Part shown: one piece after another, positions 1 to 64,000 of the stretch
Position numbering within the stretch: the stretch's first letter is position 1
Layout: every line of letters begins with the position of its first letter
Assembly (NCBI GenBank): GCA_017506865.1
Contig: JAFCMP010000550.1
Location: 124,001-188,000 of the forward strand
DNA length: 64,000 nucleotides
Direction: 5' to 3'
From: Tribonema minus
Lineage: Eukaryota > Sar > Xanthophyceae > Tribonematales > Tribonemataceae
The notes under the pieces: generated by a model
What the model saw: only the letters and a program-made list of their open reading frames with translations
What the model was told of the DNA's origin: nothing
The model's database searches: none
Made by a program: the position numbers and the translations under genes

Positions 1-676
1 CGTCAGCACCGATTAAGCGGTCCAGTTGCACATGCCAGAGCTGCACGCACCAGCTCTCTGCTGTGAGGTTTCATGTCGGGAGTGGGTATTTTGATACTGC
101 AGCAGGGCTCAGTGATAGTGCGCACCAGTCGCACAGCGAGGCTAGCGCCACGCGCTGGAGGTTTGAACTGGCTGGTCCCTAGGGGCTGTTGAAACTCCAA
201 ATGGGGGACAGCTGTCGTCTGCCGCGGTGGATTCATGGAGCAGGTTGGGCAATGCCAAGCACGCGCCCATCACCGAGTGTAGTTAGTGTGTGCTCAAGTC
301 AGATCGCGAGTAAGCGTGGTCAGTCACATGGAGCCTTGAATTGCATATTACTGCAGCACCTAACCCTATGTAATCCTGAAGCTACACAGTATTTATAACG
401 CCTTGTGCGGTGAAGGCCAACAGGTACCAGCTCGCCCAGTGTCAAACGAAAGCCTACATAGACAGCTGTTCACCGGCTTTCGAAGCTTCGACACACCGCG
501 CGGTAGCTGGTGTGCACTTGAAGTACATACTAGTATTCAACCATGCAGCAATGCACTTCCGCATGATGCGCAAGAGCTCTTGCGCGCTCTTAGGGTTGGG
601 GTTAGTCGTCTAATCAGCTGCATACGCCTCACCTGACGCCCCCGCCCACCGCCCTGTCTATCCCCTGTGGCGGCAG
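1..676. other. Left-edge non-coding stretch, probably desaturase intron
   Basis: No exon is recognised here. The stretch ends in a plausible acceptor (ggcag at 672-676) that joins the first visible desaturase exon. Upstream desaturase exons with the first two His boxes are not visible, so this is most likely intron of that gene. A short telomere-like stretch (tagggttggggttag) lies near 590-605. Confidence 0.4.
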
Positions 677-1461
677 GTCACGACGACGCGCAACGTGTCG
701 CCAAACCTCTTTGTCGACTGGTTCTGCGGAGGGCTGCAGTACCAGGTGGACCACCACCTGTTCCCATCCATCCCGCGCCACAACTTGCCAAAGGTGGGTG
801 TGAAGTCAGACTTCCTGCATTTCCGCCCCGTAATGGTTGTTTTCTTGGAGGGGGCGTGCTGCAGGTCGTCAGCCATGTACTTCTCAAGGGGACAGACAAG
901 GGGCGTTTCTCAGCAAATGGGTGGGGCCCTCAGCTGCACGGGGGTCACACTGTGGTGCTGGCATCTTTCGTGCCTCTTTTCAACATAGTCTAGGCTTGCG
1001 TGACGGATTCAGATCAGTTGCACTGCTCAGACGCTCGGAGACGCGTGCCCAACGCTGACATTTTCTGGCCGCACGCTGCCACTTCAATGAATCAGCCCCG
1101 TGCATCTCATCATTAGACCATGCCGAACTGACCTTGGTGCTGTAGCCAACCCTGAAAGGGCTCACTTGCCATCTTGCCACACTTGAACTTCAACTTTCTG
1201 TCACCCAACCAGCCAAAGTCGCTTCTTCTGCTGCAGTTCACCCTTGAAGTTCCACGACCCCGAGACTGCGTGCAACACATACTGACGCTTCCAACTCTTC
1301 TTGCGCGCCACAACGCTCAGGTGCACGCGGCGGTGGCGGCGTTCTGCAAGGAGAACGGCGTTGAGTACCACGAAGCAAGCATGCTGGCGGGCACGGTGGA
1401 GGTGCTGTCGCACCTCAAGGGCGTCTCAACGCAGTTCATCGGCGAGTTCCCGGCCATGTAG
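677..1461 (+). CDS. Front-end fatty acid desaturase, C-terminal part (5' end outside window)
   Basis: Two exons: 677-793 and 1321-1461 (stop TAG 1459-1461), joined in phase 0 across a 527-bp GT-AG intron. The first carries the third histidine box in its front-end form, QVDHHLFP, with Gln instead of the first His. This is the hallmark of membrane delta-5/6/8 (cytochrome b5-fusion) desaturases, which insert double bonds into acyl chains in the ER or plastid envelope using a di-iron centre. The second exon gives the usual C-terminal tail (VHAAVAAFCKENGVEYHEA...). The N-terminal cytochrome b5 domain and His boxes 1 and 2 would lie left of the window, so regiospecificity cannot be assigned. The gene converges on the DGDG synthase gene; both act in membrane lipid synthesis, but the adjacency may be chance. 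Family assignment is firm, substrate unknown. Confidence 0.88.
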
Positions 1462-2065
1462 GCGGCCAGTACCTTTGCGCACGGGGTCAGCTAGCCCCAG
1501 CCCTAGGTCTGGTGCGCCAGCCCTAGTGCCAGGTCCAGCGCGCCGCAGGGCGTGCGCGTGCGCTGGCGTGTGCGCGAATGCACAAGCACGGCAAAACTGG
1601 GGGTTTTGGGGGGTTTTGGCATGCGGCGTACGCCTCAGTGAAGGGCCAAATGTGTTGCGGGTGTTGGCGTTAGGGTTAGAGGCTGCTTAACCCTAGCTGG
1701 GGTCGTTGGCTTCATTTTGGTGCGTCAGCCGGTGGGCTGATTTGCGACGGGGAAGGGGAACATGGGGGGTTCCCATTTCCCCCAGCTGCGCAGCCTGTGC
1801 TTCAACTTCTGCTGTGAGTTAGCGGCCTGGTTCACCTCATATATTCCTTCTGTACAGCACCGCTCAGCAATTTCGATGCTGGAGCAGTGCTCAGGCGATG
1901 CAGTACCAAACCGTCGACAAGTCATTAACGCTGGGCGCACTGGCGTGCTTCCGAAGTATGTGTGCCACTTTTTGTGACCCCGAGATCTGTGTCGAGCACA
2001 TAAGTACCACTTCAACTTTGAAGTGCTTTCCTGAAGGAACGGCGGGTGCCCTGCAAGCGGCGCGG

Positions 2066-3079
2066 CCTAACCCCAAACCCTAACCCTAAGCTGCGCGGCC
2101 TTCCGCCGTTGATGTCGTCCCCAGGCTTTCTCACTGTGATTACCAGGCAAATACAACACTTTTATGTACATGCGTAATGCATGTGCTCATGTTGCAAGTG
2201 TGCTGCTGATGTTGCTCATATGTTGCTGATGGTGCGCGCCCTCAAGTCTGAGTCAGTTCGAGTCTGATTTTTGACTAGTAGCTTCTGTGTTGTCTGTGTT
2301 TGGCTACTGATGATGCTTGCGCTGGGAAGAGATGAATGCTTGTGCATACTGCATTCTGGCGGGTTGCCAGTAGCCTTGAATACTTCCGACAGTTCTTCTG
2401 TCCTGACATGTGTGTACTTTTCATTTTTAAATTGTTGCTCAGGGGGCGAAAAAGCCCAGATGGTGGATGTCCAGTTTGCTACCAGCGTTTGTGTACAGCC
2501 GGCAGCACGTGCCTCGTGTTGATTGTTGCTGTGGGTGCGACAACAGCCCTATTACCTCGTTTGAAGCACTGCTTCAAGTTCACCATTTATTTAAAGTACC
2601 ACTTCAAGACCCGGTGGTCTCAGACATGAGCAGTACTCGACGTCGCCGAGTGAGTCATCCCCCCTTCCGAAAGGCTTTTCCACAGCTTCACACAAAGTCT
2701 TTTCCACCATTGCCCTCAGTGGGCACCTCTTTGTTCTTTTAAAAAAGATAGCTACTACTGGTGCAGCGATGCATATGCTGAGTGGTCCCTGTTGCATACG
2801 AATGCCATCAAGATTGACATGCAGTAGGGGGTTCTGGGCTGTGTGGCGGTACTGGGTGGTGCCACAGTTGAACTCCAGTACGCTGCAAAGGCTTGAAGTT
2901 GATGGTGGGCATGTCTCAGTCAGACACTCGTGATGCTTTTTTTGCCGTTGCATGCCTGAGGTTAGCACTTAGGGTTAGGGTTATGTCGACACCGCAAAGT
3001 GAAGCGGGATGCAGTTTACCCACCCTGCTCTCTCTGCCCGAATCCATTTTAGGGTCAGGGATAGGGTTAGGGTTAGGGT
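2066..3079. repeat. Interstitial telomere-like TTAGGG/CCCTAA tracts
   Basis: Short runs of CCCTAA or TTAGGG occur at 2066-2089, 2969-2983 and 3055-3079, two to four units each. The same unit recurs at 18625-18642, 26738-26750, 31544-31566 and, in degenerate form, 55740-55782. The six-base TTAGGG form differs from the seven-base plant/green-algal TTTAGGG form. Confidence 0.7.
2413..2465 (+). mobile_element. Solo copy of dispersed transposon terminus motif
   Basis: The segment reads tgtacttttca, a spacer, then ctcagggggcgaaaaagccc. It matches the termini at about 7690-7728 (inverted), 40284-40330 (inverted), 49785-49832 and 49981-50025. It is probably a decayed remnant of the same element family. 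Nothing else of the element is recognised around it. Confidence 0.4.
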
Positions 3080-3940
3080 CCACCCTACCCTGCTCACTCT
3101 GCCCAAATACTTCTCTCTGCCCATGCCTGGCGGTCGCGCGCCTCGTGCGCGCGTGCGAGATGCCGCTTTCACCTCTACCATTGCGTCAACATGTCAAAAG
3201 CAAAGACCACGCTCTTCCAACGCATCACAACAGCGGCACACGCGCAGGCGTCACGGCCGTATTGCTATGCTGAAACCTGGTGTGCATTACGGCGGCATCA
3301 AATGTGCTGCGCAGCCTCCCTCATGTCTATGTGCTGCCTATGGAGGCTATGGGGGGGCCCCGGGCCCCCCGCATCATATGTGGAATGGGACTACTCTCTA
3401 TCGTAAGTCGGTTTCTTTTAAGGGGCAGACTCGTCGCCGCCGCCGCCGCCGCGCTGTTGTGACACGCTAAATAACGAGAATGCGCCCCACCGCCTTGCGC
3501 GTGAGGGCCATGGTTCTGTACACGTCACGGCACCGGTCACTGCATGTGGTCGCTGCCAGTAAGCAGCACTTCCGCACCGCGCGCACGCTCGGCGCCCGTC
3601 AAACTGCCGCACGCGGTGCGCCTGCAGTGGCTAGGCCCGCTCGCCGCCGCTGCGATTGTTGACAGGCAACAGCAGCAGCAGCACTAGCAGCAGCACTGCT
3701 CGCGGCACCATACTGCGTAGCCGCTGCTGCTGCCGGCATCGCCGCTGGCGCCAACCCACATACCACATGATCAAGCTCCGCTGCTGCCGCTGCTGCTGCT
3801 GCCGCCGCGCACCGCTGCAGCTGCTGCCGCCGCGCACCGCTGCAGCCGCTGCTGCTGAACACAGCTGCCTCAGCAGCACTCATCGCAACACCCTCTGCGC
3901 CCTGCCGCCCCCCTCCCCGCCCCGCTACTCACAGCAGCCG

Positions 3941-3966
3941 TCATTGCCGCCGCTCTGTCTCCCCCA

Positions 3967-4001
<35 letters not shown>

Positions 4002-7000
4002 CCCGCCGCCTCCGCATCGTCGCTCGCAGCATCCGCGCCGCCGCCGCCGCCGCCGCTGCCGCCGCTCGGCAGCGCCTTGGTGTCCATGTCACCGAACGCG
4101 GCTGCCGTGTACGCGTTCTGCTCCGACACGACGCCCGCCTGCAGGATCTTGCGCACCGTGTCGCCGCGGCGCCCCTCGCCCAGGTTCTGGTGGAAGACCC
4201 ACGCGACCTCGTCCAGCTCGCGCCGCCGCGCCTTGCTCTCGCCGACGGTCACCTGAAGGGGGGGTGGGGGGGGGGGGAGGGAGGGGCACGGGGGGGGGGG
4301 GGGGGGGGGGGGAGATCAATGGGAGGGGGGGCGGTGGGATCAGTGGGGGGGTAGGGGGATGGGGGGGGGGGGGGGGATGAGTGGGGGCTGTCGCAGGCCG
4401 CAGGTGAGAATGAGGGTTCCAAAACTTGTGACAGACGCGCAGTTGCACACTCCACGCGCAAGTATGCTGGCAATGTATGCAGGTCGTAACTTCAACAGTG
4501 CGCCGCGCCACTTGCTGGGCATCGCTGCACTCCCCTCCAGTCCATCGCTAGCGGGGTCGCGTTCGGCGGCATGCATGTGTGTGCACACACTCGTGCTGCT
4601 GCGCAGCGAGGCCGCCAGAACATCAGGCCATCTGGGCAGATACCGGCTGCGATTCATCGGATTCTGTACACTTGTACATGTGCCTTGGCGGCGTCCATGA
4701 CCCTCTCTGTTGCCAGAACATGAGAGACCACCCGAGGGCGCCATTCATCTTACGCTGGTGCCGTACATCTTTACACTATACAGACATGCCTCAGCAGCGT
4801 CTCTCCGTCGCCGGAAGATCAGAGCACTAGAGGGCGCACTGCATCTAACCCTCTGCCTTACATGTATGATACATGCATACAAGTGTTTCTGTCCCCCAAA
4901 CATGAACACCTACATACATGGGTATGTACTTTTATTAATTTCGCTTCGCAAGGGGCGCGAAAAGCCCTCTCTCTGGATGTGCACTCAATGCAACATTCCT
5001 TCTGGGTATGTACCACACACACACATGTGCATACATGTACACACATCTTGTCAGGCTTGCAGCCTGCGGTGAGCCGTGACCTCGCTCATCAAGGAGGCGA
5101 TGCTTTACTTAGTTATATAGCCTTTCTCTCTAGCGTCAGCGCCTGGCGCCCAGTGACTCCCTCTGCTTATCTCTATGATATCGGGGTTCACGTAGATAGC
5201 CACAATCTCCAGTTCAGGGCCCATCATGGTGACCTTGGCCTGCATGAAAACTTTGAGATGGAGTCTGCGTGGAGCTGGGTGGCCCTTAGAAGGGTCTGTC
5301 TGTGGGGGGAGAGTCTTGCAGCTTTGTTTGGTATCCCTGCTAGTGTGTGGGGGACAGTCGCTTGCGGATGCTTTGTTGGGGGTGATATGGGAGGCCCGGT
5401 GAACCACTGTCCCGCTCATCAAGGAGGCGATGCTTTGCTTAGTTATATAGCCTTTCTTTCTAGCGTCAGCGCCTGGCGCCCAGTGACTCCCTCTGCTTAT
5501 CTTTATGATATCAGGGTTCACGTAGATAGCCACAATCTCCAGCTCAGGGCCCATTATGGTGACCTTGGCCTGCATGAAAACTTTGAGATGGAGTCTGCGT
5601 GGAGCTGGGTGGCCCTAAGACGGGTCTGTCTGTGGGGGGAGAGTCTTGTAGCTTTGTTTGGTATCCCTGCTAGTATGTGGGGGACAGTCGCTTGCGGGTG
5701 CTTTGTTGGGGGTGATGTGTGGGGGGGGGTGTGGCGTGCAAGCTTTGCATGCTACATCCAAGAGTGAGAACAAGGCGACACACCTACAACATGGCATTTC
5801 CACAGCCACAACTGGAACATAATAAAAGTACACCCACGGTTTTTTTTTGCCCCCCCCGGGCCAGCTCGCCAACATCGAAAGGTGTGGCAGCGCCATGAAG
5901 TGGAGGGTGGGGGCTGCTTGTCTGGCGCGCCTAGCATGTTTCACCAGCCATGGTGCATCTGGCGCGCCGCAGCAGCACCTGCCACATTTCAGCCGCGCAT
6001 TTGGAGCCCCTTATCACACAGCACCAGCAGGCCAGAGGAGCATTACGTTCGAGCTCGCGGCATCGGCAAGGACATGGAAAGCTTTGCAGTTCGCCTCTCA
6101 AGCAGCACGAGCAGCTACTTCCCTCCCCTCACGCCACCCAAGGATACTATCTTCGGGCCTTTTGGCACCGTTGATTGTCATACCAATTACTCTTCGAGCT
6201 GATCCGTGGCTGAAGCAGAAGGAGTGGGGCTCATGCAGCTGTGCGCAGCTGCTGCAGACTACGCCTGCTCGGCCGTCGCCAGGGCTCGTGCCTTTTCCGC
6301 CATGTGCCGACCAACCTGCGCTTGAAGTTCGCCACCAAGGACACTATCCCGGGGCTTCACGGCACCCTGGATTGTTGACCCTACTCCTATGGAGTGTTGT
6401 TCGTGTGGCGGCAAACCGCAGCATCTGCTGGCACCTCTGGCCCCGACTGCTGCATCGGCGACTGTGGACATCGGACCTGCGCTGCCTCCACCAGCACTTG
6501 CCGCCGTACACCGCATTTGCTGCCCCAGCACCTCACATCTGGACACTATCTTGGGACCTAGCGGTACCCTTGATTGTTGTTACACACACTCTTTCAGAGT
6601 CTTGTCCGTGGGGAGGGTCAGCGATGCGGCGACGGCGCAGGCAGGTGGCGGCTTCGCCTGCTTGGTGGCCTACGCCGACGCAGCGACCGAGTGTCAAGCC
6701 TGCTGCCTGCTGCGCCAAGATCATCAACGCGAACACCAACACCTGCAACCACACCGTCGAAGACCGGAGCCTATCCGCCGCCGTCCCTGCCGCCGGCGAT
6801 GGCGCACGCCTTCAACCCACAACCGACACAAAGACACTATCTTGGGGCCTCGCGGCACCCTTGATTGTTAGTCATACAACTCTGCGGAGTGTTGTCCAAG
6901 GCATGTGGTTAGAGAGCGGCGCCTGTGCGCGGCGACGGGGCAGGCGGCGGCAGCTGCTTGGCGGGAGCGGCGCGGAGGAGCAGGAGCAGGAGCAGCAGGA

Positions 7001-10000
7001 GGAAGGAGTTCGCAGCAGGGGTTCCAGTGTGCGGCCGGGGACACCGGGGGGGGTAACACTAGCAAATAGAAGGGCGGGTTTTAGTAGATATGCTTGCTGG
7101 AGTGACAGCATCAGCCTTTGCAGCACCAGTGCCTGGCACTTAGTGATCCATGACCATTGTCCTCAGTTCTGGGCGCTGCTACCAGTAGCCCAGGCCTGCA
7201 CAAAGCTGTTCACGGTTAGGACCATTTTGGCAGAGACACGGGAGGCCTCAAAGTGAGTCTGGTCGTGTAGAGGCAGTAGCTTAGGCACTTTGGTGCAGCA
7301 TGATAGTGGGGACCGATCGGGGTTTGGGTGGGGTTTGTTGGGGTTGGGTTGGACTCTTCGTAGCAACAGCATTGATACCCTTAGCACCAGTGCCTGGTGC
7401 CCAGTGATCATTTTGCCTAGAGGCGTGATTCAGACGTGTCAGCATGGTCCTCAGTTCTGGGCGCTGTCAAAGGCGACCCAGGCCTGCATAAATCTTTTTC
7501 AAGACGGGACAAGTGTGCCTCACGGCTGGGCAACCCTAAGTAGGGTTTGGTTGTGGGGTGTTGGTGGTAGTGTGAAGAGGGGGAAGCCTGTTTGCGGTTG
7601 AGTCTCTCTTCGGAGAAGGAATGTTGCATTGAGTGCACATCCAAAGAGAGGGCTTTTCGCGCCCCTTGCGAAGCGAAATTAATAAAAGTTTCGCGCCCTG
7701 AGCGAGAATTAATAAAAAGTACACCCACATACTTCTACTTTGAAGTACATGGGTATGTACCATACACACACGTGTATACATACCTTGGCAGCGTCAATCA
7801 GCCTCTCCGTTGCGGCCGTCCAGCTGAGCGTCCGCCTTTGCTCGGGAGTCAGGGGGGCGGGGTCCTTGGTGAGGGCCCGGTACACGTTCGCTGAGAACTC
7901 CTTCTCGCCGTCGAACGGCAGACAGTTGGGGAACTGCGCAGACGGGACGTGCACAGAGAGATGAGAGTTTGTGAGGGCCGTGTAATGTGTTGGATGTACC
8001 TGTTGGAGAAGCGAATGCCTGTTGCATGTTCCTTTCAAAAAAACTGCGCGTCTGGCACGCGGTCAGCAGGCACTGGCATTCTGGGACAGGCGACCTGCGT
8101 TGCTGAGCACTGCTAAGCATGCGCGTGTACTGATACCGACCGATGGCATTCATGAGATACTCACGGGTCCCATCATGCCCCCCCTGAGTCACTCATGAGT
8201 CCGAACATGGATCCCCTTGCGTTGCGTGGCAGAAGGCTGGCATGAATCGCATATGACGCCTCTGGCGCTGCAGCAAATAGCGTTCCCCAGGAAATCAAAA
8301 CGGAGACCCTCCCCCCCCCTTTCCACTGTCCCCTGTACCACTAGGGCGCGCAGCAACAACGGGGGGGGGCACGCATGGCGGCGGCGCTCACCTGGTAGAA
8401 GAACTCGTTCGAGGAGTGGCGCGCGCACACGACCCACTTGCCCATGGCCAGCGCCTCTGCGATGGTCGTGCACAGAACCTCGCTGACGCTTGGGTTGACA
8501 AAGAGGCGGTACTGCGAGAGCGTCGCGTGGTCCGTGGCGGGGTGGAACGTCACTTGAAGTTTCAGCGCCTCGGCGCGCTCGCGGATCTGGTCCAGCTCCG
8601 GCCCGGTGCCGTAGACATCCACGGGGAAGCACGAGCCTTGCATTGCACGCGCGCGAGGGGGGTGGGGGGGGGGGGTCAGGAAGAGGAAAGGTTGGGAAGG
8701 GGGGGGGGGGGGGGGGGGCGACGCGGGCTTCATAGGCTCGCCGTCGCCACAGCGCACAGTCAACAGCACGAATGCTGCGTCGACGAGGCGGAATCTACCA
8801 CAAGTGAATGGCACGTTACCTGCAGACAGTGCATTAGGTGCGGGCATAGTGAGGGCCCTACGTCAGTGCCCACCGCGCCAATCATGACGTCCGGGTGACC
8901 ATTTGCAAGCGGCGGCGGCCGGCGCCTTTCTAACCATGCTCAGATGCTACAGCCGTGAAAACAATGGGGAAACACAATGGCCACAAATGCCACTAATGAG
9001 AGGTGATCGCTGGCTGCCTGTCAGCCCTGTCTGCTGGCTGGCACGTGCGGCAGTGACCGGCCAGTTGCTAATCCGCTTTGCATCACATTTTTGCCGCAAG
9101 TCAGATCATCCCCTGCAGAGCCGCCTGCTCTGCTAGGCGATATGCTTGCTGTGATGTAGTCGTGATAGGGTATGTTGGATGTACCTGAAAACAGAATGCT
9201 TCAAAGGAAGTGCACTCAACGCGAACCACCCTGAACATCATGTCAACGGCTGATCCTGGCATGTGCCCGCTCGAGGGGTGTACACGAATACCGACAAGAG
9301 TCACTAGCTGACTCCATTGCGCGTCCTCCAAGCTCTCCTGCCACAGCAATGTCCTTGGAGTGTGAGTCAGTGCTAGTAAACCTCTCTTACGGACTCCGTC
9401 ACCGCAAATTCCTCCTAGCCACAGCAAATTCACGGCGTGCACCCCTTTCTGCCAAAGTTTCTGGACATTGTAGGGTCCAGCACTCACTTACTGAGGGCTT
9501 GAGGACTCATTGAAAGCCCAGCACTGAGTTATTCTGAGCTGGCATGCACGAGCTCCCACAGCCTACCATGGCCCTTCTCTCACAAGGTACAAAAATTCAA
9601 TCACTGAGGACATGAGGATTCGTAACACTCATTCACTGAGTCATTCTGAATTGGCATGCATGAGCTGCTACAGCCTGTTGTATAGCCCGTTTCCCTTGAT
9701 GTTTAAGACTTGCTAATTGAGGACTTGAGGACTCTTTATACCCACTCACCGAGTCGCTCTGAGCTGGCATGCATCAGCTCCCACAGCCTGTCGTAGCCCT
9801 TCTCCCACAGCATCTTTCCCAGCATGTAGCCGCCAGCCTCAAAGCCCTTCCCTGATTTGATATCATCGGCCGCCGCATCGCCCACCTTTGCATGCAGCGC
9901 GAGAATAGACGCGCAGAGGTGCATGAGTACATGGGTGAACTGTGCACTGTCATCATTGTACTATGCAACATGGTCGCCGTCATTGCGTGTTTCAATGTCC

Positions 10001-13000
10001 TCTGCCTGCATCTCCTGACCTTCGCACAGCGCGCAGAAAAGAATGCAAGTACATGTGTGTACTGTGATTGTACAGTGATTGGACTTCGAGCGTTGGCGGC
10101 GTGTAATGTGTCCATCGCGCTATGAGGCAAGCTTCATCGTCCATGTCAGCGACAAATAAGGCAGAGCTCATGTTCATGAATGAACGCATAGGTATATCGG
10201 GACACTGCACGTCCAACCTGCTTTAACATTTACATCAAGGATGGAAAGGCTGACTGTTGAAGTGAGCGCTATTTTGGTGGAACTTGAAGTTGTGCACTTA
10301 ACGTTGCGGTTTGTTCGAAATCTGTACGAGAGTAGTTGGAATTCTTTTGCATGACTGACTCATTAATCCTGAGCTGGAATGGCCAGGCTTGCTTTGCTGT
10401 GCTTTTGTGATGTCACTTCCAGTCCTACACACAAGCACGTGTGCCACTTTGGTTGACTTCTTTTTGTCATGTCACAAGCTCAGTATCCTCTGCACGGTGA
10501 TCTTCGTGATGTTAACATTGCAACTGACAGCGCGACTGAAGTCTCATCACCACTGTGTCTTCTTCGAGAGCGTGTCTGATGCTCTGCACGACAGCGAGCA
10601 CAGACAGCCACAATGAAGTCCTGAGCGCTGCCCCCCCTCCCCCCCCCCTTCTCCTTGCGCCCCACAAACTCACAGTCACACAGGCGCTTTTTTGCCTGAC
10701 AGCTGAGCATCACCAGGTGACTGCAAATCAGTCAGGGGGTATGTACGTATGGATCACCTGCAGGAAGCGCTCCCGCACGCCGTGCACGTTGCACACCGTC
10801 TCCTTGTCCTCGGCAAACTTCTGGAGCGTCGCCGAGAGCTTGATGATCTTGTCGCAGTACGCGCGCGCCATGAGCTTGTTGAACCCGCGCACCCACGGGC
10901 CCTTGATGTTGGCGCCTGCGCGCGCGCATGCGCACGCGTGCGGGTGGAGTGCTCATGAGACGTATCACGGATGCACATGAGGCACATCAGGAATTCATGC
11001 TTCTCGGGTGTTTTTCTGTGCGTCTCAAGGTACACTGCGGTATAGTGTACTGTACGTCTCAAGTTCTGTGGTACAGAGCACTCCAGAAGCATGTGCGTCA
11101 AGTATACATATCGCGTGGTCAAGCACAGCGGCATGCAAGAAGCATGCGCGCAGCTGTGGCACGACCCTGCGCAGCGAAGATACTTGGAAGTTGAAGTTGG
11201 TTGAGCTCATGCGGTCCTCCTACGCCGCGCAGGGCACACTCATGGCGACTTCACTGTCCGGCGCGTCACTCACCATAAAACTACACATCGATGCACTTCA
11301 ACAGCAGCGCTCACCCCAGTTCACGTGGTCCTGCGCGGCATTGTAGCGCACTCATGGCAACTTCACTTTCCGGCGTGTCATCTCTTTTGCCGAAAACTAC
11401 ACGGAACAATGCAAAAGATTGTAGAGCTGCCTACATACTCTCACACACATCAACGCCAGCGCTCACCCCAGTTCACGCGGTCCTGCGCGGCGTAGTACAA
11501 GTAGTTCGTGTGTATCGCGCCGATGACGTGCTTGAACTTCTTGGACCGCGCAGCGTACAGTCATCGCAACTTCACTTTCCGGCGCGTCGCCCATTCGAAT
11601 AACTATCCATACACATCATCAGCACCAGCGCTCACCCCAGTTCACGCCATCCTGCGCGGCGTAGAAGCGCACTTATGGCAACTTCACTTGCCGGCGTGTC
11701 ATCCCTGTTGCCGAAAACTACACGGAAACGATTCAAAAGATCATAGAGCTACACACTCCCACACACATCAACGCCAGCAGCGCTCACCCCAGTTCACACG
11801 GTCTTCGCGGCGTATTACACATAGTCACGTAGTACATGTAGTTCGTGTGAATTACGCCGACGACGTGCTTGAACTTCTTGAACTGCGCAGCGCACAGTCT
11901 TCGCAACTTCACTTTCCGGCACGTCACCCCCTTGAAGAACTACACACTCATCAACAGCAGCGCTCACCCCAGTTCACGCGGTCCTGCGCGGCGTAGTACA
12001 CGTAGTTGGTGTGAATCACGCCGATGACGTGCTTGAACTTCTGGGGACCGCGCAGCGCACAGACATGGCAACTTCACTTTCCGGCACGTCACCCCCGTGA
12101 AGAACTACACGCTCATCAACAGCAGCGCTCACCCCAGTTCACGCGGTCCTGCGCGGCGTAGTACACGTAGTTCGTGTGTATCACGCCGACAACGTGCTTG
12201 AACTTCTTGGACCGCGCAGCGTACAGTCATGGCAACTTCACTTTCCGGCACGCCACCCCCTTGAACAACTACACACTCATCAACAGCAGCGCTCACCCCA
12301 GTTCACGCGGTCCTGCGCGGCGTAGTACACGTAGTTGGTGTGAATTACGCCGACGACATGCTTGAACTTCTTGGACCAGTTCGTGCCCGTCGCGCGGTAC
12401 CAGTTGATGTGCTCCGGCTCCTCCATGATGCACACGTCCGCCTCCTCGTCGGGTATGAGACGCGTGATGTCGCCCATGGGGAAGATGCACCCCATCTTCT
12501 CCAGGTAGCGCCCCTCGTACCACACGATGTGCAGCGCGTCCGCCTCCGCCGCCATGTTGGCGTCGCGCAGCCAGCTGCGGGAGGGGCGGGGGGGCGGGAA
12601 GGGGAGGGGGGGCGGGGGAGAAGGGGGAAGGGGGAATGCTCTGCGTGAGGCACTGCATCCGGAAACAGGTGGAGTTCTGATGCAGCCGCACCGCAGCGCG
12701 CTCGACACTCTATGGCATCGTTCATCATAAGTGCGCCGAGTGCGGTGAATGTCCGGAGACCCCTCAGCGCTGCTGTAGATGTGCACCTCACCGCCAGCGA
12801 CGCACAGCAGTCACTTGCGACGGAGGTACGCAGTCCCTGGCACGTAGCTCGTAGCCCCCAGCAGACGATGAGCGCGACGCGCTTGCGCCGCTGCTCCCCC
12901 CTCTTGCGCTACAAGGTGCACCTCAGCGCTCAGCAGCATTCCTTTATTATCGGTCCGATGCAAGCTACGGCATGGCCGCTCCCCTGAACACCTGCACAAT

Positions 13001-14141
13001 GCTCCAAGCACGACAGCTACATCGCACATTCCATGCTCCAGAACCCGACAGCAGCAGCTGCTTCCAAACGCAGCGGCAGGCGATGCGCGCGGCGGCAAAT
13101 GCGCGCAGCCCCCTCCCCTTCCCCCCTTTCACTCACTTGTGCAGGTAGTCAACTACATCGCACATTTGATGCTCGAGAGCCCACGTGCAGCTGCTTTCAA
13201 ACGCGGCGGCACACGCCGCGCAGCCCCCCCCCCCCCCCCCTCCCCTCACTCACTCAACCCCCCTCCCCCCCCACTCACTTGCGCAGGTACTCCGTCTGCT
13301 CCTCCTTGGTCGCGAAGCGCCGGTCCGCGGGGAACTTGAGCAGCTCCTGGTCGTCCGCATCGATGAAGGGCACCATCAACGACACCATGCCCGCAGCGCG
13401 CCCGCGCGCGAGGTACGCCGCGCGCAGCAGCGGGTTCACGCTCGTCCCCGTCATCCACGGCAGCGCGGCCGTGGTGACGATCCAAATGCGGCGGTGCGGC
13501 GGCGCGATGTCCGTGACGGGCAGCACGCGCGACTCCTCCGCCGTCATGGTAAGCTCGCTCTCGCGGTCGCGCGCGTCCTGCGCGGCCTGCAGCGCGCGCA
13601 CGCGCTCGAGGACAGTGCTCAGCAGGTCCTCCGAGTCGAGCCCGATGTCGTCCAGCATCTCGTCGAGCGCGGTCTGCAGCCCCACGCGCGCGCGCCGCAG
13701 CCGCGATGGGATCTGCGGCATCTTGAGGCGCGCGACGGCGAGGTCGACGGCGCGCCGCCCGCTCCCCCCCAGCGCCGGCGGCGCGAACCCCCCGAGCTGC
13801 TTGAGCGGGCTCAGCGCGGTGAAGTTGCCCAGGAGCTCCGTCGACGACGCCGTGAAGTTGGCGAAGCGCACCTTGCCCTCCGCCGTGAGCGCGTTGAGGC
13901 GCTCCGCGGTGAGCGTGCGCAGGTCGCCCAGGCGCTCGCCGCCGCCCGCCGCCGCCTCGCGCATCGCCGACAGCGGCGCGCTGAAGTTGGCGGCGCGGAA
14001 GTTCAGCAGCGGAGAGGAGCGGAAGACGGCGCCTGCGCTGGCATCCGCGCCCTCCGCGTCCGTCTCCGCCGCCGCCCTCTCAATGTCCGCCGCCGCCTTG
14101 GTGTTGCCCGTGAGCCTCAGCGCCGCTGCCGCGGTCTCCAT
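3941..14141 (-). CDS. DGD1: Digalactosyldiacylglycerol synthase (DGD1-type, GT4-like galactosyltransferase)
   Basis: Seven exons, read 14141 to 3941: 13279-14141, 12297-12574, 10758-10915, 9750-9885, 8392-8636, 7784-7933 and 3941-4252 (stop at 3941). All six introns are GT-AG and frame is kept across every junction. The product transfers galactose from UDP-Gal to MGDG at the chloroplast outer envelope to make DGDG. Exon 1 encodes an N-terminal helical region, then the GT-B start (IVTTAALPWMTGTSVNPLLR). Exon 2 has IMEEPEHINWY and VVGVIHTNYVYY; exon 3 has ARAYCDKIIKLSATLQ and NVHGV; exon 4 has GYMLGKMLWEKGY; exon 5 has DVYGTGPEL and an E-x7-E motif (EVLCTTIAE) followed by ALAMGKWVVC; exon 6 has PLTPEQRRTLSW. 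About 713 residues. The first in-frame ATG is at 14141, but the frame is open to 14360 without an ATG. A further 5' exon or different start, with a targeting sequence, is therefore possible. The last exon ends in Gly/Ala-rich sequence. Confidence 0.93.
4655..4835 (-). repeat. Two decayed donor-edge echoes of DGDG synthase exon 6
   Basis: On the minus strand, segments near 4682 and 4792 resemble the end of exon 6 (7784-7830: LIDAAK plus donor). Compare the + strand texts gccttggcggcgtccatg and cctcagcagcgtctctcc with ccttggcagcgtcaatcag at 7783. The splice donors are degraded (GT to GC in the first). They lie about 3 kb from the true exon because the 4915-7770 element sits between them. Confidence 0.45.
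5083..5742. repeat. 330-bp direct tandem repeat, two copies
   Basis: Copies begin at about 5083 and 5413 (cgctcatcaaggaggcgatg), with very high identity. The period of 330 bp is exactly 110 codons, so a plus-strand frame (4862-5767) and a minus-strand frame (5105-5575) both run through two copies. The minus frame repeats GPELEIVAIYVNPDI. Codon-length periodicity alone does not show that either is translated. Diverged relatives lie at about 7100-7300 and 7370-7570. Confidence 0.75.
6141..6880 (+). repeat. Four dispersed copies of a ~45-bp motif, ~200-290 bp apart
   Basis: The motif (ggacactatcttggggcc, then ggcacccttgattgtt) appears at about 6139, 6339, 6539 and 6832. In one frame it reads D-T-I-x-G-P/L-x-G-T-x-D-C each time. 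It lies between the arms of the inverted-repeat element and may be a subrepeat of that element. Function unknown. Confidence 0.6.
9520..9645 (-). repeat. Two donor-edge echoes of DGDG synthase exon 4
   Basis: Minus-strand sequence ending at 9637 and 9525 repeats the end of exon 4 (true end 9750) with its donor. The shared + strand text is gagctggcatgca followed by cagctcccacagcct. The spacing is about 112-113 bp. The last exon bases plus donor read CTC-G/GTGAG in the true exon and CTC-A/GTG in the echoes. The echoes lie downstream of the true exon, in the intron. Confidence 0.7.
11309..12300 (-). repeat. Six tandem donor-edge echoes of DGDG synthase exon 2
   Basis: The end of exon 2 plus its donor (minus strand: GTGAACTGGG/GTGAGC) occurs with gctcacccc starting at + strand 11309, 11461, 11630, 11782, 11962 and 12127. 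The true site is at 12291. Each unit holds up to about 75 bp of coding-like sequence (FKHVVGVIHTNYVYYAAQ region), the donor and about 80 bp of intron. Units 11309+11461 and 11630+11782 form a 321-bp higher-order duplication. Reading past the true donor meets a stop within a few codons. Confidence 0.85.
12990..13140 (-). repeat. Donor-edge echo of DGDG synthase exon 1
   Basis: The + strand segment cactcacttgtgcaggta (about 13130-13147) repeats cactcacttgcgcaggta at the end of exon 1 (13279), including the minus-strand donor (AA/GTGAGT at 13137). The neighbouring text (acatcgcacat, then atgctc) is duplicated at about 13020 and 13155, giving a period of about 130-142 bp. Confidence 0.6.
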
Positions 14142-15114
14142 GAGCTTGGCTCGGGCAGACGTCGTGTTGAAGGCACCATCGGGGGTGCCTTCCGGGCCCG
14201 AGGCCCGCAGCGGCTGCCTGTTGGTGAACGGCCTTACCAGGCGCCGCGCATCGAACCCTAGTGCCGGCCTCGCCACCAGAACGAATGCGCCTGCGTTTGC
14301 AGTGCACGACGATGAGAGCAAATGACTCAGGTTTTGTAAGTGCTGGCAATTGAAACTGAACTACCATCGAGCACAGCCCTCCTGTAAACCAGGCTCCAGG
14401 TGCGCAGCCGCTGCAAGGGTCTGTTGCCGAACTGAACCTTCACCAAGCAAGGCACTGTCGTGAAAGCAGGCCACCATGCAAGTAACTAGTGCATGCGAAT
14501 GACTCACACAGGTATGGCGGTTTCGGTGGACAACAGCGTCATCGCATTGGCTGCACGGAGCAATTGAGCCAAGAGGAATCCCTCAACCTCCATGTGGAAC
14601 AAATGAAGGAGCGCGTTGTCGCGCTGTCATGTACGAATGGCAGCGTGCTAGGCACAGATGTATACCGTGAAATTCGCCACCACCTTCGCCTCACAAGCAA
14701 GCTAAAAGCGAGTTGCCATCGGCCAACCATCACAAAGCGCGGTCGTAACACACAAGCAGACCCACCTGTCACAAGCAACGACGACAGAGAACACAGTGGC
14801 AGCAGCACCCCTGTAGCTAGACGTTTCATTGCAAACCACGCAGCTGCTCCTGGCGCCCTGGGCGCAGACTGCCCGTGGCCCTACGTCTCCGCTTGTCGCC
14901 TGGCCTACACCCTCCAAGCTTTCGAAGCACGTTCGTGAGCAGAAAAGAGGTGTGAAGTTGGGGACACGCCATTTTTCCGGAGGTGGGAAGATGTGTGTGT
15001 GTGATGTGATGGCACGTGGAAGCATCGCTGCTCTCCGTCTCGGAGGCCGGTGCAGGCTGAGTGCAGGTTCTGAGCCCTGAAGTGCGCCATACCTGTGCAT
15101 CTGGACAAACAACA
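14142..15114. other. Divergent intergenic region between DGDG synthase and p115
   Basis: About 0.8-1.0 kb separates the two start regions, so it probably contains both promoters. No TATA box or other element is convincing. It may also hold the missing 5' exon of the DGDG synthase: an ATG on the minus strand at 14367 opens another frame that could be spliced in. Plus-strand frame 14489-14938 has no recognised similarity. Confidence 0.35.
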
Positions 15115-16285
15115 ATGATCGACACTGCAGCGATGGATCCTTCCAGGCAAGCCTTCATCCTGGTGGAGCGCCTGAAAGCTGCTGGCGACCCCTCCGACAG
15201 GCGACATGCCCTGGAGCAGCTGGTGGACCTGAGCAAAAGCAGCCCAGCTGAGGTTGGCAAGCATGGCATGCTCGTTTTCAGTGACATTCTGCAGTGCGGC
15301 TTGGTGGACGTGTCCCTGGGACAGGTGAGGACTTGAACTCTCACAACGGAGTACGCCTAGGTGCTCTGGCTTTACGACGAGCAGCAACATCACCATGGCA
15401 GCACAGCATAACCCACATCAGTCAGCCACCCTCTAGCATCCTGCACTCACTTACCAGACCTGCACTCCTCGCCGCAGCACATCATGGACATCATGCTGAA
15501 CCTGGTCAGCGCGCCCGGCGCCGCGTCCGACGCCAACGCCGCCGCCGTCCTCGCCGGCGGCGGCGCCATGCTCCAGTCCCTGCTGGACCTGCTAGAGAGC
15601 GAGGACGCGGTCACCGCCGTGGGCGCGGCGCGCGCCGTGGCAGCGCTCCACGCCCGCGCCCCCGCCGCCCTCGAGGCGTGCCTGCTGGAGGAGATCCCCG
15701 CGGGCGTGCAGCGCGTCGTCGACACGCTGCTGGACCGGCGCGAGGCGGTGCGGGCGGAGGGCGTGCTGCTGCTGCGCGCGCTCGCGGCGGGGGGGCACGC
15801 GGAGCTCGCGCGCGTGGTGGCGTTCCAGGAGGGCCCCGAGCGGCTGTTCGCCATCATGGGACAGGTGGGAAACGGCAGAGGTTAACACTCACTGCATGTG
15901 TATGCCATAGGCATCTGACGCAGAATGAGGTTTGGCGTTGGTCAGCGGAGTGCTGCAGCGTGGAGCTTCCTTGGCCCGCAGCGGCGGTAGCGATGAGGGG
16001 AAGGGTCAATAACACAGACCTACTGTTCATCGTATCAAAGCGCTGCTTCGATGCTTTCATCACTGCGCCCTTGCTACCAGTCAGGACTTGCTGCGCCGTT
16101 CATCAGCGTCCATGTTAATATGTTCACAGCGCGCATCAAAGTTCCCGGCGTTCGCTTCTGCTGGTGATAGTGCGCACCGCATAGTGCTAGCTTGTTGCTG
16201 GCTGTGGACTGCCTCAATGTGCACATGCATTCACCTGCGACACATGCGTTCGATGTACACAATGCCGCCGCCGCTGCTGTTGCTG

Positions 16286-16380
<95 letters not shown>

Positions 16381-19300
16381 GCACTCATCTTCTCTGAGTG
16401 AGTAAAGGATCGCTCGTGTGCTGGTGCATTTATAATGGCCTAGCACCGTACCCATGCAGGTGACTGAGGACATGCTGCTGTTGCTGCTGCTGCTGCCGCC
16501 GCTGCTGCTGCCGCTGCTGCTGCTGCTGCCGCTGCTGCTGCTGCTGCCGTCGCCGCTGCTGCTGCACGGCGCGCAGGACGGCATGATCGCAGGCACGCAG
16601 CTGGTCGCGGACTGCCTGGAGGCCTGTGCAGCAGTGCTCGGCGCATCACACGTAGCGCGCGCGCTCTTCTGCCAGAGCCGCTGCATCGGCGTGCTGCATC
16701 AGCTGGTGGACATTCGCTGGCTGGCGCACGCGGCGCGGGGGGCGGCGGCGGCGGGGGGGCAGCGGGGGGAGGGGGCAGGGGCGGAGGCGCCGCCGCTCGT
16801 GGGGCCTGTGCAGGTATGTATGCCGCGCTGCATGCTGAGGGTGACAATGTCAGATGTAGAGGTGACTTGGTCGCGTACGTGTTACCAGGTGTCATGTTGT
16901 AGAGCAGTGTATTCAGCCACACTGAACTAATGATTCTCTCAACTGCACAGCGCGATTAAAGCCAGGACATGGAAGTAACGACTGAAGCTTCTACATGCTG
17001 TAAGGCCTGTCACCTGGCTGGCGGGACTGGCTCACAGGCACACTCTCCTGTATTTCAACAAGGTGTTGTAGGAGCAGTATCAATTCCATACTCAAGTCTT
17101 TCCAGGCCAGCAGGGGGGGCTGTCTGCACCTTGCACGACGTGCCAACTCCGAACCGCTCACAGTTCAACTGCAGACAGACAGAACCTCGTGTCTTCTCTC
17201 CTGGTGGCGTATGGATGACGCGCGTCGCTCACGCTCGCCCCCCGCTGAGCAGTGCGACATCATGCTGCGCGCGCTGGACCTGCTGCGCCTGCTCGCCGCT
17301 GCCGACTCCACCACCGCCGCCACGGCAGCAGCCGCGGCAGCAGCGGCGGCAGCAGCAGCAGCGGACGGCGCCGGTGACAGGGCTCAGCGGCAGCTGGCGC
17401 TGGGCGGCGCGGCGCGGGGGCTGCTGGCGGAGCTGCTGGCGCATGTGGCGATAAGCCGCGCGGAGCCGTACTGCCGCGCGCCGCCGCGCGTGCGTGCAGC
17501 GGCGCTCGCTGCGCTGACGGAGATCGTTTACGGGCACGCGGAGAACCAGGTGCGGCGTCGCGTGCAGCACGCTCTGAGTGCGTGCGGTGCGCGTGTGTAC
17601 TTGTATCAAATTCCACTTGGGGCTGCAGGAGTGTGTACTGCTGTGCCTTGAGAGGTTGGGGGGTAGGGTCCGGGCGCGAGTGCGTGCGGTGCGCGTGTGT
17701 ACTTGTATCAAATTCCACTTGGGGCTGCAGGAGTGTGTACTGCTGTGCCTTGAGAGGTTGGGGGGTAGGGTCCGGGCGCTCGACTGCGTGCGCCGCGACA
17801 CGCGCAGCTGCCGTTGAAGTATCACGGCATGTCAACACCGTGAGTTGCATGAATTGCATGCAGCGGTCATTGGAAGGTGTGAGCCAGAGTGCTGATGTGA
17901 CGTGGCCAGGGGCGCTGCCGCGTGATTGCAACTTGAACTTCATAACTTGATGTATGCAGCATACATATCCTGTCCTACTTCGAAGTAAGACGCGCCCCGG
18001 GGGTGCCAAACTTCACTTTCAACTTCCACTACCACCATCGCGCGCTCGCAGCGGCGCGTGCTGGAGATGCTGGTGCAGGACGTGGGCTACGACTCGGCGC
18101 TGCTGCCGACGCTGCTCGTGCAGGGGGCGATGGATTGGCAGGGGGAGCGGGCGTGGGAGGAGCGCCTGGCGCACTGCAAAGCCTTCCAGGTGCGCATCGC
18201 TCAGCAACATATCACATGTAACCGCTGGCAACTGCTGGTCGGCTGTACCTAGGAGTTCTAGAAACGCTTTGCATAGGGAGGGTCCGAAGCATCAAGGAGG
18301 AGTCAGTATGCGTATGCATGTATGTACGTATGCTCGCCTGTCTCATCTCAGTTGGCAGCAATTGCGCAATGCACGTCACACTTCACCGTTTAAGAAGCAT
18401 AACATATCATGTCCAGCAACGTGGCTTTCATTATGCTCCTCAAGCGTATGCAGGCGCGCGTCGTCAGCAGTGCTCAGCAGCGCGGACTACAATTCCGACA
18501 GCGAGCGCCTGTCAGCTCGCGGCGAACGAGCTGATGCAGTTATTGGCTGGCACATCAATAATGTGCTGCAGTACAGCAGCTGACTAAACAAGTACAACGG
18601 GCACAGTGATCTTGCGCATGCGCACCTAACCCTAACCCTAACTCATCAGCCCCGCTTTCGCCGAGCGCGAGCCGCACACTGCTCATGGCGTGTTCAAGGG
18701 CACACGCACGTCTTGTAACACCACCCAGACCAATTCATGAAATTCATGAACGTCCACGCCGTGCAGTACATCGGCGGCGCTGGCTTTGCGCAGGCGTATG
18801 CCCCGCGCCTCTGCGTACTACCTACATACCGTACCGCCTGCCTCCCCCCGCTGCAGGCGTGCTACACGGGTAACCCCCTGGCGTGCGCGCAGCTCTTCAG
18901 CCACGTCATCGCGCCGCCGCCGCCGCCGCTGGATCTGGACGTCGACCTCGAGGACTGGGTCCCGCCGGTCCAGCCGGGGTCCGTGCTGCTCGCCGCCACG
19001 GCCTCCGCCGCGGCGGCGGCGGCAGCGGAGCCGCTGGCGGAGGGGCTGCAGCTGACGGTCATGCTGCTGCTCCACGGCCGCGATGCGGCGGCGCAGGAGA
19101 TCGCGCTGCGCGTGGCGCTGCCGCCGCATCCGGCGGAGCCGCCGCGGCCGCTGATGGCGTGCGTGCTGCTGTGGCTGGAGGACGCCGCGGCGGCGTGGGC
19201 GGCGGCGGCGGCGGCGGAAGCGGCGGGGGCGGGCGCTCCCGCCGCGACTGCAGCAGCAGCAGCAGCCGTCGGCAGTGGCGATGATCACGGTAGCGCCGGC

Positions 19301-22300
19301 TATGCAGTCAGTAATGGCAGCGGCGGCGGCGGCAGCAGTGGCGGCGGCGGTGGCGGCGGCGGCGATGATGGAAGCGGCCCTGGCGGCAGCGTCGGCGGCG
19401 CCGTGCGGCAGGTGGAGGTGCTGCTGCAGTTCCTGTGCCAGTGGCTCTTCGGCTGCCCTGCAGCAGTTGCGGAGCTCTTGACGTCGCCCGCAAATATGGT
19501 GATTGTCGATATGGCAGCGCAGCGCGCGCGCTCGTCTGCGTCGTCGCCCCCGCCTTCCTCCGTTGGTGGCGGCAGGGGTGGCGGCGGCGGCGGCGGCCGT
19601 GAAGTGCCTCCCGCAGCAGCGGCAACGCTGCCTCAGCAGGTGCGCTGTGGCATGTGCAAGCACTGCAAGGCGCACTTGCAGAAGCGGCTTTTGTAGCAGC
19701 GTCAAGGTTGAGTCGATGGCCCTGATGTGACATATGATGACCGCGGCAGTGTGCGCCGCCTTGTTGTGGTGGCAGCAGCAGCAGCAGCAGCAGCGGCGCA
19801 GCGGCGGCAGCCTGCGGCGGCAGTTGCAATGACGAGCTGCCTCCGCCAGCATGCATTCTCGATACAAGCACTCAGGTCCTGTTGTTTTTTCTCTACAACA
19901 CAAGCCGTAGGTTGTGAGGACATTGCAAGGATGACAGTCTGTGCTCATCATGTCGTTGAGAGCAGAGTATGCAACCGTGTTGCACTGCAGGTGCACCTCG
20001 TGAAGGGTTCCGGGCACATCCCATTTGAACTTGAACTACAGCCTACTTAAACCCAACTTCAGTCACCGGGACATGCTTGCTGGGTGAAATCTGGTTGCTT
20101 GCTTGGTCTGTGACCTGGGCCCTTGATCACGCCGAGACGGTCAAAACAGAGGCGCAGTGATGTTACATGGGTGCTAGCAATGGGATATCGCGCTTGCAAG
20201 AAAGCGTGCCCTCCACGTGTGCCTACTCACTGCACAAGTATACAGCAAGTGACCAACAATCATGTTCTGCTTTCTCGCTCAGCACATGACTGCGATACGC
20301 AGTACAGCAGCGGCGCGCCGCGACCTCCTTTCTCATTTGCGTCCTGCTCGCCACGCACAGCGCGTGCCGCGATGCAATTCAACTTCACCACACACATGAC
20401 AGCAGCGCCGCTCTTTGTTAACCTGCTTCGCCACCTGCGCAGCTGCGCGGCCTGGCCTGCCTCGTCCTCGGCGTCGCCCTCGTCTTCGCGGAGACGGACG
20501 CGGGCGCGACGGCGGCGCCGGAGTGGCCGCGTGCAGCAGTGCTCGCCGTCATTGAGCGCCGCGTCGGCCTCGCGCAGTTCACCTCCTGCCTCGACGCCAC
20601 GCGCGCGCACTACGCGCGCCTCGGCACGCGCAGACGGCGCCGCGGCGGCAGCAGCGCCGGCGGCGGCAGCGGCGGCAGCAGCAGCCGCGATGACGCTGCC
20701 CCCGAGCCCTTCGTCGCGCTGCTGGAGGTCGCAACAGCCGCCGTTCGGCGGCATGTAGTGGCGCTGTACACCGGCAGCCACGGCGGCGGCGGCAGCAGCA
20801 GCGGCGGCGGCGGCAGCGCGGATGGCGCTGCGAAGCTTCCGGCAGCGGCGGCGCGGGGCGGCGGCGACGGCGGCGGCAGCGGCGATGCCGGCGGCGGCCC
20901 CGACCTCAAGCGCTGCCTCGACCTCATCAGCCTGCAGGAGGGCGAGATAGGCGCGCTGCGCGCGCGCCTGGCGGCGGCGGAGGCGCGCATTCCCGGCGAC
21001 GCGGGCGCGCCGACGCGCGCGGAGGCGGCGCTGCGGCTGCGCGCGGAGGCGGCGGAGGCGGCGGCGGCGGCGGCGGCGGGGGCAGAGGCGGCGGCGGCGG
21101 CGAGCGCGGCGGAGGCGCGCGGGCTGGAACTGGCGCTGGCGGCGCAGGAGCGCGCTTTGGCGGACAGGGAGGCGGAGTTTGAGGGGCTGCGGCGCCTAGC
21201 GGGTGAGGCTGCGCTGATTCGCTGCTGCAGTTGTTGGTGTAGAGTCACGGGTTGAAGCTGCCTGGGTGAGTGTTTTATTGAACTTTAAGTGCTCTGCAGG
21301 GCGTGGTGGTGGTGGTGGTGGTGGTGATGGTGGCTTTCGACGTGCTGCAGCGTGTACATGCGGGCGGACATGAGGGCTTGTTTGCTTGTCAAGTTGAGCA
21401 GTGCTCTGCGGGATGCAGTGCGGGCGTGCCCTGCGGCGCGCCTGCCACAGCAGGTGCAGATCGCATGCGTCCAGATGGCATGTGCGTCCAGATGGCATGC
21501 AGTGTTGCAGGACACACGCGTAGATACGTAAAGCAGACGCGGCGCGCTGCACACCTGCAACAGATCGAGGACGGGCACGCAGACACTGCGCTCTGGCGAT
21601 GGGCACGCGCCCCGGCGGCGCGTCCACCAGCAGGCCCGCCAGCAGCGCCGTGGTGCGCTCGCTGCGCCATGCAGACGCGTCGCGCCCTTCCCACCACCGC
21701 TGTGCCATGTACACTTCAACACCCGCACCCGCGCCGTCTGAGTCAACGCACCACGCGCTCACGGCAATCGCAGGCCTCGCCGACGGCGGCGGCGGCAGCG
21801 GCGGCGGCGGCTCCGCGGAAGCGCGCGAGGCAGAGCTGCTGTCGCAGGCGGCGGCGCTGCGCGGCGCGCTGGCGGAGGCGCGAGCGGAGGCGGACGGCCT
21901 GCGGCAGGCGGCAGCAGAGGCGGGCTACGCAGCAGACGCCGCGGAGGAGGCAGCAGAGGCGCTGCGCGCGCAGGTGCGGCTGCGCTCAGGTTATGTATCT
22001 AGTTGTTTATTGTCCGGCGGTGATGCGCGGCGAGCGCGTGTGTCGCGGGCGCGCGGAAAGGCAGCTCTCTCTTTCTCTGCGCGGTGTCAAGAGAGGTCGT
22101 GAGTTGCAGAGCTACGCGGGTGCTTGATGAGTGTGGCGCTGCATGGGCAGACTGTGACTCTGTGTGTGTGTGTACGTCGGCGTACGCACGCCCCTCTGAG
22201 TGTTTGCTGAGCTTTCGAGTCAACGCTGCTGCAGCTTGTCCGCACGCAGACGCAGTGCAACAGTGCGCCGCTGCAGTTGCGTTTGCTCGCCGCGTGGGTT

Positions 22301-25300
22301 TTCCGCCCGTCTCCCTGTCAAGCACGCCTTCGATTCGATGACGGCTGTTGCATTGACGTTGGATCAGGCATGCCGCTGCTAAGGCCAACAGCTTTCCGCA
22401 CATGAGCAAGCAAGCGTTGTGCATTATTCTCAAAAGGAGTACCTTGGGATATGAAACTCCCCCCACTGCTGACACGAGAGACTCTCACTTCTGAGTATCG
22501 TAACTTCACGACCTGACACACTCTTGCCCACAAATGGAGCAACTGATGTGACAGAACCGCACTCACCACAACTTCAACACCGGCTGCACTTCACTTCCCC
22601 GGTGACCAGAGGGCAGACCTGGAGGCGGAACTCACGGCTGCTCGCGACGCCGCCAACGCCGCAGCAGCGCTCGCCAAACGTGCCGACAAAGCGGAGGCGT
22701 GGTCGGCAGAGCTGGAGGCCGCGCTCGCGCAGCGCGGCGCCGCGCTGGAGCAGGCGCTGCAGGAGGTTGCACGGCTCAACGCGGCGGCGGCGGCGGCGGA
22801 GGGGGGGTCTGCGGACGGCGCTGCTGCTGCGGCGGCGGCAGCGGCGGCAGCTGTAAGTACTTGCTTGATTCACTTGCGCTTGAGGGGCGGAAATTCAGTG
22901 ACGTATGCAAGACGCGCAGCTCTCATGCCCGCGCAACGCGTGTGCTTGCAGCTGTACGCACTGATGCACTGGAAGTACTGCTTGTCGGTGGCCCGCGCTC
23001 GAGGTCCTTGTGTATGTAGCAATTGCTGATGTATACTTTCTTTGCATTCAATTGCTGATGAATACCTTCTGTGCATTGTAGTATGTATGTAGCAATCGGC
23101 GCGGTAGCTGGCAGCTCCGGCGGAGCGGTGTGCGGACAACGCTGCAGTGGCAGTGCTCGCGGCGTGTACACTCAAAGCGCTGCTTGTTGGTGGCGCGCGC
23201 TCGAGGTGTTGACGCGCCCCGTGTATGTAGCAATCGTTCTTGTAGACGCGTCCTTTTCGAGTATGTGTGTATGCATCTATCAAGCGGCGGCCGGCAGCGC
23301 TGGTGGCACAGTGGTGTGCGGATGACGCCGCAGTGGCAGTGCTCGTGGCTGCCCATGTAGCACAGAGGAGTGCATGCAGGGTGACACGTGGCGCTGCTGC
23401 AGCGGCGGCGGGGTGTGCAGATGTCGCTGCGGCGTCAGTTGCTGTGGTGGTGGTGGTAAGGGTGTTGGTGGTGGTGGTCAATGCAACTCCTCCTTTTGTC
23501 CCTCCCCTAGGTAGTTATGCTGATTATATCCAGTATCACTGACGCCCTGATCAGCGCGCTGGCTGGTGTGGCCATGGCAGTCACAATTCCGCGCAGCTGC
23601 TTGAAGTTTGCCGCATTCCTGCAAGCCGAACACTGGCTGCACTACACGCTTCACAAAGCGCAGCACAGGGTTGCCGGCAGCCGAAGCAGCAGCGTCGTTG
23701 CAACTTCATGCCTCATGCACCTCTCACCATCAGCGCTCAAGTGCGCAACAGTCAGCGTGCACGGCATGCACCATGGTCTGTGCCGCAATGCCGTGATCTC
23801 CCGCAAAGTTCGCCTTCAAGTCCCGGTGACTTGCACACCCGAGTTCAGCTTCACCCCCGCACCGCTCTCTGCAGGCGGAAGCGCAGTGGATGCTGCGCGT
23901 GGCGCACACACTCCTCACCACATGTCCCCGCACTTCAACTTCAATACACTTTTCGCGCCGCTCAAACAGGCGGAGGCTCAGTGGGCGCTGCGTCTGGGGC
24001 AGGCACTCCTTACCCCGTGTCCCGCACTTCAACTCCACTCCCGCATCACCTTCTGGGGCAGACATGCCTCACCCCATGTCCCGCACTTCAACTCCACTCC
24101 CGCATCACCTTAATCTAAACAGCAGGCGGAGGCTCAGTGGGCGCTGCGCCTGGGGCACACATTCCCCACCACATGTCCCGCACCTCAATTTCCCGCACTT
24201 CAACTTCACTCCCTCATCACCTATGAACATCAGGCGGAGGCTCAGTGGGCGCTGCGCCTGGGGCACACATTCCCCACCACATGTCCCGCACTTCAATTTC
24301 CCGCACTGCAACTTCACTCCCTCATCACCTATGAACATCAGGCGGAGGCTCAGTGGGCGCTGCGCCTGGGGCACGCGGAGGCGGCGCTGGAGGCGGCGAA
24401 CGCGGAGGTCGCGGTGTGCCGCGGCGCGCGCGAGGAGAATGGCGCGCTGCGCAGCGAGCTGGAGCAGTGCTCAGCGCGGGTGCGCGCGCTGGAGGCCGCC
24501 GCTCTGAGGCTGGAGTCGGCGGCGGCGGCGGCGCCAGTGTTGGAGGCGCGCTGCGAGGAGCTGCGCGCGGAGGTACATACATACACACTGCTTCTGATCA
24601 ATGAAAGAACACGCATGTTTTGGGATTGAATGAGGTGTGCGTGGACTGGCATATGCGTACGTCCTGTAGTAGAAGTGCGCCACGCGTGAGCTTGCGTTGG
24701 CTGTCATCGCTGCAGAAGTGGTTCCCGCATCAGGCGCAGGGGTGAGCGCCAGGCACACGTGACTACCAAAGGAAAGGGGCGTCAGAAGTGGCTTGTACAT
24801 TGAATGCAAAGTCTACTTTTGCCACAAAGGCTGCCCACATACTTGTGGGGTATAAGTTGAAGCTGGACTGAGGTCCACACATCGCCAAAGTTGATTTTCT
24901 TGTGACCGGTTGATGCACACTCTGGCACAACATGCGCCGTCAACTTACTTTTGCCACAAAGGCTGCCCACATACTTGTGGGGTATAAGTTGAAGCTGGAC
25001 TGAGGTCCACACATCGCCAAAGTTGATTTTCTTGTGACCGGTTGATGCACACTCTGGCACAACATGCGCCGTCAACTTACATACTTGTATGTGCTTCTAG
25101 AAACAATCACTCAGTCAGCTTGCGGCAGACTCCTGCGGCGTGACCAGCGCGCAGCAAAAGCCATAGCCGTAACTGCCTCAAATAACAACCGCTGATGCTC
25201 GAACAGCATATTCATGCGCAGCAGTGCGACGTGTGCTGGGTGGCTGCACACGTAGGGAGTGTTGTCACTGCGGGATGTGCCGCCAACCTAGCAGTTGTCA

Positions 25301-26149
25301 GCAGCAGCGCATGAGCTGAGCGATACCTCATTGTCACTGCTACCTGACCTTCCTTAAGTGCAACATGGCAACGCTGCAGGTGCTGTTGCAACCTTCCCTA
25401 TATTCACAACTAGGGTTGCCAAAACCGTACCTTTTTTACAAATATACTCCGTAAATCGTACCGCAATTTGACCGTAAACTCCTGCCTATTGAGGTTTTGG
25501 AGAACTTCGATACCATTTTTGCGTCTGGCACAGTAAGCCCAAGATAAACCTCAGGGCACCCGAAGCTGTGGTCAAGATCAGCATGGTTTACGCTACAAAT
25601 ACCGTTGATCGTATTTTTCAATAATACCGTTTTGGCAACCCTATTCACAACCACAGCAAACACCACCATGCATTCTGCCTCCTCCTCACCACATGACAGG
25701 CAGCTCGCATGGCAGCAGATGCCGATGCCGCGCGCAGCGCAGCGCGTGCCGCCGAAGCCGACGCTGCACACAGCCGCCAGCAGGTGCAACGCCTGCAGAC
25801 CGATCTCGCAGCAGCGGTAGCGGCAGCCGCAGCGGCAGCAGCCGCGCAGTTGCAACCTGCGCAGCCCGCGGCAGCACCGCCGCCGGCGCCGCCGCCGCAG
25901 CCAAAAGCGGCAGCAGCAGCGACCGTGCACGCCAACGGCAGCAGCGCCGCTGCGCGCTGGGACGAGGCGATGCGCGAAGAGCACGAGGACCTGCTGGCGA
26001 TGCTGGCGCAGGTGGAGCTGGTACAGTCGCATCTGGCGGCGGCGCTGCGCGAGCGCGGCGGCGAGGAGGCGCTGAGCGCTGCCCTGGCGCGCGCGCGGCG
26101 CAGCGCGGAGGAGCGCTACGGCGCGTACGTCGAGTACGACGGCAGCTAG
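15115..26149 (+). CDS. USO1: General vesicular transport factor p115/Uso1-type tethering protein
   Basis: Eleven exons: 15115-15324, 15478-15864, 16577-16813, 17253-17549, 18052-18189, 18857-19639, 20443-21202, 21774-21973, 22610-22852, 24342-24572 and 25700-26149 (stop TAG 26147). All junctions keep frame; about 1311 residues. The family tethers COPII vesicles to the cis-Golgi through an armadillo-like head and a coiled-coil tail. Head evidence: DRREAVRAEGVLLLRAL in exon 2, LVADCLEACAAVL in exon 3, PLMACVLLWLEDA and LLQFLCQWLFGCPAAVAELL in exon 6, LRGLACLVLGVALVF in exon 7. From about residue 800 on, Ala/Glu/Arg/Leu-rich sequence predicts a long coiled coil. The C-terminus is basic then acidic (EERYGAYVEYDGS). 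Exon 3 could instead begin at 16460, which would add a 39-residue poly-Leu stretch translated from CTG repeats. Exons 6 and 7 carry long Gly/Ser and Ala insertions. Exon 10 has in-frame alternative acceptors (see repeat entry). Confidence 0.88.
16287..16378 (+). repeat. (CTG)n array, about 30 uninterrupted units
   Basis: A pure CTG tract in p115 intron 2. A second, interrupted CTG/CCG block follows at about 16470-16565, directly before the preferred acceptor at 16576. The second block is either the pyrimidine-rich end of the intron or, with the acceptor at 16459, coding poly-Leu. Confidence 0.95.
17576..17780 (+). repeat. 102-bp direct tandem repeat in p115 intron 4
   Basis: Two nearly identical copies begin at about 17576 and 17678 (gagtgcgtgcggtgcgcgtg), with a weak third start near 17780. 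The unit contains an acceptor-like ctgcag followed by an open stretch (ECVLLCLERLGG), but flanking exons 4 and 5 already join in phase to match the family. I read it as intron. Confidence 0.8.
18625..18642 (+). repeat. Interstitial CCCTAA telomere-like tract
   Basis: Three CCTAAC units inside p115 intron 5. The tract is short and internal, so it is not a chromosome end. Confidence 0.8.
22853..23460 (+). repeat. Degenerate repeats in p115 intron 9 resembling exon 9 end
   Basis: Three segments (about 23105-23165, 23285-23350, 23395-23445) share a gcgg/gtgtgcgga/aacgctgcagtggcag pattern that resembles the end of exon 9 (gtctgcggacggcgctgctg, donor at 22853). They are interleaved with repeats of tatgtagcaat. 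Similarity is patchy and the sequence is low-complexity, so echo origin is plausible but unproven. Confidence 0.35.
23875..24360 (+). repeat. Four acceptor-edge echoes of p115 exon 10, two in frame
   Basis: Acceptor plus exon start (CAG/GCGGAGGCTCAGTGGGCGC) occurs at 23875, 23970, 24126 and 24234 before the true exon start at 24342. The last two periods are 108 bp, or 36 codons. From 24126 the frame is open through 24234 and 24342 into the real exon. From 23970 it hits a stop at 24111-24113, and 23875 is out of frame. Use of 24126 or 24234 would add 72 or 36 residues beginning AEAQWALRLGHTFPTTCP. Confidence 0.85.
24819..25080. repeat. 132-bp direct tandem repeat in last p115 intron
   Basis: Near-identical copies start at 24819 and 24951 (ttgccacaaaggctgccc), with a third partial start near 25070. 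The unit shows no similarity to the flanking exons, so it is unlike the exon-edge echoes. Confidence 0.85.
25411..25641. mobile_element. 231-bp MITE with terminal inverted repeats and 10-bp target duplication
   Basis: The left end reads tagggttgccaaaac and the right end reads gttttggcaaccc followed by ta, a nearly perfect 13-15 bp inverted pair. The element is flanked on both sides by the identical decamer tattcacaac (25401-25410 and 25642-25651). The interior is AT-rich with no coding frame. A 9-11 bp duplication is typical of Mutator-like elements, so a MULE-derived MITE is the best guess. It sits in the last p115 intron, about 50 bp before the final acceptor. Confidence 0.85.
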
Positions 26150-27888
26150 CGATTCGAGCGCTGCTGCGGCTTTATCGTGCAGCATGCGCGCAGTCCTGGC
26201 GTCATCGCTCGCGCAATGAGTGTTGTAGCAGGCGCGGGGGTGCGTTGCGCCCATGACATGCGGGCAAGCACGCATGCGCAGCGGCTGCGGTAGCGCGTGC
26301 GGGGCTCAGTCAGGGGGAGCGCTGCTGCGGCGCCTGCGCCGTGCGCGACTGTGGAGCTGGCACGCACGCTTGTGGAGTCTCTGCTGAGCGCTGTATACAT
26401 GCGGCGTGAGGGATGAAGATGCCGTCGAGCGGCGGTGGAGGCGTCGGCCGATGAGCGGACCACAACACACTTTTAGCTGATTGATTATACATAAACACGC
26501 ACTGTAATGATGTGTCATACGGAAACTGGTGCCGGATGTGTCTCTGCATCGCCCCGTCGCATTTCTGCCTTTCACCTGCCATTGGTCTGCATGGGCACAT
26601 GCACTGCCGGCCGTGTTTGGTGTTGCGTACATGGTGGTGCATACGCACGTGTGCGCACTGTCTAGTCGTGTGTTCATGCACCCGAGTCAACAGTAGTGTG
26701 TCACGTGGCACGGAGCCGCCTCAGGTGGTTTCCTCCTACCCTAACCCTAATTCTACACATTCCACAGAAGGCGGGCTACAGTCACTGAGGCACCTTGACG
26801 AGATGTGCAGCTGCTTTGTCACATGGAGGTCCGACAGGACTGGGACTTCGTGACGAATATTCATACAGGAGGCTGGCTGATCAATCTGATTGATCAGCGC
26901 AGCTCCATGAGAAGATTGTGTGCTGAGTGTTGCAGAGTAAATCGCAAGAGGTGCCGCGAGCACACAGGTGTCATTCAAGAGGCATGAGATCGGCGCGGCA
27001 GAACTGTGCAATACTTGGCATGGCAAAGGCAATCTGTGTAGCATTTGCAGATGCAAATTTGTTGTCTTTTTCAAGTTTTCATCTACGTTGAGAAGTAGTC
27101 TAGTTTCTTGACCGTAGATGAGTAGAGAAGGCATAGAAGCAATCAAAACCGGAGCAGCAGAAAAGCAGAAGACTATTCAGCAACTAAGATATTCAGAGGC
27201 TCGCAACATTGAAGTATATTTATTGCAATGAAGCCCACAGCGTGAAGTGGCAATGAAAGCGCCATGTTGTCCAACATGGCCTGAGACGTTGAAAACTCTA
27301 GAGCAAGCCCATCATGTGGGTTTGCAGACCAGAACAGATAACAATTGGCGAAACTAATAGTATGTGCCTCTACCGGAGGACCCTGAGTCATAGCGTGAGG
27401 CGGAGGTGAAGGTCTATGCATAGCACATGCCAGATTGCAAACAAACCTCAACACGTTCTCTAAAGTCTACCAATGTGAAACTGCGAGCAACGATTATGCA
27501 ACCCCACACCCTCAGGCTGGTGCACATGGCAACGAGCCAGGCTCCCTGTCCTGGCGCAAAGTACTGCATACGCACTCTGAAACGAAGCTGCCTGGCCCCA
27601 GACATATGCTATGGGCGCCAGTAAGACACATGTGGCAATGGCCGCTGCGCTGTACTGCCGTCCATGTGCGCGCACGCACCAGGCGCTGCACGCCGCGAGC
27701 GCGCCCCCCTTGCCATCTCAAACAACAACACAGCACCGCGCAGTCTGTTCATCAAGCCCCCCCCCCCCCAACCCCGCCCCCCACCCGCGCGCCCGGGTCG
27801 CCTCACAGCGCAATCGTCACAGTGCTCAGCAGCATGCATACCAGTAGTCGAAGTGCTGCTGCGCCCCCCCCGCGTGCCCCCCCCCCCC
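26150..27888. other. Intergenic region between convergent p115 and multicopper oxidase genes
   Basis: It contains the 3' flanks of both genes, a short CCCTAA tract (26738-26750) and a relatively AT-rich part (about 26990-27450). A minus-strand frame at 27173-27454 resembles nothing known. A C-run tract is found at about 27755-27890. No gene is supported. Confidence 0.45.
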
Positions 27889-30800
27889 TCACAGCTCCGC
27901 GGCCTTGAGCTCGATGTAGTACAGGTCGAAGGTGCGGTCGAAGGTGTCGAAGCATAGCGTGAGCGTGTGCAGGCCCGCCTCGAGGTCGATGTCCCAGCTA
28001 CCGTTTGCCGGGAACTTGACAATCACGGGCTTTGCGGGCGGCGGCGGCCCGGAGCCTCGCCACCTGGCGCTGTAAGCGTGAAACAGATCCCCCGGGGACC
28101 CTGGGGGGGGGCAGCCGCCACCGGGGGGAACATCTAGGAAGAGCCCCCAGCTGATGCCAGGCGCCGGGCGGTTGGGGGGGGGAATGGGCACGGCGATGTA
28201 TGTGGCGAATTGGTAGGCGCCGGTGGTGGGGACGTTGATGGTGTCTGCGGCGGCAGATTAAGAGGAAGGGGGGGGGGATCAGGTATGTGGCGCGGTGTGC
28301 GGTGTGTGCGGGGGGCATTCCGCAAGGCTCGCTCTGCTGTGCGCACCAGAGCAAGCTCATTGGCTGGCCTTGCAGGAGCTCTCAACAGGCACCTCATATG
28401 ACTGGCACCATGATACAGTTCATGCCTACAGACTGTCCTATCATTGTTTAAGTTGGTCGATTGCATCGGCTCGCAGCAGATCTGCAACTTCAGGAGCGGA
28501 AGTTGTATCCTTCTACTGCAGTACTATACTATTGCACTGCATCAGAGCGCTCCTAGACACACACCGCATGAGAGTGTTCAAGTACGCACTTGCTGAGCTG
28601 ACATTGGCTCCAGTGTCTGACGTGTGTGCGACGCTTAGGTACACACTTACCTCTGAGGTTGGTGTCAATTTTTGAAAGGTACATGAAGGTTCAATGAAGA
28701 AATTGGGTCAGCAGCTTGTTGCCGAACATCCCTTGACGGTTCATGCCGACACCCACCACATATTGCCTCGAGTGGCCACTCAACGCATGTGTCAGGCTTG
28801 GTCCATACGTGACAGCAGCGCTCAACATTGCATTTACGCACTCCTGCATCGAGCGGCGCGCATGCACAGACTTCACTCACATCGCAGGAACTCTCCGGGA
28901 CGGATCTCGGTCACGTAGAACTCGCTGTTCTGGGGATCGATGTCGACCTCCACGGTGGACGAGTCGCGGCGCACGTTCTGCCCCAGCTTCGTCTCCACGT
29001 ACAACTCCTTGCGGCGGCCGCTGATGATGTTGTGATACGCGACGCCGTCCTTGCCGTTGTCGAAGAACATGGCCTGCAAAAGGGGGGTGCGCACGTGGGG
29101 TTAAGTACGTAGGGGGTAGCGGGGTGAGCGTGGGTGCAGTGTGCTTCCGCAGCTGCTGCGTAAGCACAGCGCGCACATGTGTGTTCGCGCGCGCGCAGCT
29201 AGCGGTGCTTCCCGACACCAGTCATGAGCAACGTTTGATGGTGACAATGTGTGGGCTGGCTGCAAGACATTGCCCCTGGGGCCATGAGAACACCATGCAG
29301 CATGCCAGGCATGAGTGGCTACGCATTGCTGCTGTACAGCCTCACACACACTGGAATTGTGGCGCCAGCTTACATCGCGCACCCGCTGTGTGCTCTTGCG
29401 ATGCACTGTTTTAGGCTGTGCCACAATGCCACAAGCTGTGTCCACCAACTCCTGGGCCTGGCGCTCAGAAAACAAACAACCTGCCACTCTGCTCTGCTTT
29501 TCAAAACAATGTGACTGCATGTGCATAAATCGCGCGCAGCTGATACTTAAGCTGCAGCAGAGCTCAGCATCGGTATTGGCAAGCAGGTGCGTCATGAGCA
29601 TGGCTGATGCGCAAGCCGCAGCAGACCTCACGTCGTCGCGGCAAGCAGATGTGGCACTAGCCCGCGCCTACCCGCACGTCCACCAATTACCACTGCAACT
29701 ATGTCTGATACTTGGACCATTCATGTCGCACGTGGCGTGCGCGGCCCGCGTTTCGTGGCGCGCACGCCTGCAGGCGACCTGCTTTTTCTGAGCATTTTGC
29801 TTGCAGGCAGACGGAGCATCGCTGACGTATCACTTACGCGCTTCTTGCTGCCATCAATCTGGTACACTTGGTCGAAGAACGGCGTCGTCTCGGCTGGAGG
29901 TGTCGTGCAGGTGCCGTAATCGACGACGGTGAAGGCGTCGGGGGGGTCGTCCGGTCCTGCAGGGGGGATGCAGTAGCAGGGGAGTCACACGTGAAGTTCT
30001 GAAACTGTCTGAGAAACAAGTGTATGTGCAAGGGGCAATTGCCACGCCGCAGTGAGCTGTTGTGTGGTTCATCACGTTGCTGGCATGTTTGCAAGGCTTG
30101 CAATCTGCATAACAAGTACTTTATGTCACGTGGGCAAGAGCCTGTACGACCTCAAATCTGCTGCTCTTGCAGAAGGACCTTCAACACAGCGCGCGCTCCA
30201 CCGCAAGAACGACGCCTCACCGACAACCTCTAAACCTCAACTCAAACCTCAACTCGAACCTCAACAATGCAGCCCCTCACCTGCAACTGTGGCCACGGCC
30301 GACATGCCGTTGTCCGCGTGCTCCGCGACGTGGCAGTGCACGACCATGTTCCCCGCGAAGCGCTCGGGGCGCACGTACACGGTGGCCGCACCCGCACCCC
30401 CCACGGCGAGTGTGTCCACCCAGTCCCCCTTCTGGTGCCAGTCGGGGAGGAGTAGGGGGTCCGGCTGGGGCGGGGAGGGCGTGATGATGAATGTGAACGA
30501 CGCGCGGCAGCAGAGGGCAGATGAGCAACGCTGGCGCGTGTTCGTGGCATTGTGCGTTGGGGCGTTACTGATGTGCAGCAAATGGACTCGACGAGGAATT
30601 CCCCACGGCGAGTGTGTCCACCCAGTCCTCCTTCTGGTGCCAGTCGGGGAGGAGGAGGGGGTCCGGCTGCGGGGGGGCGTGGTAATAAATGTGAATATAA
30701 CGTGCGGCAGCAGGGGGGCAGATGAGCGATGCTGATGCGGGCTGGTGGCAGTGTGTAGTGGGATGTCAGTTGTGTGCAACCCATAGACGCGATGAGAAAT

Positions 30801-33800
30801 GCGCACGCACGCACCCGCGCAGCGGCGAGAGCTGCTGAGCCGGAGTCTTGCATGCTGATGGCATGGTGGTGCTGGGAGTCAAAAGCACAACGATGAAGAT
30901 GGGTGACGCGCGGCAACAACGGCGCCGAGCAGAGCTGCTGCACGTGATCTGGTCAGATGGAACAAGTTCTGCTGCAACTTCAAGCCCCAAGTGGAGCGTC
31001 GACGACACAGTTTTATCTCTAGTTACACAATCACTCTCAGGTCCCGGTCATAGCAAGAACCGCTGTTGAGGCGCTACCATCAATTAAGCTACAAGACGCG
31101 GCCTCTCTGCTGCACTACTGCTTGTTTGCAACGCCTGCCAAAACCACATGCGGGTTGAGGTCGTTGCGCAGCTACAGCAGCGCTACGCACTGCGCTGACT
31201 AAGCGGGCAACAGCGAAGCTCGCGTGCGCAGTCATAGCGACTGTGTGCGTTCTGCCTTGTGACACTGTTGCGCAATACAACTCAAAGCAGATGAATTCCG
31301 CTGCACGTGCTGCAGCGCTCGGTGGAGCGCGCTGCTGAGCACTGAGGCCTGGAAGGCATATGATATGAGGAACGCTCAGTACACGCAGCGCAGCGCGTGC
31401 GCGACACGGCGGAGCGCGGCACTGCCATGCCATCTGCTGCACATCATGTGTGTGCGTCACTGCGCCGCCAGGTGACTACAGTTGATAGATAAATAGCGCT
31501 CCAAGGGTATGCAGGTAATTTGCACGTTGACCCGCCATGCATGCCTAACCCTAACCCTAACCTTAAGATGAAGTAGGGCTGACCAGACGGCGATTCGGCT
31601 GCAGCGGCGGTATGTGTGCTTCACCGCACTGCAATTATGGCGGTGACTTCATCAGTGGTGACGGACGATCTCTGAATTGAGCAATGCGTGCTTTCTTTCT
31701 CTTTGGTTTGAGGGCTCACAGCGCTGCCCTGCCGTAACGTTCACCGTTGTCACAGCCTCATTGTGTAGCGTGGGCAACCCCGAGACTTTCGCGACCTACT
31801 CGCTTCATAACGGTCACCAGTGCGCGGTTCACACACCAAAAGGGCATATTGGCAGCAGCTACGCAGCACGCAGACAAATAGGGGCACCACTTCTGCAAGA
31901 ATGTCTGTGCAGCAGGTACCTCAGAGCAAGTTCCAGGTGACTACATGAATGCATTCGACAGTTTGCTTCTCCTGATGCCCTCAAGAGATCGCAACAAAGA
32001 TGCTGACACAGTAACTTCAACTTCCAAAGCATACTGCAGATAAGGCGTATAATGACAATACACGCTGCCACGGGCTGCTGCGGCCAGCAGTACCCACATT
32101 CCACTCCTGCCCCCCCCACAATTGAACCCTACTTAGCGCGCCCAAACCCCAGACGCACCTGCTGCGTCGAGTCGACCGCGCCCAGCAGCATGTGGTTCAC
32201 GTGCGTGTGCATCGGGTGGGCTGTGGAGTACGTCACCGTCCACTTCTCCGGCACGTTGAGCGTCATCGCATACTTGTCCAGGGCGCCCGCGACGCCAAAT
32301 GCGAAGAACGCTTCCTTGATCTTCAAGTTGGCGGCGGTTTCGGGGATGTCTGTGAGGTACGCGGGGCGGCAGGGGGTCCACGGGGTTGCCACGAGATCCT
32401 TCGCCTTGGGGCGCTTGCTCGGGTACACGGCGATGGTGCCCAAGACCTGCCGTGGGGGGGGGAGGGGGGGGGGGGGGTAGGGGTGAGGGGTCGAGGGAAG
32501 GAGGGGAGGATTGGGTGAGAACATGAACCTGAGCAGTGCAATACCTGCGGTCGCTTGAGAGGGGGTAGATTGTCATGGCATGGGGGGGGGGGGGGGGGGG
32601 GGGCATACGTGGAGAAAGGGGGGGGAGGAAGGAGGGGAGGGCTGAGTGGGAACAATGAATCTGGGCAGTCCGCCACCTGCCACTACTTGAGAGCGGGTCG
32701 ATGGTCATGGCATGAGCAGCGCGGGGGGAGGCAACTTGTGTAGGAGCACTGCCACAAGCCTGGGCGGACGTGAGGCGTCAGCGCTGTCGTGGTGGAGTGG
32801 CAGTGCCCGCAGGGCGGCGCGGACAGTGGTGGTGTTGACAGTAACGTTGAGCAACCCACACAACATGGTGAAGGCTGAAGTCTTGGCTTCATACTCGCTG
32901 AGCTGCACACGGGCACACGCGCCGCGCTGAAGCCAGTGGCAGCAAATCTACGCAAGTTTTGTGCTCAGCGCCTGTTCTTCAACTCCACAGGCAACGGGTG
33001 CGAGCCGCGCACCCCTTCTGGCACCGGACCAGAGCGCGCGGCAACTCCATCCCCAATTCTATTTGAAGTTGCAACCCTACGTGTCGCCCTCTCACGCACC
33101 GACGCCGTGACGCCCAGGCAGACACCTACTTCAACTTCACGCCTAAAGGGGGTGCAAACCGCGCACCCCTGCCGGCACCAGACCGGAGTGCGGCAACACC
33201 ATGCCGAAACCTACTTGACATTGCAACCCTACACATGTCGCGCTCGCACGCACCGACTCCACCGGCGACGCCTTGAACGTCGAACCCAGGGCGTCCAATT
33301 GCTTGTACTTGATGAGCTGCGCGCCGGCGGGCGCGGTGCCGTCGCCGCCGGCGCCGTACGGGCAGCGGACCGCCAGGTCCACGCGCGATGCGAGAGAGAG
33401 AAACACGGCGTTGCGCGCCGTGTCCAGCATGCGCGGCAGCTGCGCAAGCGGGACGCCGTCCTTGGCGAGCACTGCCACGTCGCACGCGGCGCCGCCGGCA
33501 TCTGCGGGCTCGAGGCGCAGCACGACGTTCAGCGCCACGGCGACGTTGAGCACGCGCACGCGCGCCCACTGCCCCGCCTCCACCTCTATGAGCGGCGCGC
33601 TGAGGCAGGAGGCGGCGGCGGGCCCACTGCACGCGACGCAGCCGTTGGCAAGCACCGCGGGCGGCGGCGGTGCGCTCGGGAACAGCGCGCCGTCGTAGTG
33701 GAAGAGCCGGTCGCCGGACGCGAGCGCGAGCTTCGCGAGGTTGCCAAAGTGCAGCTCCTGGATGACCAGCATGTTCTCGGGGAGGTCCTTGTAGGGCGCC

Positions 33801-36800
33801 GCGGTATCGTACGCCTCGCGCCCGCCGCCCTCAATGATGAGCATGCCGGCGGCGCCGCTGTCCGCCTGCAACGCCGTGCTGCCGTGCCTGCGGAGGCGGC
33901 GGCGGCGGCGGCGGCGGTGGCGGCGGCGGTGGCGGCGGTGCGTGGGTGCAGTGCAGCAGCTTTGTCAAGCCGGGATAAAGACTGGGGATTGTCAATGCTG
34001 GTATATTGGTTGGCTTGGAGGATACACATCAGTTGGGGGATGCACTACGAACCGACACTGTGTGCGGATTATGTGCATGCTTTCAGCTCAAGTGCACTGA
34101 CGGCACCTGCACTCAGCGGTGACGGGCGCAGGTTGCGCTTGGAAGATTACGCAGGTTCGAGTTGTAATTCGTACTGCCAGAGTTGCATACTGGCGGCGGT
34201 GGCCGTGTGCCAGCGCCTACAACTGTGGCCGCTGCCGGTGCAGCAGCTGTGCACGCTGCCACGCCTAGAGCAGAAAAAGTGTGCGCGCGAGTGCGCATAC
34301 TTTCTCTGCGGGGCGGTCACATGATTAATGATGACACACCGCTCTTGCGCTGACGTCGAGGCTAGGATCCCTCTGCGTTCGTCACAAACATACATGCACA
34401 GCATCTACGCAGATGCTAAGGCGCTAGCTAGCAGTACACAACAGGAAAGCATGCTATGCAATCTGCATGCATAGAACAACGGAGGATGGTAGGCAACCTG
34501 CGGCTACATTTCAATCCGCATGGCCTGCAGCTGAACGGGGCGGTGCTTGCACTTATAAGACCTTCAAAGTACACTTCCATACTGAGTTATTTCGAGTAAT
34601 ACACTTGCATTCCATACGTCAATGCACTGGCGTTATTTTTTACTGAATGGAAAGTTCCGCAATGCAGCCCAACGTGGCTCAAACCATGCGAGAGACGCAT
34701 CAACTGCCACCCGTATCCTTGGCACTGTATGCGTACGTGCCGTAATGTCTTGTGTTCTCAGGGTACCGTGTCCTTCTATACATGTACTTCTATACACTTC
34801 AGGTGAAATCGCGTCATACGTGCGGCCAATATACAGCGCACACATGACCCTCACATACGCGTACACTTCATGACCAGCCCCTGCGCACCTGTGAGGGTGG
34901 TACCAGTACGTCCCCGACACGTGGTCGCACGGTATCTTGTACGTGTACGTCAACTCATGGCCGGGCGCTATCTTCGTATCGACGACATCGTCTCCGGGCG
35001 CGGCGCTGCTGACGTGGAGGCCGTGCACGTGGAGGTTGGTGACGGTGGGACGGTTGGCGCCGTTGCCATTGGGGTAGGGGGGGTCGAGAACCCCCTCGGG
35101 CCAGTTGCCGAGCTTGTTGACGACCGTCAGCTTGTATGTGTTGCACGCCTGCCGTGCGCGCCGGTTTTTTTACAGCGCGGTGGCACATTTTTAGTGCATG
35201 CGTGTTTGAGGGTACCGTCAGCTTCGGAGGAAGTTGAGGGGGGGCGTTCAGCGGTGAAGCAGCCACTACTGCCAATGCGTGAGCCCAGGTGTTGGCGATG
35301 CAACGCAATGCCACCTCGGTGCCTGTGAGACAGGCCCAGGCTTCATTGATGCAGTGCCTCTTGGAAGCTGTATGACATTCAGTGTCACACCTAGCATGCG
35401 CTCCTGTCCCACAGGTACCGTGACGTGTTGCATCGACAACTGTTACACCTGGATGCACACCATAGCTCAAATGTTACATGTGAGCAAATTGTTGCTGTTG
35501 GCGTCGGGGATGTGTGGCCATCGGGCCATGCGGACTTGGTTTGCATGTTATTTTCAGCTACGTGATGCATTGGCTACAACGTTGCATGGGCAAATACGTA
35601 CACCAGCGACCATTCATTATTCACGGCTAGTTGCCTAGGTGTACCCTGCATTAATGATCCTTGCTTCACCACTTCATGAACTTATTCATGGCTAGTTGCC
35701 TAGGTGTACCCTGCTTAATGATCCTTAATTCACCACTTCATAAATTCAGCTTGTGTTCACGCGACTTGTAGGGTTGGACTTGACACTAACCAATATGGGG
35801 CAGCACTGCTGCCAGCCTGCTGCGGGCGTCTTACGTACTCATACTGTGGTAGCAGCCTGAGGAACGCTATGAGCTGCAAGGTGCGCTTGACCTCTGGCGT
35901 AGCTGCAGACACATATTTCAGTCTTGTAGCATTCATGAAGGCGCCAAGGGAGGCTAGCCGTCCTATGCAACCGTTTCACATTACATTGGGGGGCGCTACA
36001 TTACCAGTGTGTGATTTTTATACTTTTATAAAATGTATCTCTCTTACCAGGAAATCATTATGGCATTTTTGCCATTGTCGGCTGAGTCCAGCAAGATGAC
36101 TCGACCGTTGCCTGCAGCAGCTGCGCTCGCTCTGGCGCTACAACAAATCAACACTCCAAACAGCTCTTGAGCTGGCCACATTGTGCTGCTGAAAAAGGCA
36201 TTTCCTGAAGTGTAGAACTGATTTCACGCGCGCACTGACCTTCATGCGGATGAGTGGGCCAGGAATCATGCCGTTGTACGCAAATGTGCGCACAGTGTGC
36301 CTGGAGCGCCGAAGGAAGAAAACAACAAACATATGGTGTCAAAGTCACTGCGAGACTATGAGCGCAGTGAGCAGTGGTCTTCTCAGACTGCAGAAAGACC
36401 GAATGCTGCTGGCAGTAGCGGCAGCACTGCGTGCAGTAGTGGCACCTCACTGGCATGCTGCAACCAGAACAAACGTGATGTCTAGCGCCTTGATCAAATA
36501 CATCATGTAGTGGAATCGCCCACTGGCATATGCCAAAGAGCAAATGCCTGATACAAGCTCATTGACAACCTTTGATTCAACGTACTAGGTGCTGTAACAG
36601 TTGCAGTCTGGTGAGGCAGACAGCTACTGTGACAGTAACTGCCAGTGTAATCAATATGCTGGCGGCCGCACCTGTATGGTGACAATTCCGAGTTCAACAA
36701 GTTGGCAAAGAGACCAAGTGCCGCAAACATTGGGGGTCTGCACGGGCACGATCGCCGGTGACACGTTGACACACGCCGTCCAATGCTACAAACTTTTTTG

Positions 36801-39800
36801 TACAACACGGTGACCGACAAATACTGGCTCTGGTATTCAAAGAGTCAGTAGGCCAAGGCTACTAGCACTTTTGGCACTGTGGCAGTGACTTGCCTTGCTG
36901 GTGACGTACGATGCATCAGTCTGTTCGTAGTACCGTAAGTGACTTGGTAAGGCATGTGCTTCAGCAGCTAGCTGCTAAAAGTACTTCTGCATTTGTTACA
37001 GTTGCCAATCAGACTGAGAAACAATGGCTAGTGCCATGTGTTACTGTGTCATGGAATGTGGTGGTCGACAAATGGCCCTCAGGCTACTTATTTTACTTGA
37101 TCCATTCACTGCAGTCGTTGATAAGAGAGCACTCACTACGACTGAGATGTTAGACTGAAACATCACAATCATTGTGTCATCACACGGCATACACCAGATG
37201 CCATCGACACAAGCATCACAGCATGATGTCACGGTCATGCGACCATATGCCATTCAACTTGGCAGGATGATTGTTCAAACTTACGTCTGGTTGGGATCGT
37301 CCACGGTGGCGGCTGCAGGGTCCACGCGGTTTGACTTGACCGTCAGGTACACTGCGCTCAACGTGAGCTCGCCACTGTAGACGGTATCATATGATGCGCG
37401 GTACCACTGCAGTTCCGGTAATTCTGCAGGGTATCGGTTGAGGGGCGTGTACCGGGGACTAATGGGACTGATAGCAGGGTCCTTGCAAGTCCTTGCCTGC
37501 GGCGGGACCTGCAAAGAGAGCATAGGGGATAGGGATGCAATGTCACACACTGTGGCATCATCGGGAATATTGGTAGGTACTACTACATAGTAGTTGTACA
37601 CTCTGGAATCATAAATTTTGAAGTTATGTTGTGCGCCTCTGGACCGGGCGTTGTCGAAACAGTGACACTGATACCGAGACGCGTCGAATTGACAACACCT
37701 GGGGCCGGGCGCACATTCTCAGCTGGGTGTTTGCACGAATCAGCAAAACTTTCAGACAGTGTCACAGTGTGCAGTACTACTACAAGTCATACTTTGAAGT
37801 ACAGTACACCGTGTGACTGTCGGTTGTTGTGGCATGCCATGATCATACAGCGTCATGTCAGACGTCACTGACACTTACTTCGAAGTATGTCTTTATTATT
37901 GCGTTTACAAACAACATGTATCATAGTTTTAGCTTGTAACAAGCTAATACTACACCCGGGGCCACGGAAGTCTGGGCGGAGGCGCCGTCAACGTCCCACC
38001 CGTAGTTCAACTGCCATGGAGTTGGCACATGTTGCATTATATTGGTATTGCTGATGGCATAAATTTGGCGATAGAGATACTATTTCTACCACAGTAACTA
38101 CTGTTAGTAGCTTCACTTCAAGTTAAAGTGCCCGTGCCACCGTAGCAGTGAACACCGAGTGACTCAGGCTATTGGCATGTCCAACGATAATACAAATTCT
38201 TGAAGCTCATGCATGCACTGCATGCTTCTACTGTAGCAGCTTACACTCAGTCTGGCAGGGAACTTCGATGCGTCACGAGGCACATTGACAAGGTCAATGG
38301 GAGCGTTATGGTATTAGTGAAACTACTATAGTAGCAAACTAAATATGGTATGTCACAGTGTTGTACTACGCAACATGGTGCATAATCACTCAGCAGGCTA
38401 CTAATAGTACTTATCCGGTTTCCGCTTTGAGGGCCTGATGATCAAGCGGACTCCAAACCAAATGAATTTCTAGGTGCTAAGTCACCAGCCTACTAGTAGT
38501 ACTGATAGTAATACTACCGTACTACTGCAGCGGTAGTATTTATAGTCAAGAACTTGGGGTAATATTTCTGCAGTTGAGGTCTGGAAACCCTTCTCGCACA
38601 GTGCCGTTGTACTACACAACACGGGCTATATGAAAAACGAATCAAATGACCGTTGAGCTCTAGGTGACAATATATATAATAGGTATAATATAATACAGAC
38701 TGAGTGCTCAAGGACCTATTGCACTAGCCTACTGAGTGCACGCTTTCCCTGCAGCTGGGAGCATTACGGTATTACTATAGTTAGTCTACTACTAGTATAT
38801 ACGTATATTACTAGAATAAGTACTACTAGTAGTAGTCTAACAATAAGCTACTGTTTTGAGCAATGAGTGTAGTACACAAACACTCAGAGGCTCACTGATA
38901 GTATCACAAAGCCACTAGTACTACTAGTACTAGTAGTAGCTACGGACGGGGTCCGGAGTCCGTGAGTCAGCCGGGTCCTCTGCCGCTGCCCCGTCGGCGA
39001 GCTGTGACTTGGAGGCCACTGTAGTTGAAGTGCTCCAGCACGACTCGGAGCCTCTTTCTCAGAGACTGGGGGTGCAGCCAAGTATTACTTAGTCTTAGAC
39101 TAGTAGGACATGACATGGTCATTGACTCGCTGCGAGCCATTGAGAAGCCCGGGCCATCTCCATTAACTATCAGATTGCGATAAATGATAGTACCTACTAC
39201 TCTTAATTATCGGATTCGAAAATTTATAATTGACGAGTAGACTTCAAATGAATATATTAAATTAAATGAAATAATATTCTGTCCGTAATAACTAACTTCT
39301 GATTTTACTTAGTAATTACCACTATGTCACAGTCACTGTGATGTCATGAAGTTGCGGGATCATACTGTGTTACCAACAATATGCCATAATGTTACTATAG
39401 TAAGCGCAGTGCTTACTACTTTGTCACAAAGTTTGTCATTGCTCAGTCTGTCGGGAATACTAGTGTAACTGTCACAGTCACAGTGACGGTCACTGTCACA
39501 GGCGGTCACACACTGGCAGTCTGTTGCAAGTTCAACAAGTTACTGTAGGCCAGCAACCAGAAGCGTGTCCGACATAATGGTGCATGCAGTCACTGCACAT
39601 GTCACAGTGGTGATGCCAAGATGAAATATAATCTATTAGACCACTCTGTTGGACATGATGTACAACAGTTACGGTCACCGTGCCAGTGGCTGCAGCAGTT
39701 GCAGTGTTGCCAGACTGAGTGCAGCAGCTGCAGCTGCAACACCGCAGTCACCCGGCCCATGCCACAGCCTGAATGACTGTGACACTTGACAGTCACAGTG

Positions 39801-40820
39801 ACTGTGGCACTCAGTCCGTCTAGCAGCTGCCAGATTCTGTGTCACCACAGTGATCATGGCATATCATACCAATGGCACTGCATGATGCTGATGCCTATAG
39901 TTCTTGCACAATTCTTATAATAGTATATGATTTTCAGTGAGCTCAACTATAGTATTAGTGCTAGTAAATAGGCTCCACGGTAGTGACTGGCAGCCTGAGG
40001 TACCAGTAGTAGTACTGACAGAGTGTCGTAGTACCATCATGAAGCTCTCAAGGGCATCGCCCTGGCGCGCTTACGCTCGGCACTGTCGGCAGCGCTCCAC
40101 ATGGCGTACTCTGGCCGTGTCATGACACACATGGCAGAATCCAGGGGGGGGGGGCACATGGAGGAGGACGTAGGGGAGGACCCCGAGATGCCATTTGGCG
40201 GCGGCGGCGTTTGAGTGGTTGTCGTTGCGACACTTTCAGACTGTCATACGACATGTAGATTCCTTACAGCTAGATGCCAATCATCTGGGCTTTTTCGCGC
40301 CCTGAGCGAGAATTAATAAAAAGTACCATGATGACCATAATAAAAAGTACCATCATGGCATAGTGACTATAATACTAGCATTGTAGCCTAACTTGGTACA
40401 GTGGCCCGGGGGCCCCACAAAACGGATTCTTAGCCTCCGGGTGTACTGCTGAACTGACCCAGAGCTTACTGTGTTGTGTATCGCCAAGCTCCCGGCAGCG
40501 CCAGCGGCGCGGCGTGGCGCTAACTTTGAAAGTTCAACGCGCAGGCACAGGCCCTGGATTGACCTTGAGGGTTGCAGTTTTTTGCAGTACCGTAGCACGC
40601 TTAGAAAACACTACATACTGTAGAGATAGAAGGAGTAAGGCTGGGCACATTGTTCAGTCCGACAAGAGATCACTCAACGACTTACCCTCCCATAAGGCGG
40701 GTTGTACTGCTCGCCTTGACCAACGGCGCCCATCGGCAGCTGCAATGTGCAGAGTGCGATCATGACGGCAATGCGGCGCACTCGTCGCCATGTCGCTGCT
40801 GTATGCGTTGAGGACAGCAT
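27889..40820 (-). CDS. Secreted multicopper oxidase (laccase-like) with C-terminal CBM6-like domain
   Basis: Ten exons, read 40820 to 27889: 40686-40820, 37285-37508, 36240-36300, 34889-35148, 33254-33887, 32159-32446, 30281-30464, 29838-29956, 28881-29073 and 27889-28244. All junctions are GT-AG and in phase, giving 817 residues. Start ATG (40818-40820) gives a signal peptide: basic RRVRR, a hydrophobic core, cleavage near GAVGQ at about residue 35. Three cupredoxin domains carry the copper ligands: NLHVHG (about 178-183), WYHPHRHG (about 222-229), HPMHTH (515-520) and HCHVAEHADNGM (577-588). All ten expected ligands are present, with Met as axial type-1 ligand. Residues about 636-817 (GVAYHN, VEVDI, GEFLRYTINVPTTGAYQF, GLHTLTL) follow the CBM6 pattern GEWLxYTVNV and probably bind carbohydrate. 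Probable role: copper-dependent oxidation at the cell surface of phenolics or metals; substrate unknown. Intron 1 is 3.2 kb and repeat-rich. Confidence 0.92.
30400..30950 (-). repeat. Acceptor-edge echoes of multicopper oxidase exon 7
   Basis: The start of exon 7 with its acceptor (true start 30464) is repeated with start at 30666, 202 bp upstream in gene orientation. The shared + strand text is ccacggcgagtgtgtccacc and tctggtgccagtcggggagg. A third, intron-only part (gacgcgcggcaacaacgg) lies near 30905. The duplicated unit covers about 155 bp of exon start plus intron. Confidence 0.8.
31544..31566 (+). repeat. Interstitial CCCTAA telomere-like tract
   Basis: Three to four CCTAAC units lie inside multicopper oxidase intron 6 (30465-32158). 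The rest of that intron shows no recognised gene. Confidence 0.75.
32990..33260 (-). repeat. Donor-edge echo of multicopper oxidase exon 5
   Basis: The exon 5 end (true end 33254, minus-strand GAGTCG/GTGCGTGCG) is repeated ending at 33100 (GCGTCG/GTGCGTGAG). The surrounding unit (gtgcgagccgcgcacccc and gttgcaaccctac) is duplicated, with a period of about 154 bp. A further unit start lies near 32992. Confidence 0.7.
35616..35750. repeat. ~65-bp direct tandem repeat in multicopper oxidase intron 3
   Basis: Two copies of attcaNggctagttgcctaggtg, followed by accctgc and taatgatcctt, start at about 35619 and 35684. No similarity to the flanking exons is seen. Confidence 0.75.
38300..39950. other. 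AT-richer, palindrome-rich block in multicopper oxidase intron 1
   Basis: The block has many tactagtagtac-type triplet-like runs (for example 38494-38530, 38780-38840, 38910-38942) and repeated CACAGTGAC/GTCACTGTG sequences (about 39330, 39465-39502, 39780-39810). It contains no supported exon. Composition differs clearly from the GC-rich surroundings; it could be old repeat or transposon debris. Confidence 0.5.
40143..40331 (-). mobile_element. ~190-bp MITE-like copy (inverted relative to 49785-49975)
   Basis: The reverse complement matches 49785-49975 along its whole length with few differences. It starts gtactttttattaattctcg and ends in cctcctccatgtg plus a C-run. Internal identical stretches include atgattggcatctagctgta and ctacatgtcgtatgacagtc. 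No coding frame. A second terminus-like segment (aataaaaagtacc) follows immediately at about 40339-40352. Located in multicopper oxidase intron 1. Confidence 0.8.
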
Positions 40821-41736
40821 AACGTCCTGGGACACACCGTTGGACACTCTGTGTTGCGAGTCTGTATCACGGATTGCAACCAAGGTCTTCACTCTCAGAT
40901 CACATCGGTTTTTTCCAGCACCTAGAAGAAAATGTCTGCATTTTCCTGAGGTCCTCAACGGCACGGTTAGGACTTCTAACCGGTGACACTGCACTGTGTG
41001 TGTGTGTGAACATTCAAAAACTGAAGGTGTCGTCGTGTATGTGCATATACCGACCATAATAATAGGGGCTGTCATGTACATGTGTGAAGTGCTTATGCGC
41101 GTGAGGCAGACTGATCACATACTTCGAAGCACTTAAGTGGAATATAATAAAAGTACTTTAGTATATACTGAACTGTCCCCAGAGCTCTGCTTCCTTTGCG
41201 ACAACTCTTCGTAACTTGTGCTCATGTGATCCTCACTCAATCACCGTATCGACACTCAGCTGTCTCACCTTGTCCGTCGTTGAGGACGTTAACAATTTCG
41301 GGGAGCTCTATAGATATGGATCCTAGGACGCCACGATGCATCTAAATAACGATGCACTGCGGCACGTATGAGGATATCCTATGCTGCAAGGCTTAAGCAT
41401 CAATCACATGCGAGGTGCCCGCGGCTCAGCGAGCTCCATCTTGAATCCTGGCACGGTGAGAGCCTATAGTATACTGAGCACTAGTATCTACTTAGCAACT
41501 ATAGTCAACGGTTAATAAGTTACTCAAGGCTTACCATGATGTTTTTGCCACAGTGTGTCCTACACATATGCGTACACTGTACTACTAGTACGGCCACTGT
41601 GCCATTCCGCTCAATTATGTTCTATATATGAACTCCTGAAGTTGACTGCAGTCATAGTGCTTGGACCTCAAGCACTGAAGTGTCGGACGTGGCTGATGGT
41701 TAACAATTGTGGATCCAAGCAACAGAGCAACAGGAA

Positions 41737-42560
41737 AACTGACGCTTGTTGATTGGTGGTTGTGGGGCCGCAGCAGCAGTGCTTACTGTGGTGGGCAAGA
41801 AGACCGAATTGTGTATTTACACTTCGAGGCTGTGGCGGTGACTCTCCGCTTAGGTCTTGAACTATGTAGTGCACATGTAGGGCCTGGTCCCCACATCAGA
41901 AGTCCTGCCCAGATCGTCAAAATGACGTGAATGGAGGTCACAGGTGGACAGCAGAGGCCGACACTTGTTGATGACCGTGGTGCCACCAGTGGCGGTGGGG
42001 GGCCACATGTTGTAACAGCAGTACTTGCTGCAGCATGCGCTTGCTGCTGTCAGCCTCGTTCTCTCCCCGGGCGCGGCAGACTCTCGTGAGTCACCACGCT
42101 GAGCCGCGGCGCTTCTCCCGGTGCGGGCGCTCTCTTGCCCTTCTCTTGTCTCTGGCTGCGACTTGGCGCTGCTGCCGCAGCCGGCTTAGGCATGACTGAT
42201 CTTCCTTCGCCTCCGGTACTGGCTTCTTCGGCAACACATGCTTGGGCTAGCCGATGCAAAATCCTGCCAACACAGAGCCCAGCGAAACACGCCGATGAGA
42301 ATGGACTGCGAGATGACAGCTCGTGCGGGTCAAGTGCAGGAAATGACGTGGGTGGGGGTTGCATGCAGGTGAAGAACAGAGCAGCAAGGCCGACACTTGT
42401 TGATAGCTGGTGGTGCGGGCCACAACAGCAGTGCCACGCAGTGCTTGCTGAGGGCTGGGGCGGAGAACAGAGAACTGTGCTTTGTCAGATGGGGCTGAGG
42501 AGGTGACACTCCACATAGGGCTTGAATTTGGACTCTCAGACTTGCATCTAGGGCTCGATC
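41737..42560 (+). repeat. Two diverged direct repeat copies ~650 bp apart
   Basis: About 41740-41900 and 42390-42560 share acgcttgttgatt/acacttgttgata, gcagcagtgc, a gtgactctccgctt/gtgacactccacat block and tagggcttgaa. A third fragment (gccgacacttgttgatga) lies at 41959. Possibly remnants of one transposon; no coding recognised. Confidence 0.5.
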
Positions 42561-44132
42561 CCCTATTTATATCAACCAGTCGTAGTGACCATCTGCTTGG
42601 ACTTCAAACACTGGCGGGGCCGCTCGGTTGGAACATCCACAGTTCATACCCAGGGTGACTGACTATTGAAGCGCCAGTAGTACATGCACAGTGCGTGGCC
42701 AGCCAGGTTTGTGCGCCCATACTTACTCTAGGCACAAGGAACGGATTACCTACGATCAACATGTGACGATCATCAAATGAGGGGCAAAGGGCTTTTGAAG
42801 GCTGCTGCCTGTCCATGATAATTGTGCAATTGGCGGAGTTAAACCTTCCACCTGCAGCTGCAATGCAGAGATTCGGACGCACCATGATGATTATGAAGAG
42901 CTGTGCTCGTGTGCTGCTCCCACCATACATCAGCAAGCACTCGGCGAGTGCCTTGCCATCGGCTTTCGGGCTGCATGTTTACAAAGCGAACTCTGTCCAT
43001 AGTACATGGCAAATCCTGTCTGCGACATGGTCAGGCATCAATCACACACAGCACAGTTTGCTCCAGGAATCAGTTGACTCACTAGCAGCAGCGGGGCGAC
43101 CGGCTCTGGAGCAGTGACGCGTGCGAGGCAGCCAGTAGTACATGCCAGTGGCAGCCCTAAAGCGATTTTGCTTAAAACAAGAATGTGAATGTGCGCCAGT
43201 GTTTTAAGGCCTGTTGCAGTGGACATGCTGTTGCCCACCCATCACTGTCTCATGGAGAAGCTCACTGATCCATCTACTTGGCTGCCCAGAATATGCTCTG
43301 TGAGGTGCAGTTTGCTTTTGAGGACCTGTACACTGCTTGTGACGGCGGCAATATTCACCTGACGCAACTGATCCTTCTCACGCTAACAACACCACCCATC
43401 CCCTATGACACATACATTGACGCTTGTGCTGCTTGCTGGCCAGCTATGCGTTCATGTGTGCCGGCTTTCCGTTCCCACATCACATCACATATTGTGCTAT
43501 AGCCACAGGTCCTGGAGAAGCGCATCGCATTTCATGGTGAGCTTGAAACCGAGCACGTGGCCGTTGGAGAATGGCGTGGGGGACAGCATGCGGCGCAAGG
43601 GCCCTTTTCTGTCATGGAAGTCACTGTGGTGGATGGCGGTTGTGGTGCAGAGCAAGCCTGCAGCCACTGGCAGGGTGCAGTGTCTGCCGCCGCCCAGAGC
43701 GGCAAGTGCTCAAGTCCTCCACAGCAGGTCAGGGCCTGCAACTGCACTTGAGCCAATAAAGTTCCAGTGCCTGAATGTTGCATTTACTGTCCTACTTGCA
43801 CCCGATGTCACAGCATTGCTGCCGTCGTGCGAGACACCTTCCATGTCTTTGATAAGGTATTGGGCACACACTACTAATAGCATGCTCACCGTAGTAGGAG
43901 GACGGGAGGCAGGCGCGCGCAGACCACACTTGGCTGCCATGTGCCGATGCAGCTGCATAGCTGGTATCTCGTACACCGCTGTTCCAATTCTGCTTGCCAG
44001 CTGCTGATGGTGCTGCTGCTGTTGGTATGGTGTAGAGACACCGGCAAGCTGAGCGACGGAGACTTGTGCAACAGAGTAGAGGCAGTGTCCCCCCCCTCAC
44101 CTTCATTTTTACGCAAAGTTGCGATTTACAAA

Positions 44133-44426
44133 ATGTCAACGTTCAGCTCATCGTCCTCAAGTGCTCGACCTACCTCCGCACTTCTCAGTCGCAGCAGGCT
44201 GAACGGTGCCGATGTCGATGTCGAGTCTGCCGAGCCTTCCGATGGTTCGGGAATGTGTGTTTGTGCAGTGTTTCGCACGGCAATGGAAGCCTCCATCATT
44301 GCTGGAGCAATCAAGCGCCAAGTTCCAAACTACTTCATCATCAACTTGAACAAAGAGTTCAACCTTGAAGGCAAGAGTATCAGTTCTGACAGTTGCACAG
44401 TTGCCTGTGTGAGCGATTGCAGCTGA
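44133..44426 (+). CDS. Possible small hypothetical protein, 97 residues
   Basis: ATG 44133 to TGA 44424-44426. The product begins MSTFSSSSSSARPTSALL; its C-terminal half has a mixed, non-repetitive composition (KRQVPNYFIINLNKEF). No family is recognised and there is no evident promoter or splice support. It lies 1 kb upstream of the GMC gene and could equally be a chance frame or transposon debris. Confidence 0.2.
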   Translation: MSTFSSSSSSARPTSALLSRSRLNGADVDVESAEPSDGSGMCVCAVFRTAMEASIIAGAIKRQVPNYFIINLNKEFNLEGKSISSDSCTVACVSDCS

Positions 44427-45450
44427 ATCGCTTGCGACATCCATTCTGGTGCTGGCGAGGGGCTGGGTGCAGAGCAGGTGAGTCTCAAACGGAAGCAAAG
44501 AAAAATCACCACTTGGATCCGTTGTTGAGGTTCAGTTATCTGTGCTTGAGTTGCGGCTCTCTGTGTTTGCATTCTCGAACTACAGCAGCGGTGCGTGATG
44601 GGTCTCTCGTCAATTGTGATGTTGGACTGGACAATGGAATAAAGGCGGTTCCATAATGATAATTCAAACAAGGCGAGGGAAGTTACCGGTACAAAGTAGC
44701 CTGATACTTGCGTGACATGTTCGTCGATGCCAGGCTTGAATAGAACGCAATGACGCCTGTTTGCTGGAACACTTGCTGTGAAGGCTCGTGCGAGACAGCC
44801 GCCACACTGTCCCTGCACCTCAGTGCACTCAGGTTGCCGCCAGTCACGCGGGTCAGATTTCGTTGCCCATCCGCACACTCCCATTCTGCTGTCAACTTGA
44901 GGAGTGGCAAACAGATCTGTTTTTGCATTCAGAGATGGATGTCTGACCGGTTTGCATCTGTACTTAACTGTTTAACTTTGAGCTTGCAGCCAGCCAGGCA
45001 GCTGAACGCGATGAATTACCTTCATCTTGTTGATGCTGGGTTGGTAACCATAGGCAAATCTTGCGGTTGTTGTTGTTGCGTTTTATTGATGCCGTGCACC
45101 AGCTGACACTGCTTTACAAATCTTATTTATATCATCGATCACCAGCAGCAGAAAGAACAGCAGCAGAAAGAACAGCAGCAGCAGCAGCAGCGAATGGTAT
45201 CTTAAGTGCCCGAATCACTTAAACACTTACATTGGCCACCAGCGTGAGCCCGCAGTCCACTGTAACATAACGCAGCCCACAGGCCCGTGGCAGCGCACAG
45301 CACAGCAGTTTTGCGGTTGTCATTTGAAGGGCATGGCCTCATATAGCAGTGGCGGCAGCAGTCGGCGACAGCTGGTGACCAAATGCTGAGGTGCAGTTGA
45401 CAAATTATTACAACATCCCTCATAATAAAAGCGCCAACTGTAACAGCACC

Positions 45451-45638
45451 ATGCAAGACTGCTGTGACATGATGCTGTGGCGATGCAGAGCGCCAGCCAG
45501 CATGCGGCAGCGCTCTGACCGACCAAACTCCACTGCCTCGCCAGGTGCGCCGCCGCCGCTGCCACCACTACCACTACCACCACCACCACTACCAGCAGCA
45601 CCACCACTACCAGCAGCAGCAGCACCGCTACCACCACT

Positions 45639-45701
<63 letters not shown>

Positions 45702-48700
45702 GGCAGCAGCAGCAGCAGCAGCAGCAATGACAGCAGCAGCACCAGCTCACAGAGCGGCAGAAGCGAGCGTGGCGGGCGAAGCGGATGACTCTGTGCGCTA
45801 CCTTGACTGTGACTATTTGGTGGTCGGCGCGGGGGCAGCGGGGTGCGTGCTGGCGTCGCGCCTGGTGCGGCGCGGCATGCGGGTGGTGCTGGTGGAGGAG
45901 GGGCCTCAGGACGCATACAGGTGACAGCGCTCAGCAGCAACTTAAGTTGATGAAGTTGAAGTAGCCAGAGTGTTTACAAGCATACGGTATTATCAACAGT
46001 CCAGGGGCCGCAGGACGCGTACAGGTGACAGCGCTCAGCAGCAACTTCACACGAAGTGTACATGATCGAATTGAAGTTGTGTACTGGAGCGCAAGCATTT
46101 TTGATGAATCAAAGGTGTGCAGGCGGTGCATTTGCGTACAGGTGACAGACAGCGCTCAACAGCGACTTTTTTACGATGAAATTGCAGTTTTCCAGCGCGT
46201 AAGGCATAGTTGGGAATCAAAAGTGCGCAGGCAGTGCATCTGTGTACAGGTGACAGCGCTCCGCAGCAGCTTCACACGAACTGTGCATGGTCGAATTGAA
46301 GTTGTATATTATGTCCTGGACCGCATGGGCTGAGCGCACGATAAATCGGGCAATAACTAAATCTACGGAGGGGCCAGCGGTTCGGCGCTGGCCGGCGAGG
46401 GCCGCGGCACTTGCAACAGTGCGATGCGGCGGTAAGCGCTGACGTCGCCATCAGGGGCAATGACTGCGTTCCAATTGAAGTTGTATTTTGGAGCGTAAGC
46501 ATATTTCGATAAATCAGAGGTGTGCACGGCGTGCACGTGCGCACAGGCGACAGCGCTCCACACCACCAGAGTGTGCAGCATCACTGGATGAGTTGGCAGT
46601 AGAGTATTTAGTGGAAGTGCGCAGGCGGTGCACGCATGACTGGAGCAACTAAAGCCAGTTGACAGGATTCGCAAAAACTTGAGCAGCGAGTGACTTGCAC
46701 GTTCAGGTGACAGCGCTGCGCAGCGGCGGACCGCCCCCCTGCATCTGGATATTGCAGGCGGAATAACTGCATCATAATCTCAATTATATTGTGGTGTACA
46801 TCAGAAGATGACTTCCGACGCACTGCTGCATGAAGCTGGCATGACGCTGACAACCTCACTGATGCACACCGCGCCGGCAGGTCTCCCACCGTGCAAAAGT
46901 CTTTCACGTGTCAAAGCTCAATAACGAAAGCTCAGCACCAATGCTTCTTCAGCAACACACTGCCACGCACACGCAAGCACACCGCCCTCGTCAGCGCTGC
47001 GCGAAGCTCACAACCTCACTGCCGCGCACCTGCGCACGCGCGCTCTGGCAGGTCCCCCACCGTACAAAACCCCAACGACTGGGCGTCCACGTCGCGCGGC
47101 TGGCCGCTGTCAACGCTCGTAACGACCGCGCCGCAGAAGCACCTTGCAGGGCGCCACATACCGGTGTGGGTGGGGCGCGGCTGCGGCGGGGGCACGCTGG
47201 TCAACGCCGCGCTGTATCAGCGGGGGCGAAGGTGAGCGGTGCACTGGCGGTTGCCGGGGGGGGGGGGGGGCGTGTTGTGTGCGAGCACAGCGAAGCTCAT
47301 GCGTGTACTTCGGTGGAGTGTACATGTGGAGACTGGCACTGATGATGTAGAGACTTTATGAAAAACGAATCAAAATATCGTAGTTATCATACACGGACTT
47401 GTGCTAGCGGGGGCACGCTGGTCGATGCTGCGTTGTATCGCACAGGAGAGCAGTACAGCAAGTGCGCCATGCATGATGGCGGCGCAGGTTTTTTTTTTTA
47501 TGTGCATACTTGTAAAGTGTATGTCTACACACCCTCCTGAAGGGCACACGTAGAAGTGCCTCAACAAGTACGTGCACTTACTTATCTCTCATGCGAGGCA
47601 ACAGTTCTGGATTGACAAACCTTCTGCATGGTTGCTTGGGTGAGAGCGGTCAGGACATCGCAACAAAAGCTGCAAAGCACTGTTATCCTCTGCCTTTGTT
47701 GTACTGAAGAGACCTAGTATCTACTGTAGGTTTTGGGCTGCAGATGTGTGTGCACTGCGGCGGCAGTGCTCCACATAGCTGAGCTGCGCCGCTCGCCAAC
47801 GACCAACGTCTTTATCGCATTGCAGCACTCTCGCCCTCTGGCCGTCTCACGCGCACGTCCAACTGCGCATACATTGCATATAGACACGCTACTCCTGCAA
47901 TACAGTACTTTGAAGTGCATGCATAGCTGGGTCATCGATGTACTCACATATCTGGGTCATCTATGGCCCCGGCGCGTCATCCTCGCAGGGAGGACTACCT
48001 CTCCTGGCCTTGGGACATTGACTTTATCGAGGCGGGCTTCAAGTCCGTTGAGAACGAGCTGCGCGTGGAGATGCAGCACCCCGGAGAAGTCGGTCGCAGG
48101 CTCGTGGCGGCGGTTGCGCGCGCCACCGGGCTCGCGTGCGTGCCGCCACTCCACAGCAGCAGCGGCAGCAGCTCAAGTCGCGACGGCAGCGGTGCTGACG
48201 GCAGCAGTCGCAGCAGCGGCACCGGCGGCGGCAATGGCAGCAGCTCAGGCAGCGGCGGCACTGACAGCGGCGTCAGCAACGCCAACAGCGGCGCAGCGGG
48301 AGGCAGATCGGCTGATGTCAGCAGCGGCGGCAGCAGCGCCTCTGGCCTCAGCGCGGGCGCCGGCAGCGGCGGCAGCGGCGGCGGCGTCAGCGGCGGCGGC
48401 GCCAGCGGCGGCGATGACGACGAGGAGGCGGTGCCGTGGCTGGCGGACAGCGTGCGCAGCGCCATGCACCTCACGACGCGCTGCGGGCGGCGCCTGACGT
48501 CGTGGGAGGCGTTCGTGCGGCCGCTGCTGGCGATGCCCAACCTCACAGTGCTCAGCGGCCACGCCGTCACGCGCGTGCTGCTGGAGCGCGACACCAACGC
48601 CGGCGGCAGCGCTCACAGCAATGGCGGCGGCGGCGGCGGCGGCGGCGGCAGCGTGGAAGGCAGCGGCAGCGGCGGCGGCGGCGCTGGTGATCAGGGCAGC

Positions 48701-51700
48701 GGCGCCAGCGACGATGATGGTGGTAGTGCAGGCAGCGGCGGCGGCGGCGGCAGCGGCGGCGGCAGCAGCGGCGGTGCGGTGCCGCGCGCTGTCGGCGTTG
48801 AGGCAGTGATCATAGATGAGAGTGCCGGCAGCTCACGCAAGGCGCGCGCGCGGGGGCGGCGCGTGCAGCTGCGGCTGGCGCGGCCCGAGGCGGAGGTGAT
48901 GCTGTGCTGCGGGGCCGCGTTCACGCCCCAGGTGCGACGACTCATCGAGCATGCTTCGGGATCATGTTGAACATGGGCTGTGCTTTGCAGTAATCCGTGC
49001 ACAGCACTCTTGTGTAGCCACATGTATTTATTTACAATTGAGCGGCAAAAGATCTATGTACCTTAGATGTTGCCTGCAGTGGTCTCCGGTGCATGTGTTG
49101 CACATATATCAATGTGCATATAGTGAGAGTGCTTCATACTTCTGGTTGAAGCACAGCGCATTATCAAAAATAATGAATAAAATCGCAACAAGACAAAAAC
49201 GGACAACATTATTCAAATCTGAAAATATAACAAATAAAATTTAAACGCATTTTAACTGTCAAATTTTATGATCCCTGGCGCCCCAGCCCTCGCTCCTTTG
49301 CTCATGACTTTTGAATGCAAGCCGGTAAGGAGGGCTGGCTTTGGGCGTGTAGGACCGTTTGAACATGGATGCAGCTACTGGTGCACCAATACGTGTACAG
49401 TAGACAGTATCTGCACCGCATGATGTGGCGGAAAAGGGCACCATTAAATTCTACACAGCGGCATTGGATATCAATTGATAGCCTTCGATTCCGAGATTCC
49501 GCATAATAAGAGTTGCGGCAGCTATACTTCTTATCTTCTTCAAAAGTACTTTACATATATGTAGTGACCCCAATTTCCAACAACGACTTTTTTCAAAGAC
49601 ACCACCTGAAATTGTGTGTTTGATTTTTTCCCCTTTGAACTGGTTCTTTATCAAATTTGTGAATTATGGACAGACTAATACTTGCTTTGGATGCGGCAAA
49701 GCTTGGGTTGATGCTCATGTCAAGCATGCTAACAGAGTGTCTCAATGCTCTTGACGGTCACTCTGCGTAAATAACATCGCCAAGTAGCTGTACTTTTCAT
49801 TGATTCTCGCTCAGGGCGCGAGAAAGCCCAGATGATTGGCATCTAGCTGTACGGAATCTACATGTCGTATGACAGTCTGAAAGTGTCGTAACGACAACTA
49901 CTCAAAGGCCGCCGCCGCCAAATGGCATCTTGGGATCCTCCCCTACGTCCTCCTCCATGTGCCCCCCCCCCCCCCCACCTCTGTACTTTTTATTGATTCT
50001 CGTTCAGGGCGCGAAAAAGCCCAGATTAATGGCTTTTAATTTGAACCTTGCTGTTACTTGTGAGATCTTGCAGATGGAGTGGAGGGAGTTGAACTTTGAT
50101 GTTACGGCAGGGCTCTTCAATGTCCTGACACACATTGTAGTCTGCAGCTGATAATCCGCCGGCAGTACTGTGCCTTACATGCTGCACACCATGTGGACAG
50201 AGCCTGGACGTAAATTCACTTGCACGTGCACATGCACATGGAATAACGCATTACACTAGCACGAACAATCGTCGCCTTGACACCACACCCCGCAATACCG
50301 TCGAGCGCCATTTTGAGCTTACAGGTTGCAGTTGAATATTTGAACCCCTGTTTATTATTGCAGGTGCGCACGGTCCGCTATCTGCGTGTTAACTCTTCGT
50401 CATACCTCTGAGTCTCAACGCTCTTGTGTGCCTCCGTTCCTTCTCGCGAATGAATGTGCAGGTGCTGATGCTCAGCGGCATCGGCCCCCGCGACCACCTC
50501 GAATCGCTGGGGATCCCCGTAATTGTAGACGCGCCAGCCGTGGGCACGGGACTGCGCGATCACGTGCTGCTGCCAACTCTAAGTGCAGCATTGCTCGGTG
50601 GCAGCGGCAGCGGCGACGCGCGCGCCCCCGCTACGCACAGCGTGCAGGGACTGGCGGACTGGTCGCTGGACGGCAGCGGCAATGGCGCGCGCGTGCAGGT
50701 GTGTTTGTAGGTATGCATGGGGGGTATGCGAGCAACGGTGTCTCGGGCGTCTGAGGTATGTATGCCGTGTGTGCGCTCACGGCGACGGCGCGAGCATGCA
50801 GGTGTGTGTGTATGCATGGGGGGTATGCGAGCAGCGCTGTCTCATGCTTCTGAGGTATGCATGCCGTGTGTGCTCCCTGGTGTTGTCGTTACACAAGCGT
50901 ATGCATCCAGATCCCTGGCGCTTGCGCGCGTTTGCGATGACGGCACAATGATGTACATCGCCACAGTCTATGAGCCACAGCTACATTTGCTCACGCCCCT
51001 CAACTGTGTGCAGACGTTGCATTTGATTTTCCCATCGCTTCCATAGATGCCACTACCTCTCGCAGCACGTTCCAATCTCCTCACCGCCACTATTCGTGCA
51101 TCCCAACCGAACATGATCCACATGCCCTCGCCCCGCCTCAACCCCCCACCCCACCCCCTGCTCCTTGCCCCCAGGTAATGCTTGCTGACGGCGAAGGCCT
51201 GCCTAAGATGGCGCCGCTGCTGGCGGCGTGGACGGGGCCGCTGAGCCGCGGCGCCGGCAGCAGCGGCGCGCGCGCGGCGGCGGCGCTGCGCTGGCTCGTG
51301 GCCGCCGCGATCCGCGCGCTGCTGCTGCTGGTGCCGCCGCTGCGCGCGCTGCTGCGGCGCGCGACGTGCCTCAACCTCGCCGTCATGGCGCCCGCGTCGC
51401 GCGGCGCGGTGACGCTGCGCAGCGCCGACCCCGCCGACGCGCCGCTCGTCGACCCCGCGTACCTGAGCGACGCGCGCGACCGCGCGGCGCTGCGCGGCGC
51501 GTTCCTCGCGGCGCGTTCCGCGCGCGGCGTTGCGCACGATGACAAAGCATTCAGCGCTGGCAGTGGTGGTGGCCCCAAGGGGGCAGGCGCTAATAGCGCA
51601 AAGAAGGGGGCAGGCAGTGGCGGCGCCGGCGGCGTCGACCTGCTGCCGGGGCCGCTCTACCGTGGCGCCGCGGCGGACGCGGACTTTGCGCGCTGGTCGC

Positions 51701-52026
51701 GCGACTTCACGCTGAGCTACTTCCACCTGTGCAGCAGCTGCGCGATGGGGCGCGCGCTCGGCGCGGACCTGCGCGTCGCCGGCGCCGCACGCCTGCGCGT
51801 GGCGGACGCGTCCGCGGCGCCGTCGCTGCCGGCCGCGCCCACGCAGGCCATGTGCATGATGCTCGGCGACAGGGCCGCGGCGCTCGTGCTCGCGCAGCGC
51901 GGCGGCGGCCGCGTCAAGGACGCGCTGGACGCCGCCGGCGCGGCCATTGCACGCGCAGTCGTCGGCGGCAGCGGCGGCGGTGGCGGCGGCGGTGGCGGTG
52001 GTGGCGGCGGCGGCGTCGCGGCGTGA
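45451..52026 (+). CDS. GMC-family FAD-dependent oxidoreductase
   Basis: Five exons: 45451-45920, 47052-47231, 47989-48931, 50462-50698 and 51175-52026 (stop TGA), all in phase; 893 residues from the ATG at 45451. That start is uncertain because downstream ATGs (45469 and later) are also in frame. Residues 30-115 are Pro- and Ala-rich, partly from a CAG array. The FAD-binding fold starts at [18 protein letters not shown] (about 121-138) and [11 protein letters not shown] signature 1 is [19 protein letters not shown] (exon 2); signature 2 is [16 protein letters not shown], split between exons 3 and 4. The C-terminal block is [11 protein letters not shown] and [20 protein letters not shown]. The family oxidises alcohols (choline, glucose, aryl alcohols), and algal photodecarboxylases belong to it. 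The first active-site His is kept (FHLCSSC); the second, normally His or Asn, appears replaced (PTQAM). Exon 3 has long Gly/Ser insertions. Substrate unknown. Confidence 0.9.
45641..45725 (+). repeat. (CAG)n tract coding poly-Ala in the GMC gene
   Basis: About 28 near-perfect CAG units with one interruption (caacgg), read in the GCA frame as poly-Ala. It follows a CCACTACCA-rich block read as Pro/Leu. The tract lies in the N-terminal extension before the FAD domain and may be length-polymorphic. Confidence 0.9.
46008..46715 (+). repeat. Five donor-edge echoes of GMC exon 1
   Basis: The exon 1 end and donor (GCATACAG/GTGACAGCGCTCAGCAGC, true end 45920) recurs ending at 46024, 46141, 46249, 46546 and 46706. 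The 46546 copy has GC instead of GT. The first echo also keeps the preceding codons (gggccgcaggacgcgtacag). Spacing is 104-117 bp for the first three echoes. Confidence 0.85.
46865..47450 (+). repeat. Echoes of both edges of GMC exon 2
   Basis: Acceptor side: ggcag/gtctcccaccgtgcaaaa at 46881 repeats the true exon start at 47052 (ggcag/gtcccccaccgtacaaaa), 171 bp apart. Donor side: gcgggggcacgctggtcgat at about 47408 repeats gcgggggcacgctggtcaac inside exon 2 at about 47185. The downstream copy is decayed after about 45 bp. Confidence 0.7.
49259..49654 (-). pseudogene. AT-rich island with an interrupted minus-strand frame
   Basis: Minus-strand frames 49654-49451 and 49444-49259 are in the same phase and separated only by a stop region. 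Together they give about 130 residues of non-repetitive protein ([36 protein letters not shown]). They lie in GMC intron 3 within a strongly AT-rich stretch (about 49130-49700). No family is recognised. It could be a decayed foreign or transposon gene, or chance. Confidence 0.3.
49785..50025 (+). mobile_element. ~190-bp MITE-like copy plus an adjacent second terminus
   Basis: 49785-49975 is the inverted partner of 40143-40331. It begins gtacttttcattgattctcg, contains gggcgcgagaaagcccagat, and ends in cctcctccatgtg plus a C-run. Directly after it, 49981-50025 restarts the same terminus (tgtactttttattgattctc), suggesting a nested or tandem insertion. Located in GMC intron 3. Confidence 0.8.
50680..50890 (+). 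repeat. Donor-edge echo of GMC exon 4
   Basis: Exon 4 ends GCGCGCGTGCAG/GTGTGT at 50698. The unit recurs ending at 50801 (GCGAGCATGCAG/GTGTGT), 103 bp later, followed by the same intron text (gtatgcatggggggtatgcg). Both downstream segments are over 80% alike by eye. Confidence 0.8.
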
Positions 52027-54317
52027 TGATTGCGGCGCTGCCGATGCGGCGCCAGCCGCGGCGGCGGCGCGGCGTGATGATCCTGATGCTGCCGATGTGA
52101 CGGCAGCGGCGGCGGCGCAAGCGGGCGCAATGGCCCTGCCGCCGTGGTACGCCGGCGCGGTCGACAATTGCTGCTGCGCGTTGTAGCATGGCAGCATGGG
52201 TCGGCGCAAAAGCGCGGGCCGCCAACGCGGCTGCACTGAGCTGGGTAGCGGTGGGCTGTGTAAGTAAGCAGTCGCGCTGCCGTATGGACGCCATGTGAAC
52301 TGCCATGTGCACGACGCCGTTGCCTTGTGCTTGCGGATCGAACAGCGCATGTTCAGTAGATGCCGGGCCGCGTTGAGGCGCGGTCTGGAGAGCAGCAGCG
52401 CATGCTGCAGTGCTCAGCAGCCATTCCGATGGGTGGCGCTGCCTCCAGCAGTGCTGCCAGTGATCTTCCCACGATGGGGAGAGAGGGCGCCGAAGGTACG
52501 CCGCCGCAAGGCAGCAGAGGTGCCGTCATTCGCTGTCGGTTTTCTTGCCGTTTGAGTACATAGACTTGTTGTATTTCATGCGAGATATGGGTGGAGTTGT
52601 GTGAGGGGGGGGGGGGTGTAGTGCTGTGTCCGTAATGTGTTGAGGTCCCAAGTCTCGTCACGGCGGTAAGGTTCAATGAGAGTGTATATGAGGTCGCTTT
52701 CGATGGGATCGCGCAGTGCAAAGGTTCGTTGACCTATCGCACACGCAGTAGAAAGGGACACAAGGAGGGGTTGAAACATTCAAGTCATCTTGCGTAAATC
52801 TGCATGTTCTTGAACTTGAGCCAGCAGCTTATGTGCCCCTCAAGGCACAGGCTTGCGGCGTGCCTATGATTACATGCCACGAAGGAGTAGAATACAGCCA
52901 CAACATCCCACACCGCGCTTCGTTGCATCCTCCTTCTTTGTTGCCCCTGGCATTCGTCAGCAACCCACACATGTATGAATAATCAGGCCTCGTGCCAATG
53001 TGAGGGACCTCTGTTGCATTTGCCGTCTGAGCAAGAGTAGCTCCATGCAGGCTACTGCAGGTCAACGCAGCATCACATGAGGCCAAAGCACTTTGAAGTT
53101 TGATGTGCTTGCATGGAAGCGATGGCAAGGTAGAGAACTTGTCAAAGTATGAGAATGCCTGATGGTCACGGCTGTATTTGGTGCCCTGGTACGAATTGCT
53201 GTGGGCTTCAGACTGGAGCACTCTGAAGGTCTGCATGAAAGGAAAGGATATACTTGAACTTTAATCATTTGCAGGAGCTCTTTACCACAGCAGTTCAATG
53301 AGCCGTTTTGTAGACGAGCATAGTGTGTCAACAACTGTCCTGAAGGCTCAGGCACCCATCTCATCAGCGCCATGCCCCATTGGCTGAAGTGTTTGTCATG
53401 CCAACTTCAACTGCCTGGCCAACAGCCATACAGGCAATAGGCATCAACTTGCAGAGAAGTTGCAGTTTGAGGGCTCCTAGACATGCTTGATCTGACGGCA
53501 CGTTGCCAGGTGTGCACTCGCAGTTTCTCGCACACTTGCACCATTGACCTTGTCATCTGTTCTGCCCCCACGCTCATGTCAACGGAGCCAACTGCAAGCG
53601 GGCGTCCGCCGGCCATAGGCTACGTTGTGATTGTGCTATCACCTGTCACGCACCCTCCGTTTTCAAAGCAACCTCATTCTGCGCAGGTGGTGGAGATTCT
53701 GAAATTCAAGTGGACATTGGTGCAGCTACAATGACATCAGCATGCCGCCAGTGATAAGTCACATTTAGTGAATTCATGCTCAATGGCTGCTGTCTGTCAC
53801 CTTGTACTGTAAGCCTACGCTTTCTTTAGGCGCTCTTGACTGAAAGCAGCTCTCGTTGCTGCCTGCCTGTGCATGATTGCTGGTGCAACAATGTATTTAC
53901 ATCAGCACGGCGATCTGGGAGGGCAGGGGACAGTGCAACGCGTTTATTCATTGCCACTTGGTGACAGAAGCATGCTTGCATGATCAAGGAGGCTGCTGCT
54001 TTACGTAGCAGCGTGCCGCGAGCGCACGGTTGAAACCCTGGGACTCCCCACTTCACCCCCTCTCTCTCACCCCCCGCCCCCCCAAAGGTTGAAACGGATT
54101 TAGAACGTAACGGATATACTCTTCTTTTTTTCTCAGAGCTCTCTGTGATTGACCTGCGGCACCAGTGGTGCCACAGCACAACACATACATGCCAACAAGC
54201 CTCGAAGGCGAGTACAGCAGGCCTGGTGATAAAAAGTGGCGCGCCATCGGACGAGAAAACGCTACGGCTTGGCGACTGCAAGCCACACACACACTTGCTT
54301 CTTTGTGTAACTGAAGC
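52027..54317. other. Intergenic region between GMC and GH26-like genes
   Basis: It contains 3' flank of the GMC gene and the presumed promoter of the next gene. No frame resembles a known family. A G-run lies at about 52603-52617 and a C-run at 54068-54085. Nothing else is recognised. Confidence 0.4.
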
Positions 54318-57300
54318 ATGCGAACCGCAGCAGCAGCGTTCGCCGCAGCAGCTGTGCTGGGAGCAGTGACGGGTTTTCCTGAGGCCCTGTGCTCTCATGG
54401 TGTTCTCAGCGAGGTAAGGAAGGATGGGGTACACAAGTCTGGCGTCCGTATGGGCGTCCAAAACGAGCTGCGCCCGACTCCCTTGCTCATTCGCAGAATT
54501 GCGAATGACATCCGTACCTTCATGGCTTGCGTGCTCAACGATGTCCGGGAAGTAAGCAGCTTATAAAAAGAGTTATCAGGCTTGAGCACAGCCTCTACGT
54601 GTCCCTGGACGTGCCGGTCACGAAGTATGGAGTCGCTGTTCACTCTAAATTCTCGTCGTAGTCGTACGATAATTGAGAACGCCCACGCGGTAGATGTCAT
54701 GCTCATTCAAGGGGGCCTTCAAAGAGCATGTGCAACCTTGAAGCAGAGTACTTAGGACCACGACTGCGGACTGTGCTGAATTTGCTGCTTCACTTGGCGC
54801 TGCACTGGCGTGTGGCTGTGGGCAAGCCCCCCCCGTTCACTTGTAGTGCAACGTTTTTGGCTACGTTGGCTCTGCCTTTCGGTATGCGTTCCAAAGGCGT
54901 CATGTACTGCTGCATTTTGATATCACAGACCACGTACATTTTATGCTGCAACTGCAACCATCCATTAAACACACTTAAGCTGGCAAGCGGGTCACGCACC
55001 GCATTGTTCATCGGAGAGCGCGCTCCGGTGCAGCTCACTCAATGCTGCAGCCGTTGTGAGGTTCACTCAGTCTGGTGCGCTTGCTAGTCTGAACAGGCTG
55101 CGGGTTAATCTTTACCCGCGGTGGAGCTCTGACCCGTGACAAAGGACCGTGGCCACGCACCCCTTGTGCGCATTCATGAGCTGAGCGCTGTTGTCAAAAT
55201 GGCAGTTGTGGGCCCTTTAACGCCAACGTGCTGGTGAATATTTGAAGGCGGAGCCAGCGGCCCGTGCAATACTGCTACTGTTGCACTGTGCCAAAAATTG
55301 TCACTGCACGTTGTTTCAGCGCGCACCATCCGCACACGCCTCTGCATATACCTGCATGCCATGTCTGTGCGCATCACCAGTGCCCTCCCATTCCCCAAGT
55401 CTCCGGCGACTGTTACAAACGATGTCGTGGCATTGTCGCACAAGACTCTTGACAATACTGCTTACACGAGACTCTGCAATGTTATCTACAACGCTAGTGT
55501 TGATTATTACTGCCCTACTGTATGTATGCAGGACGCCACAGCATGCTGTCCCCCCGAGTGCAGTGCCTGCGCAACCACCGCCCAAGAGTGCAGGTGAGAC
55601 TCGTGCGCGTTGTTGAGGTGATGAGTGCTGTGTTGAGCGTTGTCACAGGGTTAGAGTGGAAGAATTGGTGGCGGGGTTGGACACCACTTTTTTTATTTTT
55701 GTCTGACCCACGGTCCGGCTGCATGGTTTGGGACTACTTGGGGTTAGAATTAGGTTTAGAGTTAGGGCTAGGGTTGGGTTAGGCCGCAGTGCTCTGACAT
55801 CTGAAGCTTGTCATCTCCCAAAGCAGGCCCGTTCACCTATGGCTCTGCATTTGGGTGTACGGGGATGTCACATGTTGCCTGATGCAAGTCCATAGCGTAT
55901 ACAGCAGTATATGGTGTGCACTGTGCTACTGGGAGAATGTCATGCAGCGTGCTATGCGCCAGCGTATGTCTTGTGGGCCTCAATTCTGGCACTTTTCCCT
56001 CTCAGACCTCATACTTCGAAGGAGCTCACTGTAGTTGATTCGGCTCATGCATACTTCACACAGCATAGACAGCACTGACTGCCCGCCGTTCAGTTTTTTT
56101 GCTGATCTACTTGTTGTAAGTACTTCGTGTTCCTTCATTTCTTCGCAGCACGATCATGCTCCACATATGCTCCTGCACAGTGGCTATACCACGGCACGTC
56201 CATGCGCACAATGTTGAAGTGCCCATGTGTCGAGGTCTATGCTGCTGAATGCAACGCTTTTCACATGGAGCGCTGCTTCATGGTATCAGCCCACAAGTAT
56301 ACGTACTTCATGTGTGACGTGCACACCTGTATGTCCGCCGCCTCCAGAATGAAATCCACCCCCCCTCATCATAGGACACACCTTTACACACACAAGACAC
56401 AATATGCGAGCATTTTATTCACCCCCCTCAAGGGCCATCCTGGGCACCCCCCAACCCCTGCATTTAGGGTGACTTTGGGGGCAGGCTGGCACAGGGTGCT
56501 GTTGCAACAGGGTGGCCAATGTACCCCTTGGCACACATGCAAACACTGATGCAAGCCGTAGGTGTCAAACAGACCAAGAATGATGAACCCCCTCTCCAAA
56601 AATAGATACTGAAGGTTAAGCTTATGCGGTACGTTCTTCAACAATCAACATGGCGTCTCTTCAACCCCTCCCCCCCCCCCCCCCCCCCCCCCGTATTTAA
56701 GACCATGATGGCAGGACACATTGTACTAAATGCTGAGGGTTGTACATGATGCACGAGCAGTGCGTTCAGGTTCCAACATGGCGTCTCTTCTCACCATCCC
56801 CCCCCCCCCCCCCCCCTCGCCCCCCTTCCCAGGACCCTCGCGCTGGGCGCCGACTGCTGCGTGGACCCCCACACAGCAGCGCTCTGCACCACGCGCAGCG
56901 CCGGCAGCCTGCCCTGCGCGATACCCGCGCTGCCGAGCGTCTCCGACGCGCTGAGCGCTGATGCCAACGCGTTGCACGGCTCAGCCGGCGGGAGGAACCC
57001 GGGGATTGCGACGCTCGCGCCGCTGTTCTTCGAGGAGGCATCGTCGAGCACGAACACAGGGTCAACGCCCAGCAGCACCGGCAGCGGCGGCAGCGGTGGC
57101 AGCAGCAGCAGCAGCGGCAGCAGCAGCAGCAGCAGCAGCAGCAGCGGTGGCAGCAGCAGCAGCAGCGCTCTGTACGCGACGACGGGGGATGCTGGTATCG
57201 CCGCCGTCAAGGGGCACGACCCATACTGCCTGGACGGCGTGCTGAGCGATGTGAGTGCGCTGACGTGGATTTCATTCAGCCTGCCGTGAATTTCATGAAC

Positions 57301-60300
57301 CCTGGCGTGAATTTCATGAAATGGATGACGCGTACTGCCTGAGCTGCGTGCTGAACGACATAAGAGCATTGCTGCAGTCGTATCATCAGATTTAATGAAC
57401 ACCGAATTGACGTAACGTAAACTCATGAGTGCTGCAGCCGGTACAGACAGCAGCATTGTCCCTTGACTTGATTCAAAGAGATGAATGTAAACTCATGAGT
57501 GCTGCAGTGGTACAGACAGCAGCATCTTTATGAACTCGAATACGAAGCGGTGCACCCATGCGGTCATTCGGAGATGTGCGTATTTGAATGCTTGAACAGT
57601 GTGCTGATCGATGTGACTGCACGAGCATGAACATATGAGCAAATTGACAGTAATTCATGAGCCCTGCATATTTACACAAATAGGAGGCGTTTTGGGAATG
57701 TGAGCGCGCGCTGCATGTTCACGTTGATGGTCATGAGGCGTTTCGACCTCTTCCTGCCCGCATGTGCTCTTTGTACTGCCCACAAAATTCCGCATCGGTA
57801 ACATTCAAGTGCTCGTTACAGATGTGAACCACATGCTTATTTAAAAACGTGGCGAGAACTCCCACCCTCGTCATTCAAACTGGCAGGACACATTTCTTGT
57901 TTTGCTGCCACGTCAGCTGCTTGGCTTTTGTACCAGTACAGCTCATCGAGAAGCGTGGCCCAGCACTCGTTCAGTCATGCTCTTACTTTATCATCACGTC
58001 AGCAGGACGCACACTACTGCTGCCACGTGAGGCCATGTTGCTTGCTACTTCCCCTGCTTCCAAGGCTTTATCAGCCCTATGCTTTGCAGTGTGCACATGC
58101 AAACTCATCATCATGTAGCTTGTTCTCCATCACTTGTTGTCGGTAGGAAACGCGCTACTGCTGCCACGTGAGCTACATCACTTGCTGCTTCTACCTGGTT
58201 CATCTATGCTCCCAAGGGATGCAACCGCCCTTCATTTGAAGTGCGCGCATACATGCAAACTCATCATCATGCTGCTTTGTTTTCCATCACTTGGCGGCGG
58301 CAGGACACGCGCTACTGCTGGCACGTGAGCTCCATCACTTGCTGCCTCTCAATAGATTAAAATGGCTTAAAGGGATGCATTGGCCCTAGGGTGTGAAGCA
58401 CGCAGATGCAAACTCATCGTGCTGCTTTGTTATTCATCACTTCTCGTGGCCCAGGACACGCGCTACTGCTGCCACGTCAGCTGCGACGTCTGCTCGGACA
58501 GCCGCAGCTGCGCGCGCTTCCCCAAGAACCAGATCAGCAAGTGCTGCGGCGCGCACATCAAGGACAACGGACGCTCCTGCGAGACGGGGCAGGCCCCGTG
58601 CAACGTCAAGAAGAGCAGGTACGCAGCTCTATATTTACTGGCTGTTTAAATTGAAGTAAGATTTGAAGTTCAGGGTTCAGGACAACGGACGCTCCTGCGA
58701 GCAACGTCAAGAAGAGCAGGTACGCAGCTCTATATTTACTGGCTGTTAAAATTGAGTAAGATTTTAAGTTTGGGTTGAGGACAACGGACGCTCCTGCGAG
58801 GACGCTTCTGCGAGACGGGGCAGGCCCCTTGCAACCTCAAGAAGAGCAGGTGCGCAGTTCTACATTTACTGTTGCAGTTATGGTTGAAGTTAGGGTTGAA
58901 GTTCAGGGTTGAGGACAGCGGACGCTCCTGTGAGACGGGGCAGGCCCCGTGCAACGTCAAGAAGAGCAGGTACGCAGCTCCTACCATTTACTGGTTGAAG
59001 TCAGGGATGAAGCTAGGTTTGCGACATGAAGTTACATTTGAAGTTCAGGGTTCAGGACAGCGCGGACGTTCCTGTGAAGCATGATGGCACCCCCCTCCCG
59101 CGCTGACACTGTGTATGTCCCACCGCGCCGCGATGCCGCAACGGCCCTGGCACGGTGAAGCGCACCACCTCGATATATATGCACATACGTTTGTAAACAC
59201 ACATCAACATGCATATGCGTTGCGTCCAAAAGCACGATCGCACCCCCCTCCTGCGCTGACATCAACTGTCATTGTCATTCCCCACCGTGCAGGTGCTCAA
59301 GCAACGGCCCCAGCTCGGTGAAGCGCAACACCTGAATATGCATGCACATACATGAACACACATTCATAAACGCACATATGCGTTTCCTCCAAAAGCATGG
59401 CCGCACCCCCCTCCTTCGCTGACATTAAGTGTACTGTCCCGCCGCGCCGCGATGCTGCAGGTTCTCGGGCAACGGCCCCGGCACGGTGAAGCGCGACACG
59501 TCAATCAACATGCGCACATTCGTACAGGCGCATGTACTGGCTGCATCCGTCTCACGCGTTCACACTGCCTTTATCCATCATTGCTGCGGTGCCGCAGGTT
59601 CTCGGGCAACGGCCCCGGCACGGTGAAGCGCACCGCCTGAATTACATGCACATACATACACACTCATAAACACACATACACATATGCATTTCCTCCAAAA
59701 GCATGATCGCACCCCCTTCCTGCGCTGACATGAATTGACATTGTCGTTCTCCACCATGCAGGTTCTCAGGCAACGGCCCTGGCACCGTGAAACGCGACAC
59801 GTCCGTTGGCGTGTGGCCCGGCGGCGATCCCAAGGACGGCGTCAAGGCAAAGGAGAAGGAGCTGCACATGCACTTTGGACACCAGCTGCTCTTCGCCGAC
59901 GTGCGGGTGCGTGGCAGCGCTCAGTATTCAGCACCCGGCCCCGCTCTGTACGGGGGCGTTGTCAGCCTCACAAGCTCAAGTTGACCGCATCTGCATGCCA
60001 CGTACTTTGTATCTATTCTTGTTTCAAGGCGCAAGTGTAATGTACTTCTTGTCCATACCGATGTAATGCACTTCAAAAGTATCCAACCGCCACAATATGT
60101 AGACGCCATGCGGTGTTTGCCGATGGGTGGGTGAGGTCAGCAGTGCCCAGTGCTCAGCGCTAACCCCACACCCTAAGTAGTACTCTCCGTTCTCAGTTAA
60201 CTGGCCGTCGGCGCTGCTGCGGCTTTGTGCCTGGTGTTAGCTACGAGCAATGCGCATCGCTGCTGCTTCCTGGAGTCTTCACCAACTAATCATTGCGTTG

Positions 60301-63300
60301 CGTGCGCCTGCTCTCCCCCGTTTTTGTCCTGTCTCCACGCAGAACCTGGACTGGGACTACATTGCGTCGTTTCTGGATGGAAACCGCGCCGTCGAGCTTG
60401 TGATGGAGTTCAACTCCGACACGCCCTTCACCGCCAACCTCAAGTGAGTGTTTGACTGTATGTGTCTCTTGAGCCAGCTTATCTCTACACATCTGCATTG
60501 CGGTTGCGCATGTGAGTTTAGTGACACCCATACAAACACCAGGCTTGCGGGTTCGCGCAAGAGCTGCCGCTGAGTTTTCAGCTGATGCTTGAAGATGTCG
60601 GCTTTGACTTGAAAAATGCCGATGCACTTCCTTTTTGGAATGTGGTTTTTACAAGTGAGTATTTCTCAACCAAGAAAGCAACAAGAAAGAGCCGTCAGCA
60701 ACACTCAACACTCGTGCGAGAGGGACATCACACCGCTAATTATATGCGTCTCTATTCCATAAGCCCCTGCTGCCGCTGCATGCACCGCCTCGTCCCTACG
60801 TCGACCATCACAGCGTTCCCCTCGCCCGACCGCAAGCAGCATTACCTTGTTGTTGGCGGCACTGCTGTGTGCACACTGACAACGCGATGCGGCTGACGTT
60901 GTGCGCGCCCGAACGCGTTCAATAACTGCAGGGACGTCATCGGCGGCAAGTACGACACCGACCTCAAGGACTTTGGCCGCGCCGCCGCCAAGGACGGCAG
61001 GCGCATCACCGTGCGCCTGCTCCACGAGCTTAACGGTACGTATCGTTGGATAACAAAACACAAACACATACACTAGAAACTCATTCCAACAGTTTTCAAA
61101 TACAAGCGCCAAGGAAACGGCAGGCGCATCACCGTACGCCTGCTCCATGAGCTCAATGGTATGTATACTAAAATATGCCATCTGTACATATCTACTGGCG
61201 GATCATGTCAAGACTTTGTCTCACATCACCGTGCGCCTGCTGCACGAGCTTAACGGTACGTATCGTTGGATAATAATACAAAAACACAAACTTCGAAGTA
61301 CATCAAAATTTCGTTCCAAAAGTATTAAAAAAACAAACCTTCAGTTGTTTGTGGGGATACTTTTCAAACCAACAAGACACAATGCTGTTTCTTCTATCAT
61401 CACTTGTTTATAAGTAAATTTATATGTTATGTCACCTGCACATATCTACTGGTTGGCCACGTTGTGTTTTTTACCTCGCGTTCTGGTTTGACCCAATCGC
61501 GGCAGCAGCGACGGTTTCAGTGCTGATTCCCGGGAGTCAGCCGCAGGCGACTGGGTTAGGTTGAGTGTGCAACTGATGGCTGCTCGCTGCATCAGCACCT
61601 CGGTACGTTGACTTGACTTGTGTGTACACGGCTCGTGGCAGCTGATTGGTATGGATTACCTGTCTGCGTGCTGCGTATGCCTGCCCACAGGCGACTGGCG
61701 AGCTTGAACTACGGCTCACCTTGACACAAACCACCCGCTCTCCGCAAGCGCCACAGGCAGCAATTCTTATCTGGGTACTTTCAGCCCCCGCGTCGAACTC
61801 AGCAATCAAACACATGTACTCAGATGACGACAACAACCACTAATACACGGGCTCCACTTGCCTTACAGGCGACTGGTACCCGTGGGGTGCGTTCACGCCT
61901 GGGAACAGCCCGGAGAAGCTCGTGACGGCGTACAAGCACGCGGTCAGCCTGCTGCGCAGCACCGGCGCCAACTTCAAGTACCAGTTGAGCTACAACGCGC
62001 GCAACGCCGGCGGCAATTCGACGCCGCTGAAGGCCTTCTGGCCAGGCGACGAGTACGTGGATGAGGTACGGCTCAGCGGAAAATTAAGGAAACTCACAGT
62101 AAACTTACAGAAATTTCACAAGGGGTGCTCTATGCAGTCACGCGTTGCAGTGCAGTGCGTGCGCTCTTGTCGTTGTCGTGCTTGGAGCCTGTTTGTCCGG
62201 CACAATGGGCAGCGTGGGCACCAATTCAATTTTGCGGCGTAGGTCGCCACTGAGGTCCGCAAGTACGGCGCACTGTGCCCTCCTCGCTTCTGCCACGTTT
62301 CACCTGAACTGCCATTCTTTTCAGTATTTGCACAATGGTCATCCATCCATCAAGAGCCCCCTAGCAGAAGCCCACTGCGCGGGCGCCACGGCGTGCGTGT
62401 GCACCTGACCTGAGCGCTGCTGCACCCACGTGGCTGAGCGTTGTGGCAGTTTACATGACTGAGCAATGTTGCATTTGTGCGATGCCACTGACTGGTGTGC
62501 GTGGCACCATACAACAGGTGCCTGAGCGCTGGTGCACCCATGTGGCTGGACGTCGTGGCATCTACATATGAGAGGCTTCAAATCATGCACACAGATGCAA
62601 CGCGAGTGCACGCAGCCACGCCTCGAATGCTAAACGCACACAGAAGTCTTTTGACTACTGTGGACATGATGGCACTGTTTGACTCGTGGCCAATGACTGC
62701 AGCAGCGGCGACCACGGTCATTGGTGGAGGCACTTATGACTTATCACACCTTGTCACCTAGAGCTTTGCGGCCTTTTGATTCGATTCCATGACTGAGCAA
62801 TGCTGTGCCTGCGCAGTGCCATGGACAGGTGTGCGTGGCAGCATACAACACGTGCCTGAGCGCTGCTGCTCCCATGTAGCTGAGCGTTGCGGCAGTTACC
62901 ATGACCGAGCAATGCTGCATTTGTGTGGTGCAATCGACAGGTGTGCGTGGCAGCATACAACACGTGTGGAACGTCGTCCAACCCGCGCATGACTCTGTCC
63001 CTGACGGCCATCATGAACACGTGGTACAAGCAGGTGCGTGTCCGTTCTTTGAAGTTGCATGACTTTTTAATGCTTTGGGAATGTAACAGCACGTGTCGGC
63101 CCACTGATGCTTGTTGTATATTTTGGTGGTTGGAGGAACACAGGCGCATTGCTACTGACTGTGCACATGCACGGTACAATGTGTCACGAGTTTCCAGTGT
63201 CAGTGCAAGTTTGAGGTAAAGCAGCTGACACTCCATGCTCGGTAAGTATGTTGCTTCACGGAACCTCAAACACCGCAACCTTACATTGTTTGTTGGTCAA

Positions 63301-63722
63301 TCTATATGCACTAGCCTTTATCTACATTGCCAACACTATGAAGTATACTTGTTCATGAGCTCACTGGCGCAACATGGCTATAATCTGTGGCGAAATGGCA
63401 ATAACCCAAACTCAATCTGTGTGACAATTACTGTAGTGATCATGCAAATCAATCTGAACCCTGTAGGTGCTAGCGCCATCATTTTGGCTCAACGCCAATT
63501 GACATTGCTGACAGCTGAGTCTGCCGAACTTCCTAACCTGAGACTGTGAAGTACCTTTCGGACTCGATAACCCTAAGACTCGGAGTCATTTCGTGAGTCA
63601 TACAAGCCCGCCTATGCTAACCTACATACCCACTCCCTCTGCCACGTGCGTAGATCACCGCATTCACCACCAAGAAGATCTGCATCTCCGAGATCAGCAG
63701 CACCTCCCACTGCGGCGGCAAG
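54318..63722 (+). CDS. Secreted GH26-like glycoside hydrolase with two Cys-rich modules (3' end probably missing)
   Basis: Ten exons: 54318-54413, 55532-55593, 56833-57250, 58455-58618, 59762-59906, 60343-60443, 60932-61035, 61869-62065, 62941-63033 and 63654-63722. All junctions are in phase, giving 483 residues so far. A donor (GTGAGA) follows at 63723, so the gene likely continues. The signal peptide is MRTAAAAFAAAAVLGAVTG. Two modules share a C-x2-GVLS-(D/E) lead-in and a CC-x3-C-x2-C core (exons 1-3 and 3-4), separated by a Ser/Gly linker of about 35 residues. Similar modules are common in secreted proteins of stramenopile and haptophyte algae. The catalytic part follows: NLDWDYIASFLDG, VELVMEFNSDTPF, RITVRLLHELNG/DWYPWG with acid/base candidate Glu361, and ICISEISSTSHCG with nucleophile candidate Glu473. 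The 112-residue spacing suits GH26 (beta-mannanases and related endoglycanases). Substrate uncertain; it probably acts on cell-wall polysaccharide. Confidence 0.85.
54520..54560 (+). repeat. Possible donor-edge echo of GH26-like exon 1
   Basis: The segment gcttgcgtgctcaacgatgt ... gtaagc resembles the exon 1 end (ctctcatggtgttctcagcgag/gtaagg at 54413). In frame it reads ACVLNDVRE against CSHGVLSE. It is short, and could be a skipped or alternative exon. Confidence 0.35.
55740..55782 (+). repeat. Degenerate TTAGGG-like tract
   Basis: About seven variants of ttaggg/ttaggt/gttaga in a row inside intron 2 of the GH26-like gene. More degenerate than the other telomere-like tracts of the window. 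Confidence 0.55.
57320..57625 (+). repeat. Donor-edge echoes of GH26-like exon 3
   Basis: The exon 3 end (tactgcctggacggcgtgct, gagcgat/gtgagtg at 57250) is echoed at about 57329-57360 (tactgcctgagctgcgtgct, gaacgacataag: donor lost). A second echo at about 57597-57620 reads agtgtgctgatcgat/gtgac (donor kept). Confidence 0.6.
57887..58460 (+). repeat. Four acceptor-edge echoes of GH26-like exon 4
   Basis: The acceptor plus exon start (CAG/GACACGCGCTACTGCTGCC, true start 58455) is echoed with starts at 57887, 58006, 58147 and 58304, each preceded by AG. Periods are 119-157 bp. The units also share tgcaaactcatc and ttgttctccatcact-like intron text. Confidence 0.85.
58619..58990 (+). repeat. 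Three donor-edge echoes of GH26-like exon 4
   Basis: The exon 4 end (GTCAAGAAGAGCAG/GTACGCAG, true end 58618) is echoed ending at 58719, 58849 and 58969, all with GT. Copies include up to about 60 bp of coding sequence (cggacgctcctgcgagacgg) and share tatatttactgg after the donor. Exon 4 is therefore echoed on both sides. Confidence 0.9.
59120..59765 (+). repeat. Acceptor-edge echoes of GH26-like exon 5
   Basis: The exon 5 start (CAG/GTTCTCAGGCAACGGCCC, true start 59762) is echoed at 59293, 59461 and 59598, all with CAG. A decayed copy near 59135 (gccgcaacggccctggcacg) lacks the start. Periods are 137-168 bp; units share cacccccctcctgcgctgac. Confidence 0.9.
61036..61262 (+). repeat. Two donor-edge echoes of GH26-like exon 7
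   Basis: The exon 7 end (CACGAGCTTAACG/GTACGTAT, true end 61035) is echoed ending at 61158 (CATGAGCTCAATG/GTATGTAT) and 61255 (CACGAGCTTAACG/GTACGTAT). Each keeps 30-45 bp of the coding text around the catalytic LLHELNG. Confidence 0.9.
62400..62945 (+). repeat. Acceptor-edge echoes of GH26-like exon 9
   Basis: The exon 9 start (GACAG/GTGTGCGTGGCAGCATAC, true start 62941) is echoed at 62829 (GGACAG kept) and 62494 (acceptor AG lost: GACTG). Each unit of about 112 bp also carries cctgagcgctg, tggctgagcgttg and gagcaatgctgcatttgtg. Confidence 0.85.
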
Positions 63723-64000
63723 GTGAGAGCAAAAGTCAACTGTGAAGTTGCTGCGGGCGCGCTGGAGATCAAGGAAGTCCCCATTGATTCGCTGGCCAAT
63801 GAAGTGAATGCATATGCAATGTGTGATATGGTGCGTGGCTGTCAAAGGTGTGTTGCTGTGATCGCGCTTCCACTTCAATTGCACATGTTGAAACCCACGT
63901 GAATAAAACTCTGGAAGCCCCACTGACTGGTTTTGGGCACGGCTGCACGCGAGACGGCCAGCTACATGGCTTGCGAGGGTGATGCGAGGCAGCTCAAATT
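63723..64000. other. Right-edge intron or 3' flank of the GH26-like gene
   Basis: It begins with a donor-like GTGAGA. No further exon is recognised before the window ends. A minus-strand frame here (63612-63923) is a shadow. Confidence 0.4.

What the first reader, a model, noticed from the sequence alone, without database searches (positions are those of the whole stretch)
4655..62945. Introns carry tandem 'echo' copies of neighbouring exon edges with their splice sites
In at least five genes (DGDG synthase, p115, multicopper oxidase, GMC, GH26-like) introns contain 1-6 tandem, partly decayed copies of a unit that spans an exon-intron junction. Donor-edge units lie downstream of the true exon, acceptor-edge units upstream, always in the adjacent intron, with periods of about 100-200 bp. 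Exon 4 of the GH26-like gene is echoed on both sides. This suggests that introns grow by repeated duplication across splice junctions, leaving arrays of competing or decoy splice sites. I know of no standard repeat class with this behaviour, but whether it has been described cannot be checked here.
Basis: partly seen in the sequence, partly recalled or inferred. Interest (0 to 1): 0.88.

Follow-up and report, generated by a model that had tools for sequence, protein, structure and literature searches.

The report
Introns filled with duplicated exon edges
In this alga-like genome, short stretches of DNA that cross the border between coding and non-coding parts of genes have been copied side by side again and again, so many introns carry decaying copies of the neighbouring exon's edge, often with an intact splice site, which gives a directly visible way for introns to grow.

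Summary
At 12 places in five window genes, a unit spanning a splice junction is repeated head to tail in the adjacent intron. In the window plus 200 kb of randomly placed own-genome DNA, the last or first 60 bp of an exon has a copy in its own adjacent intron at 38 of 159 edges, against 0.14% of other introns, 0 of 159 reverse complements and 0 of 159 shuffles. A held-out 50-kb block gave 4 of 24. Around a phosphoglycerate kinase gene 7 of 12 edges are echoed. The copies decay like neutral intron, yet 40 of 44 donor copies keep GT. They are tandem duplications of existing junctions, not new introns from AGGT duplications (0 of 84) or dispersed repeats. Duplications also occur inside introns. 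One simulation fits a three-fold excess at junctions, but Tandem Repeats Finder shows little. Most likely: ordinary short tandem duplications, tolerated because splicing can keep using the exon-contiguous site. Splice-site usage is untested.

The parts
12297..12574 (-). DGDG synthase-like exon (...VIHTNYVYYAAQDRVNWG) ending at the donor GTGAGC judged true by eye (GT at 12296-12295)
   Evidence: another exon of the gene matches Glycos_transf_1 below the curated cut-off and exon 13278-14297 matches DGDG synthases. The gene HMM put the donor about 10 bp upstream, at 12306
11225..12377 (-). donor-edge echo array: true edge plus six copies of the donor motif, spaced 152-180 bp
9482..9809 (-). donor-edge echo array of exon 9750-9924, two copies, period about 113 bp
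23838..24376 (+). acceptor-edge echo array before the p115-like exon 24342-24572: four upstream copies, all CAG|GCGGA
30399..30800 (-). acceptor-edge echo of multicopper oxidase exon 30281-30464, period 202 bp
   Evidence: Cu-oxidase_2 match in this exon
32448..32731 (-). C-rich duplicated tract beside the acceptor of multicopper oxidase exon 32156-32446, period about 130 bp; repeats CAG|G, exon overlap not shown; low complexity, not among the BLAST-counted arrays, counted as interior by TRF
32977..33260 (-). donor-edge echo of multicopper oxidase exon 33254-33887, period 152 bp, only about 7 bp of exon in the unit
45913..46565 (+). donor-edge echo array of the GMC oxidoreductase exon ending at 45920: four copies, three with GT, one GC
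50677..50873 (+). donor-edge echo of the GMC exon ending about 50698, period 99 bp
   Evidence: GMC_oxred_C match in exon 51187-51750
57975..58482 (+). acceptor-edge echo array upstream of GH26-like exon 58455-58618: three copies
58561..59077 (+). donor-edge echo array downstream of the same exon 58455-58618: three copies with GT intact
59077..59803 (+). acceptor-edge echo array upstream of GH26-like exon 59762-59906: four copies
60986..61330 (+). donor-edge echo array (HELNG|GTACGT) of GH26-like exon 60932-61035: two copies
62402..62966 (+). acceptor-edge echo array before the GH26-like exon starting about 62941: two copies (the gene HMM missed this exon)
   Evidence: weak GH26 match, below the curated cut-off, in exon 61868-62065
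17576..17792 (+). purely intronic tandem duplication (102 bp, 97%), about 25 bp from an exon but not including it
24814..25080 (+). tandem duplication in non-coding DNA (132 bp, 100%): a recent event away from any junction

Best explanation
Short tandem duplications (unit mostly 95-200 bp) arise and persist in the genes of this eukaryotic, probably green-algal, genome. When a unit straddles a splice junction, the exon body stays attached to only one of the copied splice sites: the first donor or the last acceptor. If splicing keeps using that outermost pair, the mRNA does not change, the extra copy becomes intron, and it then decays neutrally. Introns thereby absorb exon edges and lengthen, and further duplication within an array makes up to six copies. 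SHOWN: head-to-tail copies of existing junctions; adjacency and orientation; neutral-like decay; no sign that decoy splice sites are purged; presence on several contigs; placement of the junction within the unit indistinguishable from random. INFERRED: which site the spliceosome uses (exon definition is the likely reason the decoys are harmless), and the source of the duplications (fill-in of staggered breaks or slippage). SUGGESTED BUT NOT SETTLED: straddling units are about three times more frequent per base than units inside introns.
For: Own-intron copies at 38 of 159 exon edges against 0.14% in other introns and 0 in three controls; 29 of 106 with the window left out; 4 of 24 in a held-out block. 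Copies only on the matching side: 0 of 110 on the other side of the exon. Around a phosphoglycerate kinase gene in random block B1, 7 of 12 tested edges are echoed, and 6 of the 8 edges that belong to exons with a Pfam match; the exon-2 echo carries TGCCTCAG plus about 90 bp of coding sequence at 95% identity. Neutral-like decay: mismatches between exon and echo are 111/1268, 108/1272 and 221/1271 at codon positions 1, 2, 3, about what is expected if the echo drifts freely and the exon changes mainly at synonymous sites; exon-side identity 86.9% (donor) and 84.6% (acceptor) against intron-side 79.4% and 74.0%, as expected when one or both branches drift. Decoys kept: GT in 40 of 44 donor copies, AG in 18 of 24 acceptor copies. 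Period lengths show no preference for multiples of 3 (26 of 83 HSPs). Exon penetration fits uniform placement (KS p = 0.22). Copies per 60-bp window: exon interior 30/452, junction-straddling 164/567, intergenic 205/4061, introns between strong exons 975/3370. 39 of 46 arrays touch an exon; a simulation with a 3-fold straddling rate gives 0.85, without preference 0.54-0.64.
Against: Tandem Repeats Finder, which reports only well-kept cores, finds 8 touching and 9 interior arrays where 5.0 touching are expected, a weak excess. The 60-bp window rate is the same inside introns of strong genes as across junctions (29% each), and array coverage showed no peak at the junction. Exon calls rest on a home-made gene HMM trained on the same sequence; only some genes have family support, and some echoes were called as exons. 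Block B2 shows none (0 of 17 edges). The overlapping-array simulation used one divergence depth and four hand-set settings. GT retention (40 of 44 against about 33 expected, p = 0.014, copies not independent) hints that donor copies may not be wholly neutral. No RNA, relative or population data.
Confidence: 0.78

Rival explanations
1. Fully junction-blind tandem duplication: no preference for junctions; crossing units are simply as tolerated as interior ones, and the junction arrays catch the eye.
For: Equal 60-bp window rates inside introns and across junctions; no coverage peak at the junction; uniform exon penetration; recent duplications away from junctions exist; the TRF count shows only a weak excess, 8 of 17 against 5.0 expected.
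Against: 39 of 46 BLAST arrays touch an exon (26 of 29 and 17 of 20 with stricter exon cut-offs; 41 of 49 with BLAST's dust filter off and block B5 added), against 37-42% in single-array simulations and 54-64% when several overlapping arrays per intron are simulated.
Confidence: 0.35
2. The duplicate splice sites are maintained for a function, such as spare or regulatory donors, alternative splicing or U1 binding.
For: GT kept in 40 of 44 donor copies, against about 33 expected from exon-side identity (p = 0.014); several arrays keep every donor.
Against: Acceptor AG shows no excess (18 of 24, p = 0.82); the coding part of echoes decays at neutral-like rates; echo donors score lower than true ones on average (4.87 vs 5.61, n = 41, p = 0.04), although 25 of 41 score at least as high.
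Confidence: 0.12
3. Introns created by tandem duplication of an exonic AGGT segment (Rogers-type intron gain), with the echoes as leftovers.
For: Copies are tandem and contain AG|GT-like junctions.
Against: Such introns must match at zero offset (5' exon end to intron end, intron start to 3' exon start): 0 of 84 introns reach 70% over 30 bp. Copied units already contain intron sequence.
Confidence: 0.03
4. Mobile or dispersed repeats (introner-like elements, satellites) inserted in introns.
For: The genome has dispersed elements, e.g. the 330-bp dimer family.
Against: Echoes match the neighbouring exon and almost nothing else in the 264 kb tested: 0.14% of other-block introns, 5 of 2070 non-adjacent introns in the same block. 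Not tested genome-wide.
Confidence: 0.02
5. Assembly artefact or chance similarity.
For: Collapsed or expanded repeats are common assembly faults.
Against: Most copies differ from the exon copy by 10-35%, the pattern recurs on several contigs, and the shuffle controls are at 0.
Confidence: 0.02

Closest known systems
Junction-crossing tandem duplication in a potato RNA-dependent RNA polymerase gene (PMC4974935; abstract and passages seen)
   Same: A tandem duplication crosses an existing intron-exon boundary and copies its splicing signals.
   Different: One recent event that created a new, used intron; here copies occur at about a quarter of the exon edges sampled, are often multi-copy, mostly decayed, and appear to be absorbed into the existing intron.
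[quoted passage not shown] passages seen; Rogers 1989 and Zhuo 2007 seen only in a reference list)
   Same: Tandem duplication changes exon-intron structure and duplicates splice motifs.
   Different: There the duplicated exon segment becomes the intron; here 0 of 84 introns show that signature and pre-existing junctions are copied.
Internal tandem repeats at exon-intron boundaries of human genes in segmental duplications (PMC2812944; passages seen)
   Same: Tandem repeats at exon-intron boundaries altering gene structure.
   Different: There the repeats vary between recent paralogues and form novel introns in a limited gene set; here the arrays are mostly old, occur in unrelated genes and seem to lengthen existing introns.
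Small tandem duplication by fill-in at DNA break termini (PMC8355091; abstract seen)
   Same: A known source of small tandem duplications.
   Different: Shown in the abstract for induced DNA breaks; no link to splice junctions; offered here only as a possible source.
Long introns of core-Reinhardtinia green algae (PMC8226300; passages seen)
   Same: Green-algal introns conspicuously long for compact genomes, with the selective advantage called unknown.
   Different: The passages seen do not describe exon-edge duplication; whether those species have it was not tested.

Membership tests
Tandem (head-to-tail) duplication of an existing splice junction | Direct copies, adjacent, containing both exon and intron sequence of one junction | tested here: met
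   68 junction-crossing copies at 38 junctions; 0 of 159 in reverse complement
Tandem (head-to-tail) duplication of an existing splice junction | mRNA unchanged because the exon-contiguous site is used | not testable with these tools
   No RNA data; inferred from conserved proteins such as phosphoglycerate kinase
Rogers-type intron gain by AGGT duplication | Zero-offset similarity between donor-side and acceptor-side flanks of the intron | tested here: not met
   0 of 84 introns at 70% or more over 30 bp, either side
Introner elements | Similar sequences shared by many unrelated introns | tested here: not met
   0.14% of 19,222 edge/other-block-intron pairs; 5 of 2070 non-adjacent introns; 264 kb only
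Tandem exon duplication | Copies hold the whole exon with both splice sites | tested here: not met
   Window arrays read by eye show one edge each; edge copies only on their own side, 0 of 110 on the other. Not searched for systematically: a few predicted exons in the random blocks, e.g. B1 32345-32583, lie wholly inside arrays
Functional alternative or spare splice sites | Splice motifs in copies conserved beyond neutral expectation | tested here: inconclusive
   GT 40 of 44 (p = 0.014, copies not independent), AG 18 of 24 (p = 0.82)
Functional alternative or spare splice sites | Copies used in transcripts | not testable with these tools
   No RNA data
Classical minisatellite/satellite | Head-to-tail array | tested here: met
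Classical minisatellite/satellite | Unit not tied to the neighbouring exon | tested here: not met
   39 of 46 BLAST arrays in confident introns include an exon edge; by TRF 8 of 17

The most novel reading that the evidence does not exclude
Splice junctions (or exonic DNA next to them) are a true hot spot for short tandem duplication in this lineage, several times the rate of intron interiors and intergenic DNA. Introns there are then built largely from fossil copies of their own exons' edges: an ongoing intron-growth engine that leaves the spliceosome choosing one of up to seven equivalent donors, with the donor copies possibly kept by selection.
Probability: 0.3. Interest if true: 0.87.

Novelty: new variant of a known kind. 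Interest (0 to 1): 0.7.

Why it matters
How introns get long is usually answered with transposons (my general knowledge). Here a good part of the recognisable intron sequence is the gene's own exon edges, copied in place. That makes intron growth readable like a fossil record: the exon gives the ancestral sequence, so each copy can be dated. It also sets up natural experiments on splice-site choice, because many introns carry several near-identical donors or acceptors and presumably only one is right. In genome annotation such echoes look like exons, and the gene HMM here did call some as exons. [quoted passage not shown] whether those algae show the same pattern can be checked directly.

Tried and rejected
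Rejected: Rogers-type intron creation (0 of 84); dispersed repeat or introner; outward, edge-first growth not shown (29 vs 22 pairs); chance. Changed my mind twice: one search showed array coverage flat across the junction with no peak and suggested a junction-blind process; one search then showed 37 of 46 arrays touching exons (39 with a 4-bp limit) against 17.2 expected; single-array simulations supported a strong preference; modelling overlapping arrays cut it to about 3-fold; TRF alone shows little. Led nowhere: naming the organism (protein search gave only distant hits, none); whole-genome family searches (of the genome search only the DNA search was ever answered). Donor-versus-acceptor difference (27 of 93 vs 15 of 90 edges, p = 0.054) left open. 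My first exon-edge test used too strict a complexity filter (48 of 195 edges; own 13 of 48, codon-shuffled exon 1 of 48, other controls 0) and was replaced. My first exon score was wrongly computed and replaced. Literature: ten searches of the held library listed no paper that I recognised as describing genome-wide exon-edge echoes; I opened seven papers, none in full, and most subscription papers are not held, so this is not proof of absence. Also seen in passages but not used as comparisons: PMC7617258 and PMC5966456.


Full report
WHAT WAS CHECKED. The window (64 kb, 57.5% G+C) lies in a 158-Mb, 554-contig genome. That it is a green alga is my inference from gene content and base composition; no tool named it. 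Codon-bias segmentation and a 13-state gene HMM trained on the window and 200 kb of randomly placed own-genome stretches gave exon models. Pfam supports, among ten window exons scanned, Cu-oxidase_2 and GMC_oxred_C above the curated cut-off and a glycosyltransferase and GH26 below it; six of the ten matched nothing. The DGDG exon 13278-14297 also matches proteins named digalactosyldiacylglycerol synthase.

THE ECHOES ARE THERE. Reading with translations in the sense strand of each gene and listing motif positions shows 12 arrays that copy an exon edge in five genes, plus one C-rich tract beside an acceptor (32448-32731) whose overlap with the exon is not shown. In the DGDG gene the sequence ...VIHTNYVYYAAQDRVNWG with its donor GGGGTGAGCG is followed by six further copies of the donor motif, spaced 152-180 bp. 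In the GH26-like gene one exon (58455-58618) has acceptor-edge copies upstream and donor-edge copies downstream. In these arrays donor copies lie downstream and acceptor copies upstream, in the adjacent intron.

CHANCE AND GENERALITY. For 195 splice edges I took the exon-only last or first 60 bp; 159 passed length and complexity filters. A copy (28 bits or more) was found in the own adjacent intron at 38 of 159 (window 9 of 53, B1 13 of 32, B2 0 of 17, B3 4 of 16, B4 12 of 41), against 0.14% of 19,222 pairings with introns of other blocks, 0 of 159 for the reverse complement of the own intron, 0 of 159 after dinucleotide shuffling and 0 of 159 with codon-shuffled exons (at 20 bits the figures are 49, 4.6%, 5, 4 and 15). 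Without the window it is 29 of 106. A further random 50-kb block, not used in training, gave 4 of 24 with 0 reverse complement and 1 of 4680 others. Copies were absent from the intron on the other side of the same exon (0 of 110) and rare in non-adjacent introns of the same block (5 of 2070). Block B1 turned out to hold a phosphoglycerate kinase gene: five exons match the Pfam family at E = 2.8e-19 to 8.8e-10. Of the 12 testable edges between 36,144 and 45,579 of that block, seven are echoed; of the eight that belong to exons with a Pfam match, six. Exon 2 starts TGCCTCAG|GACGGACCTGAGGACAAG; an echo 194 bp upstream reads TGCCTCAG|GACAGTCCTGAGGACAAG, keeps about 90 bp of coding sequence at 95% identity, then turns into unrelated intron. 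The two printed alignments of that exon to solved phosphoglycerate kinases are without gaps.

WHAT KIND OF EVENT. Units are direct copies, with smallest periods of 94-202 bp in 49 of 66 array clusters (median of all 66: 174). Among HSPs with period up to 330 bp, lengths divisible by three are not preferred (26 of 83). The copied unit already contains both exon and intron. The signature of introns born from an AGGT duplication is absent (0 of 84 introns). Where the junction falls within the unit is indistinguishable from random (KS p = 0.22 against a uniform simulation). Farther copies are not clearly more decayed (29 vs 22 pairs), which suits expansion within arrays rather than stepwise growth from the edge.

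FATE OF THE COPIES. Mismatches between exon and echo are 8.8%, 8.5% and 17.4% at codon positions 1, 2 and 3 (111/1268, 108/1272, 221/1271). If the echo drifts freely and the true exon changes mainly at synonymous sites, position 3 should be up to about twice positions 1 and 2, as seen; if the echo were also coding, positions 1 and 2 should be far lower. The intron side of the junction, where both copies drift, is less similar (79.4% donor, 74.0% acceptor) than the exon side (86.9%, 84.6%). Splice dinucleotides in the copies are not purged: GT in 40 of 44 donor copies and AG in 18 of 24 acceptor copies. The GT figure is somewhat above the neutral expectation (p = 0.014), but copies within an array are not independent, and only copies whose alignment crosses the junction by 10 bp on each side were counted; echo donors score slightly lower than true donors overall (n = 41, p = 0.04; 25 of 41 score at least as high).

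IS THE JUNCTION SPECIAL? The rate of copies per 60-bp window is 6.6% in exon interiors (30 of 452), 28.9% across junctions (164 of 567), 5.0% in intergenic DNA (205 of 4061) and 28.9% in introns between strong exons (975 of 3370). By that measure the junction is no more affected than the intron, and exons are protected. By event, however, 39 of 46 arrays in confident introns include an exon edge (26 of 29 and 17 of 20 with stricter exon cut-offs), and 41 of 49 with BLAST's dust filter off and block B5 added. A geometric null predicts 17.2 of 46, single-array simulations 37-42%, and simulations with several overlapping arrays per intron 54-64%; a three-fold higher rate for straddling units gives 85% touching, 0.67 arrays per intron and 30% of edges touched, close to the observed 85%, 0.57 (46 in 81 introns) and 27% (43 of 162 edges); a six-fold rate overshoots at 95% (four hand-set settings, one divergence depth). 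Against this, TRF alone gives 8 touching and 9 interior arrays where 5.0 touching are expected; at least four of those nine are cores of arrays that reach an exon by BLAST. I conclude that a modest preference is likely but unproven. Two of the youngest duplications seen in the window (24814-25080, 100%; 17576-17792, 97%) lie away from junctions, which keeps open the possibility that new events are junction-blind and that retention makes the difference.

MECHANISM. Best reading: ordinary short tandem duplication plus tolerance. A donor-straddling duplication leaves the first donor attached to the exon; an acceptor-straddling one leaves the last acceptor attached. If the outermost pair is used, the protein is unchanged and the intron is longer. 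Array-bearing introns have median 1226 bp against 488 bp (38 and 43 introns), although longer introns also offer more room. Choice of the outermost pair would follow from exon definition, since an echo has only one exon edge; this is inference. The source of the duplications is unknown; small tandem duplications from fill-in at DNA breaks are known (PMC8355091, abstract).

AGAINST WHAT IS KNOWN. The nearest published case found is a potato gene in which one tandem duplication crossed an intron-exon boundary and made a new intron (PMC4974935, abstract and passages). Intron gain by duplicated proto-splice sites (PMC2891723, passages) and human tandem repeats at exon-intron boundaries (PMC2812944, passages) are related but differ in outcome and scale. 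I found no report of the genome-wide pattern in ten searches (listed in Tried and rejected), which does not prove there is none. I file it as a new variant of a known kind: known mutational event, unusual pervasiveness and consequence.

LIMITS. Exon models are computational; only some genes have family support; one organism, 314 kb examined in all including the window (the exon-edge counts use 264 kb); 'genome-wide' here means five randomly placed 50-kb blocks on five contigs, one of which (B2) shows no echoes at the edges tested; no transcript, relative or population data; the whole-genome family searches that would have given an independent exon sample did not complete.

Noticed in passing
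4928-7689: 76-bp inverted terminal repeats (98.7%) flank a 2.8-kb element inside the stretch predicted as DGDG intron; it contains the 330-bp dimer 5067-5731, which gave 44 matches in the genome including its own, 43 of them full length at 99-100%.
   Followed up: partly
2413-2462, 7689-7728, 40144-40326, 49784-50038: Further sequences related to those element ends (up to 100% over 34 bp; 40144-40326 and 49790-49972 are 95% inverted copies), suggesting more members of one terminal-inverted-repeat family.
   Followed up: no
3049-3079: About five TTAGGG-like units (84% matches), an interstitial telomere-type repeat.
   Followed up: no
16273-16379, 16473-16565, 45593-45746, 57070-57166: Long CAG/CTG-type tracts in or near predicted coding segments, reading as leucine runs in some frames.
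   Followed up: no
window 11968-12040 and 30622-30666; also blocks B1 and B4 (L009-L013, L024-L028): The gene HMM called some echo copies as short exons, a warning for automatic annotation of this genome.
   Followed up: partly
block B2 (L014-L018, C112:1696133-1746132): Block with no echoes at the 17 edges tested and few intron arrays; it may be transposon-rich.
   Followed up: no
L021:2108-3945 (block B3 22108-23945): Tandem array with a 322-bp period at 97% identity, outside the exon-edge pattern.
   Followed up: no
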